Positions 1 through 64,000 of a DNA stretch of 64,000 nt are shown piece by piece (position 1 is the first letter of the stretch; every line of letters starts with the position of its first letter). Both the position numbers and the translations under genes were made by a program. The stretch is from Methylocella sp. (GTDB lineage Bacteria > Pseudomonadota > Alphaproteobacteria > Rhizobiales > Beijerinckiaceae). Under the pieces are notes generated by a model. That model was not told where the DNA came from. It saw only the letters and a list, made by a program, of their open reading frames with translations, and ran no database searches. The stretch is taken from contig JBBCGG010000001.1 of the NCBI GenBank assembly GCA_037200525.1, positions 4,828,501 to 4,892,500 on the forward strand. The letters are read 5' to 3'.

Positions 1-265
1 GACAGCCAGCGAAGTGGTCAGCGCTTCGCTTGTCGGACTGAAAAAAAGGAAAGCATCTCGTGGTGCCGGGATGGCGCAATAGGGCGCTGATAAGGATGTT
101 TGCCTTGCTGCCCTGGGGGTTGTCGGCTGAGCCTGTTGGCAAAAAGAGCAAGAGAAATTCATGACGACGGCTAGCCGCGAAGCTCGGTTGGACCAACGAG
201 TTTGCGGTGACTTCGCGACGACGCAATGGAAAAATCATCAAGGATGAGCTTTGCCTGCGGTGGAA
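1..265. other. No recognisable gene
   Basis: I see no convincing gene here. A short open frame runs in from the left edge on the plus strand and stops near base 90; it is too short to identify and may be the tail of a gene outside the window. The stretch borders the decayed SRAP remnant and may itself be eroded sequence. Confidence 0.4.
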
Positions 266-713
266 TCACACCCTACTCGTCGGCCTTTTGTCCTGTTCCA
301 GGATCCTCAGTCTGTGGTTCGTCAATGGTCCTTTGAAGCGCAGTAGCTTCATCGACAGATCTTGCGGCCAAATATCCCATTCTACGGGCGTCGTGAGCAA
401 CAGCGGCATGGCTTTGGCGTGGATCGGGCGCACCAGCTCGTTCGAATCCGTCGTCAGAAACGAGAAACAGGCGATGCTCGCGCGTCTCTCCCTTCCGCTC
501 GCCGGTCCATAGCCGCCAGATCCCGGCAAAGGCGAACAGCGGCCGGCTTTCATCGAGCGCGAACCAGTTCGTGACCTTCGGCCGACTGTCAGTCCATTCG
601 CAAAACGACGTCGCTGGGCACAAGACAGACTCTTGACCCAGCCTCTTCGATGGTACAACGCAGGGCAAGGCGCCTCGAGGACCTGCTGCAGCGGTCGAAA
701 AATTCAGCATCAA
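266..713 (-). pseudogene. SRAP (YedK/HMCES-type) pseudogene remnant
   Basis: This is a broken copy of a SOS-response-associated peptidase (SRAP) gene. Family members crosslink to abasic sites in single-stranded DNA through an N-terminal cysteine. One minus-strand frame carries the core ending in CPATSFCEWTD and FALDESRPLFAFAGIW. A second frame, overlapping it, carries the continuation FLTTDSNELVRPIHAKAMP and the C-terminal LLTTPVEW segment. The two pieces belong to one protein, so at least one frameshift lies near base 490. The N-terminal part with the catalytic Cys2 is missing, because the stop of the neighbouring broken gene lies at about 710. The gene cannot make a working protein as it stands. 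Confidence 0.75.
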
Positions 714-2440
714 GGCGCTAGTTCAAAAATCCGGGTGCGCCAGTTGACGTCGTTCGACGGCGGATTGACCAAGCCAGAGAATTGGTTCGTGGCCCAAACC
801 ACGCCGCGGCTTCCATCCGGAGAACTCGGATCAGGCGATGCTCCCGAATAGTCCCCCCCAGCGACATGGGCTGCCGGCGTCCTCACAACTAAAATCCCTA
901 TACGGCCCGACCCCGCTTTTGACCACAAGGGGAGATGAAAGCGCGCCGCCGTTGACGCTCGAGACTGCCAGGATACTCGGATTGACGTTGCTTACTTTGC
1001 CCGACTCGTTGTATTCAATCACAAAATTATTGCCGAACGCACTCGTTATTCCGCTTTGGACTCGACGATCGGGCGAGATCGCTGCGTTGAAGACGAAGGA
1101 GCCTAGGCTCGTAATGTCGCCGCTCCTGAGTACAACTGGTGTTGTCGGGACGGGGTTGATCTCGTACCAACGCACGGCCGAGACCGTCCCGCTGGCGATG
1201 GGTTTGCTCGGTCCAAAACGAGAAGGTGTTGGTCCGAGGATCTATGGCCTGCACTGCCTGATTTGGCCGGGCGTCGATGGTGGTCAGCACCTGCGTGAAC
1301 GTCGGCTGGCTGGCGTCCGCCGGCACGTCGTAGGAGGCGACGGTGACGCCTCTGGCCGCCCCGAAGACCGGGTCGCCGTTGGCGGCTTCCGTCACGTTAA
1401 AAAACCAGAGCTCGGTCGACGGCAAAGGTCCGCTGCGCGCCACGACGTAACCAGTAGCGGAGGCGTCGGTCTGAATTGCTGGCGTCGGGGAGACGACCTG
1501 GTTATTGTCCGAGTCGACTAGAAAGGAAGTGCCGCCGGCCTTGAATGTATTAGCATCTGGGCAGGCCGTTCCTGGCGGAGGTTTGCTGATGGCGAAGAGA
1601 AACCGATCCAATGAATGGACCCGTAGCCGCGTCGGAAAATTCGTTTGCCCCGATGATAATGAAGGACGCGCTGTCGCCGAGCTTCTGGGAATCTGCAAAA
1701 GGCGCTCCTACCTCCAGCTCGTAATGGCACCAATCGCTTGTTATGTTGCCTGGGGACGATGTCTTGCTGAACCCGTACGATATCTTGTTGTCGGTGGCCG
1801 AAATACCGTTAAACATTGAGTAAAAGAAACGGTTGGTCATCGGATCCCACATGACCTGAACGTCGCCTGTAGCCTGCATGCTGGAGACGGCCGCCAACTG
1901 GGTCCCCGAGCCCGAAGCCATCAGCGCTCCGGTGGTGCGGTTGTAGATGCCAGCGCGCCCGTCGATGATTTGAATAAAGCTCGACGGCCCGATCGCGCCC
2001 ATCGGGGTCGGGGGGGAGATACCGTCAGGCCCCTCGCCTGGAATGTTCAAAACCGCCCACGATGACAGGAGTCGATGACGTGGCGAACGTATGGCCCGCG
2101 GGAGGAGCGGTCTCCGCCGAGTTAAAAGGGCGCGGTGTGGCCCGATTTCTCGGCCTTGTCGCGCGCCATGTTTGCGGCGGCCTTCGCGGCGACGTCGGCG
2201 TCACTTACTGGCCTCGGGCCACGCCTAGCCGCTTTTACAGCGGCGCTCACGGCGCCATCGCCCTGCTCGGTAGCATCGGCTTTCCTAATAATCAGACTAT
2301 GAGTCGCAATGGTCTGACTTTGATCCGCGTGGCTTTCCCTGCGCCCGCGCAATGAGCGCCGGGAAAGAAAACGCCGCGGCGACGCCCGAGACGACCAAAC
2401 ATCGCGTCATCTGACCGACCATTACTTTGTGTGTCGTCAT
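710..2440 (-). pseudogene. Secreted protein gene broken by several frameshifts
   Basis: The start is well supported: an ATG at 2440 follows a GGGAGGAATT ribosome site and opens a signal peptide with a hydrophobic core (LVVSGVAAAFSFPALIARA). The rest of the protein lies in successive minus-strand frames: about 2350-2120, 2050-1600 (FIQIIDGRAGIYNRTTG), 1600-1190 (FAISKPPPGTACP), 1175-860 (VRWYEINPVP) and 860-710 (GVVWATNQFSG). The pieces read as one continuous extracellular protein of roughly 550 residues, possibly beta-propeller-like, interrupted by about four frameshifts. I recognise the type only as a conserved secreted hypothetical. With that many breaks and dead neighbours on both sides, true decay is likelier than sequencing error. 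Confidence 0.65.
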
Positions 2441-2714
2441 AATTCCTCCCGTATAAAAGTCGATCTGTTCACTCTCGCGGTGAGTGAAAATCACTGAATT
2501 ACAGTTTCCACGGATCGCGTTTTCATTGTTGCAAAACAGTCTAGCGAGCGGAGGTCTGTTTAAAGCAGACTAGTTACGAATAAATGTCAATTACAAAAAC
2601 ACACGTTACATACGTAAATACCCCAACCAAAATCAGAATATCTGTGGGCATAGACCTTCTCAAGCCGGGAGTGCTCTTTGGTTTCTGAGCGCTGCAAGCA
2701 TTATAATGGAAGGC

Positions 2715-2910
2715 ACAGCGGCATGGATGTATTGGAAGCTAGGCGACTGAAAACCCTGAGAACGAGAACGCGCGGCTAAAGCGGCTTCTGGTGGACGCCA
2801 TGCGTTGACAATGCTGCGCTGAAAGATTGCTTAAAAAAATGGTGATGCCCGCAGCTGAGCGAGAAGCAGTTGGCAGTTTCGATCAGCCTTAGAGATGAGC
2901 GAAGGGCGAG
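2715..2910 (+). mobile_element. IS3-family orfA remnant
   Basis: The plus strand carries fragments of the conserved IS3-family (IS407-like) OrfA end: GMDVLEARRLKTL, then LKRLLVDAM, then NAALK and LKKMVMPAAEREAV. They sit in different frames, with small deletions between them. The leucine-zipper region and the junction into the OrfB start are recognisable, but I see no DDE domain downstream and no clear terminal repeats. This is a dead fragment of an old insertion. Confidence 0.6.
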
Positions 2911-3395
2911 TGGCCACGTCAAATGCGCGCGACGCGATGGAACGAAGGCCATGGCCGCCGAGCGCGGCCCGCTCAAAGCGATGCTTTCCCCTCGGGATTT
3001 TGGCGAATCGAAAATTAGTAGCGCGGGGCCCGGCCGATCGGAGGGTGACCGGTCAGGGGAGGCCGGGGGGTGGGTACCGGCCTCCCCAGCCCAATGGCCA
3101 AGGTCACGTCATCCTGCGGCAGAGCCCCCGCTGTCCGCGCCTCGCCAAGGCGTTAAAGACTACGTGATGTCAATGGCTTGCACCGCACTGTCAAGGGCCG
3201 GGGGTCGCGTTAAGCCGGTCCTGGTGGCTATGCGCACCGCCGACGACGGACTGCCGGTGACCGAGATATGAGCGGCGCTGCCCTACTACGGGCCAACGGA
3301 ATGCCAAATTTGATCCCGTGGCGACAGGGTGGCGACAAACCCCAAAAACGCCTTGGGCCGCGCCGTTGAATTTGACCCTAAGTATTTGATTTTGT
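2911..3395. other. No recognisable gene upstream of tRNA-Thr
   Basis: Short open frames on both strands show no family signature. GC content resembles the chromosome. It may be eroded mobile-element sequence accumulated beside the tRNA gene; I saw no integrase and no tRNA 3'-end duplication to show this. Confidence 0.35.
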
Positions 3396-3471
3396 TGGTG
3401 CCGCAAGAGAGATTCGAACTCCCGACCCCCTCATTACGAATGAGGTGCTCTACCAGCTGAGCTATTGCGGC
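3396..3471 (-). tRNA. tRNA-Thr(CGU)
   Basis: Read on the minus strand, the gene folds as a cloverleaf. The 7-bp acceptor is GCCGCAA/TTGCGGC with discriminator A and an encoded CCA. The D arm begins GCTC. The anticodon stem is CCTCA/TGAGG with loop TTCGTAA, and the T loop is TTCGAAT. The anticodon is CGT, which reads the Thr codon ACG. Length is 76 nt including CCA. Confidence 0.95.
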
Positions 3472-3549
3472 ATTTCGATCAAATCGAAAACGCGCTTTGC
3501 GCCGTCACCTCTTAGCCGTATCGGCCGATGTTCGCAAGACTCGGCTCCG

Positions 3550-5178
3550 TTATCTTGGCCGCACATCAAAAAGCTGGGCCAAGCCGCGCGGCTTTGGTTT
3601 TTCCCCCTCATGCCCGCCTTCGTTGTGAGGCTCGCTTTCCGGCGGTTGAGGCATTTCTTCAACGACGCCTGTTTGATCCGCCACCGGCGTGGGAGACTGA
3701 AGGGTGGCTGCGATGGTTGGCTCCAACCCGGAAATTTGCTTTGGTTCGGATGTCTCCGAATCCTCTGCAGCCGGCCCTGATTCGGACTTTGGCGGCGACA
3801 GCGCCTTTCTACGCGTTTCCTCAATCAACAGCGTCGGACGAGGGCCGGCGATCTGGGCGACAATCGCCTTATCAGCCTCAGGATCCGGGCCGAGATCCTT
3901 GACTGGACTTCGCCACGCGAACGCATCGAGTTTTCCGGTCACGGGCGACGTCGGCAGCCATTGGTCGGAGATCATCCCATCCGCGACCCAAGTCGGATCG
4001 CGCGGAGCGGTTGAACCGCGCGTCAGCCACTCGCGAATGTAGCCGGCGGAGCCATGTTCGGCCTCCTCGAGTTCGGCCATGATCAGGCACATGCGCGACG
4101 TCGGCCGCTGGGGCCCCTCGATCAGCGGCTGCATGGCTTCGCGCGCAGCTTTAAAGTCGCCAGCGGCGATCGCCGCCTCCGCAACCGTGATTTTGCTTTC
4201 CGGTTCGCGCGGGGCGAGCCGCGCAAGCGTCAACGCCCTGGAGAGTCGGCCGGCATTGGATTCGCCCGGGTGCAAATCGAGATAAAGCTTCGCCAGACCT
4301 GGATGCGTCGCGATCGCCCAGGATGATTCGATCAATTTCGTCGCTTTACGCACTTCGCCGTTTTGGGTCAGCAGCCGCGCGGCCAAAGCGATGGCGGGGA
4401 CAAGGGACGGCTCGCGCTTGATCGCCAGGCGCGCAAGGCGCAGCGACTCATTGGGCGCCGTCTCGATCTTTTCGAGCGCAATCGCTGTCTCCAGCACGGC
4501 GCGCTGACGTTCGCGGGCCTCCTTGTCGACAACCTTCGCCGCGGCGGAGGTTTCCAGCATCGTCAGAGCGCCCTGCCAGTCTCCCCCGGCAACCTTGTGT
4601 TCGAAACTCGCCTGCGCCGCCCAGGGCAGAAGCGCAATTTCACGCGCCGCGCTGGCATAGTGGTTCGCCTGTTCCGCATCGCCGCGTCGCTGGGCTTCGA
4701 CATGGAGCCCGCGCAGGCCGAGGAGACGCATATCGTTGCGCTCGGTCATTTCCTTGAAGGCCGCTTCGGCCTGATGCGGCTCGCCCGAAAGCTGCGCGGC
4801 CTGCGCCTTCAGCAGCAAAGCGAGCGGCTCGTTCCGCAAAAGTCTTTGCGCCTCAGCGGCGGATTTGCGCGCAGCCTGGGCGTCGCCCGCCCCGACGGCG
4901 ATCATGCCTCGAGACAGCGCGGCGTAACCTTTTTGCTGGTGGCGCGAACGCGTGGCGAGCGACATGAGCGAAGGAATTTTGAAGACGAAGCGCACCAAGG
5001 TCCACAAGGCCACAAGCGCCGCGGCCGCGACGATAACCGCTCCGATTCCGACGACGACCGAGGTTTCAATGCGGTAGCCTTGCCAATTCAGGACGATGTC
5101 GCCCGGCCTGTCGACCAGCCATGCCTCTGCGAACGCCAAAGCAATCAAAACAGCGAAGAACAGAAGGACCCGGATCAT
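3550..5178 (-). CDS. HemY-like membrane protein with TPR-type repeats
   Basis: A 542-residue protein of the HemY N-terminal family, found in alpha- and gammaproteobacteria next to tetrapyrrole genes. It is not the protoporphyrinogen oxidase of the same name. Two membrane segments are visible (about residues 2-21 and 41-66). They are followed by alanine-rich helical TPR-like repeats to about residue 420 and a proline/glutamate-rich disordered tail. It probably acts as an inner-membrane scaffold; its exact role in haem synthesis is not settled. It lies 39 bases downstream of the mitofilin-like gene on the same strand, the usual alphaproteobacterial pairing, so the two are likely co-transcribed. 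hemD and hemC, often upstream, are not here. Confidence 0.85.
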   Translation of the reverse strand: MIRVLLFFAVLIALAFAEAWLVDRPGDIVLNWQGYRIETSVVVGIGAVIVAAAALVALWTLVRFVFKIPSLMSLATRSRHQQKGYAALSRGMIAVGAGDAQAARKSAAEAQRLLRNEPLALLLKAQAAQLSGEPHQAEAAFKEMTERNDMRLLGLRGLHVEAQRRGDAEQANHYASAAREIALLPWAAQASFEHKVAGGDWQGALTMLETSAAAKVVDKEARERQRAVLETAIALEKIETAPNESLRLARLAIKREPSLVPAIALAARLLTQNGEVRKATKLIESSWAIATHPGLAKLYLDLHPGESNAGRLSRALTLARLAPREPESKITVAEAAIAAGDFKAAREAMQPLIEGPQRPTSRMCLIMAELEEAEHGSAGYIREWLTRGSTAPRDPTWVADGMISDQWLPTSPVTGKLDAFAWRSPVKDLGPDPEADKAIVAQIAGPRPTLLIEETRRKALSPPKSESGPAAEDSETSEPKQISGLEPTIAATLQSPTPVADQTGVVEEMPQPPESEPHNEGGHEGEKPKPRGLAQLFDVRPR

Positions 5179-5217
5179 GTTTTCCTCGCCAAGGGCTTCG
5201 GTTCAGAACTCAGCCAA

Positions 5218-6567
5218 TTAGGATTTCGACTTGCCGAGAGCCGCAACGGCATCGCTCTCGATAGCGGCGGCCGCGCTCAGGGCGTCAAGACGCGCCTTGG
5301 CGGCTTCGCCCCAACTGGCCGACTTGGCCTGCGCCGGGCCCGGCAGTTGCGTCCATAAGACATAAGCCCTTCCGACATCGAAACGCGCCAGCGCGCTCTG
5401 GATTTGGGTCACGAGACTTTCGACGTCGCTGCCGTCGGCGGCGCCAGGGCGACGGACGCGCACGAGATTGGCTGCATCATGGGTCAAGCGGTCGATAAAA
5501 CTTGCGTCGTCCTTGGCGGGCTCCCCCGCCAAGATCGCGGCGGATTCTGCCTCAAACTGGTCGGCGAGTTTGCCGATGCTGGCGACGCCGGTTTTGGCGA
5601 CGGCGCGCAGCGGCGCCAATTTCGCCGGCTCGACGCCAAGGTTCTCGAGCGCCGCGAATTCCGAGGAGAAGGGAGCGCCGCGCTCCAATTTTTGCCGCAC
5701 GCTCTCGGCGACAATCGCGGTGGATTGCGTTGCGGACTGGGCGGCGGACTGAACGAGGGAGCTTTGCTGCGCCGCAGAGGCTTTCTCGCGATCCTGCTGG
5801 GCGCGGATCTCAGATTGAGACGCCGCGAGCGCCGCCGCAAACGTCGCAAGCTTTTTCTCCATCTCGTCAGTTCGGGCCTTGAGCGGTCCAAGATCTGGAG
5901 ACGGCGGCGGCGCGGATTGCTTGGCGCTCGCGCTGGAGGCCACCGCCGCCTCAAGCGACCCAAGCTTTTGCTCGATCGCATCGGTTCGGGCGTTAAGCGG
6001 TCCGAGATCTGGAGCCGGCGCAACGGATGATTGCGGCGTGTCGGCCATCGCGGCTGGCCGGGCGACGAGAGCCTCTTGCAATCCGCTGAGCGCCGAATTT
6101 GTCGCGGCGGCGGATTTGCTCGCGGCGTTCTCCGTCGCGTCAACGCGGCTTCCCAGCGCAGCCAGAGCCGCGATCGAGTTTTCGGTCTTCAGCTCGATTG
6201 AATCAGCGCGTGCGTTCAAATCGGCGACGCGCGCTTCGACGTCGGCGCTTCCCGATGTATCCATATAACGCAGCCCCAAGGCGCCGCCGACGCCTATGAG
6301 AGCGCCCAGAACGATGCCGCCCGCCAAGGCCGGCGCGCGAGAGGGAGCTCGCGGCTTTGGCGTCTCGGGCGCGGCTGGTCCGATTGGAGCCGCTTCCGAG
6401 GCGGCTGTTGGCTCGATATTGGATGCAGGCTCAACCGCATCCGCGGCAACTGCGGCTGCTTCGCTCTGCGCCGCGCCGGACTCGGCGGAAGATTCATGAT
6501 CAAGAGGACTGGGAGGCCCGTCGGATGCGGTTTTTATGTTGAAACGCTCATCCTTGTCATCAGCCAT
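5218..6567 (-). CDS. Mitofilin-like (COG4223) inner-membrane protein
   Basis: A 449-residue protein with an acidic, Ala/Pro-rich cytoplasmic N-terminus, one membrane helix at about residues 78-100, a long periplasmic coiled-coil region (about 105-290) and a C-terminal helical domain. This matches the alphaproteobacterial relatives of mitochondrial Mic60/mitofilin, thought to shape intracytoplasmic or inner membranes. That would suit a methanotroph with membrane stacks. The coiled coil contains an internal repeat: two copies begin PDLGPL and continue as ARTD.IE/MEKKL. It sits immediately upstream of the HemY-like gene. A divergent promoter region of about 180 bases separates it from the TPR gene. 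The start is the first ATG. Confidence 0.8.
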   Translation of the reverse strand: MADDKDERFNIKTASDGPPSPLDHESSAESGAAQSEAAAVAADAVEPASNIEPTAASEAAPIGPAAPETPKPRAPSRAPALAGGIVLGALIGVGGALGLRYMDTSGSADVEARVADLNARADSIELKTENSIAALAALGSRVDATENAASKSAAATNSALSGLQEALVARPAAMADTPQSSVAPAPDLGPLNARTDAIEQKLGSLEAAVASSASAKQSAPPPSPDLGPLKARTDEMEKKLATFAAALAASQSEIRAQQDREKASAAQQSSLVQSAAQSATQSTAIVAESVRQKLERGAPFSSEFAALENLGVEPAKLAPLRAVAKTGVASIGKLADQFEAESAAILAGEPAKDDASFIDRLTHDAANLVRVRRPGAADGSDVESLVTQIQSALARFDVGRAYVLWTQLPGPAQAKSASWGEAAKARLDALSAAAAIESDAVAALGKSKS

Positions 6568-6749
6568 TTAGCAGCGCCCCCATTTCGCTAACTTGTAAAG
6601 CAACACGCCCCGGACCGCAATGTTGAACGCGCCGGCGTCGAAGCCAAGCCCGCGCTTCTGAGACTGTCCAGCCCGGCGAAAGCTTATTGCTCTTTAGTAG
6701 AGTTCTGAGCCGCAAGCGGCTGTCGACGCACAGTTGAAGGCAAGGGGCT

Positions 6750-8672
6750 TTGGACCATAAGATCGACGCGGCCATCCATGACGCCATCGCCTGTCTCGCC
6801 GCCGGGCGAGCCGATGATGCGCTCATACGCCTCGGCGCCGTGCGAACGGCCGATGAGGCAAGTCCGATCAAATCGAATCTCATCGGATTAATTTATTTGA
6901 GCGCTCGAGACGATGCCATGGCGCTCTCATGGTTCGATCGCGCTTTGCATCTTGATTGCGCTTGTAGCGCGGCCTGGTTCAATCGCGGGACGGCGCTGCA
7001 TCAACTCGGCCGCCCAGATGCGCTGGCCTCATATGATGAGGCTCTCCGGCTCGGCCTTTCAGAGCCGGCGCTTTTTTACAATCGCGGCAATCTGTTGCGC
7101 GAAACCGGGCGATTGGAGGAGGCCATCGCCTCTTATGATGCGGCCTTGAAGCACAATCCCGCTTATCCGGAGGCCTTGCGCGCAGGCGCCCTGGTTCTGC
7201 GCAACCTTGGACGCCACGAGAGTGCGCTGGAATTTTTCGACGAAGCCTTGCGTTGCGTCCAGACTTCGCCGAGGCCTTGATCGATCGCGGCAATCTTTTG
7301 CAAAGCCTCCGCCGTTTCGACGCGGCGCTTGCGTCTTACGATCGCGCGCTCAAGGAGCAACCGAATCATGCCGGGATTTGGAACAACCGCGGCTCCGCTT
7401 TGCACGCTATCGGCCGCCTTGAGGAGGCTGGCGCGGCCTTCGACGCGGCTTTGCGATTGGACCCTTTATCCTCCCAAGCATGGTGCAACCGCGGCAACCT
7501 TTTACTGACGTTGCAGCAGGCGGATGCGGCGCTCGCCTCTTATGATAAGGCTCTGGCGATCCAGCCCAACTGCATTATCTGGGCGCGCGGTCGCGCTGAA
7601 GCGCCTTTGCCGCTTCGACGAAGCTCTCGCCAATTTCGACGCGGCCTTGGCGTTAGAGCCCACGTCCGCCCATGTGAAAAACAATAAGGCCGCCCTGCTT
7701 CTACTCCTTGGCGATTTCGAGGCGGGCTGGGATCTTTATGAATGGCGCTGGATTGTCGGGCAAACGCCGAAACACGCGCTAAAGCTCGCCGTTCCGGAGT
7801 GGGAGGGGCAGCCGCTCGCTGGCAAGACCATCCTTGTTTTCGACGAGCAGGGTCTTGGCGACGCCATTCAATTCGTCCGCTTTCTGCATCTGTTGAACGA
7901 GGCGGGCGCACACGTCGCTTTTTTCTGTCGCTCGGGCCTGCGCCGGCTTTTCAGGGGCTTGGCCGTCGCCGTCACGCTGATCGATAGCCTCGACGACATC
8001 AAGCGCTTCGACTATCAGATCGCCCTTTGCAGCCTTCCCCGCGCGCTGAAGACAAGGCTGTCCACAATTCCCGCCGCTACGCCCTACCTTGCCGCCGAAC
8101 CAGCTCTCGTTCAAAAATGGCGAGCGCGGCTCGGGTCACGGGATTTTAAGGTCGGCATTTGCTGGCGGGGCAACGCCGATCTCAGGGCCGACGCCGGCCG
8201 CGCTTTGCCGCTGGCCTGTTTCGCGCCGCTAGCGGGCAAGGGCGTGCGGCTGATCAGCCTCCAGAAAATCGACCCCGGCCCGTCACAGCGCAATCAGCCC
8301 GCCCTCCCCGGCCCGGAAAACCTTTCCGCGCTCGATGAGCGCGCCGCCTTTCCTCTGGAAAACCTCGGCCCCGATTTCGACGCCGGCGCGGACCGTTTCA
8401 TCGATGCGGCCGCGGTGATGCAGAGCCTCGATTTGATCATCGCCTGCGATACCTCGATCGCTCATCTCGCGGGCGCTCTCGGCCGGCCGGTGTGGGTGGT
8501 TTTGCCGCAATCTCCCGACTGGCGCTGGCTGCTGCAGCGGGAAGACTGCCCGTGGTATCCCTCAATGCGGCTGTTTCGCCAGAACCGGCGCGGCGACTGG
8601 ACGGAGGTTTTTGATGCGCTCGGCGAGGCGCTCCAAATCAACCGCGCTTTTGCGCCACCATCATGTAGTTGA
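6750..8672 (+). pseudogene. TPR/glycosyltransferase-like gene split by two frameshifts
   Basis: Three overlapping frames make up one protein of about 640 residues. Frame one (6750-7280, TTG start after AAGGGG) carries TPR repeats with FNRGTAL and YNRGNLL signatures. Near 7250, at a TTGCGTTGCG tract, the protein continues in another frame (RPDFAEALIDRGN, further TPRs). Near 7575-7600 it shifts again to CRFDEALANFDAAL and a C-terminal domain resembling the TPR-linked glycosyltransferase-9-like family (DEQGLGDAIQFVRF, VGICWRGN, DTSIAHLAGALGRPVW). Intact relatives occur in one frame. Two independent one-base shifts inside repeats could be real inactivation or an assembly error; codon use is otherwise normal. 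The 3' end overlaps the convergent ubiG by about 35 bases. Confidence 0.8.
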
Positions 8673-9411
8673 CGTCCATGTCGCGGGCGAGCCGCCATTT
8701 GTCGCTCAAAGGATTATACACGACTCCCGTCTCGTCGGTGATCTGAAGCCCTGCCGCGCGTAATGCCTTCGCCATCTCGCGTGGGGTGACGAACTGGTTC
8801 CAGTTATGCGTTCCTCTCGGCAACCACCGCAGAACATATTCGGCGCCGACAATCGCAAAAGCGAAACTTTTCAACGTTCTATTCAATGTCGCCGCAACCA
8901 GCGCCCCGCCGGGCCGCACCATAGCGCCGGAATGGCGCAGGAATCCGTCGACATCGCGCACATGCTCGACAACCTCCATCGCCAAGACGACGTCGAAGCT
9001 CGCGCCCTCGGCGACGAGCGCCTCAGCGGTCGTGCAGCGATAATCGATCGAAAGCCCCTCGCGGCCCGCATGCGCGCTGGCCACCCCAATGTTGCGGGGA
9101 GCCGGATCGACCGCCGTCATTTCTGCGCCAAGCCGCGCCAGCGATTCGCTGAGAATGCCCCCGCCGCATCCGATGTCGAGCACGCGCAGGCCGCGCAGCG
9201 GCAGCGGAGCATGCTGATCGTGCGGGCGGCCCTCGATCTTGAAATGACGGCTGAGCATGTCGCGCAGATAAGCGACTCGGACAGGATTGAACTTGTGCAG
9301 AGCCGCCATCGGCCCGCCCAAATCCCACCATTGCTCGCCGAGTCGGTCGAAACGCGCGATATCCTCCGGATCGATCGTCGAGTTGGGGCGAAACTTTTCG
9401 TGTTGGGCCAT
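8638..9411 (-). CDS. ubiG: Ubiquinone biosynthesis O-methyltransferase UbiG
   Basis: A 257-residue SAM-dependent methyltransferase that carries out the two O-methylations of ubiquinone synthesis. The SAM-binding motif I is LDIGCGGG, followed by MEVVEHV and a late GTHNWNQFVTP segment typical of UbiG. The N-terminal TIDPEDIARFDRLGEQWWD is also characteristic. I chose the ATG at 9411 (MAQHEKF); the frame is open further upstream, but no family sequence is found there. It is divergent from lysC, a common alphaproteobacterial arrangement, with about 170 bases between for both promoters. Confidence 0.92.
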   Translation of the reverse strand: MAQHEKFRPNSTIDPEDIARFDRLGEQWWDLGGPMAALHKFNPVRVAYLRDMLSRHFKIEGRPHDQHAPLPLRGLRVLDIGCGGGILSESLARLGAEMTAVDPAPRNIGVASAHAGREGLSIDYRCTTAEALVAEGASFDVVLAMEVVEHVRDVDGFLRHSGAMVRPGGALVAATLNRTLKSFAFAIVGAEYVLRWLPRGTHNWNQFVTPREMAKALRAAGLQITDETGVVYNPLSDKWRLARDMDVNYMMVAQKRG

Positions 9412-9585
9412 GGCTTGAATTCCATTGACTTGCCGCGCCGGCCTTTGCATGAATGCCCCGCCGATCGCGTCGCCGCGCCGGCGAACGCCGATTTGCCTTG
9501 ATAGGCCCTCTGGTCCGATTAAGGCAAATCGGCGCAATTTGTATCAATTCCGCAGAATGCGCAGTAAAGGGCTGCTTTCAACCCG

Positions 9586-10824
9586 ATGTCCCGTCAAGTT
9601 ATGAAGTTCGGCGGCACCTCGGTCGCAAACCTGGAACGCATCCGCAACGCAGCAAGGCACGTTGCGCGCGAGCGCAAGGCGGGGCACGATATCGCCGTTG
9701 TCGTTTCCGCCATGTCAGGCCGCACAAATGAGCTTGTCGGCTGGTGTGAAGACGGCGCCAAATTTTACGACCCGCGCGAGTATGACGCCGTCGTCGCCTC
9801 CGGCGAACAAGTGACGGCCGGCTTGCTCGCCATCGTTTTACAAGAATGCGGCATTCCGGCGCGGTCGTGGCAAGGCTGGCAAGTTCCGATCCTCACTTCC
9901 GATTCGCATGGCGCGGCGCGCATTGTTGACATTGATGGATCGGTGATCCTCGACGGATTCTCGTCGCGAAGCGAAGTGGCGGTCATCGCCGGGTTTCAGG
10001 GCGTCAGCAAAGAGACCGGCCGCATCACAACGCTCGGCCGCGGCGGATCGGACACCAGCGCCGTGGCGGTCGCCGCGGCCATCGACGCCGTCCGCTGCGA
10101 CATTTATACTGACGTCGATGGGGTCTATACGACCGATCCGCGCATCGTCCCCAAGGCCCGGCGGCTCGACCGCGTCGCCTTCGAGGAAATGCTGGAAATG
10201 GCTTCGCTCGGAGCGAAAGTCCTGCAGGTGCGCTCGGTCGAACTGGCCATGGTGCATAAGGTCAAGACCTTCGTCCGGTCGTCCTTCGACGATCCGGAAA
10301 ATCCGCAGCCTGGCACCCTGATTTGCGACGAGGAGGATATTGTGGAGCAGCAGGTCGTCACCGGGATCGCTTTTTCGAGGGACGAGGCGCAGGTGACGTT
10401 GCGTCAGGTCGCCGATCACCCCGGCGTAGCAGCGGCCATATTCATGCCTCTAGCTGAAGCTAACATCAACGTCGACATGATCATCCAAGTGGCCTCCGAA
10501 AATTCGGGGTCGACGGATATGACGTTTACGGTTTCAGCCGCCGATTTCGAGCGCACCAAGGCAATTTTGCATAAAGCGCAACCGCAAATTGGTTTCGCCA
10601 GCGTCCACGGAGCCAATGATGTCGTTAAAATCTCAGCGATCGGCGTCGGGATGCGCAGCCATGTCGGCGTCGCCGCGCTCGCTTTCAAGGCGCTTGCCGA
10701 AAAAGGCATCAATATCAGAGCGATCACTACCTCCGAGATCAAATTCTCGGTGCTGATTGAAGCGGCGTACACAGAGCTCGCGGTCCGCACCCTCCATTCG
10801 CTTTATGGCCTGGATAAAGCCTGA
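9586..10824 (+). CDS. lysC: Aspartate kinase
   Basis: A 412-residue aspartokinase catalysing the first step from aspartate to lysine, threonine, methionine and diaminopimelate. The nucleotide-binding KFGGTSV is at residues 7-13 and the substrate loop GRGGSDTSA at 151-159. Two ACT domains occupy about residues 268-405 and are expected to bind lysine/threonine for feedback control. Length and layout match alphaproteobacterial LysC. It reads toward ptsP, whose start lies about 140 bases downstream. Confidence 0.95.
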   Translation: MSRQVMKFGGTSVANLERIRNAARHVARERKAGHDIAVVVSAMSGRTNELVGWCEDGAKFYDPREYDAVVASGEQVTAGLLAIVLQECGIPARSWQGWQVPILTSDSHGAARIVDIDGSVILDGFSSRSEVAVIAGFQGVSKETGRITTLGRGGSDTSAVAVAAAIDAVRCDIYTDVDGVYTTDPRIVPKARRLDRVAFEEMLEMASLGAKVLQVRSVELAMVHKVKTFVRSSFDDPENPQPGTLICDEEDIVEQQVVTGIAFSRDEAQVTLRQVADHPGVAAAIFMPLAEANINVDMIIQVASENSGSTDMTFTVSAADFERTKAILHKAQPQIGFASVHGANDVVKISAIGVGMRSHVGVAALAFKALAEKGINIRAITTSEIKFSVLIEAAYTELAVRTLHSLYGLDKA

Positions 10825-10966
10825 GGCGAGAATCGGCGCGCATTCTTGGGCAAATGCCCTACAATCTCTTGCGGTCCGGAGTTTGCACTGGTTAAACGGG
10901 ACGAAGGCGAGCAGAAGCAAAGTCTGGAGCCCTCATAACGCTCTTTTCGAGCGATCGGGCTTCCAG

Positions 10967-13273
10967 ATGCGCGATGAAGAGGCCTTCAGGCCTGAACAGG
11001 AAACAGCCATGTATGGCGCCCTCGGCGGACCGCGTCTGCTGCTGCGCAGGCTTCGCGAAGTTATGGCGGAGCCGGTCAGCCCGCAGGCTCGGCTCGACAA
11101 GATCGTCGTCCATATCGCTGCCAATATGGTCGCGGAAGTTTGTTCCGTCTATGTTCTGCGCGCCGATGGCCGACTTGAGCTTTACGCGACGGAAGGGCTG
11201 AACCGCGAGGCGGTTCACCTGACCACCATGCGCGCCGGCGAAGGCCTCGTTGGCCTCATTGCGGAAACCGCCGAACCTCTCGCCCTCGCGGACGCGCAGC
11301 ACCATCCAGCCTTCTCGTACCGGCCGGAAACCGGCGAGGAAATCTACTCCTCTTTCCTCGGGGTTCCGATTCTCCGCGGCGGCAATACGCTTGGCGTCCT
11401 CGACGTCCAGAACAAAGCGCGCCGCGCCTATTCCGAGGAGGAGATCGAGGCGCTGCAGACCACGGCCATGCTGCTGGCCGAGATGATAGCCTCGGGCGAA
11501 CTGCAATCGCTCGTTCAGCCCGGCGCCGACATCGCCCTTCGTCGGCCCCGCGCCCTTCATGGCGCGACGCTCGCCGAGGGCGTCGGTCTTGGCCATGTCG
11601 TCCTGCATGAGCCGCGCATCATCATCAAACAGCTCGTCGCCGAAGATGCAAAGCACGAGATGGAGCGCCTCGACAAGGCAATTGGCGCTATGCGCGATTC
11701 GATCGACAGTCTGATCGAAAGCGGCAATATGGGGCCAGGCGAACATCGCGACGTGCTCGAGACCTTCCGCATGGTCGCGCATGACCGCGGCTGGCTGCGC
11801 CGCCTGAGGGAGGCGGTGGCGACCGGGCTCACCGCCGAGGCTGCGGTCGAGCGCGTTCAGAACGACGCCCGCGCCAAATTGCAACGCCGCACCGAACCGT
11901 CGTTGCGCGAGCGCTTGCATGACCTCGACGATCTAGCCAATCGGCTGCTGCATCAGCTAACCGGGCAGAGCTTCGTCTCCGCACATGATGAATTGCCCGA
12001 TAATGCGATCATCGTCGCCCGTTCCATGGGTCCCGCCGCGCTACTCGAATATGATCGCTCGAAGCTGCGCGGCCTCGTGCTCGAAGACGCCGGCGCCGGC
12101 AGCCATGTCGCCATTGTCGCCCGCGCGCTTGGCATCGCGGCGGTGGGCGATGTCGCCAATATCCTCGATTTCGTCGAGCCCGGCGACGCCATTATCGTCG
12201 ATGGCCTATCGGGCGATGTTCACGTCCGGCCGACCCCAGATGTCCAACATGCCTATGCCGAGAAGGCGCGGCTGCGCGCGAAACGGCAGGAGCAATATCG
12301 CCGGCTGCGCAACGTCGCCGCCGTAACCAAGGACGGGGTTGCGATCGATTTGCACATGAACGCAGGGCTTCTCGTCGACCTGCAGCATGTCGCCGAAACC
12401 GGCGCCATATCGGTCGGACTGTTTCGCACCGAACTTCAATTCATGCTCGCCTCGCGTTTTCCAAAAATGGGTCAGCAAGAGGCTCTGTACCGCGCCGCGC
12501 TCGACAGCGCGCAAGGCAAATCCATTACGTTTCGCACGCTCGATATCGGCTCCGATAAAATCCTTCCTTACATGACCCAATTGCAGGAAGAGAATCCGGC
12601 GCTCGGCTGGCGCGCCATCCGCATTGGTCTCGACCGGCCCGGGCTTTTGCGCACGCAATTGCGCGGCCTGCTTCGGGCCGGCGCCGGTCGCGAAGTGCGC
12701 ATCATGTTTCCGATGATCGCCAAGCTCGAGGAATTCGAGGCGGCCAAGGCCATGGTCGACCTCGAAATGGCGCATTTGCTGCGGCACGGACGCCAGCCGC
12801 CAACCGATCTAAAGCTCGGCATCATGGTCGAGGTGCCGTCCCTGCTCTGGGAGCTTGATGAAATCTGCCGCCGCGTCGATTTTCTCTCGGTCGGCTCGAA
12901 CGATCTCATGCAGTATTTGTTCGCCGCCGATCGGGACAACAAGCGGGTTTCGCCGCGATTTGATCCTTTGTCGCCTCCTGCCCTGCGCGCGTTGAAACGC
13001 ATCGCCGATAAGGCCAGAGCGACGTCGACGCCGTTGACGCTTTGCGGCGAAATGGGCGGCAAGCCTCTGGAGGCCATGATCCTGATCGGGCTCGGCTATC
13101 GGGGCTTCTCCATGTCCGCGGCTTCGATCGGACCGGTAAAGGCGATGGTGCTCGCGATCAATCTCGCCAAGGTGGAGGCGTTCGCCGTCAGCCTCGTCGA
13201 GGAGACGACGGGTAGCCATTCCTTGCGCGACAGGATACGCACATTCGCGGAAGCCCAAGGCATTCCGGTGTAG
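10967..13273 (+). CDS. ptsP: PTS-Ntr enzyme I (PtsP) with GAF domain
   Basis: A 768-residue phosphoenolpyruvate-protein phosphotransferase of the nitrogen PTS. It feeds phosphate from PEP to NPr and EIIA-Ntr and coordinates carbon, nitrogen and potassium metabolism. An N-terminal GAF domain (about residues 30-165) is followed by the PEP-utiliser N domain, the mobile domain with the phospho-accepting His380 in GAGSHVAIVAR, and the PEP-binding barrel with FRTELQFM, EVPSLLWE and GSNDLMQYL. I chose the ATG at 10967; another ATG at 11009 (MYGALGGPR) matches the usual family start and is nearly as likely. The lysC-ptsP-prfA order is typical of Hyphomicrobiales. Confidence 0.93.
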   Translation: MRDEEAFRPEQETAMYGALGGPRLLLRRLREVMAEPVSPQARLDKIVVHIAANMVAEVCSVYVLRADGRLELYATEGLNREAVHLTTMRAGEGLVGLIAETAEPLALADAQHHPAFSYRPETGEEIYSSFLGVPILRGGNTLGVLDVQNKARRAYSEEEIEALQTTAMLLAEMIASGELQSLVQPGADIALRRPRALHGATLAEGVGLGHVVLHEPRIIIKQLVAEDAKHEMERLDKAIGAMRDSIDSLIESGNMGPGEHRDVLETFRMVAHDRGWLRRLREAVATGLTAEAAVERVQNDARAKLQRRTEPSLRERLHDLDDLANRLLHQLTGQSFVSAHDELPDNAIIVARSMGPAALLEYDRSKLRGLVLEDAGAGSHVAIVARALGIAAVGDVANILDFVEPGDAIIVDGLSGDVHVRPTPDVQHAYAEKARLRAKRQEQYRRLRNVAAVTKDGVAIDLHMNAGLLVDLQHVAETGAISVGLFRTELQFMLASRFPKMGQQEALYRAALDSAQGKSITFRTLDIGSDKILPYMTQLQEENPALGWRAIRIGLDRPGLLRTQLRGLLRAGAGREVRIMFPMIAKLEEFEAAKAMVDLEMAHLLRHGRQPPTDLKLGIMVEVPSLLWELDEICRRVDFLSVGSNDLMQYLFAADRDNKRVSPRFDPLSPPALRALKRIADKARATSTPLTLCGEMGGKPLEAMILIGLGYRGFSMSAASIGPVKAMVLAINLAKVEAFAVSLVEETTGSHSLRDRIRTFAEAQGIPV

Positions 13274-13324
13274 CAAACCTTTGCTTCGCCGTTTTCTCGC
13301 GCCCTGTCTCATTTGAACCGAACC

Positions 13325-14403
<1,079 letters not shown>

Positions 14404-14407
<4 letters not shown>

Positions 14408-14841
14408 AGGCCTGGACAGAGTCCTGGATGTTCTGGGCTCTGCTGTCGGCCAGTTTTGCGGCCTTGACGGCGATTTTCGCCAAAATTGGCGTCGCCAACG
14501 TCAATTCCGATCTGGCGACCTTGATCCGCACATTGATCATCGTCGCGGTCCTCGCTGCGATCCTCGCCGCGACCCGGCAATTTCAGCCGTTGGGGTCGAT
14601 TTCGCCGCGAACCTATCTGTTTCTGGCGCTCTCCGGCCTTGCCACCGGCGCCTCATGGATCTGTTATTTTCGCGCTCTGAAGATCGGCGACGCCGCGCGG
14701 GTCGCCCCGATCGACAAGCTTTCGACCGTCCTCGTCGCGATTTTCGGCGTCGTATTTCTCGGCGAACGCCTGTCTGGACCAAATTGGATAGGCATAGTCC
14801 TCATCGCCTGCGGCGCGCTGCTTGTCGCCTATCAGGGCTAA
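14404..14841 (+). CDS. Half-size EamA/DMT family transporter
   Basis: A 145-residue membrane protein with one EamA (drug/metabolite transporter) unit. Hydrophobic segments lie at about residues 8-27, 39-57, 67-85, 99-118 and 122-141. Classic DMT carriers have two EamA units in about 300 residues; single-unit members of this length are known and presumably dimerise. The conserved C-terminal [14 protein letters not shown] and FLGERLSG segments are present. The start codon overlaps the prfA stop. The substrate cannot be inferred. Confidence 0.82.
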
Positions 14842-14919
14842 ACCTCGTTGGACCGAGGCCGTCATGAAACCATTTGCGCGTCCGGCGCGTTCAGCCAAGT
14901 TGAAGAGGGGTTGATCGCC

Positions 14920-15495
14920 ATGCAGGAAAAAATACGCGCTGTGAATGGCCACGCAACCAAGGACCTTCGCCCCGGCCTGGAAAAATTGATCTATGCCGAC
15001 CCCGCCTTGGAAGCCCCGGAGACGATCAGGGTGGAAAGCGTCGCCTTCGAAGATAATGAACCAATTCCGCCGCTGTTCACCGTTGACGGCGAAAGGGAAT
15101 CGCCGCCGTTGCGCTGGCGCGGCGTGCCGGATGGAGCCGCAGCTATCGTGCTGCTTGTTGAGGACGCCGACAGCCCAACCCCCGCGCCCTTGATTCATGC
15201 TGTGGCCGTCAAGGAGCCCGGCCTTGACGATGATCTTATTCCCGGCGCCTTGACAGACGAGAACGCCGCTATTGAAGGGTTGCTTCTCGGCCGCAATTCG
15301 TTTCACAAGGCGGAGTGGTCGCCGCCCGATCCGCCGCCCGGAAACGGCCCGCATCGCTATGTGTTCGAGGTTTATGCGATCGATCGCCGGCCCGAGATCG
15401 ATGGTGCGCCGGGAAAACAGGAAATCCTCGAAATATTGCGCGGCCATGTCCTCGCCAAAGGTCTCCTGATAGGGACTTACGAGCGCATTGCCTAA
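14920..15495 (+). CDS. YbhB/YbcL family (PEBP-like) protein
   Basis: A 191-residue phosphatidylethanolamine-binding-protein-like protein, annotated in bacteria as Raf-kinase-inhibitor-like. The ligand-pocket landmarks are visible: SPPLRWRGVPDGA, LVEDADSP, and the later NGPHRYVFEVYAID. The ATG at 14920 follows a GAGGGG ribosome site; an upstream open extension has no family sequence. The cellular role of bacterial members is unknown. No signal peptide is seen, so it is probably cytoplasmic. Confidence 0.85.
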   Translation: MQEKIRAVNGHATKDLRPGLEKLIYADPALEAPETIRVESVAFEDNEPIPPLFTVDGERESPPLRWRGVPDGAAAIVLLVEDADSPTPAPLIHAVAVKEPGLDDDLIPGALTDENAAIEGLLLGRNSFHKAEWSPPDPPPGNGPHRYVFEVYAIDRRPEIDGAPGKQEILEILRGHVLAKGLLIGTYERIA

Positions 15496-15618
15496 CATAT
15501 GGGCTAATGCCGCGGGAACCCAACTGCGCCCGCCCGGCTTTATGACACGCGGCTGACGCTGGAGCCCGAGAGGGCTCCCACTAACGAGGCATCATCAAGC
15601 GCGCAATGGAATAGGCCA

Positions 15619-16461
15619 ATGTTGATACGCCACGGCTATGAATTAACCTTCAGCTGTTCCCAGCCAACCTTGATGGTTTGCCTTCTCGACGCGCATCGCG
15701 ACTACGATCAACGTATGCGCTTTCGGACCCCCTTCGTGACCACGCCGCAAATAGCCTCGACAACCTATTTCGACGCGTTCGGCAATTGCGTGCGTAGATT
15801 CATTGCGCCGAGCGGCGATCTCACCGTCACGCGGGATGCCGTGATCGAGGACAGCGGCCTTCCCGATCGCGACGAACGACCCGCGCAGGAGGTTCCGCTT
15901 GAGCTATTGCCGAGCGATACGCTGATGTTTCTGCTCGGTAGCCGCTACTGTGAAACCGACCGGCTTGGCGACATTGCTTGGCAATTGTTCGGCTCGACGC
16001 CTCGGGGGCGGGCCCGAGTGCAGGCGATTTGCGATTTCGTCTGCAATCATCTGACCTTCGGGTACCAACACGCCCGCGCGACCCGCACCGCTTTTGAAGC
16101 CTATAATGAACGCATTGGCGTCTGCCGGGATTTTGCTCATCTTGCGGTTACGTTTTGCCGCTGCATGAATATTCCCGCGCGTTACGCAAACGGCTTTTTG
16201 GGCGACATTGGCGTGCCGGCGGATCCGGCGCCGATGGATTATAATGCATGGTTCGAGGTCTATTTGGACGGGCGCTGGATGACATTCGACGCCCGCCACA
16301 ATGGCCCGCGCATCGGCCGGATCACCGTATCGCGCGGCCGCGACGCCACCGACATTCCGCTCGCAACGTCATTTGGCCCCCATATCCTGAAGAGTTTCAG
16401 GGTCTGGACGGACGAAGTGAATGAAGAATTGGTCCAAGATCTCGAGCGTCGCAGCGCGTGA
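15619..16461 (+). CDS. Transglutaminase-like domain protein
   Basis: A 280-residue protein with an N-terminal beta domain typical of bacterial transglutaminase-like proteases (about residues 1-100), then the papain-like core. The nucleophile is Cys169 in GVCRDFAH. In the motif where most members have a histidine (HAWFEVYL) this one reads NAWFEVYLDGRW, followed by FDARHN. A non-His residue at this site occurs in some alphaproteobacterial members, so activity is uncertain. It has its own upstream gap of about 120 bases and no clear operon partner. Confidence 0.8.
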   Translation: MLIRHGYELTFSCSQPTLMVCLLDAHRDYDQRMRFRTPFVTTPQIASTTYFDAFGNCVRRFIAPSGDLTVTRDAVIEDSGLPDRDERPAQEVPLELLPSDTLMFLLGSRYCETDRLGDIAWQLFGSTPRGRARVQAICDFVCNHLTFGYQHARATRTAFEAYNERIGVCRDFAHLAVTFCRCMNIPARYANGFLGDIGVPADPAPMDYNAWFEVYLDGRWMTFDARHNGPRIGRITVSRGRDATDIPLATSFGPHILKSFRVWTDEVNEELVQDLERRSA

Positions 16462-16608
16462 GGACTTCGCGGCCGGCTGTGGCGCCAAAACTTCCCGTCA
16501 GCCTATTTTTATCTCGAATAGCTGCTGGCCATTATATTTTCTTGACGGTTTAAGCCTACAAAGTCACGGTTCAGCGCCTCCTGCCTAACCTCGGCGGGGC
16601 GGCGCGGC

Positions 16609-17940
16609 GTGAATTTGGTTGGCGAAATGCGTCACATTCATTTGGAGCATTGCAAACAGAGGCGCTTCCGCGCTTTGAAACGTTCCGGCTCTTCCTTTTT
16701 CAGTGCGCGCCGGGGCGTCGCGCTGGCGCTTATCGCCTCTACCTTGAGCGTTGGGGCGTGCTCCGGCAATCTCAAAGGCTTTCTTCTGCCCGTCGCCGAT
16801 AGCGCGCCTGGGGCCGAGCGCGTCGAAATGGTGGTTGCGACGACGCGTACGAAGGCCGAGTCGGCGGCAGAAATGTTTTCCGGCGGCCGCGCTATCGAGC
16901 CCGCCTTCGCCGATATTGTCGTTTCAATCCCGCCAGACGGAACGCGCCAGATCGGGCAGGTTCAGTGGCCAAAACAGCTTCCCGGCAATCCGGCCACGGA
17001 TTTCGTGGCGCTCAAAGCTGACATCATCGACCGACCGCAGGCGATCGCCACATTCTCGCGGCTTCTTCGCGAATCTCGGAAACACAAAGCGCTTGTCTTT
17101 GTGCACGGATTCAACAATCGCTTCGAAGATGCAGTGTTTCGTTTCGCCCAGATTCTCCACGATTCAGGATCCTACGCCGACGTTGCGCCGGTCCTGTTCA
17201 CCTGGCCCTCGAAGGGCAATCTCTTTGCCTATGGATATGACCGCGAAAGCTCAAATTACTCGCGCGACGCCCTCGAGGCGCTTTTGCGCTTCATGGCGAA
17301 AGATCCCCAGGTCGAGGAAATCTCCATTCTCGCCCATTCGATGGGTAATTGGGTGACGCTTGAAGCGCTGAGGCAAATGGCGATCCGGGACGGACGGGTC
17401 GCCGCAAAAATCAAAATCGTCTTGCTCGCTGCGCCCGACGTCGACGTCGATATCGCGCGCGAGCAGATCGCGACCATGGGGCCGAACCGGCCGAAATTCA
17501 CGCTCTTTTTGTCTGAGGATGATCGCGCGCTTGCGGCCTCGCGTCAGGTCTGGGGCGCTCCACGGCTAGGAAACATAAATCCCGACGTCGAGCCCTTCAA
17601 AGACATGCTGGCGCGGGAGAAAATCGAGGTCATTAACCTGACCAGCTTTCCTTCGCACGACGAATTCAACCATGGCAAATTTGCCGAAGATCCGAAAGTT
17701 GTGGAGCTGATCGGCAGCACCCTCGCATCCGGCCAGACCTTGACCGATTCACGCGTGGGATTTGGCGAGAAGATCATGCAGACGACCGCCGGGGCCGCCG
17801 CATCCGTTGGCCATGCCGCCGGCCTCGTCGTCTCCGCGCCGGTCGCCATAATAGATCCGGATACAGCCGAACATTACGACGACCAGGTCGATCAATTCAC
17901 TCAATCGATCCGCAACATTGGACCGCATGAGGAGCACTGA
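16609..17940 (+). CDS. Lipoprotein alpha/beta hydrolase (DUF900)
   Basis: A 443-residue alpha/beta hydrolase of the DUF900 group. A signal sequence ends in a lipobox (LSVGAC, Cys51), so it is probably lipid-anchored facing the periplasm. The hydrolase fold shows LVFVHGFNN for the oxyanion region and the nucleophile elbow AHSMGN with Ser244. A conserved PDVDVD segment and a late SHDEFNHG follow. The natural substrate is not known. The start may be this GTG/ATG or an internal ATG around residue 7. No operon partners are evident. Confidence 0.82.
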   Translation: MNLVGEMRHIHLEHCKQRRFRALKRSGSSFFSARRGVALALIASTLSVGACSGNLKGFLLPVADSAPGAERVEMVVATTRTKAESAAEMFSGGRAIEPAFADIVVSIPPDGTRQIGQVQWPKQLPGNPATDFVALKADIIDRPQAIATFSRLLRESRKHKALVFVHGFNNRFEDAVFRFAQILHDSGSYADVAPVLFTWPSKGNLFAYGYDRESSNYSRDALEALLRFMAKDPQVEEISILAHSMGNWVTLEALRQMAIRDGRVAAKIKIVLLAAPDVDVDIAREQIATMGPNRPKFTLFLSEDDRALAASRQVWGAPRLGNINPDVEPFKDMLAREKIEVINLTSFPSHDEFNHGKFAEDPKVVELIGSTLASGQTLTDSRVGFGEKIMQTTAGAAASVGHAAGLVVSAPVAIIDPDTAEHYDDQVDQFTQSIRNIGPHEEH

Positions 17941-18127
17941 CGGGAGCCTATTTCAGCGCCTCCCGTGTCCCGAGCAAATGGGGTTCGCGGCATACTGGTC
18001 TTCAGAGAGAAGCACACCGCGACAGAAAGCCCCAAATCAAAGCGCTCACGCGCTTTATGGCTTTAACTTCCACGCATGGGACGCATGGATGCATCTGAAA
18101 AGTCTACAACTTTTCGACATTCATGCG

Positions 18128-18421
18128 CTATGCAGCCAATGATAACGACAGCTTGACGGCAATTCCAGTGGCCAGAACGCGCTTCAGGTTCAGCCCCGAT
18201 CCCTCGACGGGAACAACGGCGACCGTCTGAAAGTCGAGGCCAATGATGGCGTCAGCATCAATGTCTTCCGCCCGGAGAACGAGTTCGCGCAATGCGAGTT
18301 CGCGCCAATTGTCCTGGGAAGCGTCGGCGTCGGCGCCGTGCCAAGCGGACGCGGCTTCGATTTTACCGATCGGATAAAGAACGCGGCCCCCCTCGATGGC
18401 GTCCGTCAAACTAATGCGCAT
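18128..18421 (-). CDS. YbjQ-like (heavy-metal-binding family) small protein
   Basis: A 97-residue protein whose second half (REL.LRELVLRAEDIDADAI, then GLNLKRVLATGIAVKL) matches the small YbjQ/UPF0145-like family predicted to form pentameric rings. The family name heavy-metal-binding is historical; no metal ligands such as Cys or paired His are visible here. It stands alone, convergent with the upstream hydrolase and followed by an unassigned gap of about 250 bases before purH. Confidence 0.65.
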   Translation of the reverse strand: MRISLTDAIEGGRVLYPIGKIEAASAWHGADADASQDNWRELALRELVLRAEDIDADAIIGLDFQTVAVVPVEGSGLNLKRVLATGIAVKLSLSLAA

Positions 18422-18671
18422 AACCTCAATCTCCGCTAGCTGTTCATCGATAACTGCGGGAGGTTTCCCGAGCCTTAACTCTTCAGGAGAACCTCAACGT
18501 CGAACCGACTATCGCAGTTGCGAGATGAACCGGGGGTGACTTAGCACACTTTGCTGCACCGCAAGGTAACAAAAAATTGCGAACAATTGCTTTTTGAAAA
18601 CAATGGGATAGTAATTCCGAGATTCGGGCCGAACTATGGCCGCGCAGGGGCCGCGCCCGAATCGGCCCCTC

Positions 18672-20264
18672 TTAGTGACGAAAATGCCGCACACCGGTGA
18701 AAACCATAGCGAGACCGGCGGCATCTGCAGCCTTAATGACTTCCTCGTCCCGAACGGAGCCGCCCGGCTGAATGAGCGCGGTCGCGCCTGCCTCGGCGGC
18801 GGCCAGGACGCCGTCGGCGAATGGAAAAAACGCGTCAGAGGCGACGACGGAGCCTTTCGCGAGGCTGCCGGACAATCCGGCAAGCGTTGCGGCGTCGGCG
18901 GCTTTCATCGCCGCGATCCGCGTTGAATCGATGCGGCTCATCTGCCCAGCGCCAATGCCGACCGTCGCGCTGTCCTTTGCATAGACGATAGCGTTCGACT
19001 TAACGTGTTTGGCGACCCGCAACGCAAATTTGAGATCGCGCCATTCCGCATCATTTGGCGAGCGCTGAGTTACGACGCGAAGGTCCATATCGTCGACAAC
19101 CGCATTGTCGCGCCCCTGCACCAGAAGGCCCCCGGCGACCGGACGCATGAGAATGCCCGGTCCGCGCGGATCAGGCAGCCCTCCGGTCAGGAGCAGACGG
19201 AGATTCTTCTTGGCGGCGATGATCTTGATCGCCTCGTCATCGGCTTCCGGCGCGATGATGACTTCGGTAAAAATCTTGACAATCTCGGCCGCGGCCGCCG
19301 CATCCAGCCTGCGATTCAGGGCGATGATCCCGCCAAAGGCCGAGACGGGATCGCAGCGCAGGGCCAGCGCATAGGCGGTCTCGAGGCTCGCCCCCTCGGC
19401 GACGCCGCACGGGTTCGAATGCTTGATAATGGCGACGGCGGCCGTGCGATTGGGATCAAATTCCGCGACGAGTTCAAAGGCCGCGTCGGTATCGCCGAGA
19501 TTATTGTAGGAGAGCTGCTTGCCTTGCGCCTGCCGCGCCGTTCCAACGCCAACCCTGCGCTGCGGCGTCGCGTAGAAAGCTGCGTTCTGATGCGGATTTT
19601 CGCCATAGCGCAAATTTTGGACGAGCTTGCCGCCGAAGGCGCGGAAGGCGGGCGAGGTCTCGCCGATCTGTTCGGCAAGCCAATTCGATATCGCCGCGTC
19701 ATAGGCGGCTGTGCGCGCAAAGGCCTTTTGCGCCAGTCGCCGGCGCAAGGCCAGCGTGGTCGCCCCCGAATTTGCCTGCAGTTCGGCAAGAACAGCGCCG
19801 TAGTCTTCGACAGCGACGATAACGGCGACATCATTGTGATTTTTGGCGGCGCCGCGGATCATGGCCGGGCCGCCGACGTCGATATTTTCGATGCACTGGT
19901 CGAAATCGGCGCCCTTGTCGATCGTCGCCTCGAACGGATAAAGATTCACGATGAGGAGATCGATCGGCGTGATGTCATGCGCCAGCATCGCGGCCTCATG
20001 CTCCGGATTTTCGCGGATCGCCAGCAGGCCGCCGTGGACTTTGGGATGCAGGGTTTTGACCCGGCCGTCCATCAACTCGGGAAAACCGGTGAGGTCGGCG
20101 ACATCGCGGACTGCGAGCCCGGCATCGCGGAGCGCCTTGTGCGTCCCCCCCGTCGAGACGAGTTCAACTCCAAGAGCTGCGAGGCCGCGCGCGAAATCAA
20201 TAAGTCCAGTCTTATCGGAAACGGAAATCAGCGCCCGTGCGGCGCGGCGAAGATCGGTTGGCAT
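18672..20264 (-). CDS. purH: Bifunctional AICAR transformylase/IMP cyclohydrolase
   Basis: A 530-residue enzyme for the last two steps of IMP synthesis. The N-terminal IMP cyclohydrolase domain begins [11 protein letters not shown] and includes [10 protein letters not shown]. The C-terminal transformylase has LRYGENPHQ and later [14 protein letters not shown] chose the ATG at 20264, preceded by an AGGA site; the frame is open to a TTG at 20285. It stands alone on the minus strand, about 90 bases upstream of the copA stop. Confidence 0.95.
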
Positions 20265-20351
20265 TGCGAGATCCTGCTCAAACAAAGCAGGCTGTTAACA
20301 CGAAGCCCGCGTCGCTCCTATATTTCGAAAGGTTTTAGGCTCCAATTACCC

Positions 20352-22877
20352 TTATTCGGCTGGCGCTTGCCGCAATCCCTCGGCCCTGCCTGCAATGGCG
20401 GCCCGCGGCAACGGCGGCGAAAAGCGACGCAGCCGCAGCGCATTGAGAAGCACGAAAATCGACGAAAACGCCATCGCGCCAGCCGCCAGCATAGGCGACA
20501 AAAGAATTCCGAAGGCAGGATAAAGGGCGCCCGCCGCAACAGGGATCAGCACGACGTTATAGGCGAAAGCCCAGAACAGGTTCTGCTTGATATTGCGCAT
20601 CGTCGCCCGGCTCAGCGCCACCGCGGTCGCCGCCGCGCCAAGGTCGCCGCCCATCAAGACCACGTCAGCCGCCTCGATCGCGACGTCGGTGCCGCCGCCA
20701 ATCGCAATACCGACATCAGCGCGCGCCAGGGCCGGAGCGTCATTGACGCCGTCGCCGACGAAGGCGATCGTTTTATGACCCGCGCGAAGATCTTCGAGGA
20801 CCTTGACCTTACCTTCAGGCAGGACTTCTGCGACGACATTGTCAATGCCGACCGCCTTGGCGATGGCTTGCGCCGCCCTTTCATTATCGCCGGTGACCAT
20901 GATGACATCGAGCCCCTGCCCCCGCAGCGCCGCGACGGCGCTCCGCGCATTCGGCGCAGGCGGATCGGCGACGACGATCAGGCCCGCGAGCTTGGCGTCT
21001 ATCGCGACATAGAGCGGCGACTTGGCCTCCGCGCCAAAACGCGCCGCCTCGCTTGAAAAGCTCTCAACGTCGATTCCGCGCAAAGCCATGAAGCGATCAG
21101 CGCCCACCGCAACATTGCGGCCATCGACAGTAGCTTCAACGCCAAAGCCGGGCTTGGCGATAAAATGCTCAGCCGGCTTGACGACTAGTCCTTCCTTTTG
21201 CGCGGCGGCCAAAATGGCGACCGCGACCGGATGCTCGGAACGCGCTTCGACGGCGGCGACGAGAGCCAGCACGTCGGCGCGCGAGAATCCTGGGGCCGCC
21301 ACGAAATCGGTGAGCGCGGGTGACCCCTTGGTGATGGTGCCAGTCTTATCCAAGGCTATCGCCGTTGCGCCGGCGAGGCTCTGCAAAGCGTCGCCCTTGC
21401 GAAACAAGACGCCCAATTCGGCGCCGCGGCCGGTCCCCACCATGATCGAGGTCGGCGTCGCAAGCCCCATCGCGCAAGGACAGGAAATGATCAGCACGGC
21501 GACCATGGCGATCAGCGCATGGCTGAGAGAGGGCTCCGGTCCAAGCCAGAACCACAACGCGAAGGTCAAAATCGCGATCGCGATCACGGCCGGCACAAAC
21601 CAGGACGTCACCTTGTCGGCGAGCGCTTGAATCGGCAGCTTCGCCCCTTGCGCCTGCTGCACCATGCGGATGATCTGAGCCAAAGCCGTATCCGCGCCGG
21701 TCTTCGTAACCTTAAAGGAAAAGCTCCCTGTCGTATTGATCGCGCCGCCAACGACCTCTGCGCCGACGCCATTGGTTACCGGCTGCGGCTCGCCGGTCAG
21801 CATAGATTCGTCGACGAAAGACGAGCCCTCGATTACTTTCCCGTCGACCGGGATTTTTTCGCCCGGTTCGACCAGAACAATGTCCCCGACCACAACCTCA
21901 TCAAGCGGGAGCTCGATGGCTTTTCCTTCTCGCAGCGCGGTGGCGCTTTGTGGTTTGAGGCCGATCAGACGTTGGATCGCTTCTCCCGAGCGACCGCGCG
22001 CTCTCGCCTCCAAACTGCGGCCAAGCAGAATCAGGGTGACGATCACTGCAGCGGATTCGAAATAGACTTGGCCCGTTCCAGCCGGGAACAGGCTTGGGGC
22101 GAAGGTCGCCAGCGCCGAATAGGCGAAGGCCGCGCCAGAGCCCAGCGCAACGAGGGCGTTCATTTCCGGCGCGCCGCGCAGCAGCGCGGGTATGCCGCTC
22201 GCGAAGAACCTCCATCCCGGTCCAAAAAGCACGATCGCGGTCAGAACGAATTCAATGATCCGGCTTGTCTGCATCCCGATGCGCTCCATCGCAAACGCAT
22301 GAACGGCGGGAAAGATATGGGAGCCCATCTCGAGCGCAAAGACAGGCAACGTCAGGACAAACGCCAGGATTGTGGCGCGGGTCAGAGCTTCAGCGTCCGT
22401 CCGGCCTTCGTGAACGTGGCCATGGGCGTGATTGTCGGGTTTGATTTCCTGCGTCGGATAACCCGCCTCTGTCGCCGCCTTGGCGATCGTCCCTGCGTCC
22501 GTGGCTCCGCGGACAAATCGCACCGTGCCCGTCCCAGCCGCAAGATTGACATTGGCCTCGACGACGCCCTCAACGCTCTGAAAAGCGTCTTCGACGCGAT
22601 TGACGCAGTCCTCGCAATCTAGTTTGGAGATCGAGAACTGCGCGGTGGACAGAACGGCGGCATAGCCCACTTTGTTGATCGCAGCGATCACAGCCTCAAG
22701 ATCGGCGGGCCCGACAAAACTGACATTGGCCTGCTCCGTCGCGAGATTGACCGAGACCGAGGCGACCGACGGAACAGCGCCGACGGCCTTTTCGACCCTC
22801 CCGACGCAGGAGGCGCAATGCATGCCTTTGACTGCGATCCTCAAAGCGGCTGTGGTTTCGCCGAGGTGAAAAGACAT
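20352..22877 (-). CDS. copA: Copper-exporting P1B-type ATPase
   Basis: An 841-residue heavy-metal ATPase expected to export Cu(I) from the cytoplasm. Two N-terminal HMA domains carry metal sites GMHCASC (Cys21, Cys24) and a variant LDCEDC (Cys88, Cys91). A histidine-rich linker (about residue 150) precedes eight membrane segments. The transmembrane metal site CPC is at residues 466-468, the phosphorylated DKTGT Asp at 510, with SEHP and [10 protein letters not shown] later. CPC with these motifs fits the Cu+/Ag+ class. No cueR or csoR-like regulator lies adjacent. Confidence 0.92.
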
Positions 22878-23047
22878 GACGCTCCCCTTCTTCGAAGAAA
22901 CACAGTTGAGTTCACACTCCCTGTTAGATCAGTGCAATCGAGGCAAAAAACAAGGCTCGAGCTCGTCCGGGCTCGCGTCAATTTGGCCTTCACGTTCTTT
23001 CGCGCGAAGCCTCGACTGTCTACATAGATGGGATCGGAGGAGCCCTG

Positions 23048-23377
23048 ATGCCAAAATCGATCGTCGTCGTCGTGCCGCATAATCTTGGCGTGGAAGCCGC
23101 AAAAAAGCGCATCGCGGAGCGCATTGACGTGTTGCGCTCGTCCTATGTCGACAAACTCGGCTATTCGGAAATCAACTGGACCGGGGACAGAGCCGATCTG
23201 CGGGTGGTGGTTTTTGGCCAGACCGTCACCGGGCAAATCGATGTCATGGCGGATAGTCTGCGCATTGAGGCGCAGCTGCCGTGGATTCTCGAGGCGCTCG
23301 GCGGCAAGATCCAAGGAGTTCTGACGAGCAACGCCAAAGAATCGCTGCGGATCGGCTACACGCCGCCGAAAGCCTGA
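23048..23377 (+). CDS. Polyhydroxyalkanoic acid system (PHA_gran_rgn) family protein
   Basis: A 109-residue protein matching the small family annotated as PHA granule/region protein in alphaproteobacteria. Visible marks are a beta-rich start, the HNLGVEAAKKRIAERI helix, and the end LPWILEALGGKIQGVL. The family co-occurs with PHA synthesis, but its biochemical role is unknown. No phaC, phaP or phaR is nearby. It is divergent from copA and convergent with the molbindin gene. Confidence 0.75.
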   Translation: MPKSIVVVVPHNLGVEAAKKRIAERIDVLRSSYVDKLGYSEINWTGDRADLRVVVFGQTVTGQIDVMADSLRIEAQLPWILEALGGKIQGVLTSNAKESLRIGYTPPKA

Positions 23378-23435
23378 TTACGCCAGCGGCGAATCCAACT
23401 CCTGGGGACCCGCAGCTCTCCCGCAATGGAAAAGT

Positions 23436-23645
23436 TTACTCGACTGCGATCATAACATCGGACGATTTAATGACGGCGTGCGCTTTCTTGCCCTTGGCGA
23501 GCCCCAGCTCCTCGACCGCTTCATTGGTGATCGAGGCCGTGACGATCCCGCCGCCCTTAAGCTCGAGTTCGACGTGGGCCGTGGTGGCGCCCTTCTTGAC
23601 GTCCTTGATGGTGCCTTCGAGAGCGTTGCGGGCTGAAATCTTCAT
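23436..23645 (-). CDS. Molbindin (Mop, TOBE domain)
   Basis: A 69-residue single TOBE/Mop domain protein. SARNALEGTIKDVKKGA and the C-terminal GKKAHAVIKSSDVMI are the standard molybdate-binding fold signatures. Such molbindins form hexamers that bind molybdate or tungstate and buffer it in the cytoplasm. The neighbours, a ModC-type C-terminal domain and a ModE-type regulator, support a molybdate role. Confidence 0.9.
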   Translation of the reverse strand: MKISARNALEGTIKDVKKGATTAHVELELKGGGIVTASITNEAVEELGLAKGKKAHAVIKSSDVMIAVE

Positions 23646-23819
23646 TTTTTGAGCCTCCGCCGAGAAACCAGAAGGATGTCGGGCGTCGAGCCCGAATTCA
23701 CAGATTAACTGCGACCATTTTTACATAGCTTCTTTGGAGTCGCGCCGCTAGAAGATAAATATGGGCGGTAGGCCGAGGCGGCCGTAACTACAAAAGCCGC
23801 CCGAACACCGGCGAAAATC

Positions 23820-24305
23820 ATGTTGGAGGCTAGCAGAAAACCGGCCGCCCGGCCCGTGCTAAAGACGGCGCTTTCCGCACGCGTCCTTCGCCACGACGAG
23901 GCGATGGCGCTAAGCACATTGTTCTTCGCGGACGGCGAGCTGCGCGTGCCGCTGATCGATTATCCGATCGGTTCTGGAGCCATCGTCAGCATCGACGCCA
24001 GCGACGTCTCGGTCGCTTTATCGCGGCCGATGGATGTATCGATCACCAATCGCCTGCCTGGAGAGATCGTCGAAATTGCGTTTTTGAAGCCGCCTTATGT
24101 TCGGGCGACGTTCAATCTTGGCGAGACGCATTTGCATGCGTTGATCACGCGTGAATCGGTCGAGCGCCTTGCTCTCGCGTGCGGTCTTCGCGCCTGGGTG
24201 ATGATCAAGGCCGTGGCGATCTCTGGCCGCGAACTCAGGCCCCATTGCGCGCCGCAGCCGCGACCTTGGCCTTTGAATCAAAATTCCAATCAAGTGAAGC
24301 GCTAA
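23820..24305 (+). CDS. ModC C-terminal (TOBE) domain without ATPase
   Basis: A 161-residue protein that aligns by eye only with the C-terminal accessory region of molybdate ABC transporter ATPase ModC: ARVLRHDEAMALSTLFFADG, a beta core, then DVSVALSRP, SITNRLPGEIVEI and TRESVERLAL. No Walker A, signature or Walker B motif exists in it or in any frame upstream. The nucleotide-binding domain has therefore been lost, or the TOBE part has become a stand-alone molybdate-binding protein. The frame is clean, with an ATG start. Its 3' end overlaps the convergent ModE-type gene by about 70 bases. No modA or modB is visible. Confidence 0.7.
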   Translation: MLEASRKPAARPVLKTALSARVLRHDEAMALSTLFFADGELRVPLIDYPIGSGAIVSIDASDVSVALSRPMDVSITNRLPGEIVEIAFLKPPYVRATFNLGETHLHALITRESVERLALACGLRAWVMIKAVAISGRELRPHCAPQPRPWPLNQNSNQVKR

Positions 24306-24654
24306 TCTCCTCAAGGGTTTTTTTCGAGGAACTGGCGGCGTGGCGTTCAATCGAACGGTAAAGTGCGACAAGTCGTTCGCCGAATTGGGTAATCTCGGCT
24401 CCCCCCTCGCGCCTGCCCGGAAATGTCGCGACGACGGGACTGTCGAAGGTGCGGTTCAGCGCATCGACGCCTAGCCAGCAAGTCCGATATGACAGTTGCA
24501 AAGCGCGGCTCGCGCCAATGATGGAACGCTCGACGCGAATCGCGTCGGTCAAGGCGAGATCTTCGGGCCCGAAAATTCCCCCATTCGGCAAACGGAGAAC
24601 GACGGAAACGGAGGCGATCCGCAGCTTGCCATATCCGGGTTTGCTTTTCGCCAT
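24235..24654 (-). CDS. ModE-type winged-helix regulator (N-terminal domain only)
   Basis: A 139-residue DNA-binding protein similar to the N-terminal winged helix of ModE/LysR-type molybdate regulators: a beta strand, then IGASRALQLSYRTCWLGVDALN as recognition region and a FPGRREGGAEIT wing. It lacks the paired Mop domains that let full-length ModE sense molybdate. Sensing may depend on a partner such as the nearby Mop or ModC-type TOBE protein, but that is inference. It overlaps the 3' end of the ModC-type gene. Confidence 0.75.
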   Translation of the reverse strand: MAKSKPGYGKLRIASVSVVLRLPNGGIFGPEDLALTDAIRVERSIIGASRALQLSYRTCWLGVDALNRTFDSPVVATFPGRREGGAEITQFGERLVALYRSIERHAASSSKKTLEEISASLDWNFDSKAKVAAAARNGA

Positions 24655-24901
24655 AAACCGTCCCTTAGGCCAAAGGCGACGACCGGATAGCTCCAGTCGC
24701 GACGCTCTATAATGTATAAATATATATATAGCTTAATAAGATGTTGTGTCACGATCGCTTTACATGTGGCGACCAGCTGCTCCGTGTCTTGCGCCCGCTC
24801 GACCGGCTGGCCCATAATGTCGCCATGAGCTTTTCTGACGCCCTTCCAGCAATTTCCATTTCGCTCCGCCTCGCCGCCTGCAAGCCTGCATTTCCGCCCG
24901 C

Positions 24902-26824
24902 ATGAGCAAAAAAGCGCCTTACGGGACCTGGATCTCGCCGGTCACCGTCGAACTCATGACCGCCGCAGCGATCGGCCTTGGCGGCGTGACTGTCGATGGC
25001 CAAAATCTCTATTGGCTGGAGAGTCGGCCGTCCGAGAGCGGCCGCACGGTTTTGTGCCGGCGCGGCGCTGATGGCGTAATCGTTGAACTGACCCCAGCGC
25101 CTTTCAACGTTGGCAGCCGGGTTCATGAATATGGCGGCGGCGCTTTTGGCGTCGAAAGCGGCGTCATCGTCTTCAGCGAGCGCAAGGATGGCGCGGTCTG
25201 GGTCATCGAGGGTAACCGGCCGCCGCGCAGAATTGCGACGCCGGACGACTGTCGCTATGCCGATTTCGAGCTGGATTTGGCGCAGCGTTGCGTCCTGGCC
25301 GTCCGGGAAGATCACCGCGACCGCCCGCCGAACGATCCAAAGGCCGCGATCGTCGCCTTGTCGCTCGATAACGCCGGCCCCGAGACAATTTTGATCGAAG
25401 GTCCCGATTTCCTGAGTTCGCCGCGCCTTTCGCCAAATGGCGAAAGGCTCGCCTGGATCGCCTGGGATCACCCCGACATGCCCTGGGACGCCACGAGGCT
25501 TTACTTCGCCGGCATTGCCAAGGGCGGCGCGCTCGGAACGCCAAAGCTCGTCGCTGGCGCAAATGCGCCGGAAGCGATTGTGCAGCCAAGCTGGTCGGCC
25601 GACGGCATTTTGCATTTTTCTTCTGATCGCAGCGGCTGGTGGAATATTTACGCTCATATCGACGGCGTCGATGTCGCCATCTCCCCGATCGATGCTGAGA
25701 TTGGCGGCCCGCACTGGGTGTTCCACCAGCGCTACTACGCTTTTTTGCCCGACGGGCGCATCGTCGCGGCGATCGCGCAAGACGGCGTGAAGCGCGCCGC
25801 CGTGATCGCTGAGGGCAAGATCGCGCTGCTCGACATCGGCCAGGTCGCTGAATGTCCGCAACCGATCGGCGATGGACTGGCCTATATCGCAACGCCGCCA
25901 ACCGCGCCGCCGGCAATCGTCATCCAGCCAAAATTGGGCGAGGCGGCGACGATCGCCGTCCGCGCCGCTGCGCCCGCAATTCTGCCGGATGAGACTATTT
26001 CGATCGGCGAGCCGATCACATTTCCAACTTCCCACGGCGCGGGACACGCTTTCTGGTATCCACCGAAGAATCGCGATTATGAAGGCCCGGCTAACGCCCT
26101 GCCGCCGCTCGTCGTGCTGTCGCACGGCGGGCCTACCAGCATGACGACGAATCATTTCAATTTGAACGTACAATGGTGGACCAGCCGCGGCATCGGCGTC
26201 GTCGACGTCAATTACGGCGGTTCGACCGGTTTTGGCCGCGCCTACCGCCGCCTGCTCGACCGTCGATGGGGCATTGTCGATGTGGAGGATTGCAGCGCGG
26301 CCGCGCAATCCCTGGTCGAACGAGGGCTGGTCGATGGCGCCCGCCTCGCCATTCGCGGCGGCAGCGCCGGCGGCTTCACCACGCTCGCGGCGCTAACCTC
26401 CTCAGATTTGTTCAAAGCCGGAGCCAGCCTCTATGGCGTCGCGGATTTGATGTTGCTCGCCAGGGACACGCATAAGTTCGAGTCGCGTTACCTCGACAGG
26501 CTGATTGGTCCGCTGCCGCAGGCAGAAGCGCTTTATCTTGAGCGATCGCCGATCCATCATCTTGATCGCCTCGCCTGCCCGGTGATCTTTTTCCAAGGCC
26601 AGGACGACAAGACCGTTCCGCCCAATCAGGCTGAAACAATGGTCGCGGCCATGACGGCGCGGGCGCTGCCCGTCGCGTACTACGCATTCGCGGGCGAGGG
26701 TCACGGATTCCGCAAAGCCGAGACTCTGCGCCGCGTTCTGGAGCTCGAACTCGATTTCTACGGTCGCGTCTTTGGTTTTACCGCGCCGGGCTTGAGCGAA
26801 CGCGCCGTGATCGCCAATATTTGA
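24902..26824 (+). CDS. S9 family peptidase (prolyl oligopeptidase type)
   Basis: A 640-residue serine peptidase of the dipeptidyl/acylaminoacyl type that cleaves short peptides. An N-terminal beta-propeller (about residues 20-370) covers the C-terminal alpha/beta hydrolase. The triad is Ser488 in GGSAGGF, Asp568 or Asp569 in QGQDDKTVP, and His601 in GEGHGF. There is no signal peptide, so it is probably cytoplasmic. It ends opposite the convergent aldo/keto reductase across a gap containing a probable hairpin terminator. Confidence 0.92.
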   Translation: MSKKAPYGTWISPVTVELMTAAAIGLGGVTVDGQNLYWLESRPSESGRTVLCRRGADGVIVELTPAPFNVGSRVHEYGGGAFGVESGVIVFSERKDGAVWVIEGNRPPRRIATPDDCRYADFELDLAQRCVLAVREDHRDRPPNDPKAAIVALSLDNAGPETILIEGPDFLSSPRLSPNGERLAWIAWDHPDMPWDATRLYFAGIAKGGALGTPKLVAGANAPEAIVQPSWSADGILHFSSDRSGWWNIYAHIDGVDVAISPIDAEIGGPHWVFHQRYYAFLPDGRIVAAIAQDGVKRAAVIAEGKIALLDIGQVAECPQPIGDGLAYIATPPTAPPAIVIQPKLGEAATIAVRAAAPAILPDETISIGEPITFPTSHGAGHAFWYPPKNRDYEGPANALPPLVVLSHGGPTSMTTNHFNLNVQWWTSRGIGVVDVNYGGSTGFGRAYRRLLDRRWGIVDVEDCSAAAQSLVERGLVDGARLAIRGGSAGGFTTLAALTSSDLFKAGASLYGVADLMLLARDTHKFESRYLDRLIGPLPQAEALYLERSPIHHLDRLACPVIFFQGQDDKTVPPNQAETMVAAMTARALPVAYYAFAGEGHGFRKAETLRRVLELELDFYGRVFGFTAPGLSERAVIANI

Positions 26825-26920
26825 CGAGGCTGTTGTGCCTCGTCGGCAACGGACGCCTCCGCGCCGGCGCAGCCGCGAGGACTGAAACCGTTGAGGACTG
26901 CGCCAAACGATTTCATGTCC

Positions 26921-26959
26921 GAGGGGGCAAATAACACCGCGTTATTTTGCGCCCCTCTT
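26921..26959. terminator. Probable hairpin terminator between convergent genes
   Basis: An imperfect stem, GAGGGG..CAAATAAC against GTTATTTTG..CCCCTC with a short loop, lies between the convergent S9 peptidase and aldo/keto reductase genes. The flanking T/A tracts are weak, so strength and direction are uncertain. Confidence 0.45.
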
Positions 26960-27056
26960 AATCGCTGATCAGCAATGCGCTCTACCATCGCCGATCGAGG
27001 AAGTCGCCATGACGAAGCCTCTCCTCGCTATAAGGACTCGGCCGCAAGGCTGAAGA

Positions 27057-28037
27057 TCAGTTGAAGCCGACCACGGGGTGCGGCACATAAGCCTTTTCCA
27101 AAATCGCGATTTCTTCGGCGGTAAGTTTCAGCGACAGAGCCGCCACCGCATCGTCGAGATGATGAAGTTTTGAGGTGCCGACGATCGGGGCCGTCACGCC
27201 CGGCTTCTGCGCCACCCAGGCAAGAGCCACCTGCGCCCGCGGGACCCCGCGCTTCCGCGCGATTTCCGCCACTTCCGCCACGACTTTGCGGTCGGCGTCG
27301 ACGGTAGTGGCATAGAGGGTCCGGCCGAATTCGTCGCTTGCCGCCCGCTCGGTCACTTCGTCCCAGTCGCGCGTCAGGCGACCCCGCGCGAGCGGGCTCC
27401 ACGGGATGACGCCAACGCCCTCCGCGCGGCAGAGCGGCAGCATCTCGCGCTCTTCCTCGCGGCTGAGGAGATTGAGATAGTTTTGCATCGTCACAAAGCG
27501 CGTCCAGCCGTTCAACCCAGCGACATAGAGCATTTTCGCGAACTGCCACGCATACATGGACGAGGCGCCGATGTAGCGGGCTTTGCCGGCCTTGACCACA
27601 TCATGCAAGGCTTCGAGCGTCTCTTCGATCGGCGTCCCGTAATCGAAGCGATGAATCTGATAGAGGTCGACATATTCGACGCCGAGGCGACGCAGGCTGT
27701 TGTCGATCTCAGTCATGATCGCCCGACGCGACAGACCCTGCCCATTAGGTCCGGGGCGCATGCGGCCGTGCACTTTCGTCGCGATAACCACATCGTCGCG
27801 CGTCGCGAAATCCTTGAGCGCGCGGCCGAGGATCTCTTCGCTCGAGCCATCGGAATAGACATTGGCCGTGTCGAAAAAATTGATGCCGAGCTCGAGCGCT
27901 TTCTTGATGAAAGGTCGGCTCTTCTCCTCGTCCAGAGTCCAGCTATGAGTCCCGCGGTTGGGCTCCCCATAGGTCATGCAGCCAAGGCAGAGACGAGAGA
28001 CGTCAAGTCCAGTGTGACCAAGCTTCACATATTCCAT
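27057..28037 (-). CDS. Aldo/keto reductase
   Basis: A 326-residue NADPH-dependent oxidoreductase of the aldo/keto reductase (YajO/AKR-like) family. The catalytic tetrad is visible: Asp in FFDTANVYS, the Tyr in the same motif, Lys in VVIATKVHG and His in LYQIHRFD. The C-terminal cofactor region has VGTSKLHHLDDA. The substrate cannot be told from sequence; likely sugar or carbonyl compounds. No partner genes adjoin it. Confidence 0.9.
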   Translation of the reverse strand: MEYVKLGHTGLDVSRLCLGCMTYGEPNRGTHSWTLDEEKSRPFIKKALELGINFFDTANVYSDGSSEEILGRALKDFATRDDVVIATKVHGRMRPGPNGQGLSRRAIMTEIDNSLRRLGVEYVDLYQIHRFDYGTPIEETLEALHDVVKAGKARYIGASSMYAWQFAKMLYVAGLNGWTRFVTMQNYLNLLSREEEREMLPLCRAEGVGVIPWSPLARGRLTRDWDEVTERAASDEFGRTLYATTVDADRKVVAEVAEIARKRGVPRAQVALAWVAQKPGVTAPIVGTSKLHHLDDAVAALSLKLTAEEIAILEKAYVPHPVVGFN

Positions 28038-28447
28038 CGCGCCGTTTTCCTCATTCGATCTTCCGCAGTCTGCGTTCGGAGCGAGGCATTACCACGGCTT
28101 CAGCTTCTGATTTAGTGGGAAAATCAATCAGCGCTTTTCAGAAGGACTCAGAGACCGCCGCTCATCGCGGCTCGTGGATTGCCTCGAAGGACTGCGCGCG
28201 AGCGCCAAGCCCGAAGCATGTTCTTGTTTCGACGCATGAATTTTCCGAAAGATTGGCAACTGCCCAGGATGGCGCTTTAGCAGAAAACGCCCTCCGCGTT
28301 GGGCTTCACTTTCGCGAGATCTTTTTGAAGCAATGTCAATGAGGGCGCGGAGCCGGAACCCGCCGCGGATTTTTTTACCGAGAGTGGCCGCAACCAGGCC
28401 TGAGGCGCCAAATTGAAGCGTCCGCGGCCGAGCAATGGGCGGCGGGG
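28038..28447. other. Intergenic, no gene recognised
   Basis: About 410 bases between the start of the aldo/keto reductase and the end of folK. A minus-strand open frame of about 110 codons crosses most of it, but it has no family signature and a skewed composition; I do not call it. Confidence 0.4.
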
Positions 28448-28960
28448 CTAGCCTTGCGCGCTTGGCCATTTCTCGACGCCGCCGCTGACGCCGGCCGCCG
28501 CCTCGCCGATCTCGCGGCCGCCGAGGCGCAAATGAGGCGCGATCTCGGCGAGCGGCACGAGAACGAAAGCGCGGTTGAACAGATCCTTGTGCGGCAAGAC
28601 GAGGTCGCTCGTCGTCCAGATCTTGTCGCCAAAAAACAAAATATCAATGTCGATGAGGCGGGGCCCCCAGCGAACGCCGTCCTTGCGCCCCATCTCGGCC
28701 TCCACGGCTTTGACTTCCGCAAGCAGCTGCGCCGGATCGCAATTCGTCGTCGCCAGCGCGCAGGCGTTGGCGAAATCCTCCTGGTCGAGGTAGCCCCAGG
28801 GCGCTGTTCGATAGATCGAGGAGACCGCGCTTACGACGACCGCGCCGCGCGCATCGAGCAGCGCCAGCGCGCGCAAAATATTGCCGGGCTTGTCGCCGAT
28901 ATTACTACCAAGTCCAAGGCCGATTTGGACGTTTTGACGATCAGGCCCTGTTGATGGCAT
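28448..28960 (-). CDS. folK: HPPK, folate pathway pyrophosphokinase
   Basis: A 170-residue 2-amino-4-hydroxy-6-hydroxymethyldihydropteridine pyrophosphokinase, which activates the pterin for dihydropteroate synthase. GLGSNIGD near the start and the long signature from RWGPR through LIDIDILFFGD are intact. Its start overlaps the folP stop by 20 bases, so the two consecutive pathway enzymes are translated from one message. folB, often between them, is absent. Confidence 0.95.
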   Translation of the reverse strand: MPSTGPDRQNVQIGLGLGSNIGDKPGNILRALALLDARGAVVVSAVSSIYRTAPWGYLDQEDFANACALATTNCDPAQLLAEVKAVEAEMGRKDGVRWGPRLIDIDILFFGDKIWTTSDLVLPHKDLFNRAFVLVPLAEIAPHLRLGGREIGEAAAGVSGGVEKWPSAQG

Positions 28961-29834
28961 CGAGAACCTTGAACGCGGCTAGGTGTTCGGCCGCGTCGTG
29001 AACTCGGAAAATCGAAGCGCCGTTGGCCGCCGCGACGAGATTGGCGGCGAGGGTGGCGATGAGACGAGGTTCGATTTTCAGATCTCCAAGCGGAGCCTCC
29101 CCGGCAATCGAGCCGAGCAGGGATTTACGCGACAATCCGACCAGCACCGGTAGGCCATAATCTTGCAAAGCGCGCAAGCCATGCAGCGCTTTTAAATTTT
29201 GGCTTCTAGTTTTGGCGAAGCCGATGCCCGGATCAAGAATAATATGGCGGTTGGGAATTCCGGCTTTGGCCGCAAGCTGCAGCGAATGGTCGAAGAAACG
29301 ACGCATGTCCGCGACGATGTCGCGGTCGGGATCGATCTCGGTGCGATTATGCATGATGACGACGCCAGCCCCGGCCTCGGCCACGACGTCGGCCATCGCC
29401 GGATCTTTTTGCAAGCCCCAGACATCGTTGATGAAGGCGACGCCCTGCTCCGCCGCCCACCGCGCTACGGAAGCTTTCGATGTGTCGATCGAGACTGGCT
29501 GATCGATCGCATCGACGAGGTCGCGAAGCACAGGTTCAAGCCGCGCCCGCTCCAACCCTTCCGGCACGGGTTCATGTCCCGGCCGCGTCGATTCGGCTCC
29601 AACATCAATGATGTCGGCGCCCGCCGCGACGAGCTTGCGCGCTTGGGCCACCGCAGCCGCGGATGTCTCGAACTTACCCCCGTCGGAAAAAGAATCCGGC
29701 GTTACATTGACAATGCCCATGATCAAGGAGCCTGCGAGGGCGAGAAAGCGATCGCGTTTCGCCGACGCCGGCTCCAGATCAGCGGTTTGGCTCAAAGATC
29801 TCTGCTTTCTTTTTCGGGATAGCTGCAACGCCAT
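28941..29834 (-). CDS. folP: Dihydropteroate synthase
   Basis: A 297-residue enzyme joining the activated pterin to para-aminobenzoate; it is the sulfonamide target. The core begins IMGIVNVTPDSFSDGG and continues with VGAESTRPGHE and later FAKTRSQN and LVGLSRKSLLG. I chose the ATG at 29834. A later start close to MGIVNV is possible, since the first 40 residues are basic and poorly conserved. The start lies inside the end of the upstream small secreted-protein gene. Confidence 0.92.
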   Translation of the reverse strand: MALQLSRKRKQRSLSQTADLEPASAKRDRFLALAGSLIMGIVNVTPDSFSDGGKFETSAAAVAQARKLVAAGADIIDVGAESTRPGHEPVPEGLERARLEPVLRDLVDAIDQPVSIDTSKASVARWAAEQGVAFINDVWGLQKDPAMADVVAEAGAGVVIMHNRTEIDPDRDIVADMRRFFDHSLQLAAKAGIPNRHIILDPGIGFAKTRSQNLKALHGLRALQDYGLPVLVGLSRKSLLGSIAGEAPLGDLKIEPRLIATLAANLVAAANGASIFRVHDAAEHLAAFKVLDAINRA

Positions 29835-30007
29835 TTCGCCACGATGATATTGGGATGCTGATCGGCCCACTGCGCAATCGTTGGCGGCGCCTGCATCATG
29901 CATTGCATCAGGCTCTCGCCCTGATCGACGAAAGTAAGATATTTATCTTCGCACGAGGCGGGTTGGCTAAGAGCGCAAACAGTGAGGATTAAATCGATCA
30001 TTCCCAT
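29792..30007 (-). CDS. Small secreted-type conserved protein
   Basis: A 71-residue protein with a short hydrophobic start (MIDLILTVCALSQPASCED), four cysteines and a WRCSYPE end. Similar small proteins are common in alphaproteobacteria, but I know no function. The first residues may be a signal or a compact disulfide-bonded fold. Its 3' end overlaps folP by about 40 bases in another frame, suggesting co-expression with folP-folK. Confidence 0.6.
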   Translation of the reverse strand: MGMIDLILTVCALSQPASCEDKYLTFVDQGESLMQCMMQAPPTIAQWADQHPNIIVAKWRCSYPEKESRDL

Positions 30008-30337
30008 CGCGAGGTCACCTTTCTCCAGCTAATGAGGGCGGCTTACCAAGGCCCTTTGCGATCGGAGTGACCGCTTCGCGTTCGCAAGCACAACTCATGC
30101 CATTAAGAACGTTCACCTTAATTACCTCGTTAACGAACGTAAACCTTTAGGCGGGCGCAAGACGCATTTGCCGCACCTTGGCGTACGGCCCTCCTCTTCA
30201 AATTGTCTTGATAGAGGGCCCTCAAATATTTCCAAGCGCAAACGCTCGGCCTCTTCCTGCGTTCCAACGGCGGCGTCGCGAGCATATTCCCGTTGGCGCT
30301 GAAACATGCTCTAACTAGGCAAAAGGCAGAGCAAAGA

Positions 30338-31066
30338 ATGCAATTCTCAAAGCGCGCCAAGCAACTTTTTTATAGTTCAAAAGCCGTAGTGGTTTCTATG
30401 GGGCGGCGATCAGAGGCTAATTCGTCGGCCCCGCTGCGGAGCGCGATGATTGCCTGCGCGGTCCTCACGCTTACCGCAACGCTCCAGACAGGTTCAGTCT
30501 TCGCGCAAGACGCCGAAGCCCGTAAACCCGACAAAGACTGGCCCTGCAAGCAGATTCTCGTGCGGGAGATTTCCCTGCCGGCCATATGGTCGGGTCCCTC
30601 GATCGATGACGTGAATTGGCGCAAAGACACCGCCCTCGCTGAGCTCGTCACGCGGCTCGCGGCGCGGCGGACGCCGATCGAAACGGCCGAAGGGGCCATC
30701 GCGGACTTCGCCAAATCCGCTGGACCCGACAAACAGTCTCGGCTAGTCGCTCTATTTGGAGGACTTTTTGATACGCTCAATGCCGAGCGCACGGACGTCA
30801 TTGACGGGCTTATCCGGTTCGGCCAAAAGCGGAAGAAACTCGCCGAGAAAATCCGGACGGAGAACGCTCAGATCCAGAATAGCCCGGAGGCGGCCGGCCC
30901 CAGCGCCGAGGCGCAGCAAGCAAATCCTCTCAGCGCAACCCTGGAATTTGACCTTCGCATTTTCGACGAGGGGCGGCAGTCGCTGGCCTATGTATGCGAA
31001 ACGCCGACTTTGATCGAACAAAGGCTGTTCGCTCTCGCCAGAATCATCCAAAACAATCTCGATTGA
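30338..31066 (+). CDS. Unnamed secreted protein beside the xox cluster
   Basis: About 242 residues; the true start could also be the ATG at 30398, which leaves a better signal peptide (AMIACAVLTLTATLQTG..FA). The mature part starts near DWPCKQILV and has a conserved WSGPSIDDVNW stretch, followed by an alpha-helical, charged coiled-coil-like region to the end (CETPTLIEQRLFALAR). Two cysteines could form a disulfide. It is convergent with xoxJ. I recall similar proteins near methanol dehydrogenase genes of methylotrophs, which suggests a periplasmic role there, but no activity is known. Confidence 0.6.
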   Translation: MQFSKRAKQLFYSSKAVVVSMGRRSEANSSAPLRSAMIACAVLTLTATLQTGSVFAQDAEARKPDKDWPCKQILVREISLPAIWSGPSIDDVNWRKDTALAELVTRLAARRTPIETAEGAIADFAKSAGPDKQSRLVALFGGLFDTLNAERTDVIDGLIRFGQKRKKLAEKIRTENAQIQNSPEAAGPSAEAQQANPLSATLEFDLRIFDEGRQSLAYVCETPTLIEQRLFALARIIQNNLD

Positions 31067-31172
31067 GCGCGCGAAATCATCGCAAAGTTAGCTGTGTTTC
31101 TTGATTGGCGTTGCGCAAAAAGACAATAAAGGCTTCAGCCGCTCGAGTTGAAGCGATCGCGCTCTAGTCTCG

Positions 31173-32015
31173 TCAATTCTTCTTCGGCTTGTCGTTCTCG
31201 TCGAGGAGAGGAACGCCGTAATCCTTCAATATATTGTCGATTTCGCCCTGATTTTCGGCGATGGCTTTGTTCAAAAGACGCTTCCATTCCTGATCGGAAT
31301 GGCGAACGCCCATTCCCATGCGGAAAATCATTCGCGGTCCGGTGGTTTCTTTAATGAGGGGCGCTACCACCACAGGCGACTTGGCCTGCTTCGCAAAATA
31401 ACCGGCGATCGGTCCCCAGAGAATGGCGACATCGATGTTGCCTTGCTCAAGATCGTTCATCATGTCCACGGTCGGCGCATCGTAACGCGTGTCGACCACC
31501 AGAGGATAAGACTTGATGTTCGGCAGCAATCCATTGACCGCGAGATTCGTCACCGGCGGCGTTCCGGCGATGACGCCAATATGCTTGCCCTTGAGTCGCG
31601 GATCTTCCAGCGTCTCCACAGTTTCGAGGCCGGCGCCTTGCTTCGAGACCAGCGCATAGGAGGTGCGGTAATAGGGATTTGTAACCTGAACGATATCATC
31701 GCCCTGCGGCATGCCGATGATGACGTCGCAACGATGCGCGCCCAATGTGTTGCGCACAAATCCAGAGGAATTCGGGTAATAGGTATAGGCTACGCTTTTG
31801 CCGAGCTTTTGAGAGAGCAGCTCGGCAATTTTATTCTCGAGGCCTCTGCCCTCCTGATCAGAAAACGGCAGATCGCGCGGGTCGGCGCAGACTCGCAAGA
31901 CCTTCGGATCGACCAGTTCTATCGCCTCGTCGTCAGCCTGCGCAAAGGCCTTGCTGACCAATGACGGAGGCGCGAGCAGAAAAATGAGACACGAGACGAT
32001 AGCTGAGGGGCGCAT
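31173..32015 (-). CDS. xoxJ: XoxJ, periplasmic binding-type partner of XoxF
   Basis: A 280-residue periplasmic protein of the MxaJ/XoxJ group, a solute-binding fold with a wide cleft that is thought to help activate or mature the XoxF methanol dehydrogenase. A signal peptide (LIFLLAPPSLVSKAFA) is followed by LRVCADPRDLPFSDQEGRG, which marks the family. Middle and C-terminal parts contain DVIIGMPQGDDIV and AILWGPIAGYFA. I chose the ATG at 32015. It is the last gene of xoxF-xoxG-xoxJ; the start lies just 5 bases from the xoxG stop. Confidence 0.9.
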   Translation of the reverse strand: MRPSAIVSCLIFLLAPPSLVSKAFAQADDEAIELVDPKVLRVCADPRDLPFSDQEGRGLENKIAELLSQKLGKSVAYTYYPNSSGFVRNTLGAHRCDVIIGMPQGDDIVQVTNPYYRTSYALVSKQGAGLETVETLEDPRLKGKHIGVIAGTPPVTNLAVNGLLPNIKSYPLVVDTRYDAPTVDMMNDLEQGNIDVAILWGPIAGYFAKQAKSPVVVAPLIKETTGPRMIFRMGMGVRHSDQEWKRLLNKAIAENQGEIDNILKDYGVPLLDENDKPKKN

Positions 32016-32020
32016 CGTTA

Positions 32021-32545
32021 TTATCCGTCGATGCAGGCGCGTTCCGCTTCGGTCGCCGTGGGGAGCTTTGGGCCATGCTCGGCGGGGCGCCCACGGGGGA
32101 CTGCGTCGTTGGATCTGGCCCGAAGATAAATGTAAATATCGTCGAGATAGCACATCACGTTCTTATTGTCGGCGAACGCAGGCATGACGTTCTCGCTGCT
32201 GGTCGTGACGTTCTGTCGGCCACTCACAACCGTACCGACGAACTCGGCGTAGCTGAGGGTTTTGACGGAATTTTTCAGAGCCGGCGCGTAAGAAGAGCCT
32301 TCCCCATCGGGGCCGTGGCAGACGTGACATTCGGAATGATACCGGCGAAAGCCCGAATAGGTGAACCAATCCACAGTGCCATCGGGTTTGATGTCATATG
32401 TCGGATCGCCCTTAGCGTCGAAATTCTTGCCAAGGTCATCCTGCTTCACTGATTTGGGATCTCCGGGCGGATCGGCCATGACCGACGTTGAGAACGAAAT
32501 AAGAATAGTGAGGGACATGGCCCACACCGCAGAACGTATTTGCAC
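32021..32545 (-). CDS. xoxG: XoxG cytochrome c, electron acceptor of XoxF
   Basis: A 174-residue periplasmic c-type cytochrome with a signal peptide (ISFSTSVMA) and one haem site, CHVCHG. A likely axial Met is in SENVMPAFADN. XoxG takes electrons from lanthanide methanol dehydrogenase and passes them toward the oxidases. Its place directly after xoxF and before xoxJ is the standard order. A hairpin with a T run separates it from xoxF, so its expression may be lower. Confidence 0.92.
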   Translation of the reverse strand: MQIRSAVWAMSLTILISFSTSVMADPPGDPKSVKQDDLGKNFDAKGDPTYDIKPDGTVDWFTYSGFRRYHSECHVCHGPDGEGSSYAPALKNSVKTLSYAEFVGTVVSGRQNVTTSSENVMPAFADNKNVMCYLDDIYIYLRARSNDAVPRGRPAEHGPKLPTATEAERACIDG

Positions 32546-32569
32546 AGTATATCCTTATCCGAAAGATGA

Positions 32570-32601
32570 CTAAAAACGATCTCGGCGCAGATGCGCCGAG
32601 A
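32570..32601 (-). terminator. Intrinsic terminator between xoxF and xoxG
   Basis: On the minus strand, a perfect 9-bp stem (TCTCGGCGC/GCGCCGAGA, loop of 4) lies 28 bases after the xoxF stop and is followed by TCGTTTTTAG. This is an intrinsic terminator inside the operon, upstream of the xoxG start at 32545. Partial read-through would set a high XoxF to low XoxG/J ratio. Confidence 0.75.
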
Positions 32602-32628
32602 CCCACTTCATGCCAAAGATCAGGCAGT

Positions 32629-34425
32629 TTATTTGCCGTGAAGGCCGAACACGGTAAGCGTTCCGCCGAGCGCGGTATAGTTTGACAGAGCGGCATAACC
32701 GCCGACCGCGCCGAGACCGTCGGTCGACTTCGTCAGGCCAGCCGCAAGGCCGATGCCCGCCCAACCGCCAACGCCCGACAGAACTGCGACATATTGCTTG
32801 CCGCTGTGCTCATAGGTCATCACGTTTCCGATGATGCCCGACGGGGTTTTGAACTTCCACAGTTCTTCGCCTGTCTTGGCGTCTACGGCTTTCAGGTTGC
32901 CTTCGAGGGTCCCGTAGAACACGAGGTTTCCGCTGGTCGCGAGAGCGCCTGACCATACCGAGAAGGGCTCTTTGATCGCCCAAGCGATCTTACCCGTCTT
33001 GGCGTCCCAAGCGATGAAATTGCCCATGTTGCTCTGGCCTTTCGGCGGATACATGGACAAGGTCGCCCCAACATAGGGCTGGCCCGCAGTATAGCTCACT
33101 CTGAACGGCTCATAGTCCATGCAGACGTGATTGGTCGGGACATAGTTCAGCTCGGTGATCGGCGAATAGGCCGACGGCTGCTCGTCCTTGGAGCCGAGAG
33201 CGGCAGGGCAGATCCCTTTATAGTTCACGTCCTCGCCAGCGGACCCAGGCGCAAATTCAGCGACAACCTCTGGCCGGCCATAGGTCTTCGAGCTCTTGTC
33301 GAGATCGACCTTCGTCGCCCAGTTGACAGCCGGATCATATTTTTCAGCAACCAGCGGCTCGCCGGTTACGCGATCGAGCGTATAGCCGAAGCCATTACGA
33401 TCGAAATGCACCAGGACTTTGCGAGTGCCCTGATTTTGCAGGACCATTTCGTTGATGCCGTCATAATCCCACTGATCATGGGGCGTCATCTGGTAGATCC
33501 ATTTGACTTCGCCACTATCCGGGTTGCGGGCCCAAATCGACATCGACCAGCGATTGTCGCCGGGACGCTGCACCGGGTTCCACGTCGAAGGATTGCCGGA
33601 ACCATAATAGACGAGGTTCAGCTCGGGATCATAGGAAATCCAACCCCAAGTCGTGCCGCCGCCGATCTTCCATTGATCGCCTTCCCAAGTGTTGGTGCCG
33701 GAATCCTTGCCGACCGGCTTGCCAAGGCTCATGGTCTTTTCTGGATTGATGATCGTATCGGCATCCGGGCCCATCGAATAGCCGCGCCAAGCGAGCTTGC
33801 CATCCTTAATGTTGTAGGCGGCCACATAGCCGCGCACGCCGAACTCGCCGCCGGACACGCCAATCAGCACCTTGTCCTTAACGACCTGCGGCGCCGAAGT
33901 TCCCGTCGCGCCCTTCGAAGGATCGCCATCCTTCACAGACCAAACGACTGCGCCGGTCTTCACGTCGAGCGCGACCAACGTTGTGTCAGCCTGATGCAGG
34001 AAGATCTTGCCGTCGCCATAGGCGACGCCGCGGTTGACGGTATCGCAGCACATCACCGGAATGACGTTCGGATCCTGTTTGGGCTCATATTTCCAAAGGA
34101 TTCTGCCGTCGTTGTTCAGATCGAGCGCATAAACCATGTTTGGAAATGGCGTCGCGAAGTACATCACGTCGCCGACGACGAGCGGATTGCCTTCATGGCC
34201 GCGCAGAACGCCGGTCGAGAAGGTCCATACCGGGACGAGATCCTTGACGTTTTTGCTGTTGATTTGGTTGAGTTCGGAGAAGCGTCGATTGGCGTAATCG
34301 CCAGTCGGTATGACCCACTGCTTGGAGTCTTTCTGCAGAGTCAGCAGGTCGTCATTAGCGAAGGCCGCGCCATTGGCCAAAAGCGCAGTGGCGGCGACAC
34401 AGGACATAAGTAAAATCTTGCGCAT
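32629..34425 (-). CDS. xoxF: Lanthanide-dependent methanol dehydrogenase XoxF
   Basis: A 598-residue PQQ-containing periplasmic alcohol dehydrogenase oxidising methanol. A signal peptide ends near residue 23. The adjacent cysteines that form the ring disulfide over PQQ are Cys126-Cys127 in [11 protein letters not shown]. The catalytic Asp320 is followed two residues later by Asp322 ([10 protein letters not shown]). That second Asp is the lanthanide-coordinating residue, absent from calcium-type MxaF, so this is XoxF. The beta-propeller W motifs recur through the chain. The start has a GGAGGAAA ribosome site. No mxaF or PQQ synthesis gene is in the window. Confidence 0.96.
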
Positions 34426-34900
34426 TCATTTCCTCCGGGCACTGTTCAGTGTCACTGCGAAGCTTATTGTGCCTCGGCAGTGAGTTTCACTACGTATCTT
34501 TCCGGCAGCGTGTCACCACCTCGGCGAGAGAATGCTTATGCACACTGCTCCCGCACCGACCTTCGAAAAGAGTCAACGGCCCCACCGCTGGCTCATGAAG
34601 CCGGAAAAAGTACCGCAAATGTATATAGCGGGCCGGCCCGCGACACAATAGTCTTTGCACATCAGGAAATTCTCTCGCGCCAGCAATCGTCAGAGCGAAA
34701 TCGCGGCTTTGGCGACGCGAATTCACCATGGCGCAAAGGGAAAAGAGGCATCATTTTCAGCCAGCCAAACAGCAGCCCGCTTTGGCTCATCCGACAAAAT
34801 CGGAATCAAATTTGTTTCAACGTTCAGCAAGAATTGAAGCAGTCAACAGATGATGTTTTTTCTCATTTATTACTTGTCTGTAGCTGAATAAGATTATGTT
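34426..34900. promoter_or_regulatory. xoxF upstream region
   Basis: About 475 bases with no gene. It must hold the xoxF promoter on the minus strand, since transcription into xoxF starts here. The half nearer 34800-34890 is distinctly AT-rich (TTTTTCTCATTTATTACTTG). I cannot place a -35/-10 pair or a regulator site with confidence. Confidence 0.5.
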
Positions 34901-35236
34901 CTAAAAGCAACGGATCTCCGCCTCCGCCTCCGCCCGGCGCAGATCGGCGGACATCGCTTTCAATTGGTCGCTCGCGCGAAACATGGAGCCGATCGCGCCT
35001 TGCGCCTGGGTCAGGCTCCCGACGGTTTCCGCGTCCACATAGCGGTCATAGGGCAGCAAAGAGGCGATGACGTCGATCGAACACGAACAGCGCTTCAAAA
35101 TCTCGCGCGTTTCGCCATTGGTTTTCATGCAAACGAAAACATAATCGGCTCGCGCTTCGGTCGGATAGTCATTGAGTTCAGCCGCGGCAACTGGCGTTGC
35201 GAGAAGCAGCAGCAGAGTCACGCCCGCAATTTTCAT
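34901..35236 (-). CDS. Small secreted Cys-rich protein upstream of xoxF
   Basis: A 111-residue protein with a clear signal peptide (IAGVTLLLLLATPVAAAEL). The mature part has ADYVFVCMKTNGETREIL, then KRCSCSIDVIASLLPYDRYVD, and ends EAEIRCF. The pattern of four cysteines, including a CSC pair and a terminal Cys, suggests disulfides. Similar small proteins are recalled near PQQ alcohol dehydrogenases of methylotrophs, but the function is not established. It reads in the same direction as xoxF, which begins 475 bases further on. Confidence 0.6.
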   Translation of the reverse strand: MKIAGVTLLLLLATPVAAAELNDYPTEARADYVFVCMKTNGETREILKRCSCSIDVIASLLPYDRYVDAETVGSLTQAQGAIGSMFRASDQLKAMSADLRRAEAEAEIRCF

Positions 35237-35311
35237 GATTTCGCTTTCTTGGGCCAAGAGCATTAGGGAGCCTGAGTCAGGATCGAAAGATTTCTTGCAG
35301 AAATCAAGATC

Positions 35312-35563
35312 TCATTCGACGCGAATCGGCGAGGCGGCAAGCCGCAAGCCCAAGAGGGCGCAAAGCAGCAATCCGGCGACCGGAAAAAAAGCCTGCGGAA
35401 AAAGAGCCTGGCAACTCGCGCAAAGAAATGTGCCAAGGATTGTCGCGGGAACCCAGCCGCCGGCCAAATAGCTGCAAGCCAGGGCGATGGACAGAATGAA
35501 AAACACGGCGATGGCGGCCCCGGAAAAAAGCCGCAAGGCGCAGACCAAGATGTGCCGGGTCAT
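35312..35563 (-). CDS. Small membrane protein, unknown
   Basis: An 83-residue, strongly hydrophobic protein with two or three membrane segments (about residues 5-31, 36-52 and 57-76). No family is recognised. It lies between a GST gene and the small secreted protein, all on the minus strand with about 75-190-base gaps. It may be a real small membrane protein; length alone leaves doubt. Confidence 0.45.
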   Translation of the reverse strand: MTRHILVCALRLFSGAAIAVFFILSIALACSYLAGGWVPATILGTFLCASCQALFPQAFFPVAGLLLCALLGLRLAASPIRVE

Positions 35564-35749
35564 GGCGAAGACCTCCTCAAGCGCGCCCGCGTCTGGGTCG
35601 CGCTGCTACTAGGTCTTAACTATGTTTTGATCTGAGCTTTTTGAATGTGTGATCGGCCACGCGTCATTTAGCAGGCAAAGACGGGTGAAAGTCCGCTGGG
35701 GCTTGGGCTCGCCCGTTCAGTTTTGCGCCGCAAAAATTCGCCCATCGAT

Positions 35750-36349
35750 TCATTGCGCGTTCGTTGCGGCGTATGTCGGGATTTCCACGGAAAAATCCTC
35801 CAGCCATTTGACGAGATTTGGATGATCTTTGCGCCATGACCCGGCGAAGCGCAAATCGAGATAGCCAAGAGCGCATGCGACTGCGATATGCGCAATCGTG
35901 CGCGCTCCGGCCGGCGGGGCATTTTCCAGCGCCGCCAGCCCGCGGATCACTTTCCCCTCCTGCCACGCCGGCCATTTCGGATCCTGCTTTTCGACCTCGC
36001 GAAGGCGGCGTTCATAGACCTGAAGAAGGCTGGCGTCGGCAATTCCATCAGCCAGCGCGGCGAGCGTCAGGGTTTTAAACCTGTCTGCGGGCGCGGCGGG
36101 AACAAGCACCCCGCCGCCAGCGAGATAATCGAGATAATCGACGATCACCGCGCTATCGAAATAAGTCGCGCCATTCGGCAGGGTGAGCGCTGGAATTTTG
36201 CCGAGCGGATTGTACTTGAAAATTGCGTCCGCCGAATCGCTCGTATTCGTCGCGATGACTTCGATTTTGTCGGTCAGCCCGGCAAAGGCCGCGGCGATTA
36301 TAACTTTTCTTCCAAAGGGCGAGGCCGGGGAGGAACGTAAAACCATCAT
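35750..36349 (-). CDS. Glutathione S-transferase family protein
   Basis: A 199-residue GST-like protein. The thioredoxin-fold N-terminal half shows SSPASPFGRKV (active-site serine region), then YNPLGKIPALTL with the conserved cis-proline and DSAVIVDYLD. The C-terminal half is helical with ADGIADASL and RTIAHIAVACALGYLDLR. Substrate is unknown; such proteins handle electrophiles or oxidative stress. It stands alone in its strand context. Confidence 0.88.
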   Translation of the reverse strand: MMVLRSSPASPFGRKVIIAAAFAGLTDKIEVIATNTSDSADAIFKYNPLGKIPALTLPNGATYFDSAVIVDYLDYLAGGGVLVPAAPADRFKTLTLAALADGIADASLLQVYERRLREVEKQDPKWPAWQEGKVIRGLAALENAPPAGARTIAHIAVACALGYLDLRFAGSWRKDHPNLVKWLEDFSVEIPTYAATNAQ

Positions 36350-36494
36350 TCTTGAACAACTCCGCTGACCGGAATGCGTGGCGAAGCCAGCGCTTTCCGG
36401 GCGCGGCGGTCCAGCTTTAAGCCAAAGCGGAGCGCGGGGCGAGCCCCCTGCCGACGAGAGCTATGGAAGCGGGCGGCCTGCAACCGGCGCGACT

Positions 36495-37025
36495 TCAATC
36501 CAGCGAGCAGGCATAAATGGCCTTGATCCTCGACGTCACCCGCATGCTCGGATAGCCGTCCGTGACGTTGCTTATCAAGAAGGTTCCGCTTTCCCCAGGC
36601 CCGACGATGCCTCCGGCGGAGAGAGTCACTTCCGCGAGCGAGAGACTCTGGGTCAGAATTTCAACCCTGCGGATGATTTTGCCGGGCAGCACATTATTCA
36701 CATCCCAGGTGAAGGCATTGGCGAAAGCGACGACCGAGGGGCTGGCCGAGCGGACTTTTTTCACGTCGGCGTCATCCACCGGCTCCGGCACGCAAGCGGC
36801 AAGCTTGTCGCCGAGACCCTCGGCTTTGAGCCGCGCCTCGGCGTCATTCTGGCAGGCGTCGCGGCAACCTCGCATGAGATCGCGGATCGCCTGGTCATCG
36901 ATGTCGGGCGCCGTCATCTTCGCCTTAAGGCAGGCGCGGAAACAAGTTTCGGCGGCCGGCGCCTCTTTGGGCGCCGCGATCAGCGCTGCAGCTGCGACGG
37001 CAAGAGCCAATATCGATCTCAGCAT
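36495..37025 (-). CDS. Secreted conserved protein with N-terminal Cys motifs
   Basis: A 176-residue exported protein: signal peptide (ILALAVAAAALIAAPKEAPA), then a twin-cysteine helical stretch CFRACLKAKM and CRDACQN, giving paired CxxxC motifs typical of small helical-hairpin proteins, then a beta-rich C-terminal half (TWDVNNVLPGKIIRRVEI..). I do not recognise the family. Reading direction matches rlmJ upstream, about 110 bases away. Confidence 0.55.
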   Translation of the reverse strand: MLRSILALAVAAAALIAAPKEAPAAETCFRACLKAKMTAPDIDDQAIRDLMRGCRDACQNDAEARLKAEGLGDKLAACVPEPVDDADVKKVRSASPSVVAFANAFTWDVNNVLPGKIIRRVEILTQSLSLAEVTLSAGGIVGPGESGTFLISNVTDGYPSMRVTSRIKAIYACSLD

Positions 37026-37136
37026 CGACTATTTCCTCCCCTAGTTTTATTTAGCCCGCTCATTGCCCAGCAGCAATTGAGGAGCCCGATCCAAGAAACT
37101 GGGGCGGCTTTCAGCCTTGGCAAGACGCTATCGGGC

Positions 37137-37976
37137 TTATGGCCCGGCCAGCCATTCAATCAAATGATCGGGCTGACCATCGCCGAGGCAATGGCTGAGG
37201 CAGGGTAGAATGAGCCTTGCTTCCGCCTCCAAAGAAAATGGCGGATTGAGAATGATCAAGCCAGACCTTGTCAGTGCCCCCTGCGGCCAGACGGCGTCGA
37301 TCTGGAACTCGATCCGCAATAACCGGCCTTCGCGGCGCGCGAGCGCCTGAGCCATCGCCGCTGCTTTGGCGCGATCCTTGACGGGATACCAGAGCATATA
37401 AACGCCAGTCGCCCACTTGCGCCACGCGGCAGCCATGGCATCAGCCAGCCGCTCAAATTCATTGGCGTCCTCGAAGGGCGGATCGATCAACACGAGCCCA
37501 CGGCGCTCGATCGGCGGGATAAACGCCTTGAGGCCGGTATAGCCGTCAATCGGCATCAATTTTATGCGCGCATCGCGCCCGAGATTGGCTTTGAGACGCA
37601 CGAAGGCTTCGGGGTGAAGCTCACAGAGCTGCATCTTGTCCTCTGCCCGCAACAAGGCTTTGGCGATCGCTGGGGAGCCGGGATAGCTTGGCTTATCCTC
37701 GCGGAGCAGCGGCGCGATGATGTCGAGATAGGGCTGGATCAGGCGTTGCGCGTCGAGCGGCAATTGCGCCCCCGCGAGCCGGCCGACGCCGCCGCGCCAC
37801 TCGGCGGTCTTCTCCGCCTCGGGACCGGAAAGATCGTAAAGCCCGCAGCCGGCATGGGTCTCGATATAGCGAAAAGCCGCCGCCTTCAAAGCCAGATGAA
37901 GCAGGATTCGCGTCAGAAAAATATGTTTGAACACATCGGCAAAATTGCCAGCGTGAAAATCGTGACGGTAATTCAT
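37137..37976 (-). CDS. rlmJ: 23S rRNA adenine-2030 N6-methyltransferase
   Basis: A 279-residue enzyme that methylates A2030 of 23S rRNA. The family start MNYRHDFHAGNFADVFKH is exact and the catalytic motif is IDPPFE. The SAM region includes THAGCGLYDL. Length matches E. coli RlmJ. It is not needed for growth in relatives. Confidence 0.94.
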   Translation of the reverse strand: MNYRHDFHAGNFADVFKHIFLTRILLHLALKAAAFRYIETHAGCGLYDLSGPEAEKTAEWRGGVGRLAGAQLPLDAQRLIQPYLDIIAPLLREDKPSYPGSPAIAKALLRAEDKMQLCELHPEAFVRLKANLGRDARIKLMPIDGYTGLKAFIPPIERRGLVLIDPPFEDANEFERLADAMAAAWRKWATGVYMLWYPVKDRAKAAAMAQALARREGRLLRIEFQIDAVWPQGALTRSGLIILNPPFSLEAEARLILPCLSHCLGDGQPDHLIEWLAGP

Positions 37977-38019
37977 GGTTCTTCTTACGCGCCGCGCGGA
38001 AAGAATCGAGCTTGCGGCC

Positions 38020-38829
38020 TCAAAGCGCCGGGGGCACAGAAATCTGGCCGATTGGGCAGCCGCGGCGGCTCACCTCCGGGCAGTCGTGAAAATCGCGCAA
38101 ATCCTTGGAAAAGCAGATCCTGACTTCTTGCAAAACGCCGCGCGAGCAGCCGACGCCCAGCATTCCGGGGCGCAGACGCCGATTGGCGGCGATGAATGCG
38201 CGTTGAATGTCCATTGGCGTCCAGGTCTGATCAGTCTTTGCGTCTTGGAAAGGCTGCGGAATCACGATTGCTTCGCGCGCCTGGCGCACATCGTTGAAAT
38301 AATCCGTTGGACTTTTGCCGGAGCAGACGCCGTGTTTGCGCCATTCATATCGCGCCAGCCCTTCATCTGGGTAGAGGCCGGCCGCCGCCTGCAAGGCGAT
38401 GCGCGATGGCGATGGCGCGCCTGCGCAGTCCGATGGGAAGCCGTGTTCATATTGCAGCCAGAGCCCGTGGACGACAAAGCCCAGATTGGCGCCGGGCTCG
38501 CATTGACCACGCGCCCGCGCCGCAGCCGGAGTTTTGCAAAAACTGGCCGACCATGAGAGCGAAAGAACATAAAAATCAAAGTCGCCCGGCGCGCTGGAGC
38601 CCGGTGCGCCCATCGGCGTTGCGCCGTGCGGCAAAGCAGGGGGCCCAGCGCTTGAATCGCCGGGAAGCGGCCGTTTATCCGCGCAATTGTCCAAAATGCA
38701 GCCGCTATCGGCGGGCGCGGCGCGGGCGGCGCCAAACGGGGCCGCGCAGCAATAGATCGCCGTGGCGAGCGCGAGACTGGCGGCGCCTATTTTGCCGGAA
38801 CGGCTGATCCTGCGGAGAGCCCGAACCAT
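38020..38829 (-). CDS. Ribonuclease T2 family endonuclease
   Basis: A 269-residue T2-type RNase, secreted (signal region around residues 10-35, ending AAPFGAARA). Both catalytic segments are present: FVVHGLWLQ and EWRKHGVCS, each with the active-site His. Several cysteines suggest disulfides in the periplasm. I chose the ATG at 38829, which avoids overlap with the upstream gene; the frame is open further upstream. It follows the upstream secreted protein by 16 bases, so they probably share a transcript. Confidence 0.9.
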   Translation of the reverse strand: MVRALRRISRSGKIGAASLALATAIYCCAAPFGAARAAPADSGCILDNCADKRPLPGDSSAGPPALPHGATPMGAPGSSAPGDFDFYVLSLSWSASFCKTPAAARARGQCEPGANLGFVVHGLWLQYEHGFPSDCAGAPSPSRIALQAAAGLYPDEGLARYEWRKHGVCSGKSPTDYFNDVRQAREAIVIPQPFQDAKTDQTWTPMDIQRAFIAANRRLRPGMLGVGCSRGVLQEVRICFSKDLRDFHDCPEVSRRGCPIGQISVPPAL

Positions 38830-38845
38830 CAGCGCGATGTTTCGC

Positions 38846-39319
38846 TCAGGGCCGCGCCATTTTGCAATTCGGCGCATCGGAGTTGCTTCGATCAAGACCG
38901 TCAACGCACCATTCGATGCCGAAACCATAGCCGAAGACGCCGAGATCCTGGTCGATCGAGTAGGACACCACGCGAATCTGATCGTCATTCATTTGGACGC
39001 GCGCCTGACAATAGCGCCGCTTAATATAATCAAGGCCATTCGACCTGAAGCCAATTTCCTTCACCCGTTCGAAACCCACGATCTCCAGGCCGGTCTTCCA
39101 GAATTCGCTTTCCCGATCATGAAATCGTGATCGAATTTCACCCAGCGGCGCGGGATCGTCGCAGGCCGGCAGAACCGCGTCATAGGGGCTATAGCGCCGC
39201 TCGGCGGGCACGAGAGGGCGCGCCACGGCGCTGGAAGCAAAGCCTCCGACGACAAGCAGCGCCAGGGCCGAAAGTGAACCGGAAATCCTACGCCCCATAA
39301 ACCTGCTCCGCTTATTCAT
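38846..39319 (-). CDS. Conserved secreted protein, unknown
   Basis: A 157-residue exported protein with a signal peptide (LSALALLVVGGFASSAVA). Mature conserved stretches are PLVPAERRYSPYDAVLPACDDP, KEIGFRSNGLDYI and RRYCQARVQMND, ending in FGIEWCVDGLDR. Similar proteins are widespread in Hyphomicrobiales; none that I know has a function. Co-directional and close to the RNase T2 gene. Confidence 0.7.
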   Translation of the reverse strand: MNKRSRFMGRRISGSLSALALLVVGGFASSAVARPLVPAERRYSPYDAVLPACDDPAPLGEIRSRFHDRESEFWKTGLEIVGFERVKEIGFRSNGLDYIKRRYCQARVQMNDDQIRVVSYSIDQDLGVFGYGFGIEWCVDGLDRSNSDAPNCKMARP

Positions 39320-39517
39320 TCAGCTTCTATCCGCGCGCCGCCCGCGCTGGTTTCAGGCGACGATGCTTCGCCCGGACCAAGCCGTCAAGGGGCTCGCCTA
39401 TCGTGGATAATCGCCGCCGGAACGCCCGGCGACGGCGCGGCCTTAGCCGGAATGGAGCATGAACTTCAGCTTGTGAGGGTGGATATCAAGCCAAGGGATC
39501 GGCTTTCTGCCGTGCGC

Positions 39518-40930
39518 TCACCCGCGGTTGTAAACATCCTCGAGCCGAACGATATCGTCTTCGCCGAGATAGGACCCGGTCTGCACTTCGATCAATTCGA
39601 GATCGATGCGGCCGGGATTGCCCATCCTGTGCACGCAGCCGATCGGCAAATAGATCGATTCGTTCTCGTGGACGAGATGCACCTCATCGTTGCGCGTGAC
39701 CTCGGCCGTGCCCTTGACGACAATCCAATGTTCGGCGCGATGAAAGTGCTTTTGCAGCGACAAGCGCTCGCCGGGTTTAACCACGATGCGCTTCACCTGG
39801 TAACGCGCTCCAGCGTCGACCGACTGATAGTAGCCCCAGGGCCTGTAGGAACGCTTGTGCTGAAAGGCCTCGGGTCTATTTTCGGCTTTGAGCCGATTGA
39901 CCAGCTGTTTGACCTGATCGCCATGCGCCTGGTTCATCACCAGGACGGCGTCCTGCGTCGTCACCACAACGACATTGTCGACGCCGACCACCGTGGTCAA
40001 ATGCTCATCCGAACGCACATGCACGTTCGAGGCGTTCATGATGACGCCGTGACCGCGAATCGAATTGCCTTTCTCATCGCGATCTGACAATTCCCAAACC
40101 GCCGACCAATTGCCGACGTCGGACCAGCCTATGTCGGCGGGCACGACCGCCGCCTTCTCGGTCCGCTCCATCACCGCATAGTCGATCGATATTTGCGGGG
40201 CCTTGCCGAACGCCGCCTTATCGAGCACCAGAAAATTCAGATCCTGTTTCGCGTTGGCGACGGCCTCAGCGGCCGCCTCCGCGATAAGCGGCTCGTATTG
40301 ACGCAACTCGGCCTGCATCACGTCAGCGCGGAAAAAGAAGTTTCCCGAGTTCCAGAGATAATTCTCCTGAATATACCGCTCCGCGGTCGCTGCGTCGGGC
40401 TTTTCGACGAAGGCGGAGACCTTGAGAACCGCGCCGTCGCGAGACACTGGCTTGCCGGTTTTGATATAGCCATAGCCGGTGGCGGGCGCATTCGGCTTAA
40501 TTCCAAGCGTGACGATGTAGCCAAGAGCCGCAGCCTCCGCCGCCTGCTTGCACAAATCGACGAAACCTTGCCTGTTCTGGACGACATGATCGGCGGCTAG
40601 AACCGCGACGATGGTGTCCGGGCCAGACAGCGCGGCGAGTTCGGCGGCGACCGCGACGGCCGGACCCGAATCGCGCCGCACGGGTTCAAGAACGATGCGC
40701 GCCTCGCGCTTTATCTGCGCCAGCTGATCGGCGACGAGAAAACGATAATCCTGATTAGAAATGATGATCGGCGTTTCGAACACGCTGTCGGCGAGGATTT
40801 CCGTCGCCATCTGGAATGTGGAGCGCGCGCCGACGAGCGAAATGAATTGCTTTGGCAGGCTCTCACGCGATTCTGGCCAAACCCGCGTTCCGGAACCGCC
40901 GCACATAATGACCGGAAGAATTTTCACCAT
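39518..40930 (-). CDS. Mannose-1-P guanylyltransferase / mannose-6-P isomerase
   Basis: A 470-residue bifunctional type-II enzyme (AlgA/ManC/XanB class) that makes GDP-mannose for surface polysaccharide. The nucleotidyltransferase domain starts PVIMCGGSGTRVWPESR and contains FVEKPD. The C-terminal cupin isomerase has PWGYYQSVD, LSLQKHFHRAEHWIVV and YLPIGCVHR. I chose the ATG at 40930; a TTG extends the frame slightly. No other polysaccharide genes are adjacent. Confidence 0.94.
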   Translation of the reverse strand: MVKILPVIMCGGSGTRVWPESRESLPKQFISLVGARSTFQMATEILADSVFETPIIISNQDYRFLVADQLAQIKREARIVLEPVRRDSGPAVAVAAELAALSGPDTIVAVLAADHVVQNRQGFVDLCKQAAEAAALGYIVTLGIKPNAPATGYGYIKTGKPVSRDGAVLKVSAFVEKPDAATAERYIQENYLWNSGNFFFRADVMQAELRQYEPLIAEAAAEAVANAKQDLNFLVLDKAAFGKAPQISIDYAVMERTEKAAVVPADIGWSDVGNWSAVWELSDRDEKGNSIRGHGVIMNASNVHVRSDEHLTTVVGVDNVVVVTTQDAVLVMNQAHGDQVKQLVNRLKAENRPEAFQHKRSYRPWGYYQSVDAGARYQVKRIVVKPGERLSLQKHFHRAEHWIVVKGTAEVTRNDEVHLVHENESIYLPIGCVHRMGNPGRIDLELIEVQTGSYLGEDDIVRLEDVYNRG

Positions 40931-41210
40931 TCTTACTTCCCCGCAGGTGGAGTCTTTCGAATTTTTGACCAATCGGTTTCTAAGCTCATGCGATAAAGGT
41001 CAAGTCTCGCCATACTTGTCGTAGACCTTGAGCTTATACAGGGACGCATCCGAAATGTCTCCTGTTTCAGGCGGCCGAATACGCCTTGGCGCAATTCCGA
41101 ACTGAGCATGTTCGCTAAAAAATTGCGAATTTCTCGGATCAGTACATGCGTTGCGATAAGATAAAAGGCATGATCGATTCTCAATCGATCTGTTCTCGAG
41201 ACCTCCTTGC

Positions 41211-41834
41211 ATGCAAAAGCCCGATTTTCGCGTCGAGCGAAAACTTCTGAAACGCGATGTCTGGCCGGTAGCCGGCGTTGACGAAGCCGGCCGCGGCCCT
41301 CTCGCCGGACCTGTCGCCGCCGCAGCTGTCATCCTCGACCCAAAGGATCTTCCGCGCGGGCTGAATGATTCAAAACTGTTGACGCGGGAGGAGCGCGAGA
41401 ACCTCTATGAGGAGATCATGCGGCGTGCTGTCGCGGTCGCCGTCGGCTTCGCAAGCGCCGCGGAAATCGACATCATCAACATCCGTCAGGCGACGTTCAG
41501 CGCCATGCGCCGCGCCCTGGCCGCGCTCGCCGCTCAACCCCGCTACGTTCTGATCGACGGCAATGATCTGCCGCAAAATCTTTGCTGCCCCGGCGAGACG
41601 ATCGTCAAGGGCGACGGCGCGATTCTGTCCATCGCCGCAGCATCGATCATCGCCAAGGTCACGCGCGATCGCTTGATGCGCCGTCTTTGCTCCATCCATC
41701 CCGTCTATGGCTTCAGCCGGCATGTCGGCTACGGCACGCCCGCCCATCTCGCGGCGATTGAAGAGCATGGGCCTTGCCCGTTCCATCGGCTGAGTTTCAG
41801 CCCTTTCAAAATAATCCAAGACGCTCGGCCGTAA
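41211..41834 (+). CDS. rnhB: Ribonuclease HII
   Basis: A 207-residue RNase HII that removes RNA from RNA-DNA hybrids, including single ribonucleotides. The metal-binding VDEAGRGPLAGPV holds the Asp-Glu pair; later acidic residues are in LIDGNDLP and SIIAKVTRDRLM. The end PFHRLSFSPFK is typical. It precedes ccrM in the same direction by about 90 bases, a conserved alphaproteobacterial pairing. Confidence 0.95.
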   Translation: MQKPDFRVERKLLKRDVWPVAGVDEAGRGPLAGPVAAAAVILDPKDLPRGLNDSKLLTREERENLYEEIMRRAVAVAVGFASAAEIDIINIRQATFSAMRRALAALAAQPRYVLIDGNDLPQNLCCPGETIVKGDGAILSIAAASIIAKVTRDRLMRRLCSIHPVYGFSRHVGYGTPAHLAAIEEHGPCPFHRLSFSPFKIIQDARP

Positions 41835-41900
41835 CAAAACGGCACAGACGACGCCGGAACGTCGAAACGCGCTCTTTACCTAGCGGAAGGTAAATAATGA

Positions 41901-43124
<1,224 letters not shown>

Positions 43125-43212
43125 GCTCATCCGGCCCTGGCGACGTCGATTTCATAGAATCGGCCTTGCTGCGCGTCGCCCAATTCGCATGCCTGACCGA
43201 AGCTTTCGCCGC

Positions 43213-43479
43213 CTACTCGAACTCCACCACCAGCCCCAACTTGTCGAACTCCGCTTCGATCGTCTGCATGATGGCCTGCAATTCCTCGACGGCTATTTCC
43301 ACGCTCTCATTGGGCGCATCCCAATAGAGGATCGAGTCCATATCGACGACGAAATCGGCCGGCTCCTGCGTGTTCGGCTGGCTCGCCGCCGGCAGGATCG
43401 TCACGACGCGGTCGGCCCAGCGAACGCGGATCGACCCTTCCGTCAGCGTGATTTGCGGCTCTAAGCGGCGCTTGCCCAT
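43213..43479 (-). CDS. Small acidic protein, possibly Imm74-like
   Basis: An 88-residue protein: beta-rich start (ITLTEGSIRVRWADRV), then DFVVDMDSILYWDAP and VEIAVEELQAIMQTIEAEF. This resembles small alphaproteobacterial proteins annotated as Imm74-type immunity proteins; no toxin gene is adjacent, so I treat that as a fold label only. It follows mutY on the minus strand by 13 bases. Confidence 0.6.
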   Translation of the reverse strand: MGKRRLEPQITLTEGSIRVRWADRVVTILPAASQPNTQEPADFVVDMDSILYWDAPNESVEIAVEELQAIMQTIEAEFDKLGLVVEFE

Positions 43480-43492
43480 AACTCAACCGACC

Positions 43493-44575
43493 TCACTCAA
43501 TTGCGCTGGCGCGCGCCGTTGCTATGACTTTGCGCATCAGACTGGGCAAAGCCTCATTGTCGAGATTTTCGGCTAAAGCCCAGCGGCAATCGCCGGGGGC
43601 TGGCCTGTTGTCCTCGACTTTCGCCACATAAATCGAAAGACGCAAAGCAAAATGGGTGAATACATGCTCCACCCCGGCGTCGAGCTTGCGAAACCGCGCC
43701 ACGAGCGGCGCGTGCCGCTGCGCGAATCCCTCGTCGAAATCGACGCTCCACGGCGTTCCGGGGATCTCAGTCATGCCGCCCAGCAGGCCTTTGGGCGCCC
43801 GCGTGCGCACGAGGACCGCGCCATCCTTCCGCGCCACAAAAAACGCGGCCCCCCGCCGCTGCGGCCGCTCTGGTTTTTGCGCTTTGACCGGAAAACGCGC
43901 CGGATCGCCCGACGCCCGCCCGGCGCATCCAACGCACAGCGGACAAATCACGCAGGCCGGCTGTTTCGGCGCGCAGATGGTCGCCCCAATGTCCATCATC
44001 GCCTGCGCATAATCGCCGCCCCTTTCGCTCGGAGTGAGCTCGGCCGCCCTTTTCCGGACGAGCGGCTTGGCCGCCGGAAGCGGCGTCTCGATTGCATAAA
44101 GACGCGCGATGACGCGCTCGACATTGCCGTCGACGACCACAGCCCGCCGCCCGAATGCGATCGCGGCGATGGCGGCCGCCGTATAAGGCCCAAGACCCGG
44201 CAATTTCAGCAGCCTCGCTTCGTCGTCGGGAAACCGGCCGGCGAAATCCTTAGCGATCGCCTTCGCGCAGGCATGGAGATTCCGCGCGCGAGAATAGTAG
44301 CCAAGACCCGCCCATTGCCGCATTACCTCCTCGACAGGAGCCTCCGCTAAAACTTTGACATTGGGCCAGCGCGCCAAGAAAGCCGCGAAATAGGGTTTGA
44401 CCGCGGCAACGGTGGTCTGTTGCAACATGATTTCGGACAGCCAGACCGCATAAGCATCGACCGTTTCGCCGGGCGCGGCGCGCCAGGGCAAGACGCGGCG
44501 ATGCCGATCATACCAATCCAGCACAATGGCGGCGCGGGACGGGCCGGTCAAAAATTGGCCAGGAAGGTCATACAT
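43493..44575 (-). CDS. mutY: Adenine DNA glycosylase MutY
   Basis: A 360-residue base-excision enzyme that removes adenine opposite 8-oxoguanine. The catalytic Glu is in SEIMLQQTTV, the helix-hairpin-helix is GLGPYTAAAIAAIAFG, and the catalytic Asp is in VDGNVERV. Four cysteines in CAPKQPACVICPLCVGC fit the Cys-X6-Cys-X2-Cys-X5-Cys 4Fe-4S cluster. A C-terminal NUDIX-like domain recognises 8-oxoG. The integrated element begins just upstream of its start, so its promoter may be affected. Confidence 0.95.
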   Translation of the reverse strand: MYDLPGQFLTGPSRAAIVLDWYDRHRRVLPWRAAPGETVDAYAVWLSEIMLQQTTVAAVKPYFAAFLARWPNVKVLAEAPVEEVMRQWAGLGYYSRARNLHACAKAIAKDFAGRFPDDEARLLKLPGLGPYTAAAIAAIAFGRRAVVVDGNVERVIARLYAIETPLPAAKPLVRKRAAELTPSERGGDYAQAMMDIGATICAPKQPACVICPLCVGCAGRASGDPARFPVKAQKPERPQRRGAAFFVARKDGAVLVRTRAPKGLLGGMTEIPGTPWSVDFDEGFAQRHAPLVARFRKLDAGVEHVFTHFALRLSIYVAKVEDNRPAPGDCRWALAENLDNEALPSLMRKVIATARASAIE

Positions 44576-44603
44576 GCGCCTCGTTTATCCTCGATCGCTG
44601 TAT

Positions 44604-44674
44604 TTACGGACTATTACGGACTTAAAAAAACACATGATATTTCAATACCATAGTTTGATTCGGTCTTTACGGAC
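44604..44674. repeat. Three direct TTACGGAC repeats near the integrase
   Basis: The octamer TTACGGAC occurs at 44604-44611, 44614-44621 and 44667-44674, all between mutY and the integrase start. Spacing of the first two is 10 bases start to start, one helical turn. Short direct repeats beside a tyrosine integrase are typical arm-type binding sites of a left attachment region. The core crossover site cannot be fixed without the other end. Confidence 0.55.
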
Positions 44675-44757
44675 CACCGCGAACGTATTAGAACTATATC
44701 TTACTAAACGGGGGTAGCCGAGGCCTAAAAGCGCCTACCCCCGAAGAAGCGGACGGA

Positions 44758-45969
44758 GTGGGCGCAGTGGAAAAACGATTGACCGTGGCCCGCGTCGCGG
44801 CGGTCTCGAAGAGCGGCAATTATCCTGATGGCGGCGGTTTGTATTTGCAAGCGACCGAAAGTCCAGACGGGAGAATCACAAAATCTTGGATTTTCCGCTT
44901 CAAGTCGCCGCTGACTCGAAAAGAACGGATGATGGGCCTCGGGTCGCTGGACCGCGTACCGCTGCCCGATGCGCGGAAGAAGCGCGACGCCGCGCGGGAT
45001 GAGCTTGAGGCTGGGCGCGATCCAATCGCCGAGAAAGATAAGGTAAGAGCGCAAGCGCGTGAGATCGTCGCCGAAGAGACAGCGCCGACTTTCGACGCCT
45101 GCGCGCTAGCCTACGTCAAGGCGAATAAGGCAGCTTGGAAAAGCACGAAGCACGCGGACCAGTGGACCGCCACGCTACGCCGGTATGCCTCGCCGGTTTT
45201 CGGATCGAAGCCGGTCAGCGAGGTGGACCACAATCTCGTTTGGCGAGTCGTTGAGCCGCTGTGGTCCGCGAAGCCAGTGACCGCCTCGCGGGTGCGCGGT
45301 AGGATAGAGACGGTGTTGAATTTCGCGAAGGTCAGGGGATACCGGACAGGCGAAAATCCGGCAGCTTGGAAGGGCAACCTCAGCAATGCCCTGCCCCGCG
45401 TATCGAAGATAAATAAGGTGAAGCATTTGGAGGCGATGCCCTACGAAGAGCTGCCTAAATTCTACAAATCGATAATGGGGGAAGATGGCTCGGTGTCCGC
45501 TGCCCTTCGGCTAACAATCCTCACGGCGGTTCGCACTAACGAAGTGAATGCGGCGAAATGGTCTGAGATCGATTTCGAGCAGGCTATTTGGACCATCCCT
45601 AGCGATCGAATGAAGATGGGGAAGGAACACCGGGTGCCACTCGCCGAAGAAGCCATAGCTGTACTTAATCTTATGAAGGCATCCCGAGTGAATGAGTTCG
45701 TGTTTCCGGGGAGGTTCGGAAAGCGAATTGGGAATGTCTCGATGCTGCAATATTTGCGCGGGCATGGCGTCGCTGACGCGACGGTCCACGGCTTCCGTTC
45801 GAGCTTTCGGGACTGGTGCGGAGAGGAAACGTCATTTCCACGCGAGATCGCCGAGGCCGCGCTGGCGCACGCGAGCGGCGACGCTACGGAGCGCGCCTAT
45901 AGACGGGGTGATGCTCTGGAGAAGCGGCGGGCGCTAATGGGCGAGTGGGCGGCGTATTTGGTCGGGTGA
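44758..45969 (+). CDS. P4-type tyrosine integrase
   Basis: A 403-residue site-specific recombinase. The N-terminal arm-binding domain (DUF4102 type; NYPDGGGLYLQATES) is followed by a core-binding helical domain and the catalytic domain. The first catalytic Arg is in LTAVRTNEVNAAKW, the His-x-x-Arg box in HGFRSSFRDW, and the Tyr nucleophile in ERAYRRGD near residue 382. The start is GTG (44758, or 44767). It lies 182 bases from the divergent mutY start and presumably integrates and excises the element. Confidence 0.93.
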   Translation: MGAVEKRLTVARVAAVSKSGNYPDGGGLYLQATESPDGRITKSWIFRFKSPLTRKERMMGLGSLDRVPLPDARKKRDAARDELEAGRDPIAEKDKVRAQAREIVAEETAPTFDACALAYVKANKAAWKSTKHADQWTATLRRYASPVFGSKPVSEVDHNLVWRVVEPLWSAKPVTASRVRGRIETVLNFAKVRGYRTGENPAAWKGNLSNALPRVSKINKVKHLEAMPYEELPKFYKSIMGEDGSVSAALRLTILTAVRTNEVNAAKWSEIDFEQAIWTIPSDRMKMGKEHRVPLAEEAIAVLNLMKASRVNEFVFPGRFGKRIGNVSMLQYLRGHGVADATVHGFRSSFRDWCGEETSFPREIAEAALAHASGDATERAYRRGDALEKRRALMGEWAAYLVG

Positions 45970-46813
45970 TTCGCGACCAGGGCGCATTATGGCCTCTAGA
46001 CGCTTGCCTCCCAGCTCGTCATGTAAGAGCGTTCGGATCGCAGACCCTTGTCCGCATCGCGAAGAAAAATCCGTCTTTCAGCTTCATTTTAATGAACTCA
46101 TTACATACTTTGTGGCTCGAGTATTTATCAACAAGAGGACCAAGTGAATCCGTCTTTTGAGAGGATAGGACGATATCTTCTGCACATTGAATAACGGCGT
46201 CATTGATACGGTCTACTCCGCTCGCCGCGGATAGTGTCGCGAAACGAACGTGTCCTTTTGGAGGTGCGCGAAAATCAGGTTCTTGATCGAGGCGTCCATT
46301 TCGACCGGTCTCGCAATAGAGGCAGAATTTCCGACTCACCGGTAAATATCTTGGAAGTCCAGGTTTTCCGCCACGCCAGGGCCCCTGATCATGGAAAGCA
46401 ACCGGATTATCGCTGGTCAAAAAGTCAGTATCGGTCTCGTTTCGCAACACGATCCAGTCTGAATCATAAAACATGCCCGCGTATTTCATGAGATTTTTCG
46501 TGTTCATAGCCCGCATATAGTCAGGCTCGGTTTCAATTTTCACAATCCCTTTTTCTAACGCGGCCAGAGAGTGCTTCAGTTTAAAATCCGGTTTGCCATG
46601 GGATGACTTTATCTCTTCGGTTGCGCGGAGATTAGCAAGCACAAAGCGGTTGTGATTGTCTACGGAAACTCTAATCCAAGCGGGAGTACAAACGAGGAGG
46701 TTTGCCCAGTATCCAGATATAATCATTTTTTCGTACGGCGATATTCTTCCTGCTTCTATTTCGCCGACCGCCCAATTCCAGTCAGGTTCGAATATTTTTC
46801 GATACTCGCCTAG

Positions 46814-47644
46814 GCTCAGGACCTATTAAATTTGCCTGAGATGTGATTCCTGGTCTCCGCATGGGGAGGCTGGGATGAGTGATTTGTTTTTGTTGGGCGA
46901 GCGGCAGATGGCGCGGCTTGCGCCGCATTTTCCTCTGTCGCATGGCGTTCCGCGGGTTGACGACCGTCGGGTGGTCAGCGGAATCGTCTATGTGATCCGC
47001 AACGGCCTGCAATGGAAAGATACGCCCAAGGATTACGGGCCGCACAAGACGCTTTACAATCGCTTCATCCGCTGGAGCCGGCTCGGCGTCTTCGACCGCA
47101 TATTCGCCGCGCTCGCTGGCGAAGGTCCAAAGCCCGAGCGCATCATGATCGACGCCACGCATCTGAAGGCGCATCGCACAGCGGCGAGCCTGCTCAAAAA
47201 GGGGCTCTTCCCCGCCGTATCGGGCGCACGAAAGGCGGGCTGAACTCGAAGCTCCACGCCGTCTGCGACGAAGCCGGAAAACCGATCATCCTGCTGCTTA
47301 ACGAAGGCCAGATGAGCGACCATAGGGGCGCGCGGCTTCTGGCCGATACGCTGCCGCCTGCCTCGGCGCTGATCGCCGACAGGGGCTACGACAGCAACTG
47401 GTTCCGCGCCGCGCTGAAGGCCAGGGGCGTCGAGCCCTGCATCCCGCCAACCAGAGGCCGCAAAGCGCCGCTCCACTATGACAGGACGCTTTATCGAACG
47501 CGCCACAGAATCGAGAACCTCTTCGTCAAGCTCAAGGACTGGCGGCGCATCGCAACCCGCTATGATCGATGCGCCCATACCTTCTTCTCCGCCATCTGCA
47601 TCGCCGCCGCCGTCCTCTTCTATCTCAATCAATGAGTCCTGAGC
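46814..47644 (+). mobile_element. IS5-family (IS427-like) insertion sequence
   Basis: An 831-bp element bounded by inverted ends: left GCTCAGGACCTATT, right reading inward GCTCAGGACTCATT (12 of 14 match). It is flanked by CTAG at 46810-46813 and 47645-47648, the target duplication. It carries a two-frame transposase. The insertion splits the DUF4238 gene. CTAG as target is usual for the IS427 group. It looks intact and recent, since both halves of the host frame are undamaged. Confidence 0.93.
46875..47635 (+). CDS. IS5-family DDE transposase, made by -1 frameshift
   Basis: The first frame (46875-47243) gives 122 residues with the N-terminal domain and the first catalytic Asp in MIDATHLKAH. 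The second frame, ending at 47635, continues GALPRRIGRTKGGLNSKLH, has the second Asp in LIADRGYDS and the Glu in RHRIENLFVKLKDW. The frames are joined by a -1 shift at CAAAAAGGGG, about 47200. This layout is usual for IS427-group elements. The product catalyses cut-and-paste movement of the IS. Confidence 0.88.
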
Positions 47645-47949
47645 CTAGAAGGTTGGGGTTGGATAAAAAATCTGGAACAATATCTCCGTTCCATTCCCTG
47701 CATATGTCTTTCGGCCTGCACGGAAAATATTTTCCGTCTGATTTTCTATAGGCATGCAACAATGTCTCGCCGGATCCGAGGAAATGCTCAAGATAAGTTT
47801 TGGCTACATAATGATCTTTTGCCATGAAAATTCGTCCAAAAAAATTGGGCATCGGGACGTTACAAACGTATATTCGCCGCATCCAACAGTCAATCCGTCC
47901 AGAGCGGCAGTTTTTCTATGCACATATTTTTTTAAATTGAAGATCAGTC

Positions 47950-48171
47950 ATGAATTACATTAAAGCCAAAAACATTAAAGCCCACGATGTTAAAGTCTTC
48001 AACGTTAACGTCTTCGACGGTATGACCAGTGAAAACTTGATCTCAAGCCGCATGTCAGAGGCTGAGGCAAGAGAGTGGACCATAATTGAGGGTTCGATGG
48101 TCGCGATAGATGAATCTGAACTTGAGCCTGGAGAGCAGTGGACGCCGCGTGGGTTCGAACCTAAGCGTTAA
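47950..48171 (+). CDS. Small protein, unknown
   Basis: A 73-residue open frame on the plus strand starting MNYIKAKNIKAHDVKV, with an internal VFNVNVFDGM repeat-like stretch and acidic C-terminal half. It has a weak ribosome site. No family recognised. An imperfect hairpin at about 48191-48222 follows. It may be real cargo of the element. Confidence 0.45.
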   Translation: MNYIKAKNIKAHDVKVFNVNVFDGMTSENLISSRMSEAEAREWTIIEGSMVAIDESELEPGEQWTPRGFEPKR

Positions 48172-48292
48172 AGCTTAGTACCAACTGTGGGGCGAGGGAG
48201 GTCATTTTAGGCTTCCCTTGCCCGGTCACGGGCACCGATCAAAAACCTGTGGTATTTAAAACAAAGGGGGAACATTCAGGTAGGAGAATTTC

Positions 48293-48874
48293 ATGGCTAA
48301 AGAGCAATGGTACGATCGGCCGCCGTCTACCGACGAAGAACGCGCGGCAATGAACCACGATATCGATTGTCTCACGGCCGGGAATAAGCCCGCCGTGCTC
48401 GACGCCTCACAGTTAGACAAGATGCCGACAAGAGCTGCTGATTTTTTCGCTGCGACGGTTAGACCAACCGTAGATGAGTTTTTTGGCGACCCACGAAATG
48501 TTCGTCGGGGGCGTTTGGCTGCGATCGTCCTTTATCATATGGCTGATTATTGGGACCAGGAACACGATCCCACGGACAAATCATTGAGTAATTTGCAAAA
48601 ATCGCTGATAGGGAAATGTCCTGAATTCGGGATCATTAGAGATATCGCAGACGCCTCTAAACACGATCGTCTAACAAGGCCGTCTCAAATCCCGCGACAA
48701 CTATCCAATTCGGATCAAATCGAGAGAGCAAAAGGCTTTTTTGAAGCATCGTTTAACGAGGGGGCGTTTAATGAAGCCTCGATTGTTATGGTTACGCTGG
48801 ATGACAAGACCAAGAAGCCGTTAGCGGGCTATGTGCAGGCTGCCCTGTCGATGTGGGAGAGTATGCTGCTGTGA
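48293..48874 (+). CDS. Unknown cargo protein, possibly HEPN-like helical
   Basis: A 193-residue mainly helical protein with a good GGAG ribosome site. After a charged start (EQWYDRPPSTDEERAAM) it has helix-rich stretches such as LAAIVLYHMADYWDQEH, followed by RDIADASKHDRL. The RDIADASKH pattern recalls helical HEPN-like families of mobile elements, but the usual Rx4-6H catalytic motif is not clear, so I do not assign function. No toxin partner is recognised next to it. Confidence 0.5.
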   Translation: MAKEQWYDRPPSTDEERAAMNHDIDCLTAGNKPAVLDASQLDKMPTRAADFFAATVRPTVDEFFGDPRNVRRGRLAAIVLYHMADYWDQEHDPTDKSLSNLQKSLIGKCPEFGIIRDIADASKHDRLTRPSQIPRQLSNSDQIERAKGFFEASFNEGAFNEASIVMVTLDDKTKKPLAGYVQAALSMWESMLL

Positions 48875-49003
48875 AGCGAGCCGGGCGCTGTCGGCACGCC
48901 TGGGCTGCATTCTGATCGCCTATACCGCCACCCCTGTCCTGGCCTCTGATTCAGATCTATCATGTAACTGCTCCGGCCCGAGGGCTGTTGGGAAAGAGCC
49001 GCG

Positions 49004-49477
49004 ATGGCTACATCGTTCACCGTTCTCCAGGTTATTGTGGCGATCGTCTTTTCAGGGGTCGGCGCGTGGCTCGCTTGGCAGCAAGTACAAATCGCAAGAG
49101 TTAAGTTACAGCATGAACTTTATGACAAGCGATACCGCGTTTATGACGCCGCACGCGCGCTAACAGCCGATATTGTCGTTCACGCAAACGCATCTGATGA
49201 GGCGGTGCGGCAGTTCGTCATCGGAACCAGCGATGCCGTTTTTCTTTTCGACGACGATAAAATCACTCAGTATCTAGAGGAAATGAGGAAGCGGGCAGCG
49301 GCGCTGCAGTCCGTTCAAAAGGCATTTGATATCCTGGCTGTCGGAAGCGATCAAAAGGTCGCAAACGCCGATAGGTTTGCTGAACTGACGAGTTGGTTTG
49401 ATGAGCAGTTAAGCAAGGGCCTCCGAGATAGATTCAAGCCTTTCCTCCAATTCAATAAGCTCCGCTGGTGGTGGTGA
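49004..49477 (+). CDS. Small membrane-anchored protein with Trp-rich end
   Basis: A 157-residue protein with one N-terminal membrane helix (about residues 5-25, TVLQVIVAIVFSGVGAWLAW), then a cytoplasmic helical domain with LQHELYDKRYRVYDAARAL, a pattern seen in unassigned helical families. It ends in LRWWW. Ribosome site GGAAAGAG precedes the ATG. Function unknown; compare the protein at 51696, which has the same layout. Confidence 0.55.
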   Translation: MATSFTVLQVIVAIVFSGVGAWLAWQQVQIARVKLQHELYDKRYRVYDAARALTADIVVHANASDEAVRQFVIGTSDAVFLFDDDKITQYLEEMRKRAAALQSVQKAFDILAVGSDQKVANADRFAELTSWFDEQLSKGLRDRFKPFLQFNKLRWWW

Positions 49478-49834
49478 TAGTCGACTTGCAGGAGTGCGCA
49501 CGCAACGGCTCACCCCAGGACAATTTCCCCCAACAATCCCCAAAAAAGTGGCGGTTTCTGTGTAAAAGACCGTTGTATCGTCATATCTCATCGACAAACG
49601 ACAGCGATATCACTCACAAGTGAGGTTCGGTTTGCAGGTGCAAATTGAAAAAGGCGGTTCCGACCTAGCCCGTCGAAAACCGCCTTGTGCCTTAAGGTCC
49701 GTGAAGGAATTAGCTGCCTCGCGTGCGGACCAGTAGTTTGGATCGTTTTGTTTTATTTTCTTTGGTCAGCCCAGCGAAAGTAACTGACTGCAAATTTCCT
49801 GGCAAGCGAGGCGGCGCTAGTTAGGAAAATTGTG
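49478..49834. other. Non-coding stretch with a hairpin
   Basis: No gene seen. It contains the minus-strand terminator-like hairpin at 49646-49686 and an AT-rich segment (TTTGTTTTATTTTCTTTGG around 49748) that may carry a promoter for the HTH gene starting at 49835. Confidence 0.4.
49646..49686 (-). terminator. Intrinsic-type terminator, minus strand
   Basis: Stem AAGGCGGTT/AACCGCCTT (9 bp, perfect, loop about 18) followed on the minus strand by TTTTTC. It would stop leftward transcription, for example from the coiled-coil gene at 50133-50960. Only structure supports it. Confidence 0.5.
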
Positions 49835-50041
49835 ATGTGTAACTACGGAAACGATGAAGATAGTCGCCAGCTTGAGCTTTTTCCGCGCCCTAAAAAGCGC
49901 AGATCGCCTCCGGTGACGCCTGAATTAGGTGAACAAATTCGGGTGTTGTACGCGACTACAGAGCTAGCGCAGCATGAGATCGCGGCGCACTTCGGAATCA
50001 ATCAAGGCCGCGTTAGCGAAGCGGTGAACAAGAAGTTGTAA
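49835..50041 (+). CDS. Small helix-turn-helix protein
   Basis: A 68-residue protein with a basic linker (FPRPKKRRSPPVTP) and a C-terminal helix-turn-helix: LYATTELAQHEIAAHFGINQGRVSEAVN, resembling the homeodomain-like HTH of recombinase/transposase repressors. The upstream GTG three codons earlier is not needed. A perfect 8-bp hairpin (GGGGAGGC/GCCTCCCC) at 50054-50073 follows its stop. It may regulate genes of the element. Confidence 0.6.
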   Translation: MCNYGNDEDSRQLELFPRPKKRRSPPVTPELGEQIRVLYATTELAQHEIAAHFGINQGRVSEAVNKKL

Positions 50042-50053
50042 CGGTAATGGGGA

Positions 50054-50073
50054 GGGGAGGCGCTAGCCTCCCC
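50054..50073 (+). terminator. Hairpin after the HTH gene
   Basis: GGGGAGGC and GCCTCCCC form a perfect 8-bp stem with a 4-base loop, directly after the HTH stop codon. There is no T tract on the plus strand, so it may be a weak terminator or an mRNA-stabilising hairpin. Confidence 0.4.
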
Positions 50074-50132
50074 AAACCATGCCAAAGGGTTGAGCGCCGG
50101 TTTGGGCGCAATCCTCAGGCACATACGGCTGC

Positions 50133-50960
50133 CTATGCGAGGGCAGCTATGGGAGGGATCGAGACACCCTTCAACGCAGCCACGATAATGTCGCGAAGCT
50201 TGCCCTTAGCCTTATCAGGCTCCTTCGAAAGATCAGCCGCCTTCAGGTAGTCCGACACCTTCTTTTCAAATTCGGTGTTCCGGTAGCACTCGCCAAGAAA
50301 CTTTCGCGTTTCGGCGTGGAGGCTGGTCTCTGTCGAATCAGGAATGTATGGATCTTCTGGCGAGTCATCCACGTACACTGACATCGACACTAATGTACCA
50401 TCAGGATTGATGACCGTCTTGCTAGCGCTAGCAAGACGCTTTTGCGCTTCCCTATCACGTCGAGCAAGCTCGGCCTCTGATAGCGGTTTTTTGAACTTTG
50501 ATCGCTTTTCTTTCCAAATGAGCTGGAGCGATCGGCTATCGGTCCTTAATAAAACCTCGTGCGCAACCTCTGGCTCGCCCCCGAAACCGATCAAGGCGAC
50601 GCGGTCATGGCCATTGAACTTTAGCCCGGTGCCGTCCGCCCACTCGCCGAATTTAGCATTGCTTTTAAATTTCAGGCGAGCTTCGTAAAACGCCTTTGCT
50701 ATCTCTAGCGTGCCGTCCGCCCATTCGTGAATCCCGGCTTGCGATCGGTCGATGCCTTTTTTGATGCGCTCGACGATCGCGGCGAGCTCAGCCTTGTTTG
50801 CTTCCGCCGCCTTAGCATCCTCTTCCCGCGCGTTTGCTTCCTTGTCTGCTAGTAGCTTGGCCTTCGCTTTCGCCGCATCAGCAGCTATCTTACGTTTAGC
50901 GTCCGCCTTTTCCTTGGCTAGCTTGGCCTTGTCTTCAACGGACAATTTAAGTTTGGCCAT
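50133..50960 (-). CDS. Coiled-coil protein of the element, unknown
   Basis: A 275-residue protein. Residues 1-60 are an Ala/Lys/Glu-rich coiled coil (KAKLAKEKADAKRKIAAD). Then comes a distinct domain with IDRSQAGIHEWADGTLEIAKAF, and a repeat-like FGEWADGTGLKF. It resembles unassigned phage-associated proteins with a HEWADGT-type helix. It has a good AAAGGAAG ribosome site. It is transcribed left, opposite the flanking cargo genes. A 20-bp palindrome (TCTTGCTAGCGCTAGCAAGA) lies inside the coding sequence. Confidence 0.55.
   Translation of the reverse strand: MAKLKLSVEDKAKLAKEKADAKRKIAADAAKAKAKLLADKEANAREEDAKAAEANKAELAAIVERIKKGIDRSQAGIHEWADGTLEIAKAFYEARLKFKSNAKFGEWADGTGLKFNGHDRVALIGFGGEPEVAHEVLLRTDSRSLQLIWKEKRSKFKKPLSEAELARRDREAQKRLASASKTVINPDGTLVSMSVYVDDSPEDPYIPDSTETSLHAETRKFLGECYRNTEFEKKVSDYLKAADLSKEPDKAKGKLRDIIVAALKGVSIPPIAALA
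50414..50434. repeat. Palindrome, copy 1 of 2
   Basis: CCGTCTTGCTAGCGCTAGCAA contains the perfect 16-bp palindrome TTGCTAGCGCTAGCAA (50419-50434). The same 21 bases recur at 63503-63523. Here they are inside the coiled-coil gene. Confidence 0.7.
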
Positions 50961-51082
50961 TGGCGCTTCCTTTCATTTTCATTTGATAAAAGAGAATACG
51001 CCTCAAAACTTTGGTAATATTTCGATCACGGAAAGTTTACAAAAAGCGGCGCGATAGGCCGCACCCATGCGCGGAGATTACC

Positions 51083-51652
51083 ATGAGCCTTTTTGATGAT
51101 TTGAATGCTGCGTTTAAGACATGGCGCGATGCTTATTTCGAGGAGCGCCGGTCTGCGGCGAGTTTCTCGAGCAAATTTGCTAAGGGCCTCCAAACCTATA
51201 TCGGAGCACCGGATACCTTTCCGCGATGGTTCCAAGACCCAATACAACAGCGATATGTTAAGACAGCTGCATTGGTTGAAAAACAAGGTGGCCAATATGA
51301 GGCTGTAGAAAAAACAAATCCTTTCGAATTAGTTCAAAAAGAACAAGATGGATATTGGTCCTTCGCCATTCAGGTGGCGTTAGAAGTGGATGCAAATACA
51401 TATCCAAAACAGTACTTCGGTATACCTATCCATTTTATCATAGATGCTGAGTACGCAAGGATGAGAATAACTAGCAGGTCAGAAGGTGAATTTAATTTCC
51501 ATCTGACTGACGAAGCAAAGAACAGCGTAGTCTATGATTTTGTTGTCAAACTTTTGCTCGACATTTTCAAAGTAAATGCACCGGCGAAATTATTGAAAAA
51601 GTCGCCGTTCGGCTTCCTCGAATTTCCATTGCCTGATCCGTCCCGCTCTTGA
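51083..51652 (+). CDS. Unknown cargo protein
   Basis: A 189-residue protein (ATG at 51083 after a GGAG site). It has a helical N-terminal part (FDDLNAAFKTWRDAYFEE) and a beta-rich middle (WSFAIQVALEVDANTYPKQ, FGIPIHFIIDAEYARMRI), ending in a proline-rich tail. Base composition is AT-richer than the host genes, as expected for recent transfer. Family not recognised. Confidence 0.5.
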   Translation: MSLFDDLNAAFKTWRDAYFEERRSAASFSSKFAKGLQTYIGAPDTFPRWFQDPIQQRYVKTAALVEKQGGQYEAVEKTNPFELVQKEQDGYWSFAIQVALEVDANTYPKQYFGIPIHFIIDAEYARMRITSRSEGEFNFHLTDEAKNSVVYDFVVKLLLDIFKVNAPAKLLKKSPFGFLEFPLPDPSRS

Positions 51653-51695
51653 GTACGCCATGATCAGGAAACGCATTTCAAGCCAAGGTGGAATT

Positions 51696-52178
51696 ATGTT
51701 GGATGAATTCTCTAAGTACGCCGTTATTGCCCAAGCTATCGTTGCATCAATTGCTCTTCTTTTTATCCTTTTTCAAATCTGGTCTCAGCGTCACGAAAAT
51801 AGAAAATGGAAGACACTCGATATTTGCGCACAATACGAGTTCAATGAAAACGTAAATACTGCGGCGACAACCGTCCGAACGGCCTTTGCAAAGGAAATTC
51901 CAAATCCAGACGACTGCAAAAATGCGACGATCGTATTAAACTATTTAGACGGGATCGCAATCGGCATTCGGCAAGGGCTTTATATTGAGACTCTCGCTCG
52001 AGATCATCTAAAAGAGATCGTCAGTTTTTATGTTTCAAAGATTTTGAACGACAGCTTCTGCACTGACTTGCGTCTCGATAAAAGACATTTTTATCGCGTC
52101 ATAGAAATGGACAAAAAATGGTTAGCCAGCGAACCTTTTTATAGTTCCAAATGGTTTCGTTTCTGGAAGTGGTGGTGA
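51696..52178 (+). CDS. DUF4760-like membrane-anchored protein
   Basis: A 160-residue protein: an N-terminal membrane helix (YAVIAQAIVASIALLFILFQIW) then a cytoplasmic domain beginning KTLDICAQYEFNENVNTAA, with LNYLDGIAIGIRQGLY, a signature I associate with DUF4760. It ends WFRFWKWW. Its function is unknown. It starts about 43 bases after the stop of the preceding gene, so the two probably form one transcript. Confidence 0.6.
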   Translation: MLDEFSKYAVIAQAIVASIALLFILFQIWSQRHENRKWKTLDICAQYEFNENVNTAATTVRTAFAKEIPNPDDCKNATIVLNYLDGIAIGIRQGLYIETLARDHLKEIVSFYVSKILNDSFCTDLRLDKRHFYRVIEMDKKWLASEPFYSSKWFRFWKWW

Positions 52179-52383
52179 TCGCATGTTTTTCGCCCGCCCG
52201 GCGATGGGAGAGGACTGTGGTTTCGACGGATCGCGCTACGGTTGGGCTGGGCTAGCGCCCTCGCACGCCTAGCCCCCATTAAAATTGGGCCGAGAGCCTA
52301 TCCGCTGTACGGGCAACCGGACTCGACAACCTCCACCATTCCGCTATAGAACAAAACACGAACATAAGTTTGAGGAGGCGTAA

Positions 52384-52722
52384 GTGTCGAGGCGCGATCG
52401 GAAGATGAGTTACCCAAGCGGGCCGGACGCCGCTGAAGCGGTGCGCTCGCTACGGGAATGTTGGCACGCCGTTATTCGCGCGACCGGCGATCTAAAGCTC
52501 GACAGCCCTCTCGCGCAGGCTGCGAATGAGTTTGTGAGTTCACTCCATCGCCTCGGCTTCTTGTTTACGGGCGAACGCGATTATTTCCATGGCAGCGGCG
52601 CAGGATCGACGGAGAGCCAAAGGGAATATGAAGCGCAAAAACGGAAGCGAGAAGCTGGCGAGCTTTCGTGGATTCAGCCGGAAGTCCTGCCGCGCGAGCC
52701 GGACAAAGAAAAAGGCCGCTGA
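52384..52722 (+). CDS. Small unknown protein
   Basis: A 112-residue protein starting with GTG after a strong GAGGAGG site. A helical N-terminal half (AAEAVRSLRECWHAVIRATG) precedes FVSSLHRLGFLFTGERDYFHG and a charged tail. No family recognised. Its 3' end overlaps the minus-strand terminator hairpin at 52713-52740. Confidence 0.5.
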   Translation: MSRRDRKMSYPSGPDAAEAVRSLRECWHAVIRATGDLKLDSPLAQAANEFVSSLHRLGFLFTGERDYFHGSGAGSTESQREYEAQKRKREAGELSWIQPEVLPREPDKEKGR

Positions 52723-52740
52723 GCAATGAGCTAGCGGCCT
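52707..52740 (-). terminator. Intrinsic terminator of the leftward phage operon
   Basis: AGGCCGCT/AGCGGCCT is a perfect 8-bp stem with a 12-base loop, followed on the minus strand by TTTTTC. It lies 25 bases after the last leftward gene (stop at 52765) and is the likely end of the leftward transcript. Confidence 0.75.
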
Positions 52741-52764
52741 AGGGATCGGGCAGACAGGGAAAGG

Positions 52765-53277
52765 TCAGGCTGTTGCTTTCTCTTTTTTCGCGAGTTGGAA
52801 AGCGAGCGGTGCACCATCCTTGGGCTCGATACGGGAAAGCGTGAAGCCATCAGCGCGATCGAAGCGCGACTCAAGATAGCGGAACACGCCGTTGAGCGCC
52901 TTCGGCTCGCATCCGAGTTCAGCGGCGAGAGAAGTGGCCGGCACCGGTGCGTCTAAGCTCTTCGCGAGCAAGGTAACGAATTTTTCTCTTTGTGACCCTT
53001 GGGTCAAAACGATCGCCAATTTGAGAGCGGCGATCGGATCGCTCGGCGTGGGCTTCGTGATCGTGATCTTAGCAGTGATGAATGGAGCGGGCTTCTCGGC
53101 CTCAGAGGCTTTGGCGACCGTCTTAGCGTTCGGCGCAGCGGCCTTCTCCTTCTTCGCGGCATTTGCGGCAATGATTTTCGAGGTGATGCCTGCCGCGATC
53201 TTCTTGGGCGTGACCTTCGCGCTCTCGGCGAGGGAAGCAAGGTCGGTGGCGGAGGAAGCTGTGGGGATTGCCGTCAT
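52765..53277 (-). CDS. Unknown protein with Ala/Lys-rich linker
   Basis: A 170-residue protein with a low-complexity Ala/Lys/Pro-rich N-terminal half (residues 1-90) and a C-terminal winged-helix-like part (LVTLLAKSLDAPVPATSLAAELGCE, then RYLESRFDRADGFTLSRI). It may bind DNA or RNA. GGAGAAAC ribosome site. Last gene of the leftward block. A damaged duplicate of its 3' end lies upstream at 53681-53740. Confidence 0.55.
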   Translation of the reverse strand: MTAIPTASSATDLASLAESAKVTPKKIAAGITSKIIAANAAKKEKAAAPNAKTVAKASEAEKPAPFITAKITITKPTPSDPIAALKLAIVLTQGSQREKFVTLLAKSLDAPVPATSLAAELGCEPKALNGVFRYLESRFDRADGFTLSRIEPKDGAPLAFQLAKKEKATA

Positions 53278-53440
53278 TTTGTTTCTCCGGTTTAGAGTTT
53301 CACAGAAAAATTCTGTAGCTCGTTTTTACGCCATCCGGCACCGAACGAAACAAAATAGTCACAACGTATGATCGATAAATCCAACCGTCATTTAGGTCAT
53401 GACGTTATGTCCCCAATGAGCAAGCAGGTTCCTCTGAGGG

Positions 53441-53653
53441 CTAAAGCGATGAGAGGTCAATCCACTCCATGCCAGTCTCTTTGGTCACCCGGCACGCGAC
53501 GACGGCCATCGGATCGTTATCCGGTAGATCGGCGAGAAGCGTAGCGCGCTCGGAAAGCTCGGCAAGGCCGTAGGCTTTAAATTCTTTTTCACTTTTCAGG
53601 GTTCGGAGTACATCGCCAGTCTTTAAATTCGTGACGTTCCACCACGTGGTCAT
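53441..53653 (-). CDS. Small unknown protein
   Basis: A 70-residue protein (ATG at 53653) starting TTWWNVTNLKTGDVL, with a helical ELSERATLLADLPD and a beta-rich end. No family. It sits between the NusG-like gene and the Ala/Lys-rich gene and is co-directional with both. Confidence 0.45.
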   Translation of the reverse strand: MTTWWNVTNLKTGDVLRTLKSEKEFKAYGLAELSERATLLADLPDNDPMAVVACRVTKETGMEWIDLSSL

Positions 53654-53680
53654 GGTCGTTCTCTGTGAAAAAAGCACCGG

Positions 53681-53740
53681 GGTCAGGCGTTTTGCTTTTC
53701 TTTTTTCACGAGTTGAACGCGGGCGGTTCGTCATCGTAGG
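53681..53740 (-). pseudogene. Decayed duplicate of the 52765 gene 3' end
   Basis: On the minus strand this segment encodes QLVKKEKQNA then stop, matching the intact gene end QLAKKEKATA then stop, with the preceding APLAF matched by PPAF one base out of frame. The two DNA stretches align almost base for base. It is a remnant of a local duplication, now only about 60 bases. Confidence 0.65.
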
Positions 53741-53785
53741 CTTGGTAAGAAAAATCCCAAAGCCATTTGCGTCTGCCGCTCTGCG

Positions 53786-54328
53786 TCAAACTAGCTCAAC
53801 ATCAGCGCGTGCAACCTCCACAGATCGCTCACCGCCAAGCACGTTGAATAAAATCCTAAGCCGGTCATGAGCGCAGGCTGTCTCTGTGATTCCTTCGAGG
53901 CCGCAAAAGGCGCTACCCTGAAGGAAGCGGACACGCGAGCCGCTCGGGATGATGGGGATGGGGTGGAAGATTTTCTCGTCTGGGTTTTTCAACGGCTCAT
54001 TCCAAACCCACTCCTCATCCGTACCAGCCCAAAGGGCATCCTCGAAATCGATAGGAAGGACGGCAGGCCTAATTCTATCAGACAGGAGTATGTGATTGAG
54101 ACCTGTGATGAATCTTAGATCATAGGTATTCACCATGTCATTGGGAATTTTATAGAAGACATAGGAAGGGAAGAGTGGGGCCAATCGTGACTGTGGTTGA
54201 TTGCGAGAAGTGAAAGTGTGCTTAATGAGGGGACAAAATGCCTCGATCTGTTTTCGCAACCGCAATTCGCTGATCACGCGACGCTCTTGGCCTGAATAAG
54301 TCTGCATCACACCCAAACCTACTGGCAT
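53786..54328 (-). CDS. NusG-like transcription antiterminator paralogue
   Basis: A 180-residue protein with a NusG N-terminal domain (MQTYSGQERRVISELRLRKQ, FPSYVFYKI) and a C-terminal KOW domain (GSRVRFLQGSAFCGLEGI..). Specialised NusG paralogues such as RfaH or LoaP bind paused RNA polymerase and let it read through terminators in long horizontally acquired operons. It has a strong GGAGGAA ribosome site. It lies 48 bases after the tail protein D gene. Strong hairpins upstream of that gene are possible targets. Confidence 0.8.
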   Translation of the reverse strand: MPVGLGVMQTYSGQERRVISELRLRKQIEAFCPLIKHTFTSRNQPQSRLAPLFPSYVFYKIPNDMVNTYDLRFITGLNHILLSDRIRPAVLPIDFEDALWAGTDEEWVWNEPLKNPDEKIFHPIPIIPSGSRVRFLQGSAFCGLEGITETACAHDRLRILFNVLGGERSVEVARADVELV

Positions 54329-54376
54329 TTGCGTTCCTCCGTGGAGTAAGGTTATGCCGCTGCTTCTGATAGGCCA

Positions 54377-55492
54377 TTATTGCCCGGTGCTCTCGCCGCC
54401 CGTTTCCTTCTCGCCGTCGCCGGTGTCTGATTCCGATGTTGACCCTTCCGAGTTGGAGGGAGGGGGCACTGGGTTATATTGTGAAACTTGGAGGGTGGTG
54501 ATGTAGCCGCTATTGCGATCGAAGGAATGAATGGCCTCGACAATCGTATATTGACCATCAATGCCAGGCCGGGCTCCGGTCAGCGTAACGACACCCATCG
54601 CTTGAGCCGAAGGCTCGCCGATGATCGTGATCGTTCCACCGCTCTTCTCCCAATCCGAAGAACGCTGATTTGAGTCTGATTGATTTTGCGCTTGGGCTTG
54701 CGTCGGCGCGACAAACTTATGGTTCAAAGCGGCGGAAGGATCACCTGTCCCGCCCAATGTTGAGGGCTCATAGTTCCAGAGCGCCTTGTCGGTGTCGTAC
54801 CAGGAGGTAGTGAACTTCGCATATTGCGCAGTTTGATAAGCCGGGACCAACGCCCAGTTTATAACATTTTGGCCGACGACCGCTTGTACATCAGGCATCG
54901 CTTCGCCGGACGCCGACTGTTGCGAAGTTTGATATTGGAAGACAACTTGGTTGCCTTGTATCTTCATTACCGCGCCGAATTGGCGCGCTGTTCGATGCCC
55001 CCAGGCTTTAAAATCTTCGTTATGCGCGCTCCAATAGTCACGCATCACGCTTCCGAGGCCGGGCGGCATACTCACGGTCAAACCAGCAGCAGCACCGAAT
55101 TTCGTCGCGGCATCCAAGAAGGATGAATTATCCGCATGCATTCCGAGCGTGGACTTTATGCCCCCAGAAGGACTGGAGGAAATACCGCTGATAATAAGAA
55201 GGCGACCGCCATTGCGTGAGCCTTTCGACAATGGCTCATCTACATAGCCGCTGAAGGATTCAACGGCACCGGTGTCTAGCCAGCCTATGCCACAAACGAT
55301 TGTCGCCGACGCGTTAGGGGGCATTTGTAGCTGGCCGTACTCGTCGTCCAGCGTTATCTCGCATGTGTCCGCGCCGTCGAGAGTGGAAGTGATGACAAGC
55401 TTGATAAGATATCGGTTGAAAATTTCGGTGCAATCGACGCCGTTGATGCTGAAGTAGAAGGTCGCGGGCGGCTGGTGGAGTATCGCGTCCAT
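54377..55492 (-). CDS. Phage late control D (tail hub) family protein
   Basis: A 371-residue protein resembling phage P2 gpD-type baseplate/tail hub proteins: a beta domain from ATFYFSINGVDC to CEITLDDEYGQL, then ESFSGYVDE, and a later MRDYWSAHNEDFKAWGHRTA. Its C-terminus is Pro/Ser/Glu-rich (PPPSNSEGSTSESD). I chose ATG 55492; a GTG three codons upstream is possible. No other tail genes are nearby, which is unusual. Confidence 0.75.
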   Translation of the reverse strand: MDAILHQPPATFYFSINGVDCTEIFNRYLIKLVITSTLDGADTCEITLDDEYGQLQMPPNASATIVCGIGWLDTGAVESFSGYVDEPLSKGSRNGGRLLIISGISSSPSGGIKSTLGMHADNSSFLDAATKFGAAAGLTVSMPPGLGSVMRDYWSAHNEDFKAWGHRTARQFGAVMKIQGNQVVFQYQTSQQSASGEAMPDVQAVVGQNVINWALVPAYQTAQYAKFTTSWYDTDKALWNYEPSTLGGTGDPSAALNHKFVAPTQAQAQNQSDSNQRSSDWEKSGGTITIIGEPSAQAMGVVTLTGARPGIDGQYTIVEAIHSFDRNSGYITTLQVSQYNPVPPPSNSEGSTSESDTGDGEKETGGESTGQ

Positions 55493-55519
55493 TATCTGCA
55501 CCTATGAAAAAGCGGACAT

Positions 55520-55575
55520 ATAAAAATCGCGCGACGCTGGAGCTGGGAGAGGATCAAACCCACCCAGCGTCGCGC
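55520..55575 (-). terminator. Strong hairpin terminator before the tail protein D gene
   Basis: GCGCGACGCTGG and CCAGCGTCGCGC (12 bp, perfect) form a stem with a 23-base loop; the minus strand continues ATTTTTATATG. It stands 30 bases upstream of the tail protein D start, so leftward transcription needs read-through or a new promoter. A second hairpin (GCGCAGGCGA/TCGCCTGCGC) lies at about 55677-55720. Confidence 0.75.
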
Positions 55576-55758
55576 TGCCCTTTCAAATGCCCGATCCGTG
55601 AAAGGAAAAAGCGGACCAAAGCATTTTGGACACCGCCGCTGGCTTGACGGAACAGCGACGGGAACTGAAACCGAACGCGCAGGCGAAGGGAGCATCCCAA
55701 CAACCCTCGCCTGCGCTGAGCCTCTTGGTGGGAGAAGCACCAGGAGAAAACAAAATCG

Positions 55759-56025
55759 CTAGCAAACGAAAACTCCACTGCTGTGAGCTGTTTCGCTATC
55801 GGTCACGGTCGTGACCTTCGAAATATAGACGCCATCACTTTTCTCGTGATTTAGGTTGGCGTCATCGATCTCAAAAACTTTGCTGGCCGGATCGGTGCGC
55901 TGGGATAGCCATTGCGCTTCATCGCGGGCCTGCGACAGGAGTTCGAATTGAAGGGTGGCGTCTGCGGGTTGGAGGTGGCCCTTATGAATTCGACGGATAT
56001 CGAAATGGGAACGAGTGATTTTCAT
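55759..56025 (-). CDS. Small unknown protein
   Basis: An 88-residue protein: basic start (KITRSHFDIRRIHKGH), helical LLSQARDEAQWLSQRT, beta-rich end. Ribosome site AGAGG. It starts 9 bases after the stop of the next upstream gene, so the pair is co-translated. No family recognised. Confidence 0.5.
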   Translation of the reverse strand: MKITRSHFDIRRIHKGHLQPADATLQFELLSQARDEAQWLSQRTDPASKVFEIDDANLNHEKSDGVYISKVTTVTDSETAHSSGVFVC

Positions 56026-56034
56026 TGGATGCCT

Positions 56035-56265
56035 CTATGCCGGTACAAGCTTCACGAAGACACCCTGATAGGGGACGGCATCGCGTGGCCCGAGAAATCC
56101 GAGGGGTGAAAGTTTGGTATTTTTAGCCGCAGCGATCGCTTGCTCTCGCGTCGGATAGGTGCCAACTTTTTCGTTGTGCTCAGAATAATCGTTGATTGGT
56201 ACGTAAGGGGACTCAACAGGATAGATCGCCTCAGCTCTTTTTCTGATCCAGACTTCCCATTTCAT
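56035..56265 (-). CDS. Small unknown protein
   Basis: A 76-residue protein: MKWEVWIRKRAEAIYPV, then YPTREQAIAAAKNTK, a short alpha/beta fold of about DUF length. Ribosome site GGGGA. It lies between the S49 protease and the next small gene, in the same direction. Confidence 0.5.
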   Translation of the reverse strand: MKWEVWIRKRAEAIYPVESPYVPINDYSEHNEKVGTYPTREQAIAAAKNTKLSPLGFLGPRDAVPYQGVFVKLVPA

Positions 56266-56303
56266 TTTGAATCCCCTTTCAGGTTTGTGTGGCCGTGGGC
56301 GCG

Positions 56304-57842
56304 TTACTTCGTGGGCGAGAACTCGTTTTTATGCCGCTGCGCGATCGCTTCGCCCGCCTGCGCCTGGGTGCGTTCGTCGGCGGTCAGAGTGTCGAATGTT
56401 TTGACGCGTGAGGAGGTGCCGCCGAAGGCGCTTTGGTTGACGTAAGATGCAACATCGATTTTGTTTCCTTCTTCGTCGCAAATCGCGTCGTCGTCATCGT
56501 CGCCTTCGGGGTCGCAATCTTCGTCGTCCGCTTTCGCTTTGGATGCGTCGTCATCCGCCTTTTTGTTCAAGTAGGCGGCTGAGTTGTAGTAGTCGAGGGA
56601 GGCGGGAAGGGGCTGGCCGCTGAGGAGGGCGGTGGCGATTGCCGCGCCGGCATTGTAGTCGGCATTGGTCTCTGTCCTTGGCGCTTTGCCGAGCAACCGG
56701 GCAGCTGCTTTTGCGCCGCGCTCTTCCGCGCTGAGCTTTTTTGCGGCTGGCTTAGCGACCGCAGTTACCTCGGTTGAAGGGGCTGCCTTAAGGGCATTTA
56801 CTGCGGCCTCCACACTTAGCTCTGTGTTGAAAGCGAGGTGCTGGGCGAGGGAAGCGCGGCCTTTTGCAGCGTCGCTCATCGTGATGGCCTTTACGCGCTG
56901 CTTAACAGCGGCGACGGTGGAGGCCTGCGCATCTTCCGCGCTGGCGGAGAGCTGCGAGCCCAAAGGCTTGGTGTTGGCGGTGTGGGGTGTATTAAAGACT
57001 GACATATATTCCTCCAACTCTCCGATTTCGTCGATGAGACCAAGGCTGATGGCTTCATCGCCCATGTATGTTGCTGCTTCAGTTGCTAGAACCTGATCGA
57101 GAGAAATCTTCCCGTCGCGCCCTTCTGCAACTTGACCCGCGAAAGCGAGGCGAAGTTCATCGACGCGGGCTTGAATGTCTGCCTTCGCGCTGTCCGATAG
57201 CGGCTCATATGGATTTCCATCGGCTTTTTTCTTGCCGGAGAAAATCATTGAGATTTTCAGGCCGAAGGATTTGAGGGCGGATGACATATCGCTGTGAGTT
57301 GATATGACGCCAATCGATCCAACTTCAGAGATTGGAGAGGCGATTATCTTATTGGCCTGCGCCGCTAACCAATAAGCGCCCGAACAGGCCATGCCGTTAA
57401 CGACAGCGGTCACTGGCTTCTGAGTTCGCACTCTTTGGATTACCGACGCCGTTGAATCGGTGCCGCTCGCGTAACCGCCAGGGCTATCAATGAGAAGGGC
57501 GATTTCTGTGACATTTGGATCGTCCGCTGCCCGTGAAATCTCGCTGCGCAAGCCTTCCTGAGAAGTCATGCCCCAAATGGAACCAAGGAAATCGCCGGAA
57601 GGGATGAGCATGCCGCTGATCGGGATGAGCGCAACGCCGTTCTCAATACGGTATGCGCCATACCGATCGCTGGACGGCTCGCCGCGCATCCGGTCGGCCT
57701 TTGCGGGCGTGAAAGTTTCGAAGGCTTTGGGCTCTTTCTGCCATTTTGCGAAGCTGGTTGCGAGCTTGTCAGCAAAAGACGTGTGGCACAAAAGCATTTC
57801 TGCCGAGATAGATGAAGTTGGTAATGCTGACTGCTCGTTCAT
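56304..57842 (-). CDS. Phage S49 capsid-type protease with scaffold-like tail
   Basis: A 512-residue S49 (SppA-like) serine peptidase. Residues 70-275 are the protease: LIDSPGGYASG, the nucleophile Ser154 in ACSGAYWLA, and one of the lysines of SGKKKADGNP (204-206) as general base. Residues 310-390 form an Ala-rich helical module, then an acidic stretch (DDEDCDPEGDDDDD) and a C-terminal helix. Phage proteases of this type, fused to a scaffold, mature the capsid. No capsid gene follows. Strong AAGGAG site. Confidence 0.88.
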   Translation of the reverse strand: MNEQSALPTSSISAEMLLCHTSFADKLATSFAKWQKEPKAFETFTPAKADRMRGEPSSDRYGAYRIENGVALIPISGMLIPSGDFLGSIWGMTSQEGLRSEISRAADDPNVTEIALLIDSPGGYASGTDSTASVIQRVRTQKPVTAVVNGMACSGAYWLAAQANKIIASPISEVGSIGVISTHSDMSSALKSFGLKISMIFSGKKKADGNPYEPLSDSAKADIQARVDELRLAFAGQVAEGRDGKISLDQVLATEAATYMGDEAISLGLIDEIGELEEYMSVFNTPHTANTKPLGSQLSASAEDAQASTVAAVKQRVKAITMSDAAKGRASLAQHLAFNTELSVEAAVNALKAAPSTEVTAVAKPAAKKLSAEERGAKAAARLLGKAPRTETNADYNAGAAIATALLSGQPLPASLDYYNSAAYLNKKADDDASKAKADDEDCDPEGDDDDDAICDEEGNKIDVASYVNQSAFGGTSSRVKTFDTLTADERTQAQAGEAIAQRHKNEFSPTK

Positions 57843-57851
57843 GTAGGCTCC

Positions 57852-58157
57852 TTATTTGCCCAGTAGCTTCTTGGCGCTGGCTGCGCCTTGCTGTTCTGGT
57901 GACAATTGATTTGGTCTCAAGCCGCCATCTGAACTGATCCTTGGCTTTTTATAGCTGGCCATTTCTTCGAAGAGCGTCGGTGCGCGCGGTTCAGCGGGCG
58001 CGGCCTTAATGGGGGCAGCGGCGAGCGTCGCAATCGCGTCGGCGGCAGACAGCTCGGTGTCGTATGCGAGAAATGACGCCAACTCTTCGCGGCCTTGGGC
58101 AGCGGTGCTCGTGATAATTTCCTTCATTCGATCTTTGGCGGCGGCTTGTTCGGTCAT
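57852..58157 (-). CDS. Stand-alone paralogue of the S49 scaffold tail
   Basis: A 101-residue protein that aligns with residues 313-386 of the neighbouring S49 protein: QGREELASFLAYDTELSAAD matches KGRASLAQHLAFNTELSVEA, and the ends SPEQQGAASAKKLLGK and SAEERGAKAAARLLGK correspond. It overlaps the upstream gene stop by ATGA and ends 9 bases before the S49 start. A separate scaffold unit is the simplest reading. Confidence 0.65.
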   Translation of the reverse strand: MTEQAAAKDRMKEIITSTAAQGREELASFLAYDTELSAADAIATLAAAPIKAAPAEPRAPTLFEEMASYKKPRISSDGGLRPNQLSPEQQGAASAKKLLGK

Positions 58158-58429
58158 TGCGGGTCTCCTTCGGTTTTTGGTGCGAGTCCGCGCCGTGCAG
58201 GCGAAACCACGATCGCGATAATCTCAGAGGCAGTCATGTTGGTGCTTCCAAGGAGCCTGACGGCTTCGCCATACTCGCCAAGGTCCACATGCCATTGCTC
58301 GGACACCCAGCTGAGAACTTCGCGCCAGCGGCACCGCTCCATGAAAACTGCGTTTTCAATTTCGAGCTGGAGGAGCGCGTCGTGATCCTCTGGAGTTTCG
58401 CGGGGGAGGAGGAACTGGGTCATGTTCAT
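58154..58429 (-). CDS. Small unknown phage protein
   Basis: A 91-residue protein (ATG at 58429) starting NMTQFLLPRETPEDHDALL. It has a CRWREVLSWVSEQWHVDLGEYGEAV helical segment and ends in MTASEIIAIVVSPARRG. Start and stop overlap its neighbours as ATGA on both sides, so translation is coupled. It may be a head or packaging protein; no family recognised. Confidence 0.55.
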   Translation of the reverse strand: MNMTQFLLPRETPEDHDALLQLEIENAVFMERCRWREVLSWVSEQWHVDLGEYGEAVRLLGSTNMTASEIIAIVVSPARRGLAPKTEGDPQ

Positions 58430-58851
58430 GCGAAGAGATCCTCCAAGTCGTCGCGTGCGGAGCCGAACCCGGCTTTGCGCAAGGTCTCGGGGTCCGGTGT
58501 GTGGATGAGAAGGTTTGAGTGTTCGGCTTCGCGCTGACCTTCGCGGATCGCATCGGCCCAAGTTTGTGTGTGACGCAGGAGGCGTGGGCCTTGACCTGAA
58601 AGCTTCGCGAAGCGAGCGCCGAAAGACGCGCCGCGAACGCGGGCTTGTTCCTGAGGCGGCAATGGCGGCGGAGGGGGTGGCGCGGCTGCTACGGCGGGCG
58701 CGGGCTGGCGTTTCGTGGTTTTGGTGGGCGCTGGTGAGGCCTCGATGGTCTTGGGCTTCCTTGAGCGTGGCTTGCGCTCTGGGTGCTTCGCTTGGATATC
58801 CAAAGCGAGTTTGGTTTTTTCGGCCAGGAGCTGCTTGAGGCCTTTTGTCAT
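58426..58851 (-). CDS. Proline-rich small phage protein
   Basis: A 141-residue protein: helical start (KGLKQLLAEKTKLALDIQAK), a low-complexity proline stretch (APPPPPPLPPQE), then a conserved-looking C-terminal part LRHTQTWADAIREGQREAEH. It starts by ATGA overlap with the HTH gene and ends by ATGA overlap with the next. No family recognised. Confidence 0.5.
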   Translation of the reverse strand: MTKGLKQLLAEKTKLALDIQAKHPERKPRSRKPKTIEASPAPTKTTKRQPAPAVAAAPPPPPPLPPQEQARVRGASFGARFAKLSGQGPRLLRHTQTWADAIREGQREAEHSNLLIHTPDPETLRKAGFGSARDDLEDLFA

Positions 58852-59225
58852 GGGGAGGCCTCCGCATGCTCTTCGGCGTCGGCGGGCGCGGGCGTCGGCT
58901 GGACAAGATCGACGCCATCCAAGATCCGCTTCATTTGCGCTTGGATTTCGAGATTTTTCATGTGACGGCGAGCTTCTTTGGCTTCCGCCTTCGTAATCCC
59001 TGCCCGTCGCCGATCTTCGCGCGTTGCGGTGGTGAGGCTGTCAAAATGCTTTTTCAAAGCTTCGCGCGTCGTCGTAAAAGTGCGCAGATCGCCGCCAGTC
59101 ATGGTGCCGGGGATTTCGCCTTTATTGATCATTTCGATGGTAAGCCGCGTGCTGAGGCCGATAACTTCAGCGATCAGTTTGGCTCCACGAAGCACACCTA
59201 AAGATGAGTTTTCCTGATTATTCAT
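58848..59225 (-). CDS. HTH protein, possibly small-terminase-like
   Basis: A 125-residue protein (ATG at 59225) with a winged-helix-type start (GAKLIAEVIGLSTRLTIEMINKGEIPG) as in excisionase or Nu1-like packaging proteins, then a charged coiled coil (RREDRRRAGITKAEAKEARRHMK). A small terminase would fit its place at the head of the late genes, but no large terminase follows. First gene of a run of overlapping reading frames. Confidence 0.5.
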   Translation of the reverse strand: MNNQENSSLGVLRGAKLIAEVIGLSTRLTIEMINKGEIPGTMTGGDLRTFTTTREALKKHFDSLTTATREDRRRAGITKAEAKEARRHMKNLEIQAQMKRILDGVDLVQPTPAPADAEEHAEASP

Positions 59226-59842
59226 CCGCAAACCCAATCTAGAGCTATTAGTGGTGGTTAGCGTAGGTTATGACCGATTAAATAACTCTATACTATTCCG
59301 ACGTCGGCCAAAACAGAATAATAGTGACGTTTCGCTCTAAATTAATAGTCAAATACGTAGCGGATCCAATTTTCATTTCATTGAAAACGTAGCGACAAAA
59401 AGCGGTAGCACGCCCCCGGTGTGTATATGTGACGGAAGTACCTTTTTGATTCTAGCTCGCTGGAGTTATCTCTAAGTATATCATGAGGTTAACGGCCCCC
59501 TCCTCTACAGATCGGGGATATCTCTACTGCTGGGGGATCGCCGACGCGTGGCGACGGACGGTCCAGGGGCGGATGGTCGTGGATAGGGAGGGGATGGAGA
59601 AGGATGGTCTATGGCCGCGCTCGGGCTGGGGAGAGCCCTGGGGAATTTGGGCGGCGGGCCAGCCAGAGGCCTAGCTAAGCTAACGCTCTCGCTGGGAGCT
59701 AAACCTAAGCATTGGGGGAGCGGGGAGAATTAAGGGGTATTTTCCCCTAGTTCCCTAGGGGTGTTACTATAAGGAGAAAGAAAGGGAAAAACAGGGTAAA
59801 TTCTCCCCGCTCCCCCGTTTCTCCCCTATTGCTACGCTTGCG
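59226..59842. other. Non-coding segment between the HTH and primase genes
   Basis: About 617 bases without a supported gene. The right half is purine-rich on the plus strand (GGATAGGGAGGGGATGGAG). It contains the perfect 18-bp inverted repeat at 59714-59816 and smaller palindromes. ACGTAGCG occurs twice (near 59354 and 59388). The region must hold the promoter for the late genes and may be a replication origin for the adjacent primase-helicase. Confidence 0.5.
59714..59816. repeat. Perfect 18-bp inverted repeat, candidate origin
   Basis: GGGGGAGCGGGGAGAATT at 59714-59731 is exactly mirrored by AATTCTCCCCGCTCCCCC at 59799-59816. The 67-base centre has its own perfect palindrome CCCCTAGTTCCCTAGGGG. 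TTCTCCCC recurs again at about 59819. There is no T tract in either direction, so a terminator is less likely than a cruciform, origin or regulatory RNA fold. It lies just after the primase-helicase stop. Confidence 0.65.
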
Positions 59843-61393
59843 CTAGAACGGACCAACATCATCATCCCCTCTTGGCCCTGCACCGGGCACCCGGCCACGC
59901 GCCGCTGCCGCCGCTCCATCCTCCCCAGCCACATCGGCAGCATAGTTCAATTTAATTCCCTTAAACACCGTCGAGCCGTGCGACTTGTAATCTTCGTATC
60001 CAGCTAACCGAAGTCGGGCAGCAAGATCATTTCGGGTCGTGTGATCAACGCCCTCATCATTTGCCCATTTTGAAAAGCTATCGAAAAGCGTTCCCAAAGA
60101 AAGTTTGGTAACAGTCTCGTCGCGCGAACAAAACAAACCGATCCAAAGCCCAACGCCATCCATATCTTTGCGATATTGCGCCGTCGCCTTGCTCACGATC
60201 TCCGGTGGCCTCAACCCGCCATTGGCGAGGTAATCCTTCAGGCCTTCAAGGCACCAATTCAAGATGCCGGGTAATTCAGGAACAAGCTTGTTCTCGCGAA
60301 AATCCTCATCCTTCTCGGCGTCGGAAATGGTCACAAGATAAGGCACATAGTGAATACGTCGCCAGATGCCAACATCCGTTCCTTTGATTTTCGGTTTATG
60401 GTTCGTGCGCAAAAACGGCTTATGCGTCGGCGTAAAATTGATTGGAGCTTCAAACAGCGCGCGGCCATAGAGCGTATCCTTACCAGCTAGATATTTGACG
60501 CGCTTCTCATTCAACTGGTCATTCTCGCTGGTCTCATTAATCCAAACAGCTCGCTTCCCTTTCACCGCAACGATTTCAGGGGTTGCACAATTTCGATCCT
60601 TCGCCGCAATAAGCAGGCCAGCATCCGCCGAATGGGCATAATCGCCGAGAATTTGATTTATGGTCTCCATTTCGGTGGTCTTACCGTTCGCGCCGCCGCC
60701 GTGCATTATGAAGAGGATTTCAACCATCTTGCCGGTTAGGGATATTCCGAAGAGCCGTCGCTTATAGGCAATCAGCTTATCATCACCATTGGAAATCTTA
60801 TGTTGGAAGGCCAGCCAATTGGGGCATTTTGCGTCGGGATCAAAAGACACCGAGCACCGCTTCGTGATGTAGTCTTCTCGGTTTCCGCCAGCTACAAAAT
60901 CGCCAGTCGCTAAATCGATCGTGCCGTTTTGAACGCCGAGCAACATCGGATTAGCATCAAGCGCGTCGGTCGATAAGATGACGTCGGAATCACTTCTCGC
61001 CAAATTGACCATCGCCGTGATCTGAAACGCGGTTTGGCATTTAAGCGCAAATTTCCGAAATGTTGTTCTCGCAGCTTCATCGGCGATCTCTTTTGCCTCA
61101 TCGAATAGCAACTCAACAGTCGCCTTTGCGCGGCGTACAATCTCGCCGTCTTCATCGCGCTTCCAATAAAGACCATCCCACACATACCAAGATTTAAATT
61201 GGGGAGCATATCGGATGTCAGCGCCGTGCCGCATCACTAATCGATGCGCATTACCTAGCTCCGTCAACTCTTCAGAAATAGCTATTTCAAAGTCAGTGTT
61301 CGCAGACTTTCTCTTCCCCTTTTTGAGCGTTATCTTAATAGTCGCTCTTCCGGTCTTTACTTTTCCCGTTTCCGCGTCTAAATTATAGTCCAC
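59843..61393 (-). CDS. P4/D5-type primase-helicase
   Basis: A 516-residue protein of the phage/plasmid primase-helicase group. The N-terminal D5 part (RHGADIRYAPQFKSWYVWDG) is followed by a superfamily-3 helicase: Walker A GGGANGKTT, Walker B-like GKRAVWINETSE, and sensor-like FKPTHK..FLRTNHKP motifs, with IWRRIHYVPY near the end. It unwinds the element's DNA at an origin. It ends in a Gly/Asp-rich tail. It follows the Toprim gene by 63 bases in the same direction. Confidence 0.9.
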   Translation of the reverse strand: MDYNLDAETGKVKTGRATIKITLKKGKRKSANTDFEIAISEELTELGNAHRLVMRHGADIRYAPQFKSWYVWDGLYWKRDEDGEIVRRAKATVELLFDEAKEIADEAARTTFRKFALKCQTAFQITAMVNLARSDSDVILSTDALDANPMLLGVQNGTIDLATGDFVAGGNREDYITKRCSVSFDPDAKCPNWLAFQHKISNGDDKLIAYKRRLFGISLTGKMVEILFIMHGGGANGKTTEMETINQILGDYAHSADAGLLIAAKDRNCATPEIVAVKGKRAVWINETSENDQLNEKRVKYLAGKDTLYGRALFEAPINFTPTHKPFLRTNHKPKIKGTDVGIWRRIHYVPYLVTISDAEKDEDFRENKLVPELPGILNWCLEGLKDYLANGGLRPPEIVSKATAQYRKDMDGVGLWIGLFCSRDETVTKLSLGTLFDSFSKWANDEGVDHTTRNDLAARLRLAGYEDYKSHGSTVFKGIKLNYAADVAGEDGAAAAARGRVPGAGPRGDDDVGPF

Positions 61394-61456
61394 TGGAATA
61401 TCCTTTCTATATCAACTTAGGCGCTCATTTCCCCTCCACGGGATTTGAGCGCTTTT

Positions 61457-62599
61457 TTATTTTTGTCGCGCCTGAATTTGATCGTTAAAATCTTTGTATC
61501 CCTTCTCAGGCAATATCATTTTGATTTTGATTCCTGCGCCTCGATATCGGTGTTGCACCTCTCTGTAGGCGCGCTCGCTGGCGCCGTTGTCGCGCTCGCC
61601 GAGCACGGTTAGCTCGCGAAGAAATGGGAGCGCAGGGAAGTCTCTAATTCCATACGTCGAGCCGGTCGCCCATACCGGACTAAGGCCCATCTGGATCGCG
61701 GAGAGACAGGTCTCAACACCTTCGCCGATTATCAACTTTCGAGCGGCGCGGACTTCAGCATCAGTGTGAAATTTAACAGCAGCGCCGGAAGCGATGCCGG
61801 GCATTTGCCGCAGCTTTTTCTGCTTCGACGCGCCGCCAGTTTTCACATCAACCATCATCGGCATCCATAGGCCTTCCTTGATGCGTTTGAAGCAAGTCCT
61901 ATGCACAGCGGTCAGTTCATCGGTTAAAATGTTCCGCATCGCGGCAATCATATAGTCGATCGTGATTTGTAGCTCGCGCTTCATGTTCGCTTCGGTCAGT
62001 TCGAAGTCGCCATAGCCGCGCGGCGAACCGGGACGACCATCCCACCCGCAATAGCCGCCATAGAGCACGCCTATCACGGTGTTGGCGAAGCGCTCGGAGC
62101 CAGTTATGGCGCGGCTCTCCAGATAGTTCTGGGCCAGGGTAAATGGGGCGCGAGGCCAATCAGTAATCTTGTGGAGGGCGCAAGCTTCGTCGATCGACAT
62201 GCCAGCCGGCCAATACCATTTGTGGAAATGCGACACTTCGTCGGTCGCCATGCGCCACAGGTATCTCGCATTGCTTATGCGCTCAGCTTCCGAGAAGATA
62301 TCGACGCGTGGCGGCTCTCCAGCTTCGACCTTCGCGGCCTCGATCAACTCATCAAAATACTCGCGGCAACTAGCCAGCGCTCCGCTGCCCAGTGCTGGGT
62401 CATCGTAATCAGCAGGGAAGATGCTATAGCCGGTAGCACTAAGCCGCACCTGGACTTCCAAGCTTTCTGGCCCAGGACCGAAGCAGCGAACAGAGCCGGT
62501 TTCAACACTCCCCTCAAGCGCGCGCGCGTACCATTCAAGCGCCTCAGGGTTAGCGGAGCCCCTGGCGTTGTGCGGCGCGTCTTGCTCGTCGCTGCTCAT
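61457..62599 (-). CDS. Toprim-domain primase-like protein
   Basis: A 380-residue protein. Residues 100-240 have a helical SF3-associated middle domain. The Toprim fold is in the C-terminal third: EGVETCLSAIQ with the catalytic Glu, then the ERDNGASE segment in place of the usual DxD, and KDFNDQI. Such proteins synthesise primers for phage or satellite DNA. It directly precedes the primase-helicase. Confidence 0.8.
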   Translation of the reverse strand: MSSDEQDAPHNARGSANPEALEWYARALEGSVETGSVRCFGPGPESLEVQVRLSATGYSIFPADYDDPALGSGALASCREYFDELIEAAKVEAGEPPRVDIFSEAERISNARYLWRMATDEVSHFHKWYWPAGMSIDEACALHKITDWPRAPFTLAQNYLESRAITGSERFANTVIGVLYGGYCGWDGRPGSPRGYGDFELTEANMKRELQITIDYMIAAMRNILTDELTAVHRTCFKRIKEGLWMPMMVDVKTGGASKQKKLRQMPGIASGAAVKFHTDAEVRAARKLIIGEGVETCLSAIQMGLSPVWATGSTYGIRDFPALPFLRELTVLGERDNGASERAYREVQHRYRGAGIKIKMILPEKGYKDFNDQIQARQK

Positions 62600-62637
62600 C
62601 AGTAAAGCTCCTAAGCGTAAGCTTCCAGCAATTCAGA

Positions 62638-63048
62638 TCAAGCCGCTTCAAAATCTGGATCATGGTCGCAAGGAATATCAACAATAGGCGTTCGGCCTCC
62701 AATAAAAACAGAAATTGGTGGAGCGAAGCCCCCAAGCTGAACCCGGAAGCAACGGAATGAGTATCCGATGCGCTCTGCGAATTCTTTGTAGCCTTTCTTA
62801 GGCATTTTATTGGCCCGCAAATACATCGCATAAACGCCATGCCTGCTATCGCAAAATATTCTCTCGATGCAGCTTTTTAACTCTTCAGGCATGGGTTTAA
62901 TTGCGAAGCGAATTGCGTGAAGTTCGGCTTCGATATGGTGGCGGCTTTCTACCCAAACGCCGTCGATGCTGGATAGCGAGTTGTACTTCGATCGTTCCTC
63001 AGGCGTCATTTCGCTTAAGCGACTTCTGTCTGCTTCTTCGTTCAACAT
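62638..63048 (-). CDS. Unknown replication-module protein
   Basis: A 136-residue protein (ATG at 63048). Helical and charged start (ADRSRLSEMTPEERSKYNSL), a middle with CIERIFCDSRHGVYAM, and an end with KKGYKEFAERIGYSFRCFR and DIPCDHDPDF. It lies between the AlpA-like regulator and the Toprim protein. Family not recognised. Confidence 0.5.
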   Translation of the reverse strand: MLNEEADRSRLSEMTPEERSKYNSLSSIDGVWVESRHHIEAELHAIRFAIKPMPEELKSCIERIFCDSRHGVYAMYLRANKMPKKGYKEFAERIGYSFRCFRVQLGGFAPPISVFIGGRTPIVDIPCDHDPDFEAA

Positions 63049-63103
63049 CAATCTATTCCTTTCAAAGTATGGGCGGCGTGGCAAAGTTGATCTACATGAC
63101 GTG

Positions 63104-63343
63104 CTATCCAACCTTCAACTTGGCAGGAACTACAGTTGCCTTCTCCAGGCGCGCGATTACCTCAAGGATGCTAGATTTTCTCCAACGGTACTCGCGACCG
63201 ATCTTTATCGGCGTCGGGAACTCAAGATCAGCATAGTACGGATGACGACGGTAGCGCCAAAAAGTCGTCTCAGATCGGCAACCCAGCATGATCATCGCGT
63301 CGGAAGTGCTAATCCAAATCTCATCATCTTTCAGTGTAGGCAT
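63104..63343 (-). CDS. AlpA-like HTH regulator
   Basis: A 79-residue DNA-binding protein of the AlpA/MerR-like excisionase group: WISTSDAMIMLGCRSETTFWRYRR as helix-turn-helix, then the wing FPTPIKIGREYRWRKSSILEVI. AlpA-type proteins regulate integrase and excision in P4-like elements. The ATG follows AAAGGAG. It is the first gene of the leftward block. Confidence 0.85.
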   Translation of the reverse strand: MPTLKDDEIWISTSDAMIMLGCRSETTFWRYRRHPYYADLEFPTPIKIGREYRWRKSSILEVIARLEKATVVPAKLKVG

Positions 63344-63502
63344 CGTATGGTCTCCTTTAATAGCCTTCGCGGAGCCTATAACGAAAGAATAAATGACGTA
63401 TACACCTAAACAGCGCCTCGATTTAATTATTAGTTTTGGTCTTTTTCCGAAAAAACGAAACACTTAAGCTAAGCCTTATTGTTGCTCAGCCTCGGGCACC
63501 TA

Positions 63503-63523
63503 GCCGTCTTGCTAGCGCTAGCA
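63503..63523. repeat. Palindrome, copy 2 of 2
   Basis: Identical over 21 bases to 50414-50434, with the perfect palindrome TTGCTAGCGCTAGCAA at 63508-63523. Its place in the divergent control region makes it a candidate operator. Confidence 0.7.
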
Positions 63524-63545
63524 ACGCGGCCCAGCGTCAGCCCAA

Positions 63546-63580
63546 CAAAAAGCCCAGCGCGGGGATCGAGAGCGCTGGGC
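63546..63580 (-). terminator. Intrinsic terminator, minus strand
   Basis: GCCCAGCGC/GCGCTGGGC (9 bp, perfect, 11-base loop) followed on the minus strand by TTTTTGTTGGG. It would stop leftward transcription coming from beyond the window before it enters the AlpA operon. Confidence 0.65.
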
Positions 63581-63671
63581 AGGATCTCTCAGTAAAATTC
63601 GAGGGCCTTAACGCCGCTCGCAGCGCTCCTGCAATCCGTGGTACGCTCAGCGGAAAGCAGGAGACTCGTTA

Positions 63672-63962
63672 ATGGCCAAATTTTACGTCGTTTGTATCAT
63701 GTCGCCGGAAGAAGGCGGACGGTATACGGTATTTGAAGAAAACCCTCTAAATGCCAAATCCTACGCAGACAACGCCTTATCGAAGGGCGCTGACTCGCCA
63801 GTGAATATCTATTCAGTTGAAGCAAGCGACGTCCGAGCGGCCCATGAGGCAGTAAAAGCGGACAAAGGCTCTCTCTATCTTTCTCTTTCGCTGAAGGCGA
63901 CGCCTGAACAAATCGAGGCCGCGAAAGAAATACAAATGATAGACGATCTCCTTGGGTTTTGA
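63672..63962 (+). CDS. Small unknown protein
   Basis: A 96-residue protein: beta-rich start (KFYVVCIMSPEEGGRYTVF), helical middle (NAKSYADNALSKGAD), helical end (TPEQIEAAKEIQMIDDLLGF). A GGAG site precedes the ATG. No family. First rightward gene after the control region. Confidence 0.5.
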   Translation: MAKFYVVCIMSPEEGGRYTVFEENPLNAKSYADNALSKGADSPVNIYSVEASDVRAAHEAVKADKGSLYLSLSLKATPEQIEAAKEIQMIDDLLGF

Positions 63963-64000
63963 ATCGATCCCATCACCGGAAGCTGCTTTTAGAATGCCCA

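Follow-up and report, generated by a model that had tools for sequence, protein, structure and literature searches.

An integrated element between mutY and the DUF721 gene

The window, i.e., the whole 64-kb stretch of DNA analysed here, belongs to a genome represented by one contig, and its right-hand part is taken up by an integrated mobile element of ∼21.3 kb (44706–65976) which lies in the gap between mutY and the DUF721 gene and extends beyond the right edge of the window. In 26 of the 29 relatives read, the two flanking genes are adjacent, that is, the site is empty. A candidate attL core, AAACGGGGGTAGC (44706–44718, plus strand), has a second 13-bp copy outside the window at 65964–65976; this repeat, the only word of 11 or more bases common to 44401–44850 and 63401–66150, suggests an element of 21.3 kb with the integrase enclosed between attL and attR. 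Mapping of attR thus yielded a candidate, although the exact right end is blurred by a gene at 66078–66554; ordinary chromosome follows from about 66.1 kb on. GC content is 0.532 within the element versus 0.593 and 0.605 in its flanks, and GC3 is 0.53–0.68 in 11 element genes versus 0.69–0.80 in 10 host genes, a contrast which suggests that the element arrived fairly recently.

The integration and replication genes are much as first described from the DNA: a tyrosine integrase of the Arm-DNA-bind_3 type (44758–45969, plus strand; PF13356, PF22022 and PF00589 all over cut-off; phrog_1, 2e-44), a D5/SF3 helicase (59843–61393, minus strand; PF08706, 1.2e-33; phrog_1156, 4e-104) and a Toprim primase-like protein (61457–62599, minus strand; PF13362, 2.9e-11; phrog_510, 9.5e-11). 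An AlpA-like regulator had likewise been proposed at 63104–63463 (minus strand); the excisionase family phrog_66 does match there (8.5e-4), but the HTH_17 match (E 0.006) falls below cut-off, and a clearer HTH_17/excisionase gene was found just past the window at about 65299–65550 (PF12728, 2.2e-9; phrog_66, 1.7e-8). With Toprim, D5 and this latter gene, the element possesses regulation and replication genes of its own. The D5 gene was considered as a satellite marker and abandoned, since its clade mixes loci with and without a large terminase (TerL): a TerL match was present in 17 of the 27 loci with a D5 match and absent from 10 (two of these on a short or edge stretch), with only two TerL types modelled.

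Downstream of the integrase, a DUF4238 gene (46019–47882, minus strand; PF14022, 3.3e-13 for 46019–46726) is split by an insertion sequence at about 46.8–47.65 kb encoding a DDE_Tnp_1 transposase (PF01609, 2e-13); a 93% identical copy exists elsewhere in the genome, and the piece at 47625–47882 was assigned to the split gene by reading only. Further cargo genes occupy 48293–52722 on the plus strand, including one for a DUF4760 protein (51660–52178; PF15956, 6.6e-13), with a single minus-strand open reading frame (50133–50960) in their midst. They are followed by an open reading frame for a 170-residue protein (52765–53277, minus strand) that has no Pfam or PHROG family.

The late genes and the missing ones

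Between the cargo and the replication genes lies a set of late genes on the minus strand. Its centre is an S49 head-maturation protease with a C-terminal scaffold part (56304–57842; PF01343, 1.6e-34; phrog_53, 1e-93), as had been predicted, in which the catalytic residues S154 and K206 are conserved as invariant columns of a 16-member alignment. Immediately upstream is a stand-alone copy of the scaffold of 101 residues (57852–58157; phrog_17040, 6e-9; no Pfam family), which is 38% identical to protease residues 311–386 and aligns to the S49 profile with an hhalign probability of 94%, the homology beginning at the small gene's own start. It is preceded by a gene of 91 codons (58154–58429) that shares ATGA overlaps with both neighbours and has no Pfam or PHROG family; the original prediction had overlooked both of these small genes. 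Next come a proline-rich protein of 141 residues (58426–58851), whose gene overlaps its neighbours and which has no PHROG and a sub-cut-off Pfam match of 0.049, and a protein of 129 residues (58848–59237) in the position of the small terminase (TerS). The latter had been called a Nu1-like HTH protein, an assignment that did not hold: no Pfam or PHROG family matches it at E 0.1, the TerS profile scores E 0.82, the hhalign probability is 5%, and a single-sequence structure model is unusable (mean pLDDT 52). Overlaps of the ATGA type join four consecutive genes pairwise from 59237 down to 57852, and AAGGAG stands ahead of the protease start. Because of these overlaps, the scaffold's own start and the AAGGAG, the late operon does not look like a recent deletion scar.

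Beyond the protease follow two small open reading frames of 88 and 76 codons (55759–56265) without Pfam or PHROG family and then, between the protease operon and the next late gene, a GC-rich hairpin with a T run resembling a terminator (55529–55575). The fold of 55495–55600 on the minus strand reaches −46 kcal/mol (z −4.36; two other stretches reached z −2.7 and −2.9). A simple terminator scan missed this hairpin; since promoter and terminator scans returned counts at the level of shuffled sequence (14 versus 13.4 and 27 versus 24.8), only the hairpin is used here. Rfam gave no match. The next gene encodes a gpD-type tail/baseplate hub (54377–55501; phrog_52, 3.1e-40; no Pfam family over cut-off), and the gpD family profile matches pyocin R2 chain 6u5h_C at 3.4e-38, in line with the proposed tail protein. 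The set closes with a NusG paralogue and putative antiterminator (53786–54328; PF02357, 2.4e-8; phrog_6386, 2.5e-6), also recognised originally; it was discarded as a marker of the element family, its matches in 22 other genomes of 297 being weak and scattered. Integrase, Toprim, D5, protease-scaffold, hub and NusG paralogue are all unbroken.

The reported lack of a large terminase, portal, capsid and tail tube was borne out. Six-frame searches of 44.4–66.7 kb (filters off, E 0.01) with terminase, portal, capsid, sheath and tube profiles returned neither matches nor remnants, and the best match for an absent gene in a first-pass profile search (E up to 1) was at chance level (0.013), to a protein of unknown function of Aurantimonas phage AmM-1 and antisense to the integrase. 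No tape measure is recognisable in the element; such absences are not absolute, given that our own tape-measure profile missed one (in the Bradyrhizobium sp. Ec3.3 element described below) that PHROGs detected. As a terminase probe, phrog_2 proved unspecific, since it matched 11 of the 14 control genomes, and was set aside. It had also been considered that the missing genes might lie past 64 kb. They do not, because the genome is one contig and chromosome returns at about 66 kb: ∼39.5 kb to the right was read (open reading frames at 64–79 and ∼88–103 kb), and no terminase, portal or capsid gene was found beyond the window before the element ends.

Could this nevertheless be a complete phage, with packaging and capsid genes too diverged to recognise or located elsewhere in the genome? 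Eight small genes (129, 141, 91, 88, 76, 97, 170 and 157 codons) have no family over cut-off, which leaves some room for this view. However, the only open reading frames longer than 275 codons are those of integrase, Toprim, D5, protease and gpD, the others being shorter than a large terminase or portal would require, and hhalign comparison of the family-less genes with large terminase and portal profiles gave probabilities of at most 15%. We thus consider a complete phage highly improbable. The element might instead be a defective prophage, that is, an integrated temperate phage of myophage type which lost its terminase-portal and capsid-to-tail blocks by clean deletions, with the late genes as leftovers. 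Against this stand the lack of any pseudogene or leftover piece of the missing late genes, the intactness of every core gene, the overlapping operon with its stand-alone scaffold and a composition that is still foreign; clean deletions could have left no such traces, and the ∼257-bp gap that precedes gpD may mark the joint of one.

Relatives among phages and portal-less elements

The gene order speaks for such deletions. From D5 through the TerS position and the protease to gpD, it is that of full-set prophages and of AmM-1, minus the missing blocks. The two proteases most similar to the element's (46 and 44% identity) are encoded on phage contigs that also carry terminase, portal and capsid genes, relatives of gpD reside in prophages of the same gene order, and in four genomes (G058, G119, G150 and G208) relatives of protease and gpD lie 15–22 kb apart on one contig. 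The AmM-1 gpD is 33–35% identical to that of the element, and in AmM-1-like or S49-type temperate phages the protease likewise precedes gpD in the late order; these phages, however, possess the head, packaging and tail sets that the element lacks, and tblastn of the AmM-1 protease against the element found no match at E 1. When protease and D5 were each used alone to scan viral sequences, no relative was confirmed.

Neither a helper nor a sister element came to light, which also favours a defective prophage. The search for a sister covered 397 genomes of the order, among which the window's genus is unrepresented, and collection scans from which records very near the window may have been left out. 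In its own genome no match was found to PF05136, the lambda-type portal family and the only portal type searched, so that no resident helper with such a portal is evident. A supposed helper prophage at 208–288 kb (79% DNA match) turned out to be chromosomal DNA rich in IS, in which a gpD relic of 57 codons is left. Since the order of protease and gpD matches that of full-set phages, a defective prophage arisen by deletion stays a strong rival, which we hold to be somewhat short of an even prospect.

What further counts against it is that similar portal-less, repeat-bounded elements exist elsewhere. Among 80 S49 loci in public genomes, a portal lies within 4 kb upstream in 74 and is lacking in four (the other two are too near the locus edge to score). 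Three of these four belong to Hyphomicrobiales and carry an integrase: (i) an element of Bradyrhizobium sp. Ghvi that spans 14.93 kb and is flanked by perfect 50-bp repeats at tRNA-Pro, (ii) one of 24.5 kb in Bradyrhizobium sp. Ec3.3, flanked by perfect 42-bp repeats at tRNA-Ser, with a primase-like gene, S49, a tape measure and a hub of distant similarity to gpD (a second locus, L310, with 100% identical proteins is the same element and was counted once), and (iii) a locus of an Afipia MAG with D5, TerS (phrog_57, 8e-18) and S49. Lambda-type portals are also present in the genomes of the two Bradyrhizobium elements. Like the window's element, all three combine an integrase, a replication gene and S49 without a TerL, portal or capsid match, and the Ec3.3 element also shares the gpD-like hub; they differ in integration sites and replication genes and in having a tape measure, which either replaces the hub or accompanies it. 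Their proteases are 37–43% identical to that of the window. Those of Ec3.3 and Afipia are sisters (local support 0.994, 227 sequences) and 66% identical, and the window's protease falls outside their clade; their dN of 0.33 and dS of 1.76 are as expected if selection kept them without a portal, provided that dS, which is near saturation, can be read in this way and that the portal was lost once in a common ancestor. A locus in a genome of the window's own family (L175) has an integrase, D5, TerS (phrog_57, 2e-23) and a tape measure, and no TerL or portal match. Three further candidates were dropped: L374, which has a capsid gene, L514, which is unclear, and L303, on a 6.5-kb contig. The combination of genes, unfamiliar when first described, is hence not unique: like elements recur in the order.

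Comparison with known satellites and a possible mode of action

P4 has a tyrosine integrase, an HTH/AlpA-like gene and a D5-type helicase, all of which have counterparts here. P4-like satellites also carry Psu, Delta and Sid genes, of which Pfam scans of 20 element proteins found none; moreover, the element's primase is a separate Toprim protein, and protease and gpD are added. With PICIs and SaPIs the element shares an integrase, HTH regulators and its own primase/helicase between direct repeats, the lack of portal and large terminase, and a small scaffold-like gene mimicking a phage scaffold. In those satellites capsids are redirected by CpmB, Rcm or Ccm, whereas the element has a complete S49 protease-scaffold, a tail hub and a length of 21 kb. 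PICI TerS redirects the helper terminase; here, the gene in TerS position is not recognised as one by the scores given above. cfPICIs have portal and terminase genes beside their own capsid genes, in contrast to the element, which lacks all three. To our knowledge, a lone tail hub is without precedent among known satellites.

PICIs as defined for StCI measure 7–20 kb and have no viral structural protein genes (PMC13376191), in contrast to an element of 21.3 kb with a gpD hub and a head protease. The cfPICIs are closer, being satellites with some head-assembly genes of their own, and make their own capsids (PMC11389934). Because terminases, portals and prohead proteases are counted among the hallmarks of tailed phages or known satellites (PMC12324425), a prohead protease by itself is not foreign to satellites. 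Among the literature matches listed, mostly non-subscription papers, no satellite with an S49 protease and a tail hub is described.

One might also regard the element as a domesticated anti-phage element in which scaffold copy, protease and hub would act mainly as dominant-negative spoilers of the assembly of infecting phages and so protect the host, while transfer would matter little or not at all. Prophages and PICIs have been described to encode proteins that interfere with assembly (PMC10884400 and PMC11364771), and the cargo encodes unknown proteins. A PADLOC scan of 10 element proteins gave a single weak match to a defence model (0.0043), for one of the cargo proteins, and nothing convincing; the replication and integration modules are intact, which a pure defence island would not need. 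We regard this reading as quite unlikely.

The leading reading, to which we give about even weight, is that the element acts as a phage satellite, derived from a myophage-type prophage, which would equip helper particles with a scaffold/protease and a tail hub of its own; a defective prophage is nearly as likely. For a satellite speak the absence of remnants of the missing genes, the bounded insertion, the retained S154 and K206 and the recurrence elsewhere; against it, no packaging gene was identified and an insertion sequence interrupts one of the cargo genes. The original prediction of a possible satellite thus stands as regards the lack of terminase, portal and capsid up to ∼66 kb, and is weakened by the collinearity of protease and gpD with full-set phages and by the loss of the Nu1-like assignment. 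As a satellite, the element would excise upon induction and replicate by itself, while terminase, portal, capsid and tail tube would come from a helper phage. In procapsids, the scaffold of the element (and its protease-scaffold) might then take the place of the helper's, much as SaPI CpmB out-competes the 80alpha scaffold (PMC12409344), and the swap would favour particles suited to the element. Its own hub would be fitted into helper tails, and the NusG paralogue may carry transcription past the terminator-like hairpin ahead of gpD.

More tentatively, it is tempting to speculate that a recurrent, hitherto undescribed family of Hyphomicrobiales satellites seizes helper particles at both ends, through head scaffold/protease (sometimes with TerS) and through tail hub or tape measure, with portal, capsid, sheath, tube and large terminase coming from the helper. 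The parts retained by such a family would be those that set particle dimensions and the tail tip. Were the element a defective prophage, one would still have to explain why an S49 protease and a hub or tape measure have repeatedly survived in the absence of portal and capsid. If it is a satellite, it would represent phage parasitism in Hyphomicrobiales of an unusual mode, relying on an enzyme-scaffold and a tail hub and not just on a small capsid switch, and it would provide a testable case of how prophages turn into satellites, in which the genes that direct assembly are retained and those for the bulk parts are lost.

Insertion site and gene content

The host genome is a single contig of 5.24 Mb (window at G000:C1:4828501-4892500, G000 being the genome itself), in which the element is flanked on its left by mutY (43493-44575) and on its right by ordinary chromosomal genes from 66078 onward, including DUF721 (66624), DsbA (67194) and Suf genes (from 68 kb); names of genes there lacking a Pfam or PHROG match are our own reading. 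A mutY match was found in 37 of 40 family genomes (own genome among the 40). DUF721 adjoins mutY in 26 of 29 relatives' loci, at a spacing of 28-718 bp (median 81.5), and was not seen beside it in the other three; in the present genome the distance is 22 kb. The sole word of at least 11 bases shared by 44401-44850 and 63401-66150 is a 13-mer at 44706 and 65964, which, allowing up to one mismatch, is absent from the mutY loci of the 29 relatives. If bounded by the two copies, the element measures 21,271 bp, and its GC content is 0.532, versus 0.593 and 0.605 in the flanks. The right end is uncertain, because a glyoxalase-like gene (66078-66554; named by our own reading) that separates the candidate attR from DUF721 has no match in relatives' loci and could be part of the insertion; its GC3 of 0.64 resembles that of the element.

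Profile matches support all of the integrase, Toprim, D5, S49 protease (56304-57842), gpD-like tail hub (54377-55501) and NusG paralogue of the original prediction, and lend none to a 129-aa gene, described there as a Nu1-like HTH protein, as terminase small subunit. Newly recognised here are a 91-aa gene and, following it, a 101-aa gene (57852-58157) which, judged by sequence comparison, repeats the scaffold part of the protease as a separate gene (38% identity across 97 positions; phrog_17040, 6e-9), the homology starting at about its own ATG. Pairwise ATGA overlaps link the 129-aa, 141-aa, 91-aa and scaffold genes, an AAGGAG motif lies ahead of the protease start, and a terminator-like hairpin (z -4.36) separates the protease operon from gpD/NusG. 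Protease residues S154 and K206, the serine-lysine pair expected of S49, are invariant in a 16-member alignment. A cargo DUF4238 gene (46019-47882) is split by an IS, a 93% identical copy of which lies at about G000:233990-234830.

The predicted absence of terminase, portal, capsid and tail tube agrees with a six-frame search of 44.4-66.7 kb (filters off), using profiles from proteins of the Aurantimonas phage AmM-1 and relatives. These covered terminase, portal, decoration, capsid, sheath, tube, tape measure, gpU, gpX and baseplate, the tape-measure profile being weak (it missed the tape measure of locus L262 that PHROGs recognise), and no remnant of such genes was detected in this interval (best chance-level match 0.013). 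Iterated profiles, to which one further type each of terminase, portal and capsid was added (E 0.01), again found nothing there. Nor do the missing genes lie just beyond the window: none was recognised up to the element's end, and chromosome follows from 66078. Judged by the tested features, the element is no ordinary PICI, cfPICI or P4-like element, and it is no complete phage.

Phage relatives of the protease and hub

Relatives of gpD occur in 54 of 397 genomes of the order (own genome included), with a best identity beyond the own genome of 35-36%, and phage-type protease relatives reach about 45-47%. The best-relative loci that we read are prophages or phage contigs, several ending at contig edges, with the order TerL-portal-protease-decoration-capsid, then sheath-tube-tape measure-U-X-D. 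Protease and gpD of the window are less than 1 kb apart and in the same order, and this collinearity with full phages is the main argument that the element is a prophage reduced by deletion, a reading that we take seriously without favouring it. The protease groups (support 0.85) with those of contigs L471 and L472, both of which carry terminase, portal and capsid, and L472 may, from its sequence, serve as a model of the element's ancestor. This viral contig (14-13750), with one of the proteases most closely related to that of the window, encodes D5, an HTH gene, TerL, portal, S49 and capsid.

Of 44 viral gpD loci, 43 have gpX upstream of gpD; L192 (7883-10988) is the only one of the 44 in which gpD directly follows a tape measure and neither gpU nor gpX was found. 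Closest of all to the window gpD is a relic of 57 codons in the own genome (79% identical; dN 0.13, dS 1.47). Two gpD relics (G000:C1:228851-229018 and 263462-263629; 76-79% protein identity to the window gpD) lie in a duplicated IS-rich stretch.

Portal-less protease loci elsewhere

Of 158 S49 loci in public genomes, the best 80 comprise 74 with a portal at most 4 kb upstream, two too near an edge and four (L253, L262, L267 and L303) without one. The 80 loci of a first viral set gave 71 with portal, seven at edges and two without; a second set listed 80, and the 74 of these that were new gave 69, four and one. The four were picked for the missing portal, the absence of capsid genes in L262 and L267 lying outside that criterion; L253 and L303 extend too little rightward to judge capsid genes.

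L267 (Bradyrhizobium sp. Ghvi) is a 14,932-bp element at tRNA-Pro, between perfect 50-bp repeats, with integrase, HTH_17, a primase/helicase-like gene and S49, plus a protein of 690 aa that weakly resembles a tape measure (no Pfam/PHROG match). L262 (Bradyrhizobium sp. Ec3.3; also IMG/VR provirus L310) spans 24.5 kb at tRNA-Ser between perfect 42-bp repeats, and contains an integrase, a primase-like gene (phrog_19930, 3e-23; top match phrog_29234, function unknown), S49, tape measure (phrog_28, 7e-17), hub (phrog_177, 1.5e-86; gpD profile 7e-4) and a Mu gp45-like protein (PF06890, 1.4e-10). Profiles of terminase, portal, capsid, sheath and tube matched neither of these two elements (E 0.01). 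L253, from an Afipia MAG, carries integrase, D5, TerS (phrog_57, 8e-18), a 112-aa gene and S49 before the contig ends.

A tree built from 227 S49 segments places the L253 and L262 proteases as sisters with a local support of 0.994, L317 being the nearest portal-bearing relative (0.843 for the three); that closest to L267, L315, is likewise portal-bearing. Over 399 codons, L253 and L262 differ by dN 0.33 and dS 1.76, the latter near saturation. On the assumption of a single portal loss that preceded their split, these values suggest that selection retained the protease in the portal's absence; the argument would be weaker had there been two independent losses, and the near-saturated dS is likewise a caveat.

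Other loci carry related gene sets. L175 (3651-18359), whose genome belongs to the same family as the window, has integrase, D5, TerS (phrog_57, 2e-23) and tape measure (phrog_34270, 4e-71), and lacks TerL and portal matches. At L171 (5094-12048) and L180 (7634-13825) an HK97-type capsid gene accompanies D5 and an integrase-like gene, with an S78 protease at L171 as well; the profiles used found no terminase or portal in either. A 6-kb mini-island of the own genome (about G000:C1 1508646-1514613; L166 18646-20000 plus L167 1-4613) has D5 (52% identical to the Afipia element's), HTH and integrase; structural genes were not seen.

Satellite or defective prophage

We consider it an even call that the element is a phage satellite. 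It would then excise and replicate through its own genes, its scaffold would replace that of a helper in the helper's procapsids, by analogy with the SaPI scaffold-like protein CpmB (PMC12409344), its hub might be swapped into helper tails, and the NusG paralogue could provide antitermination. Lambda-type portal genes (PF05136, the only portal family searched) mark candidate helpers in the genomes of L262 (one), L267 (two) and L303 (one) and are absent from the L253 MAG and the window genome; a helper phage need not reside in the genome. Readings other than satellite or defective prophage are, taken jointly, improbable. Since PMC11389934 notes that defective prophages could be proto-hitchers, the two readings can be seen as steps along a single path no less than as competing explanations.
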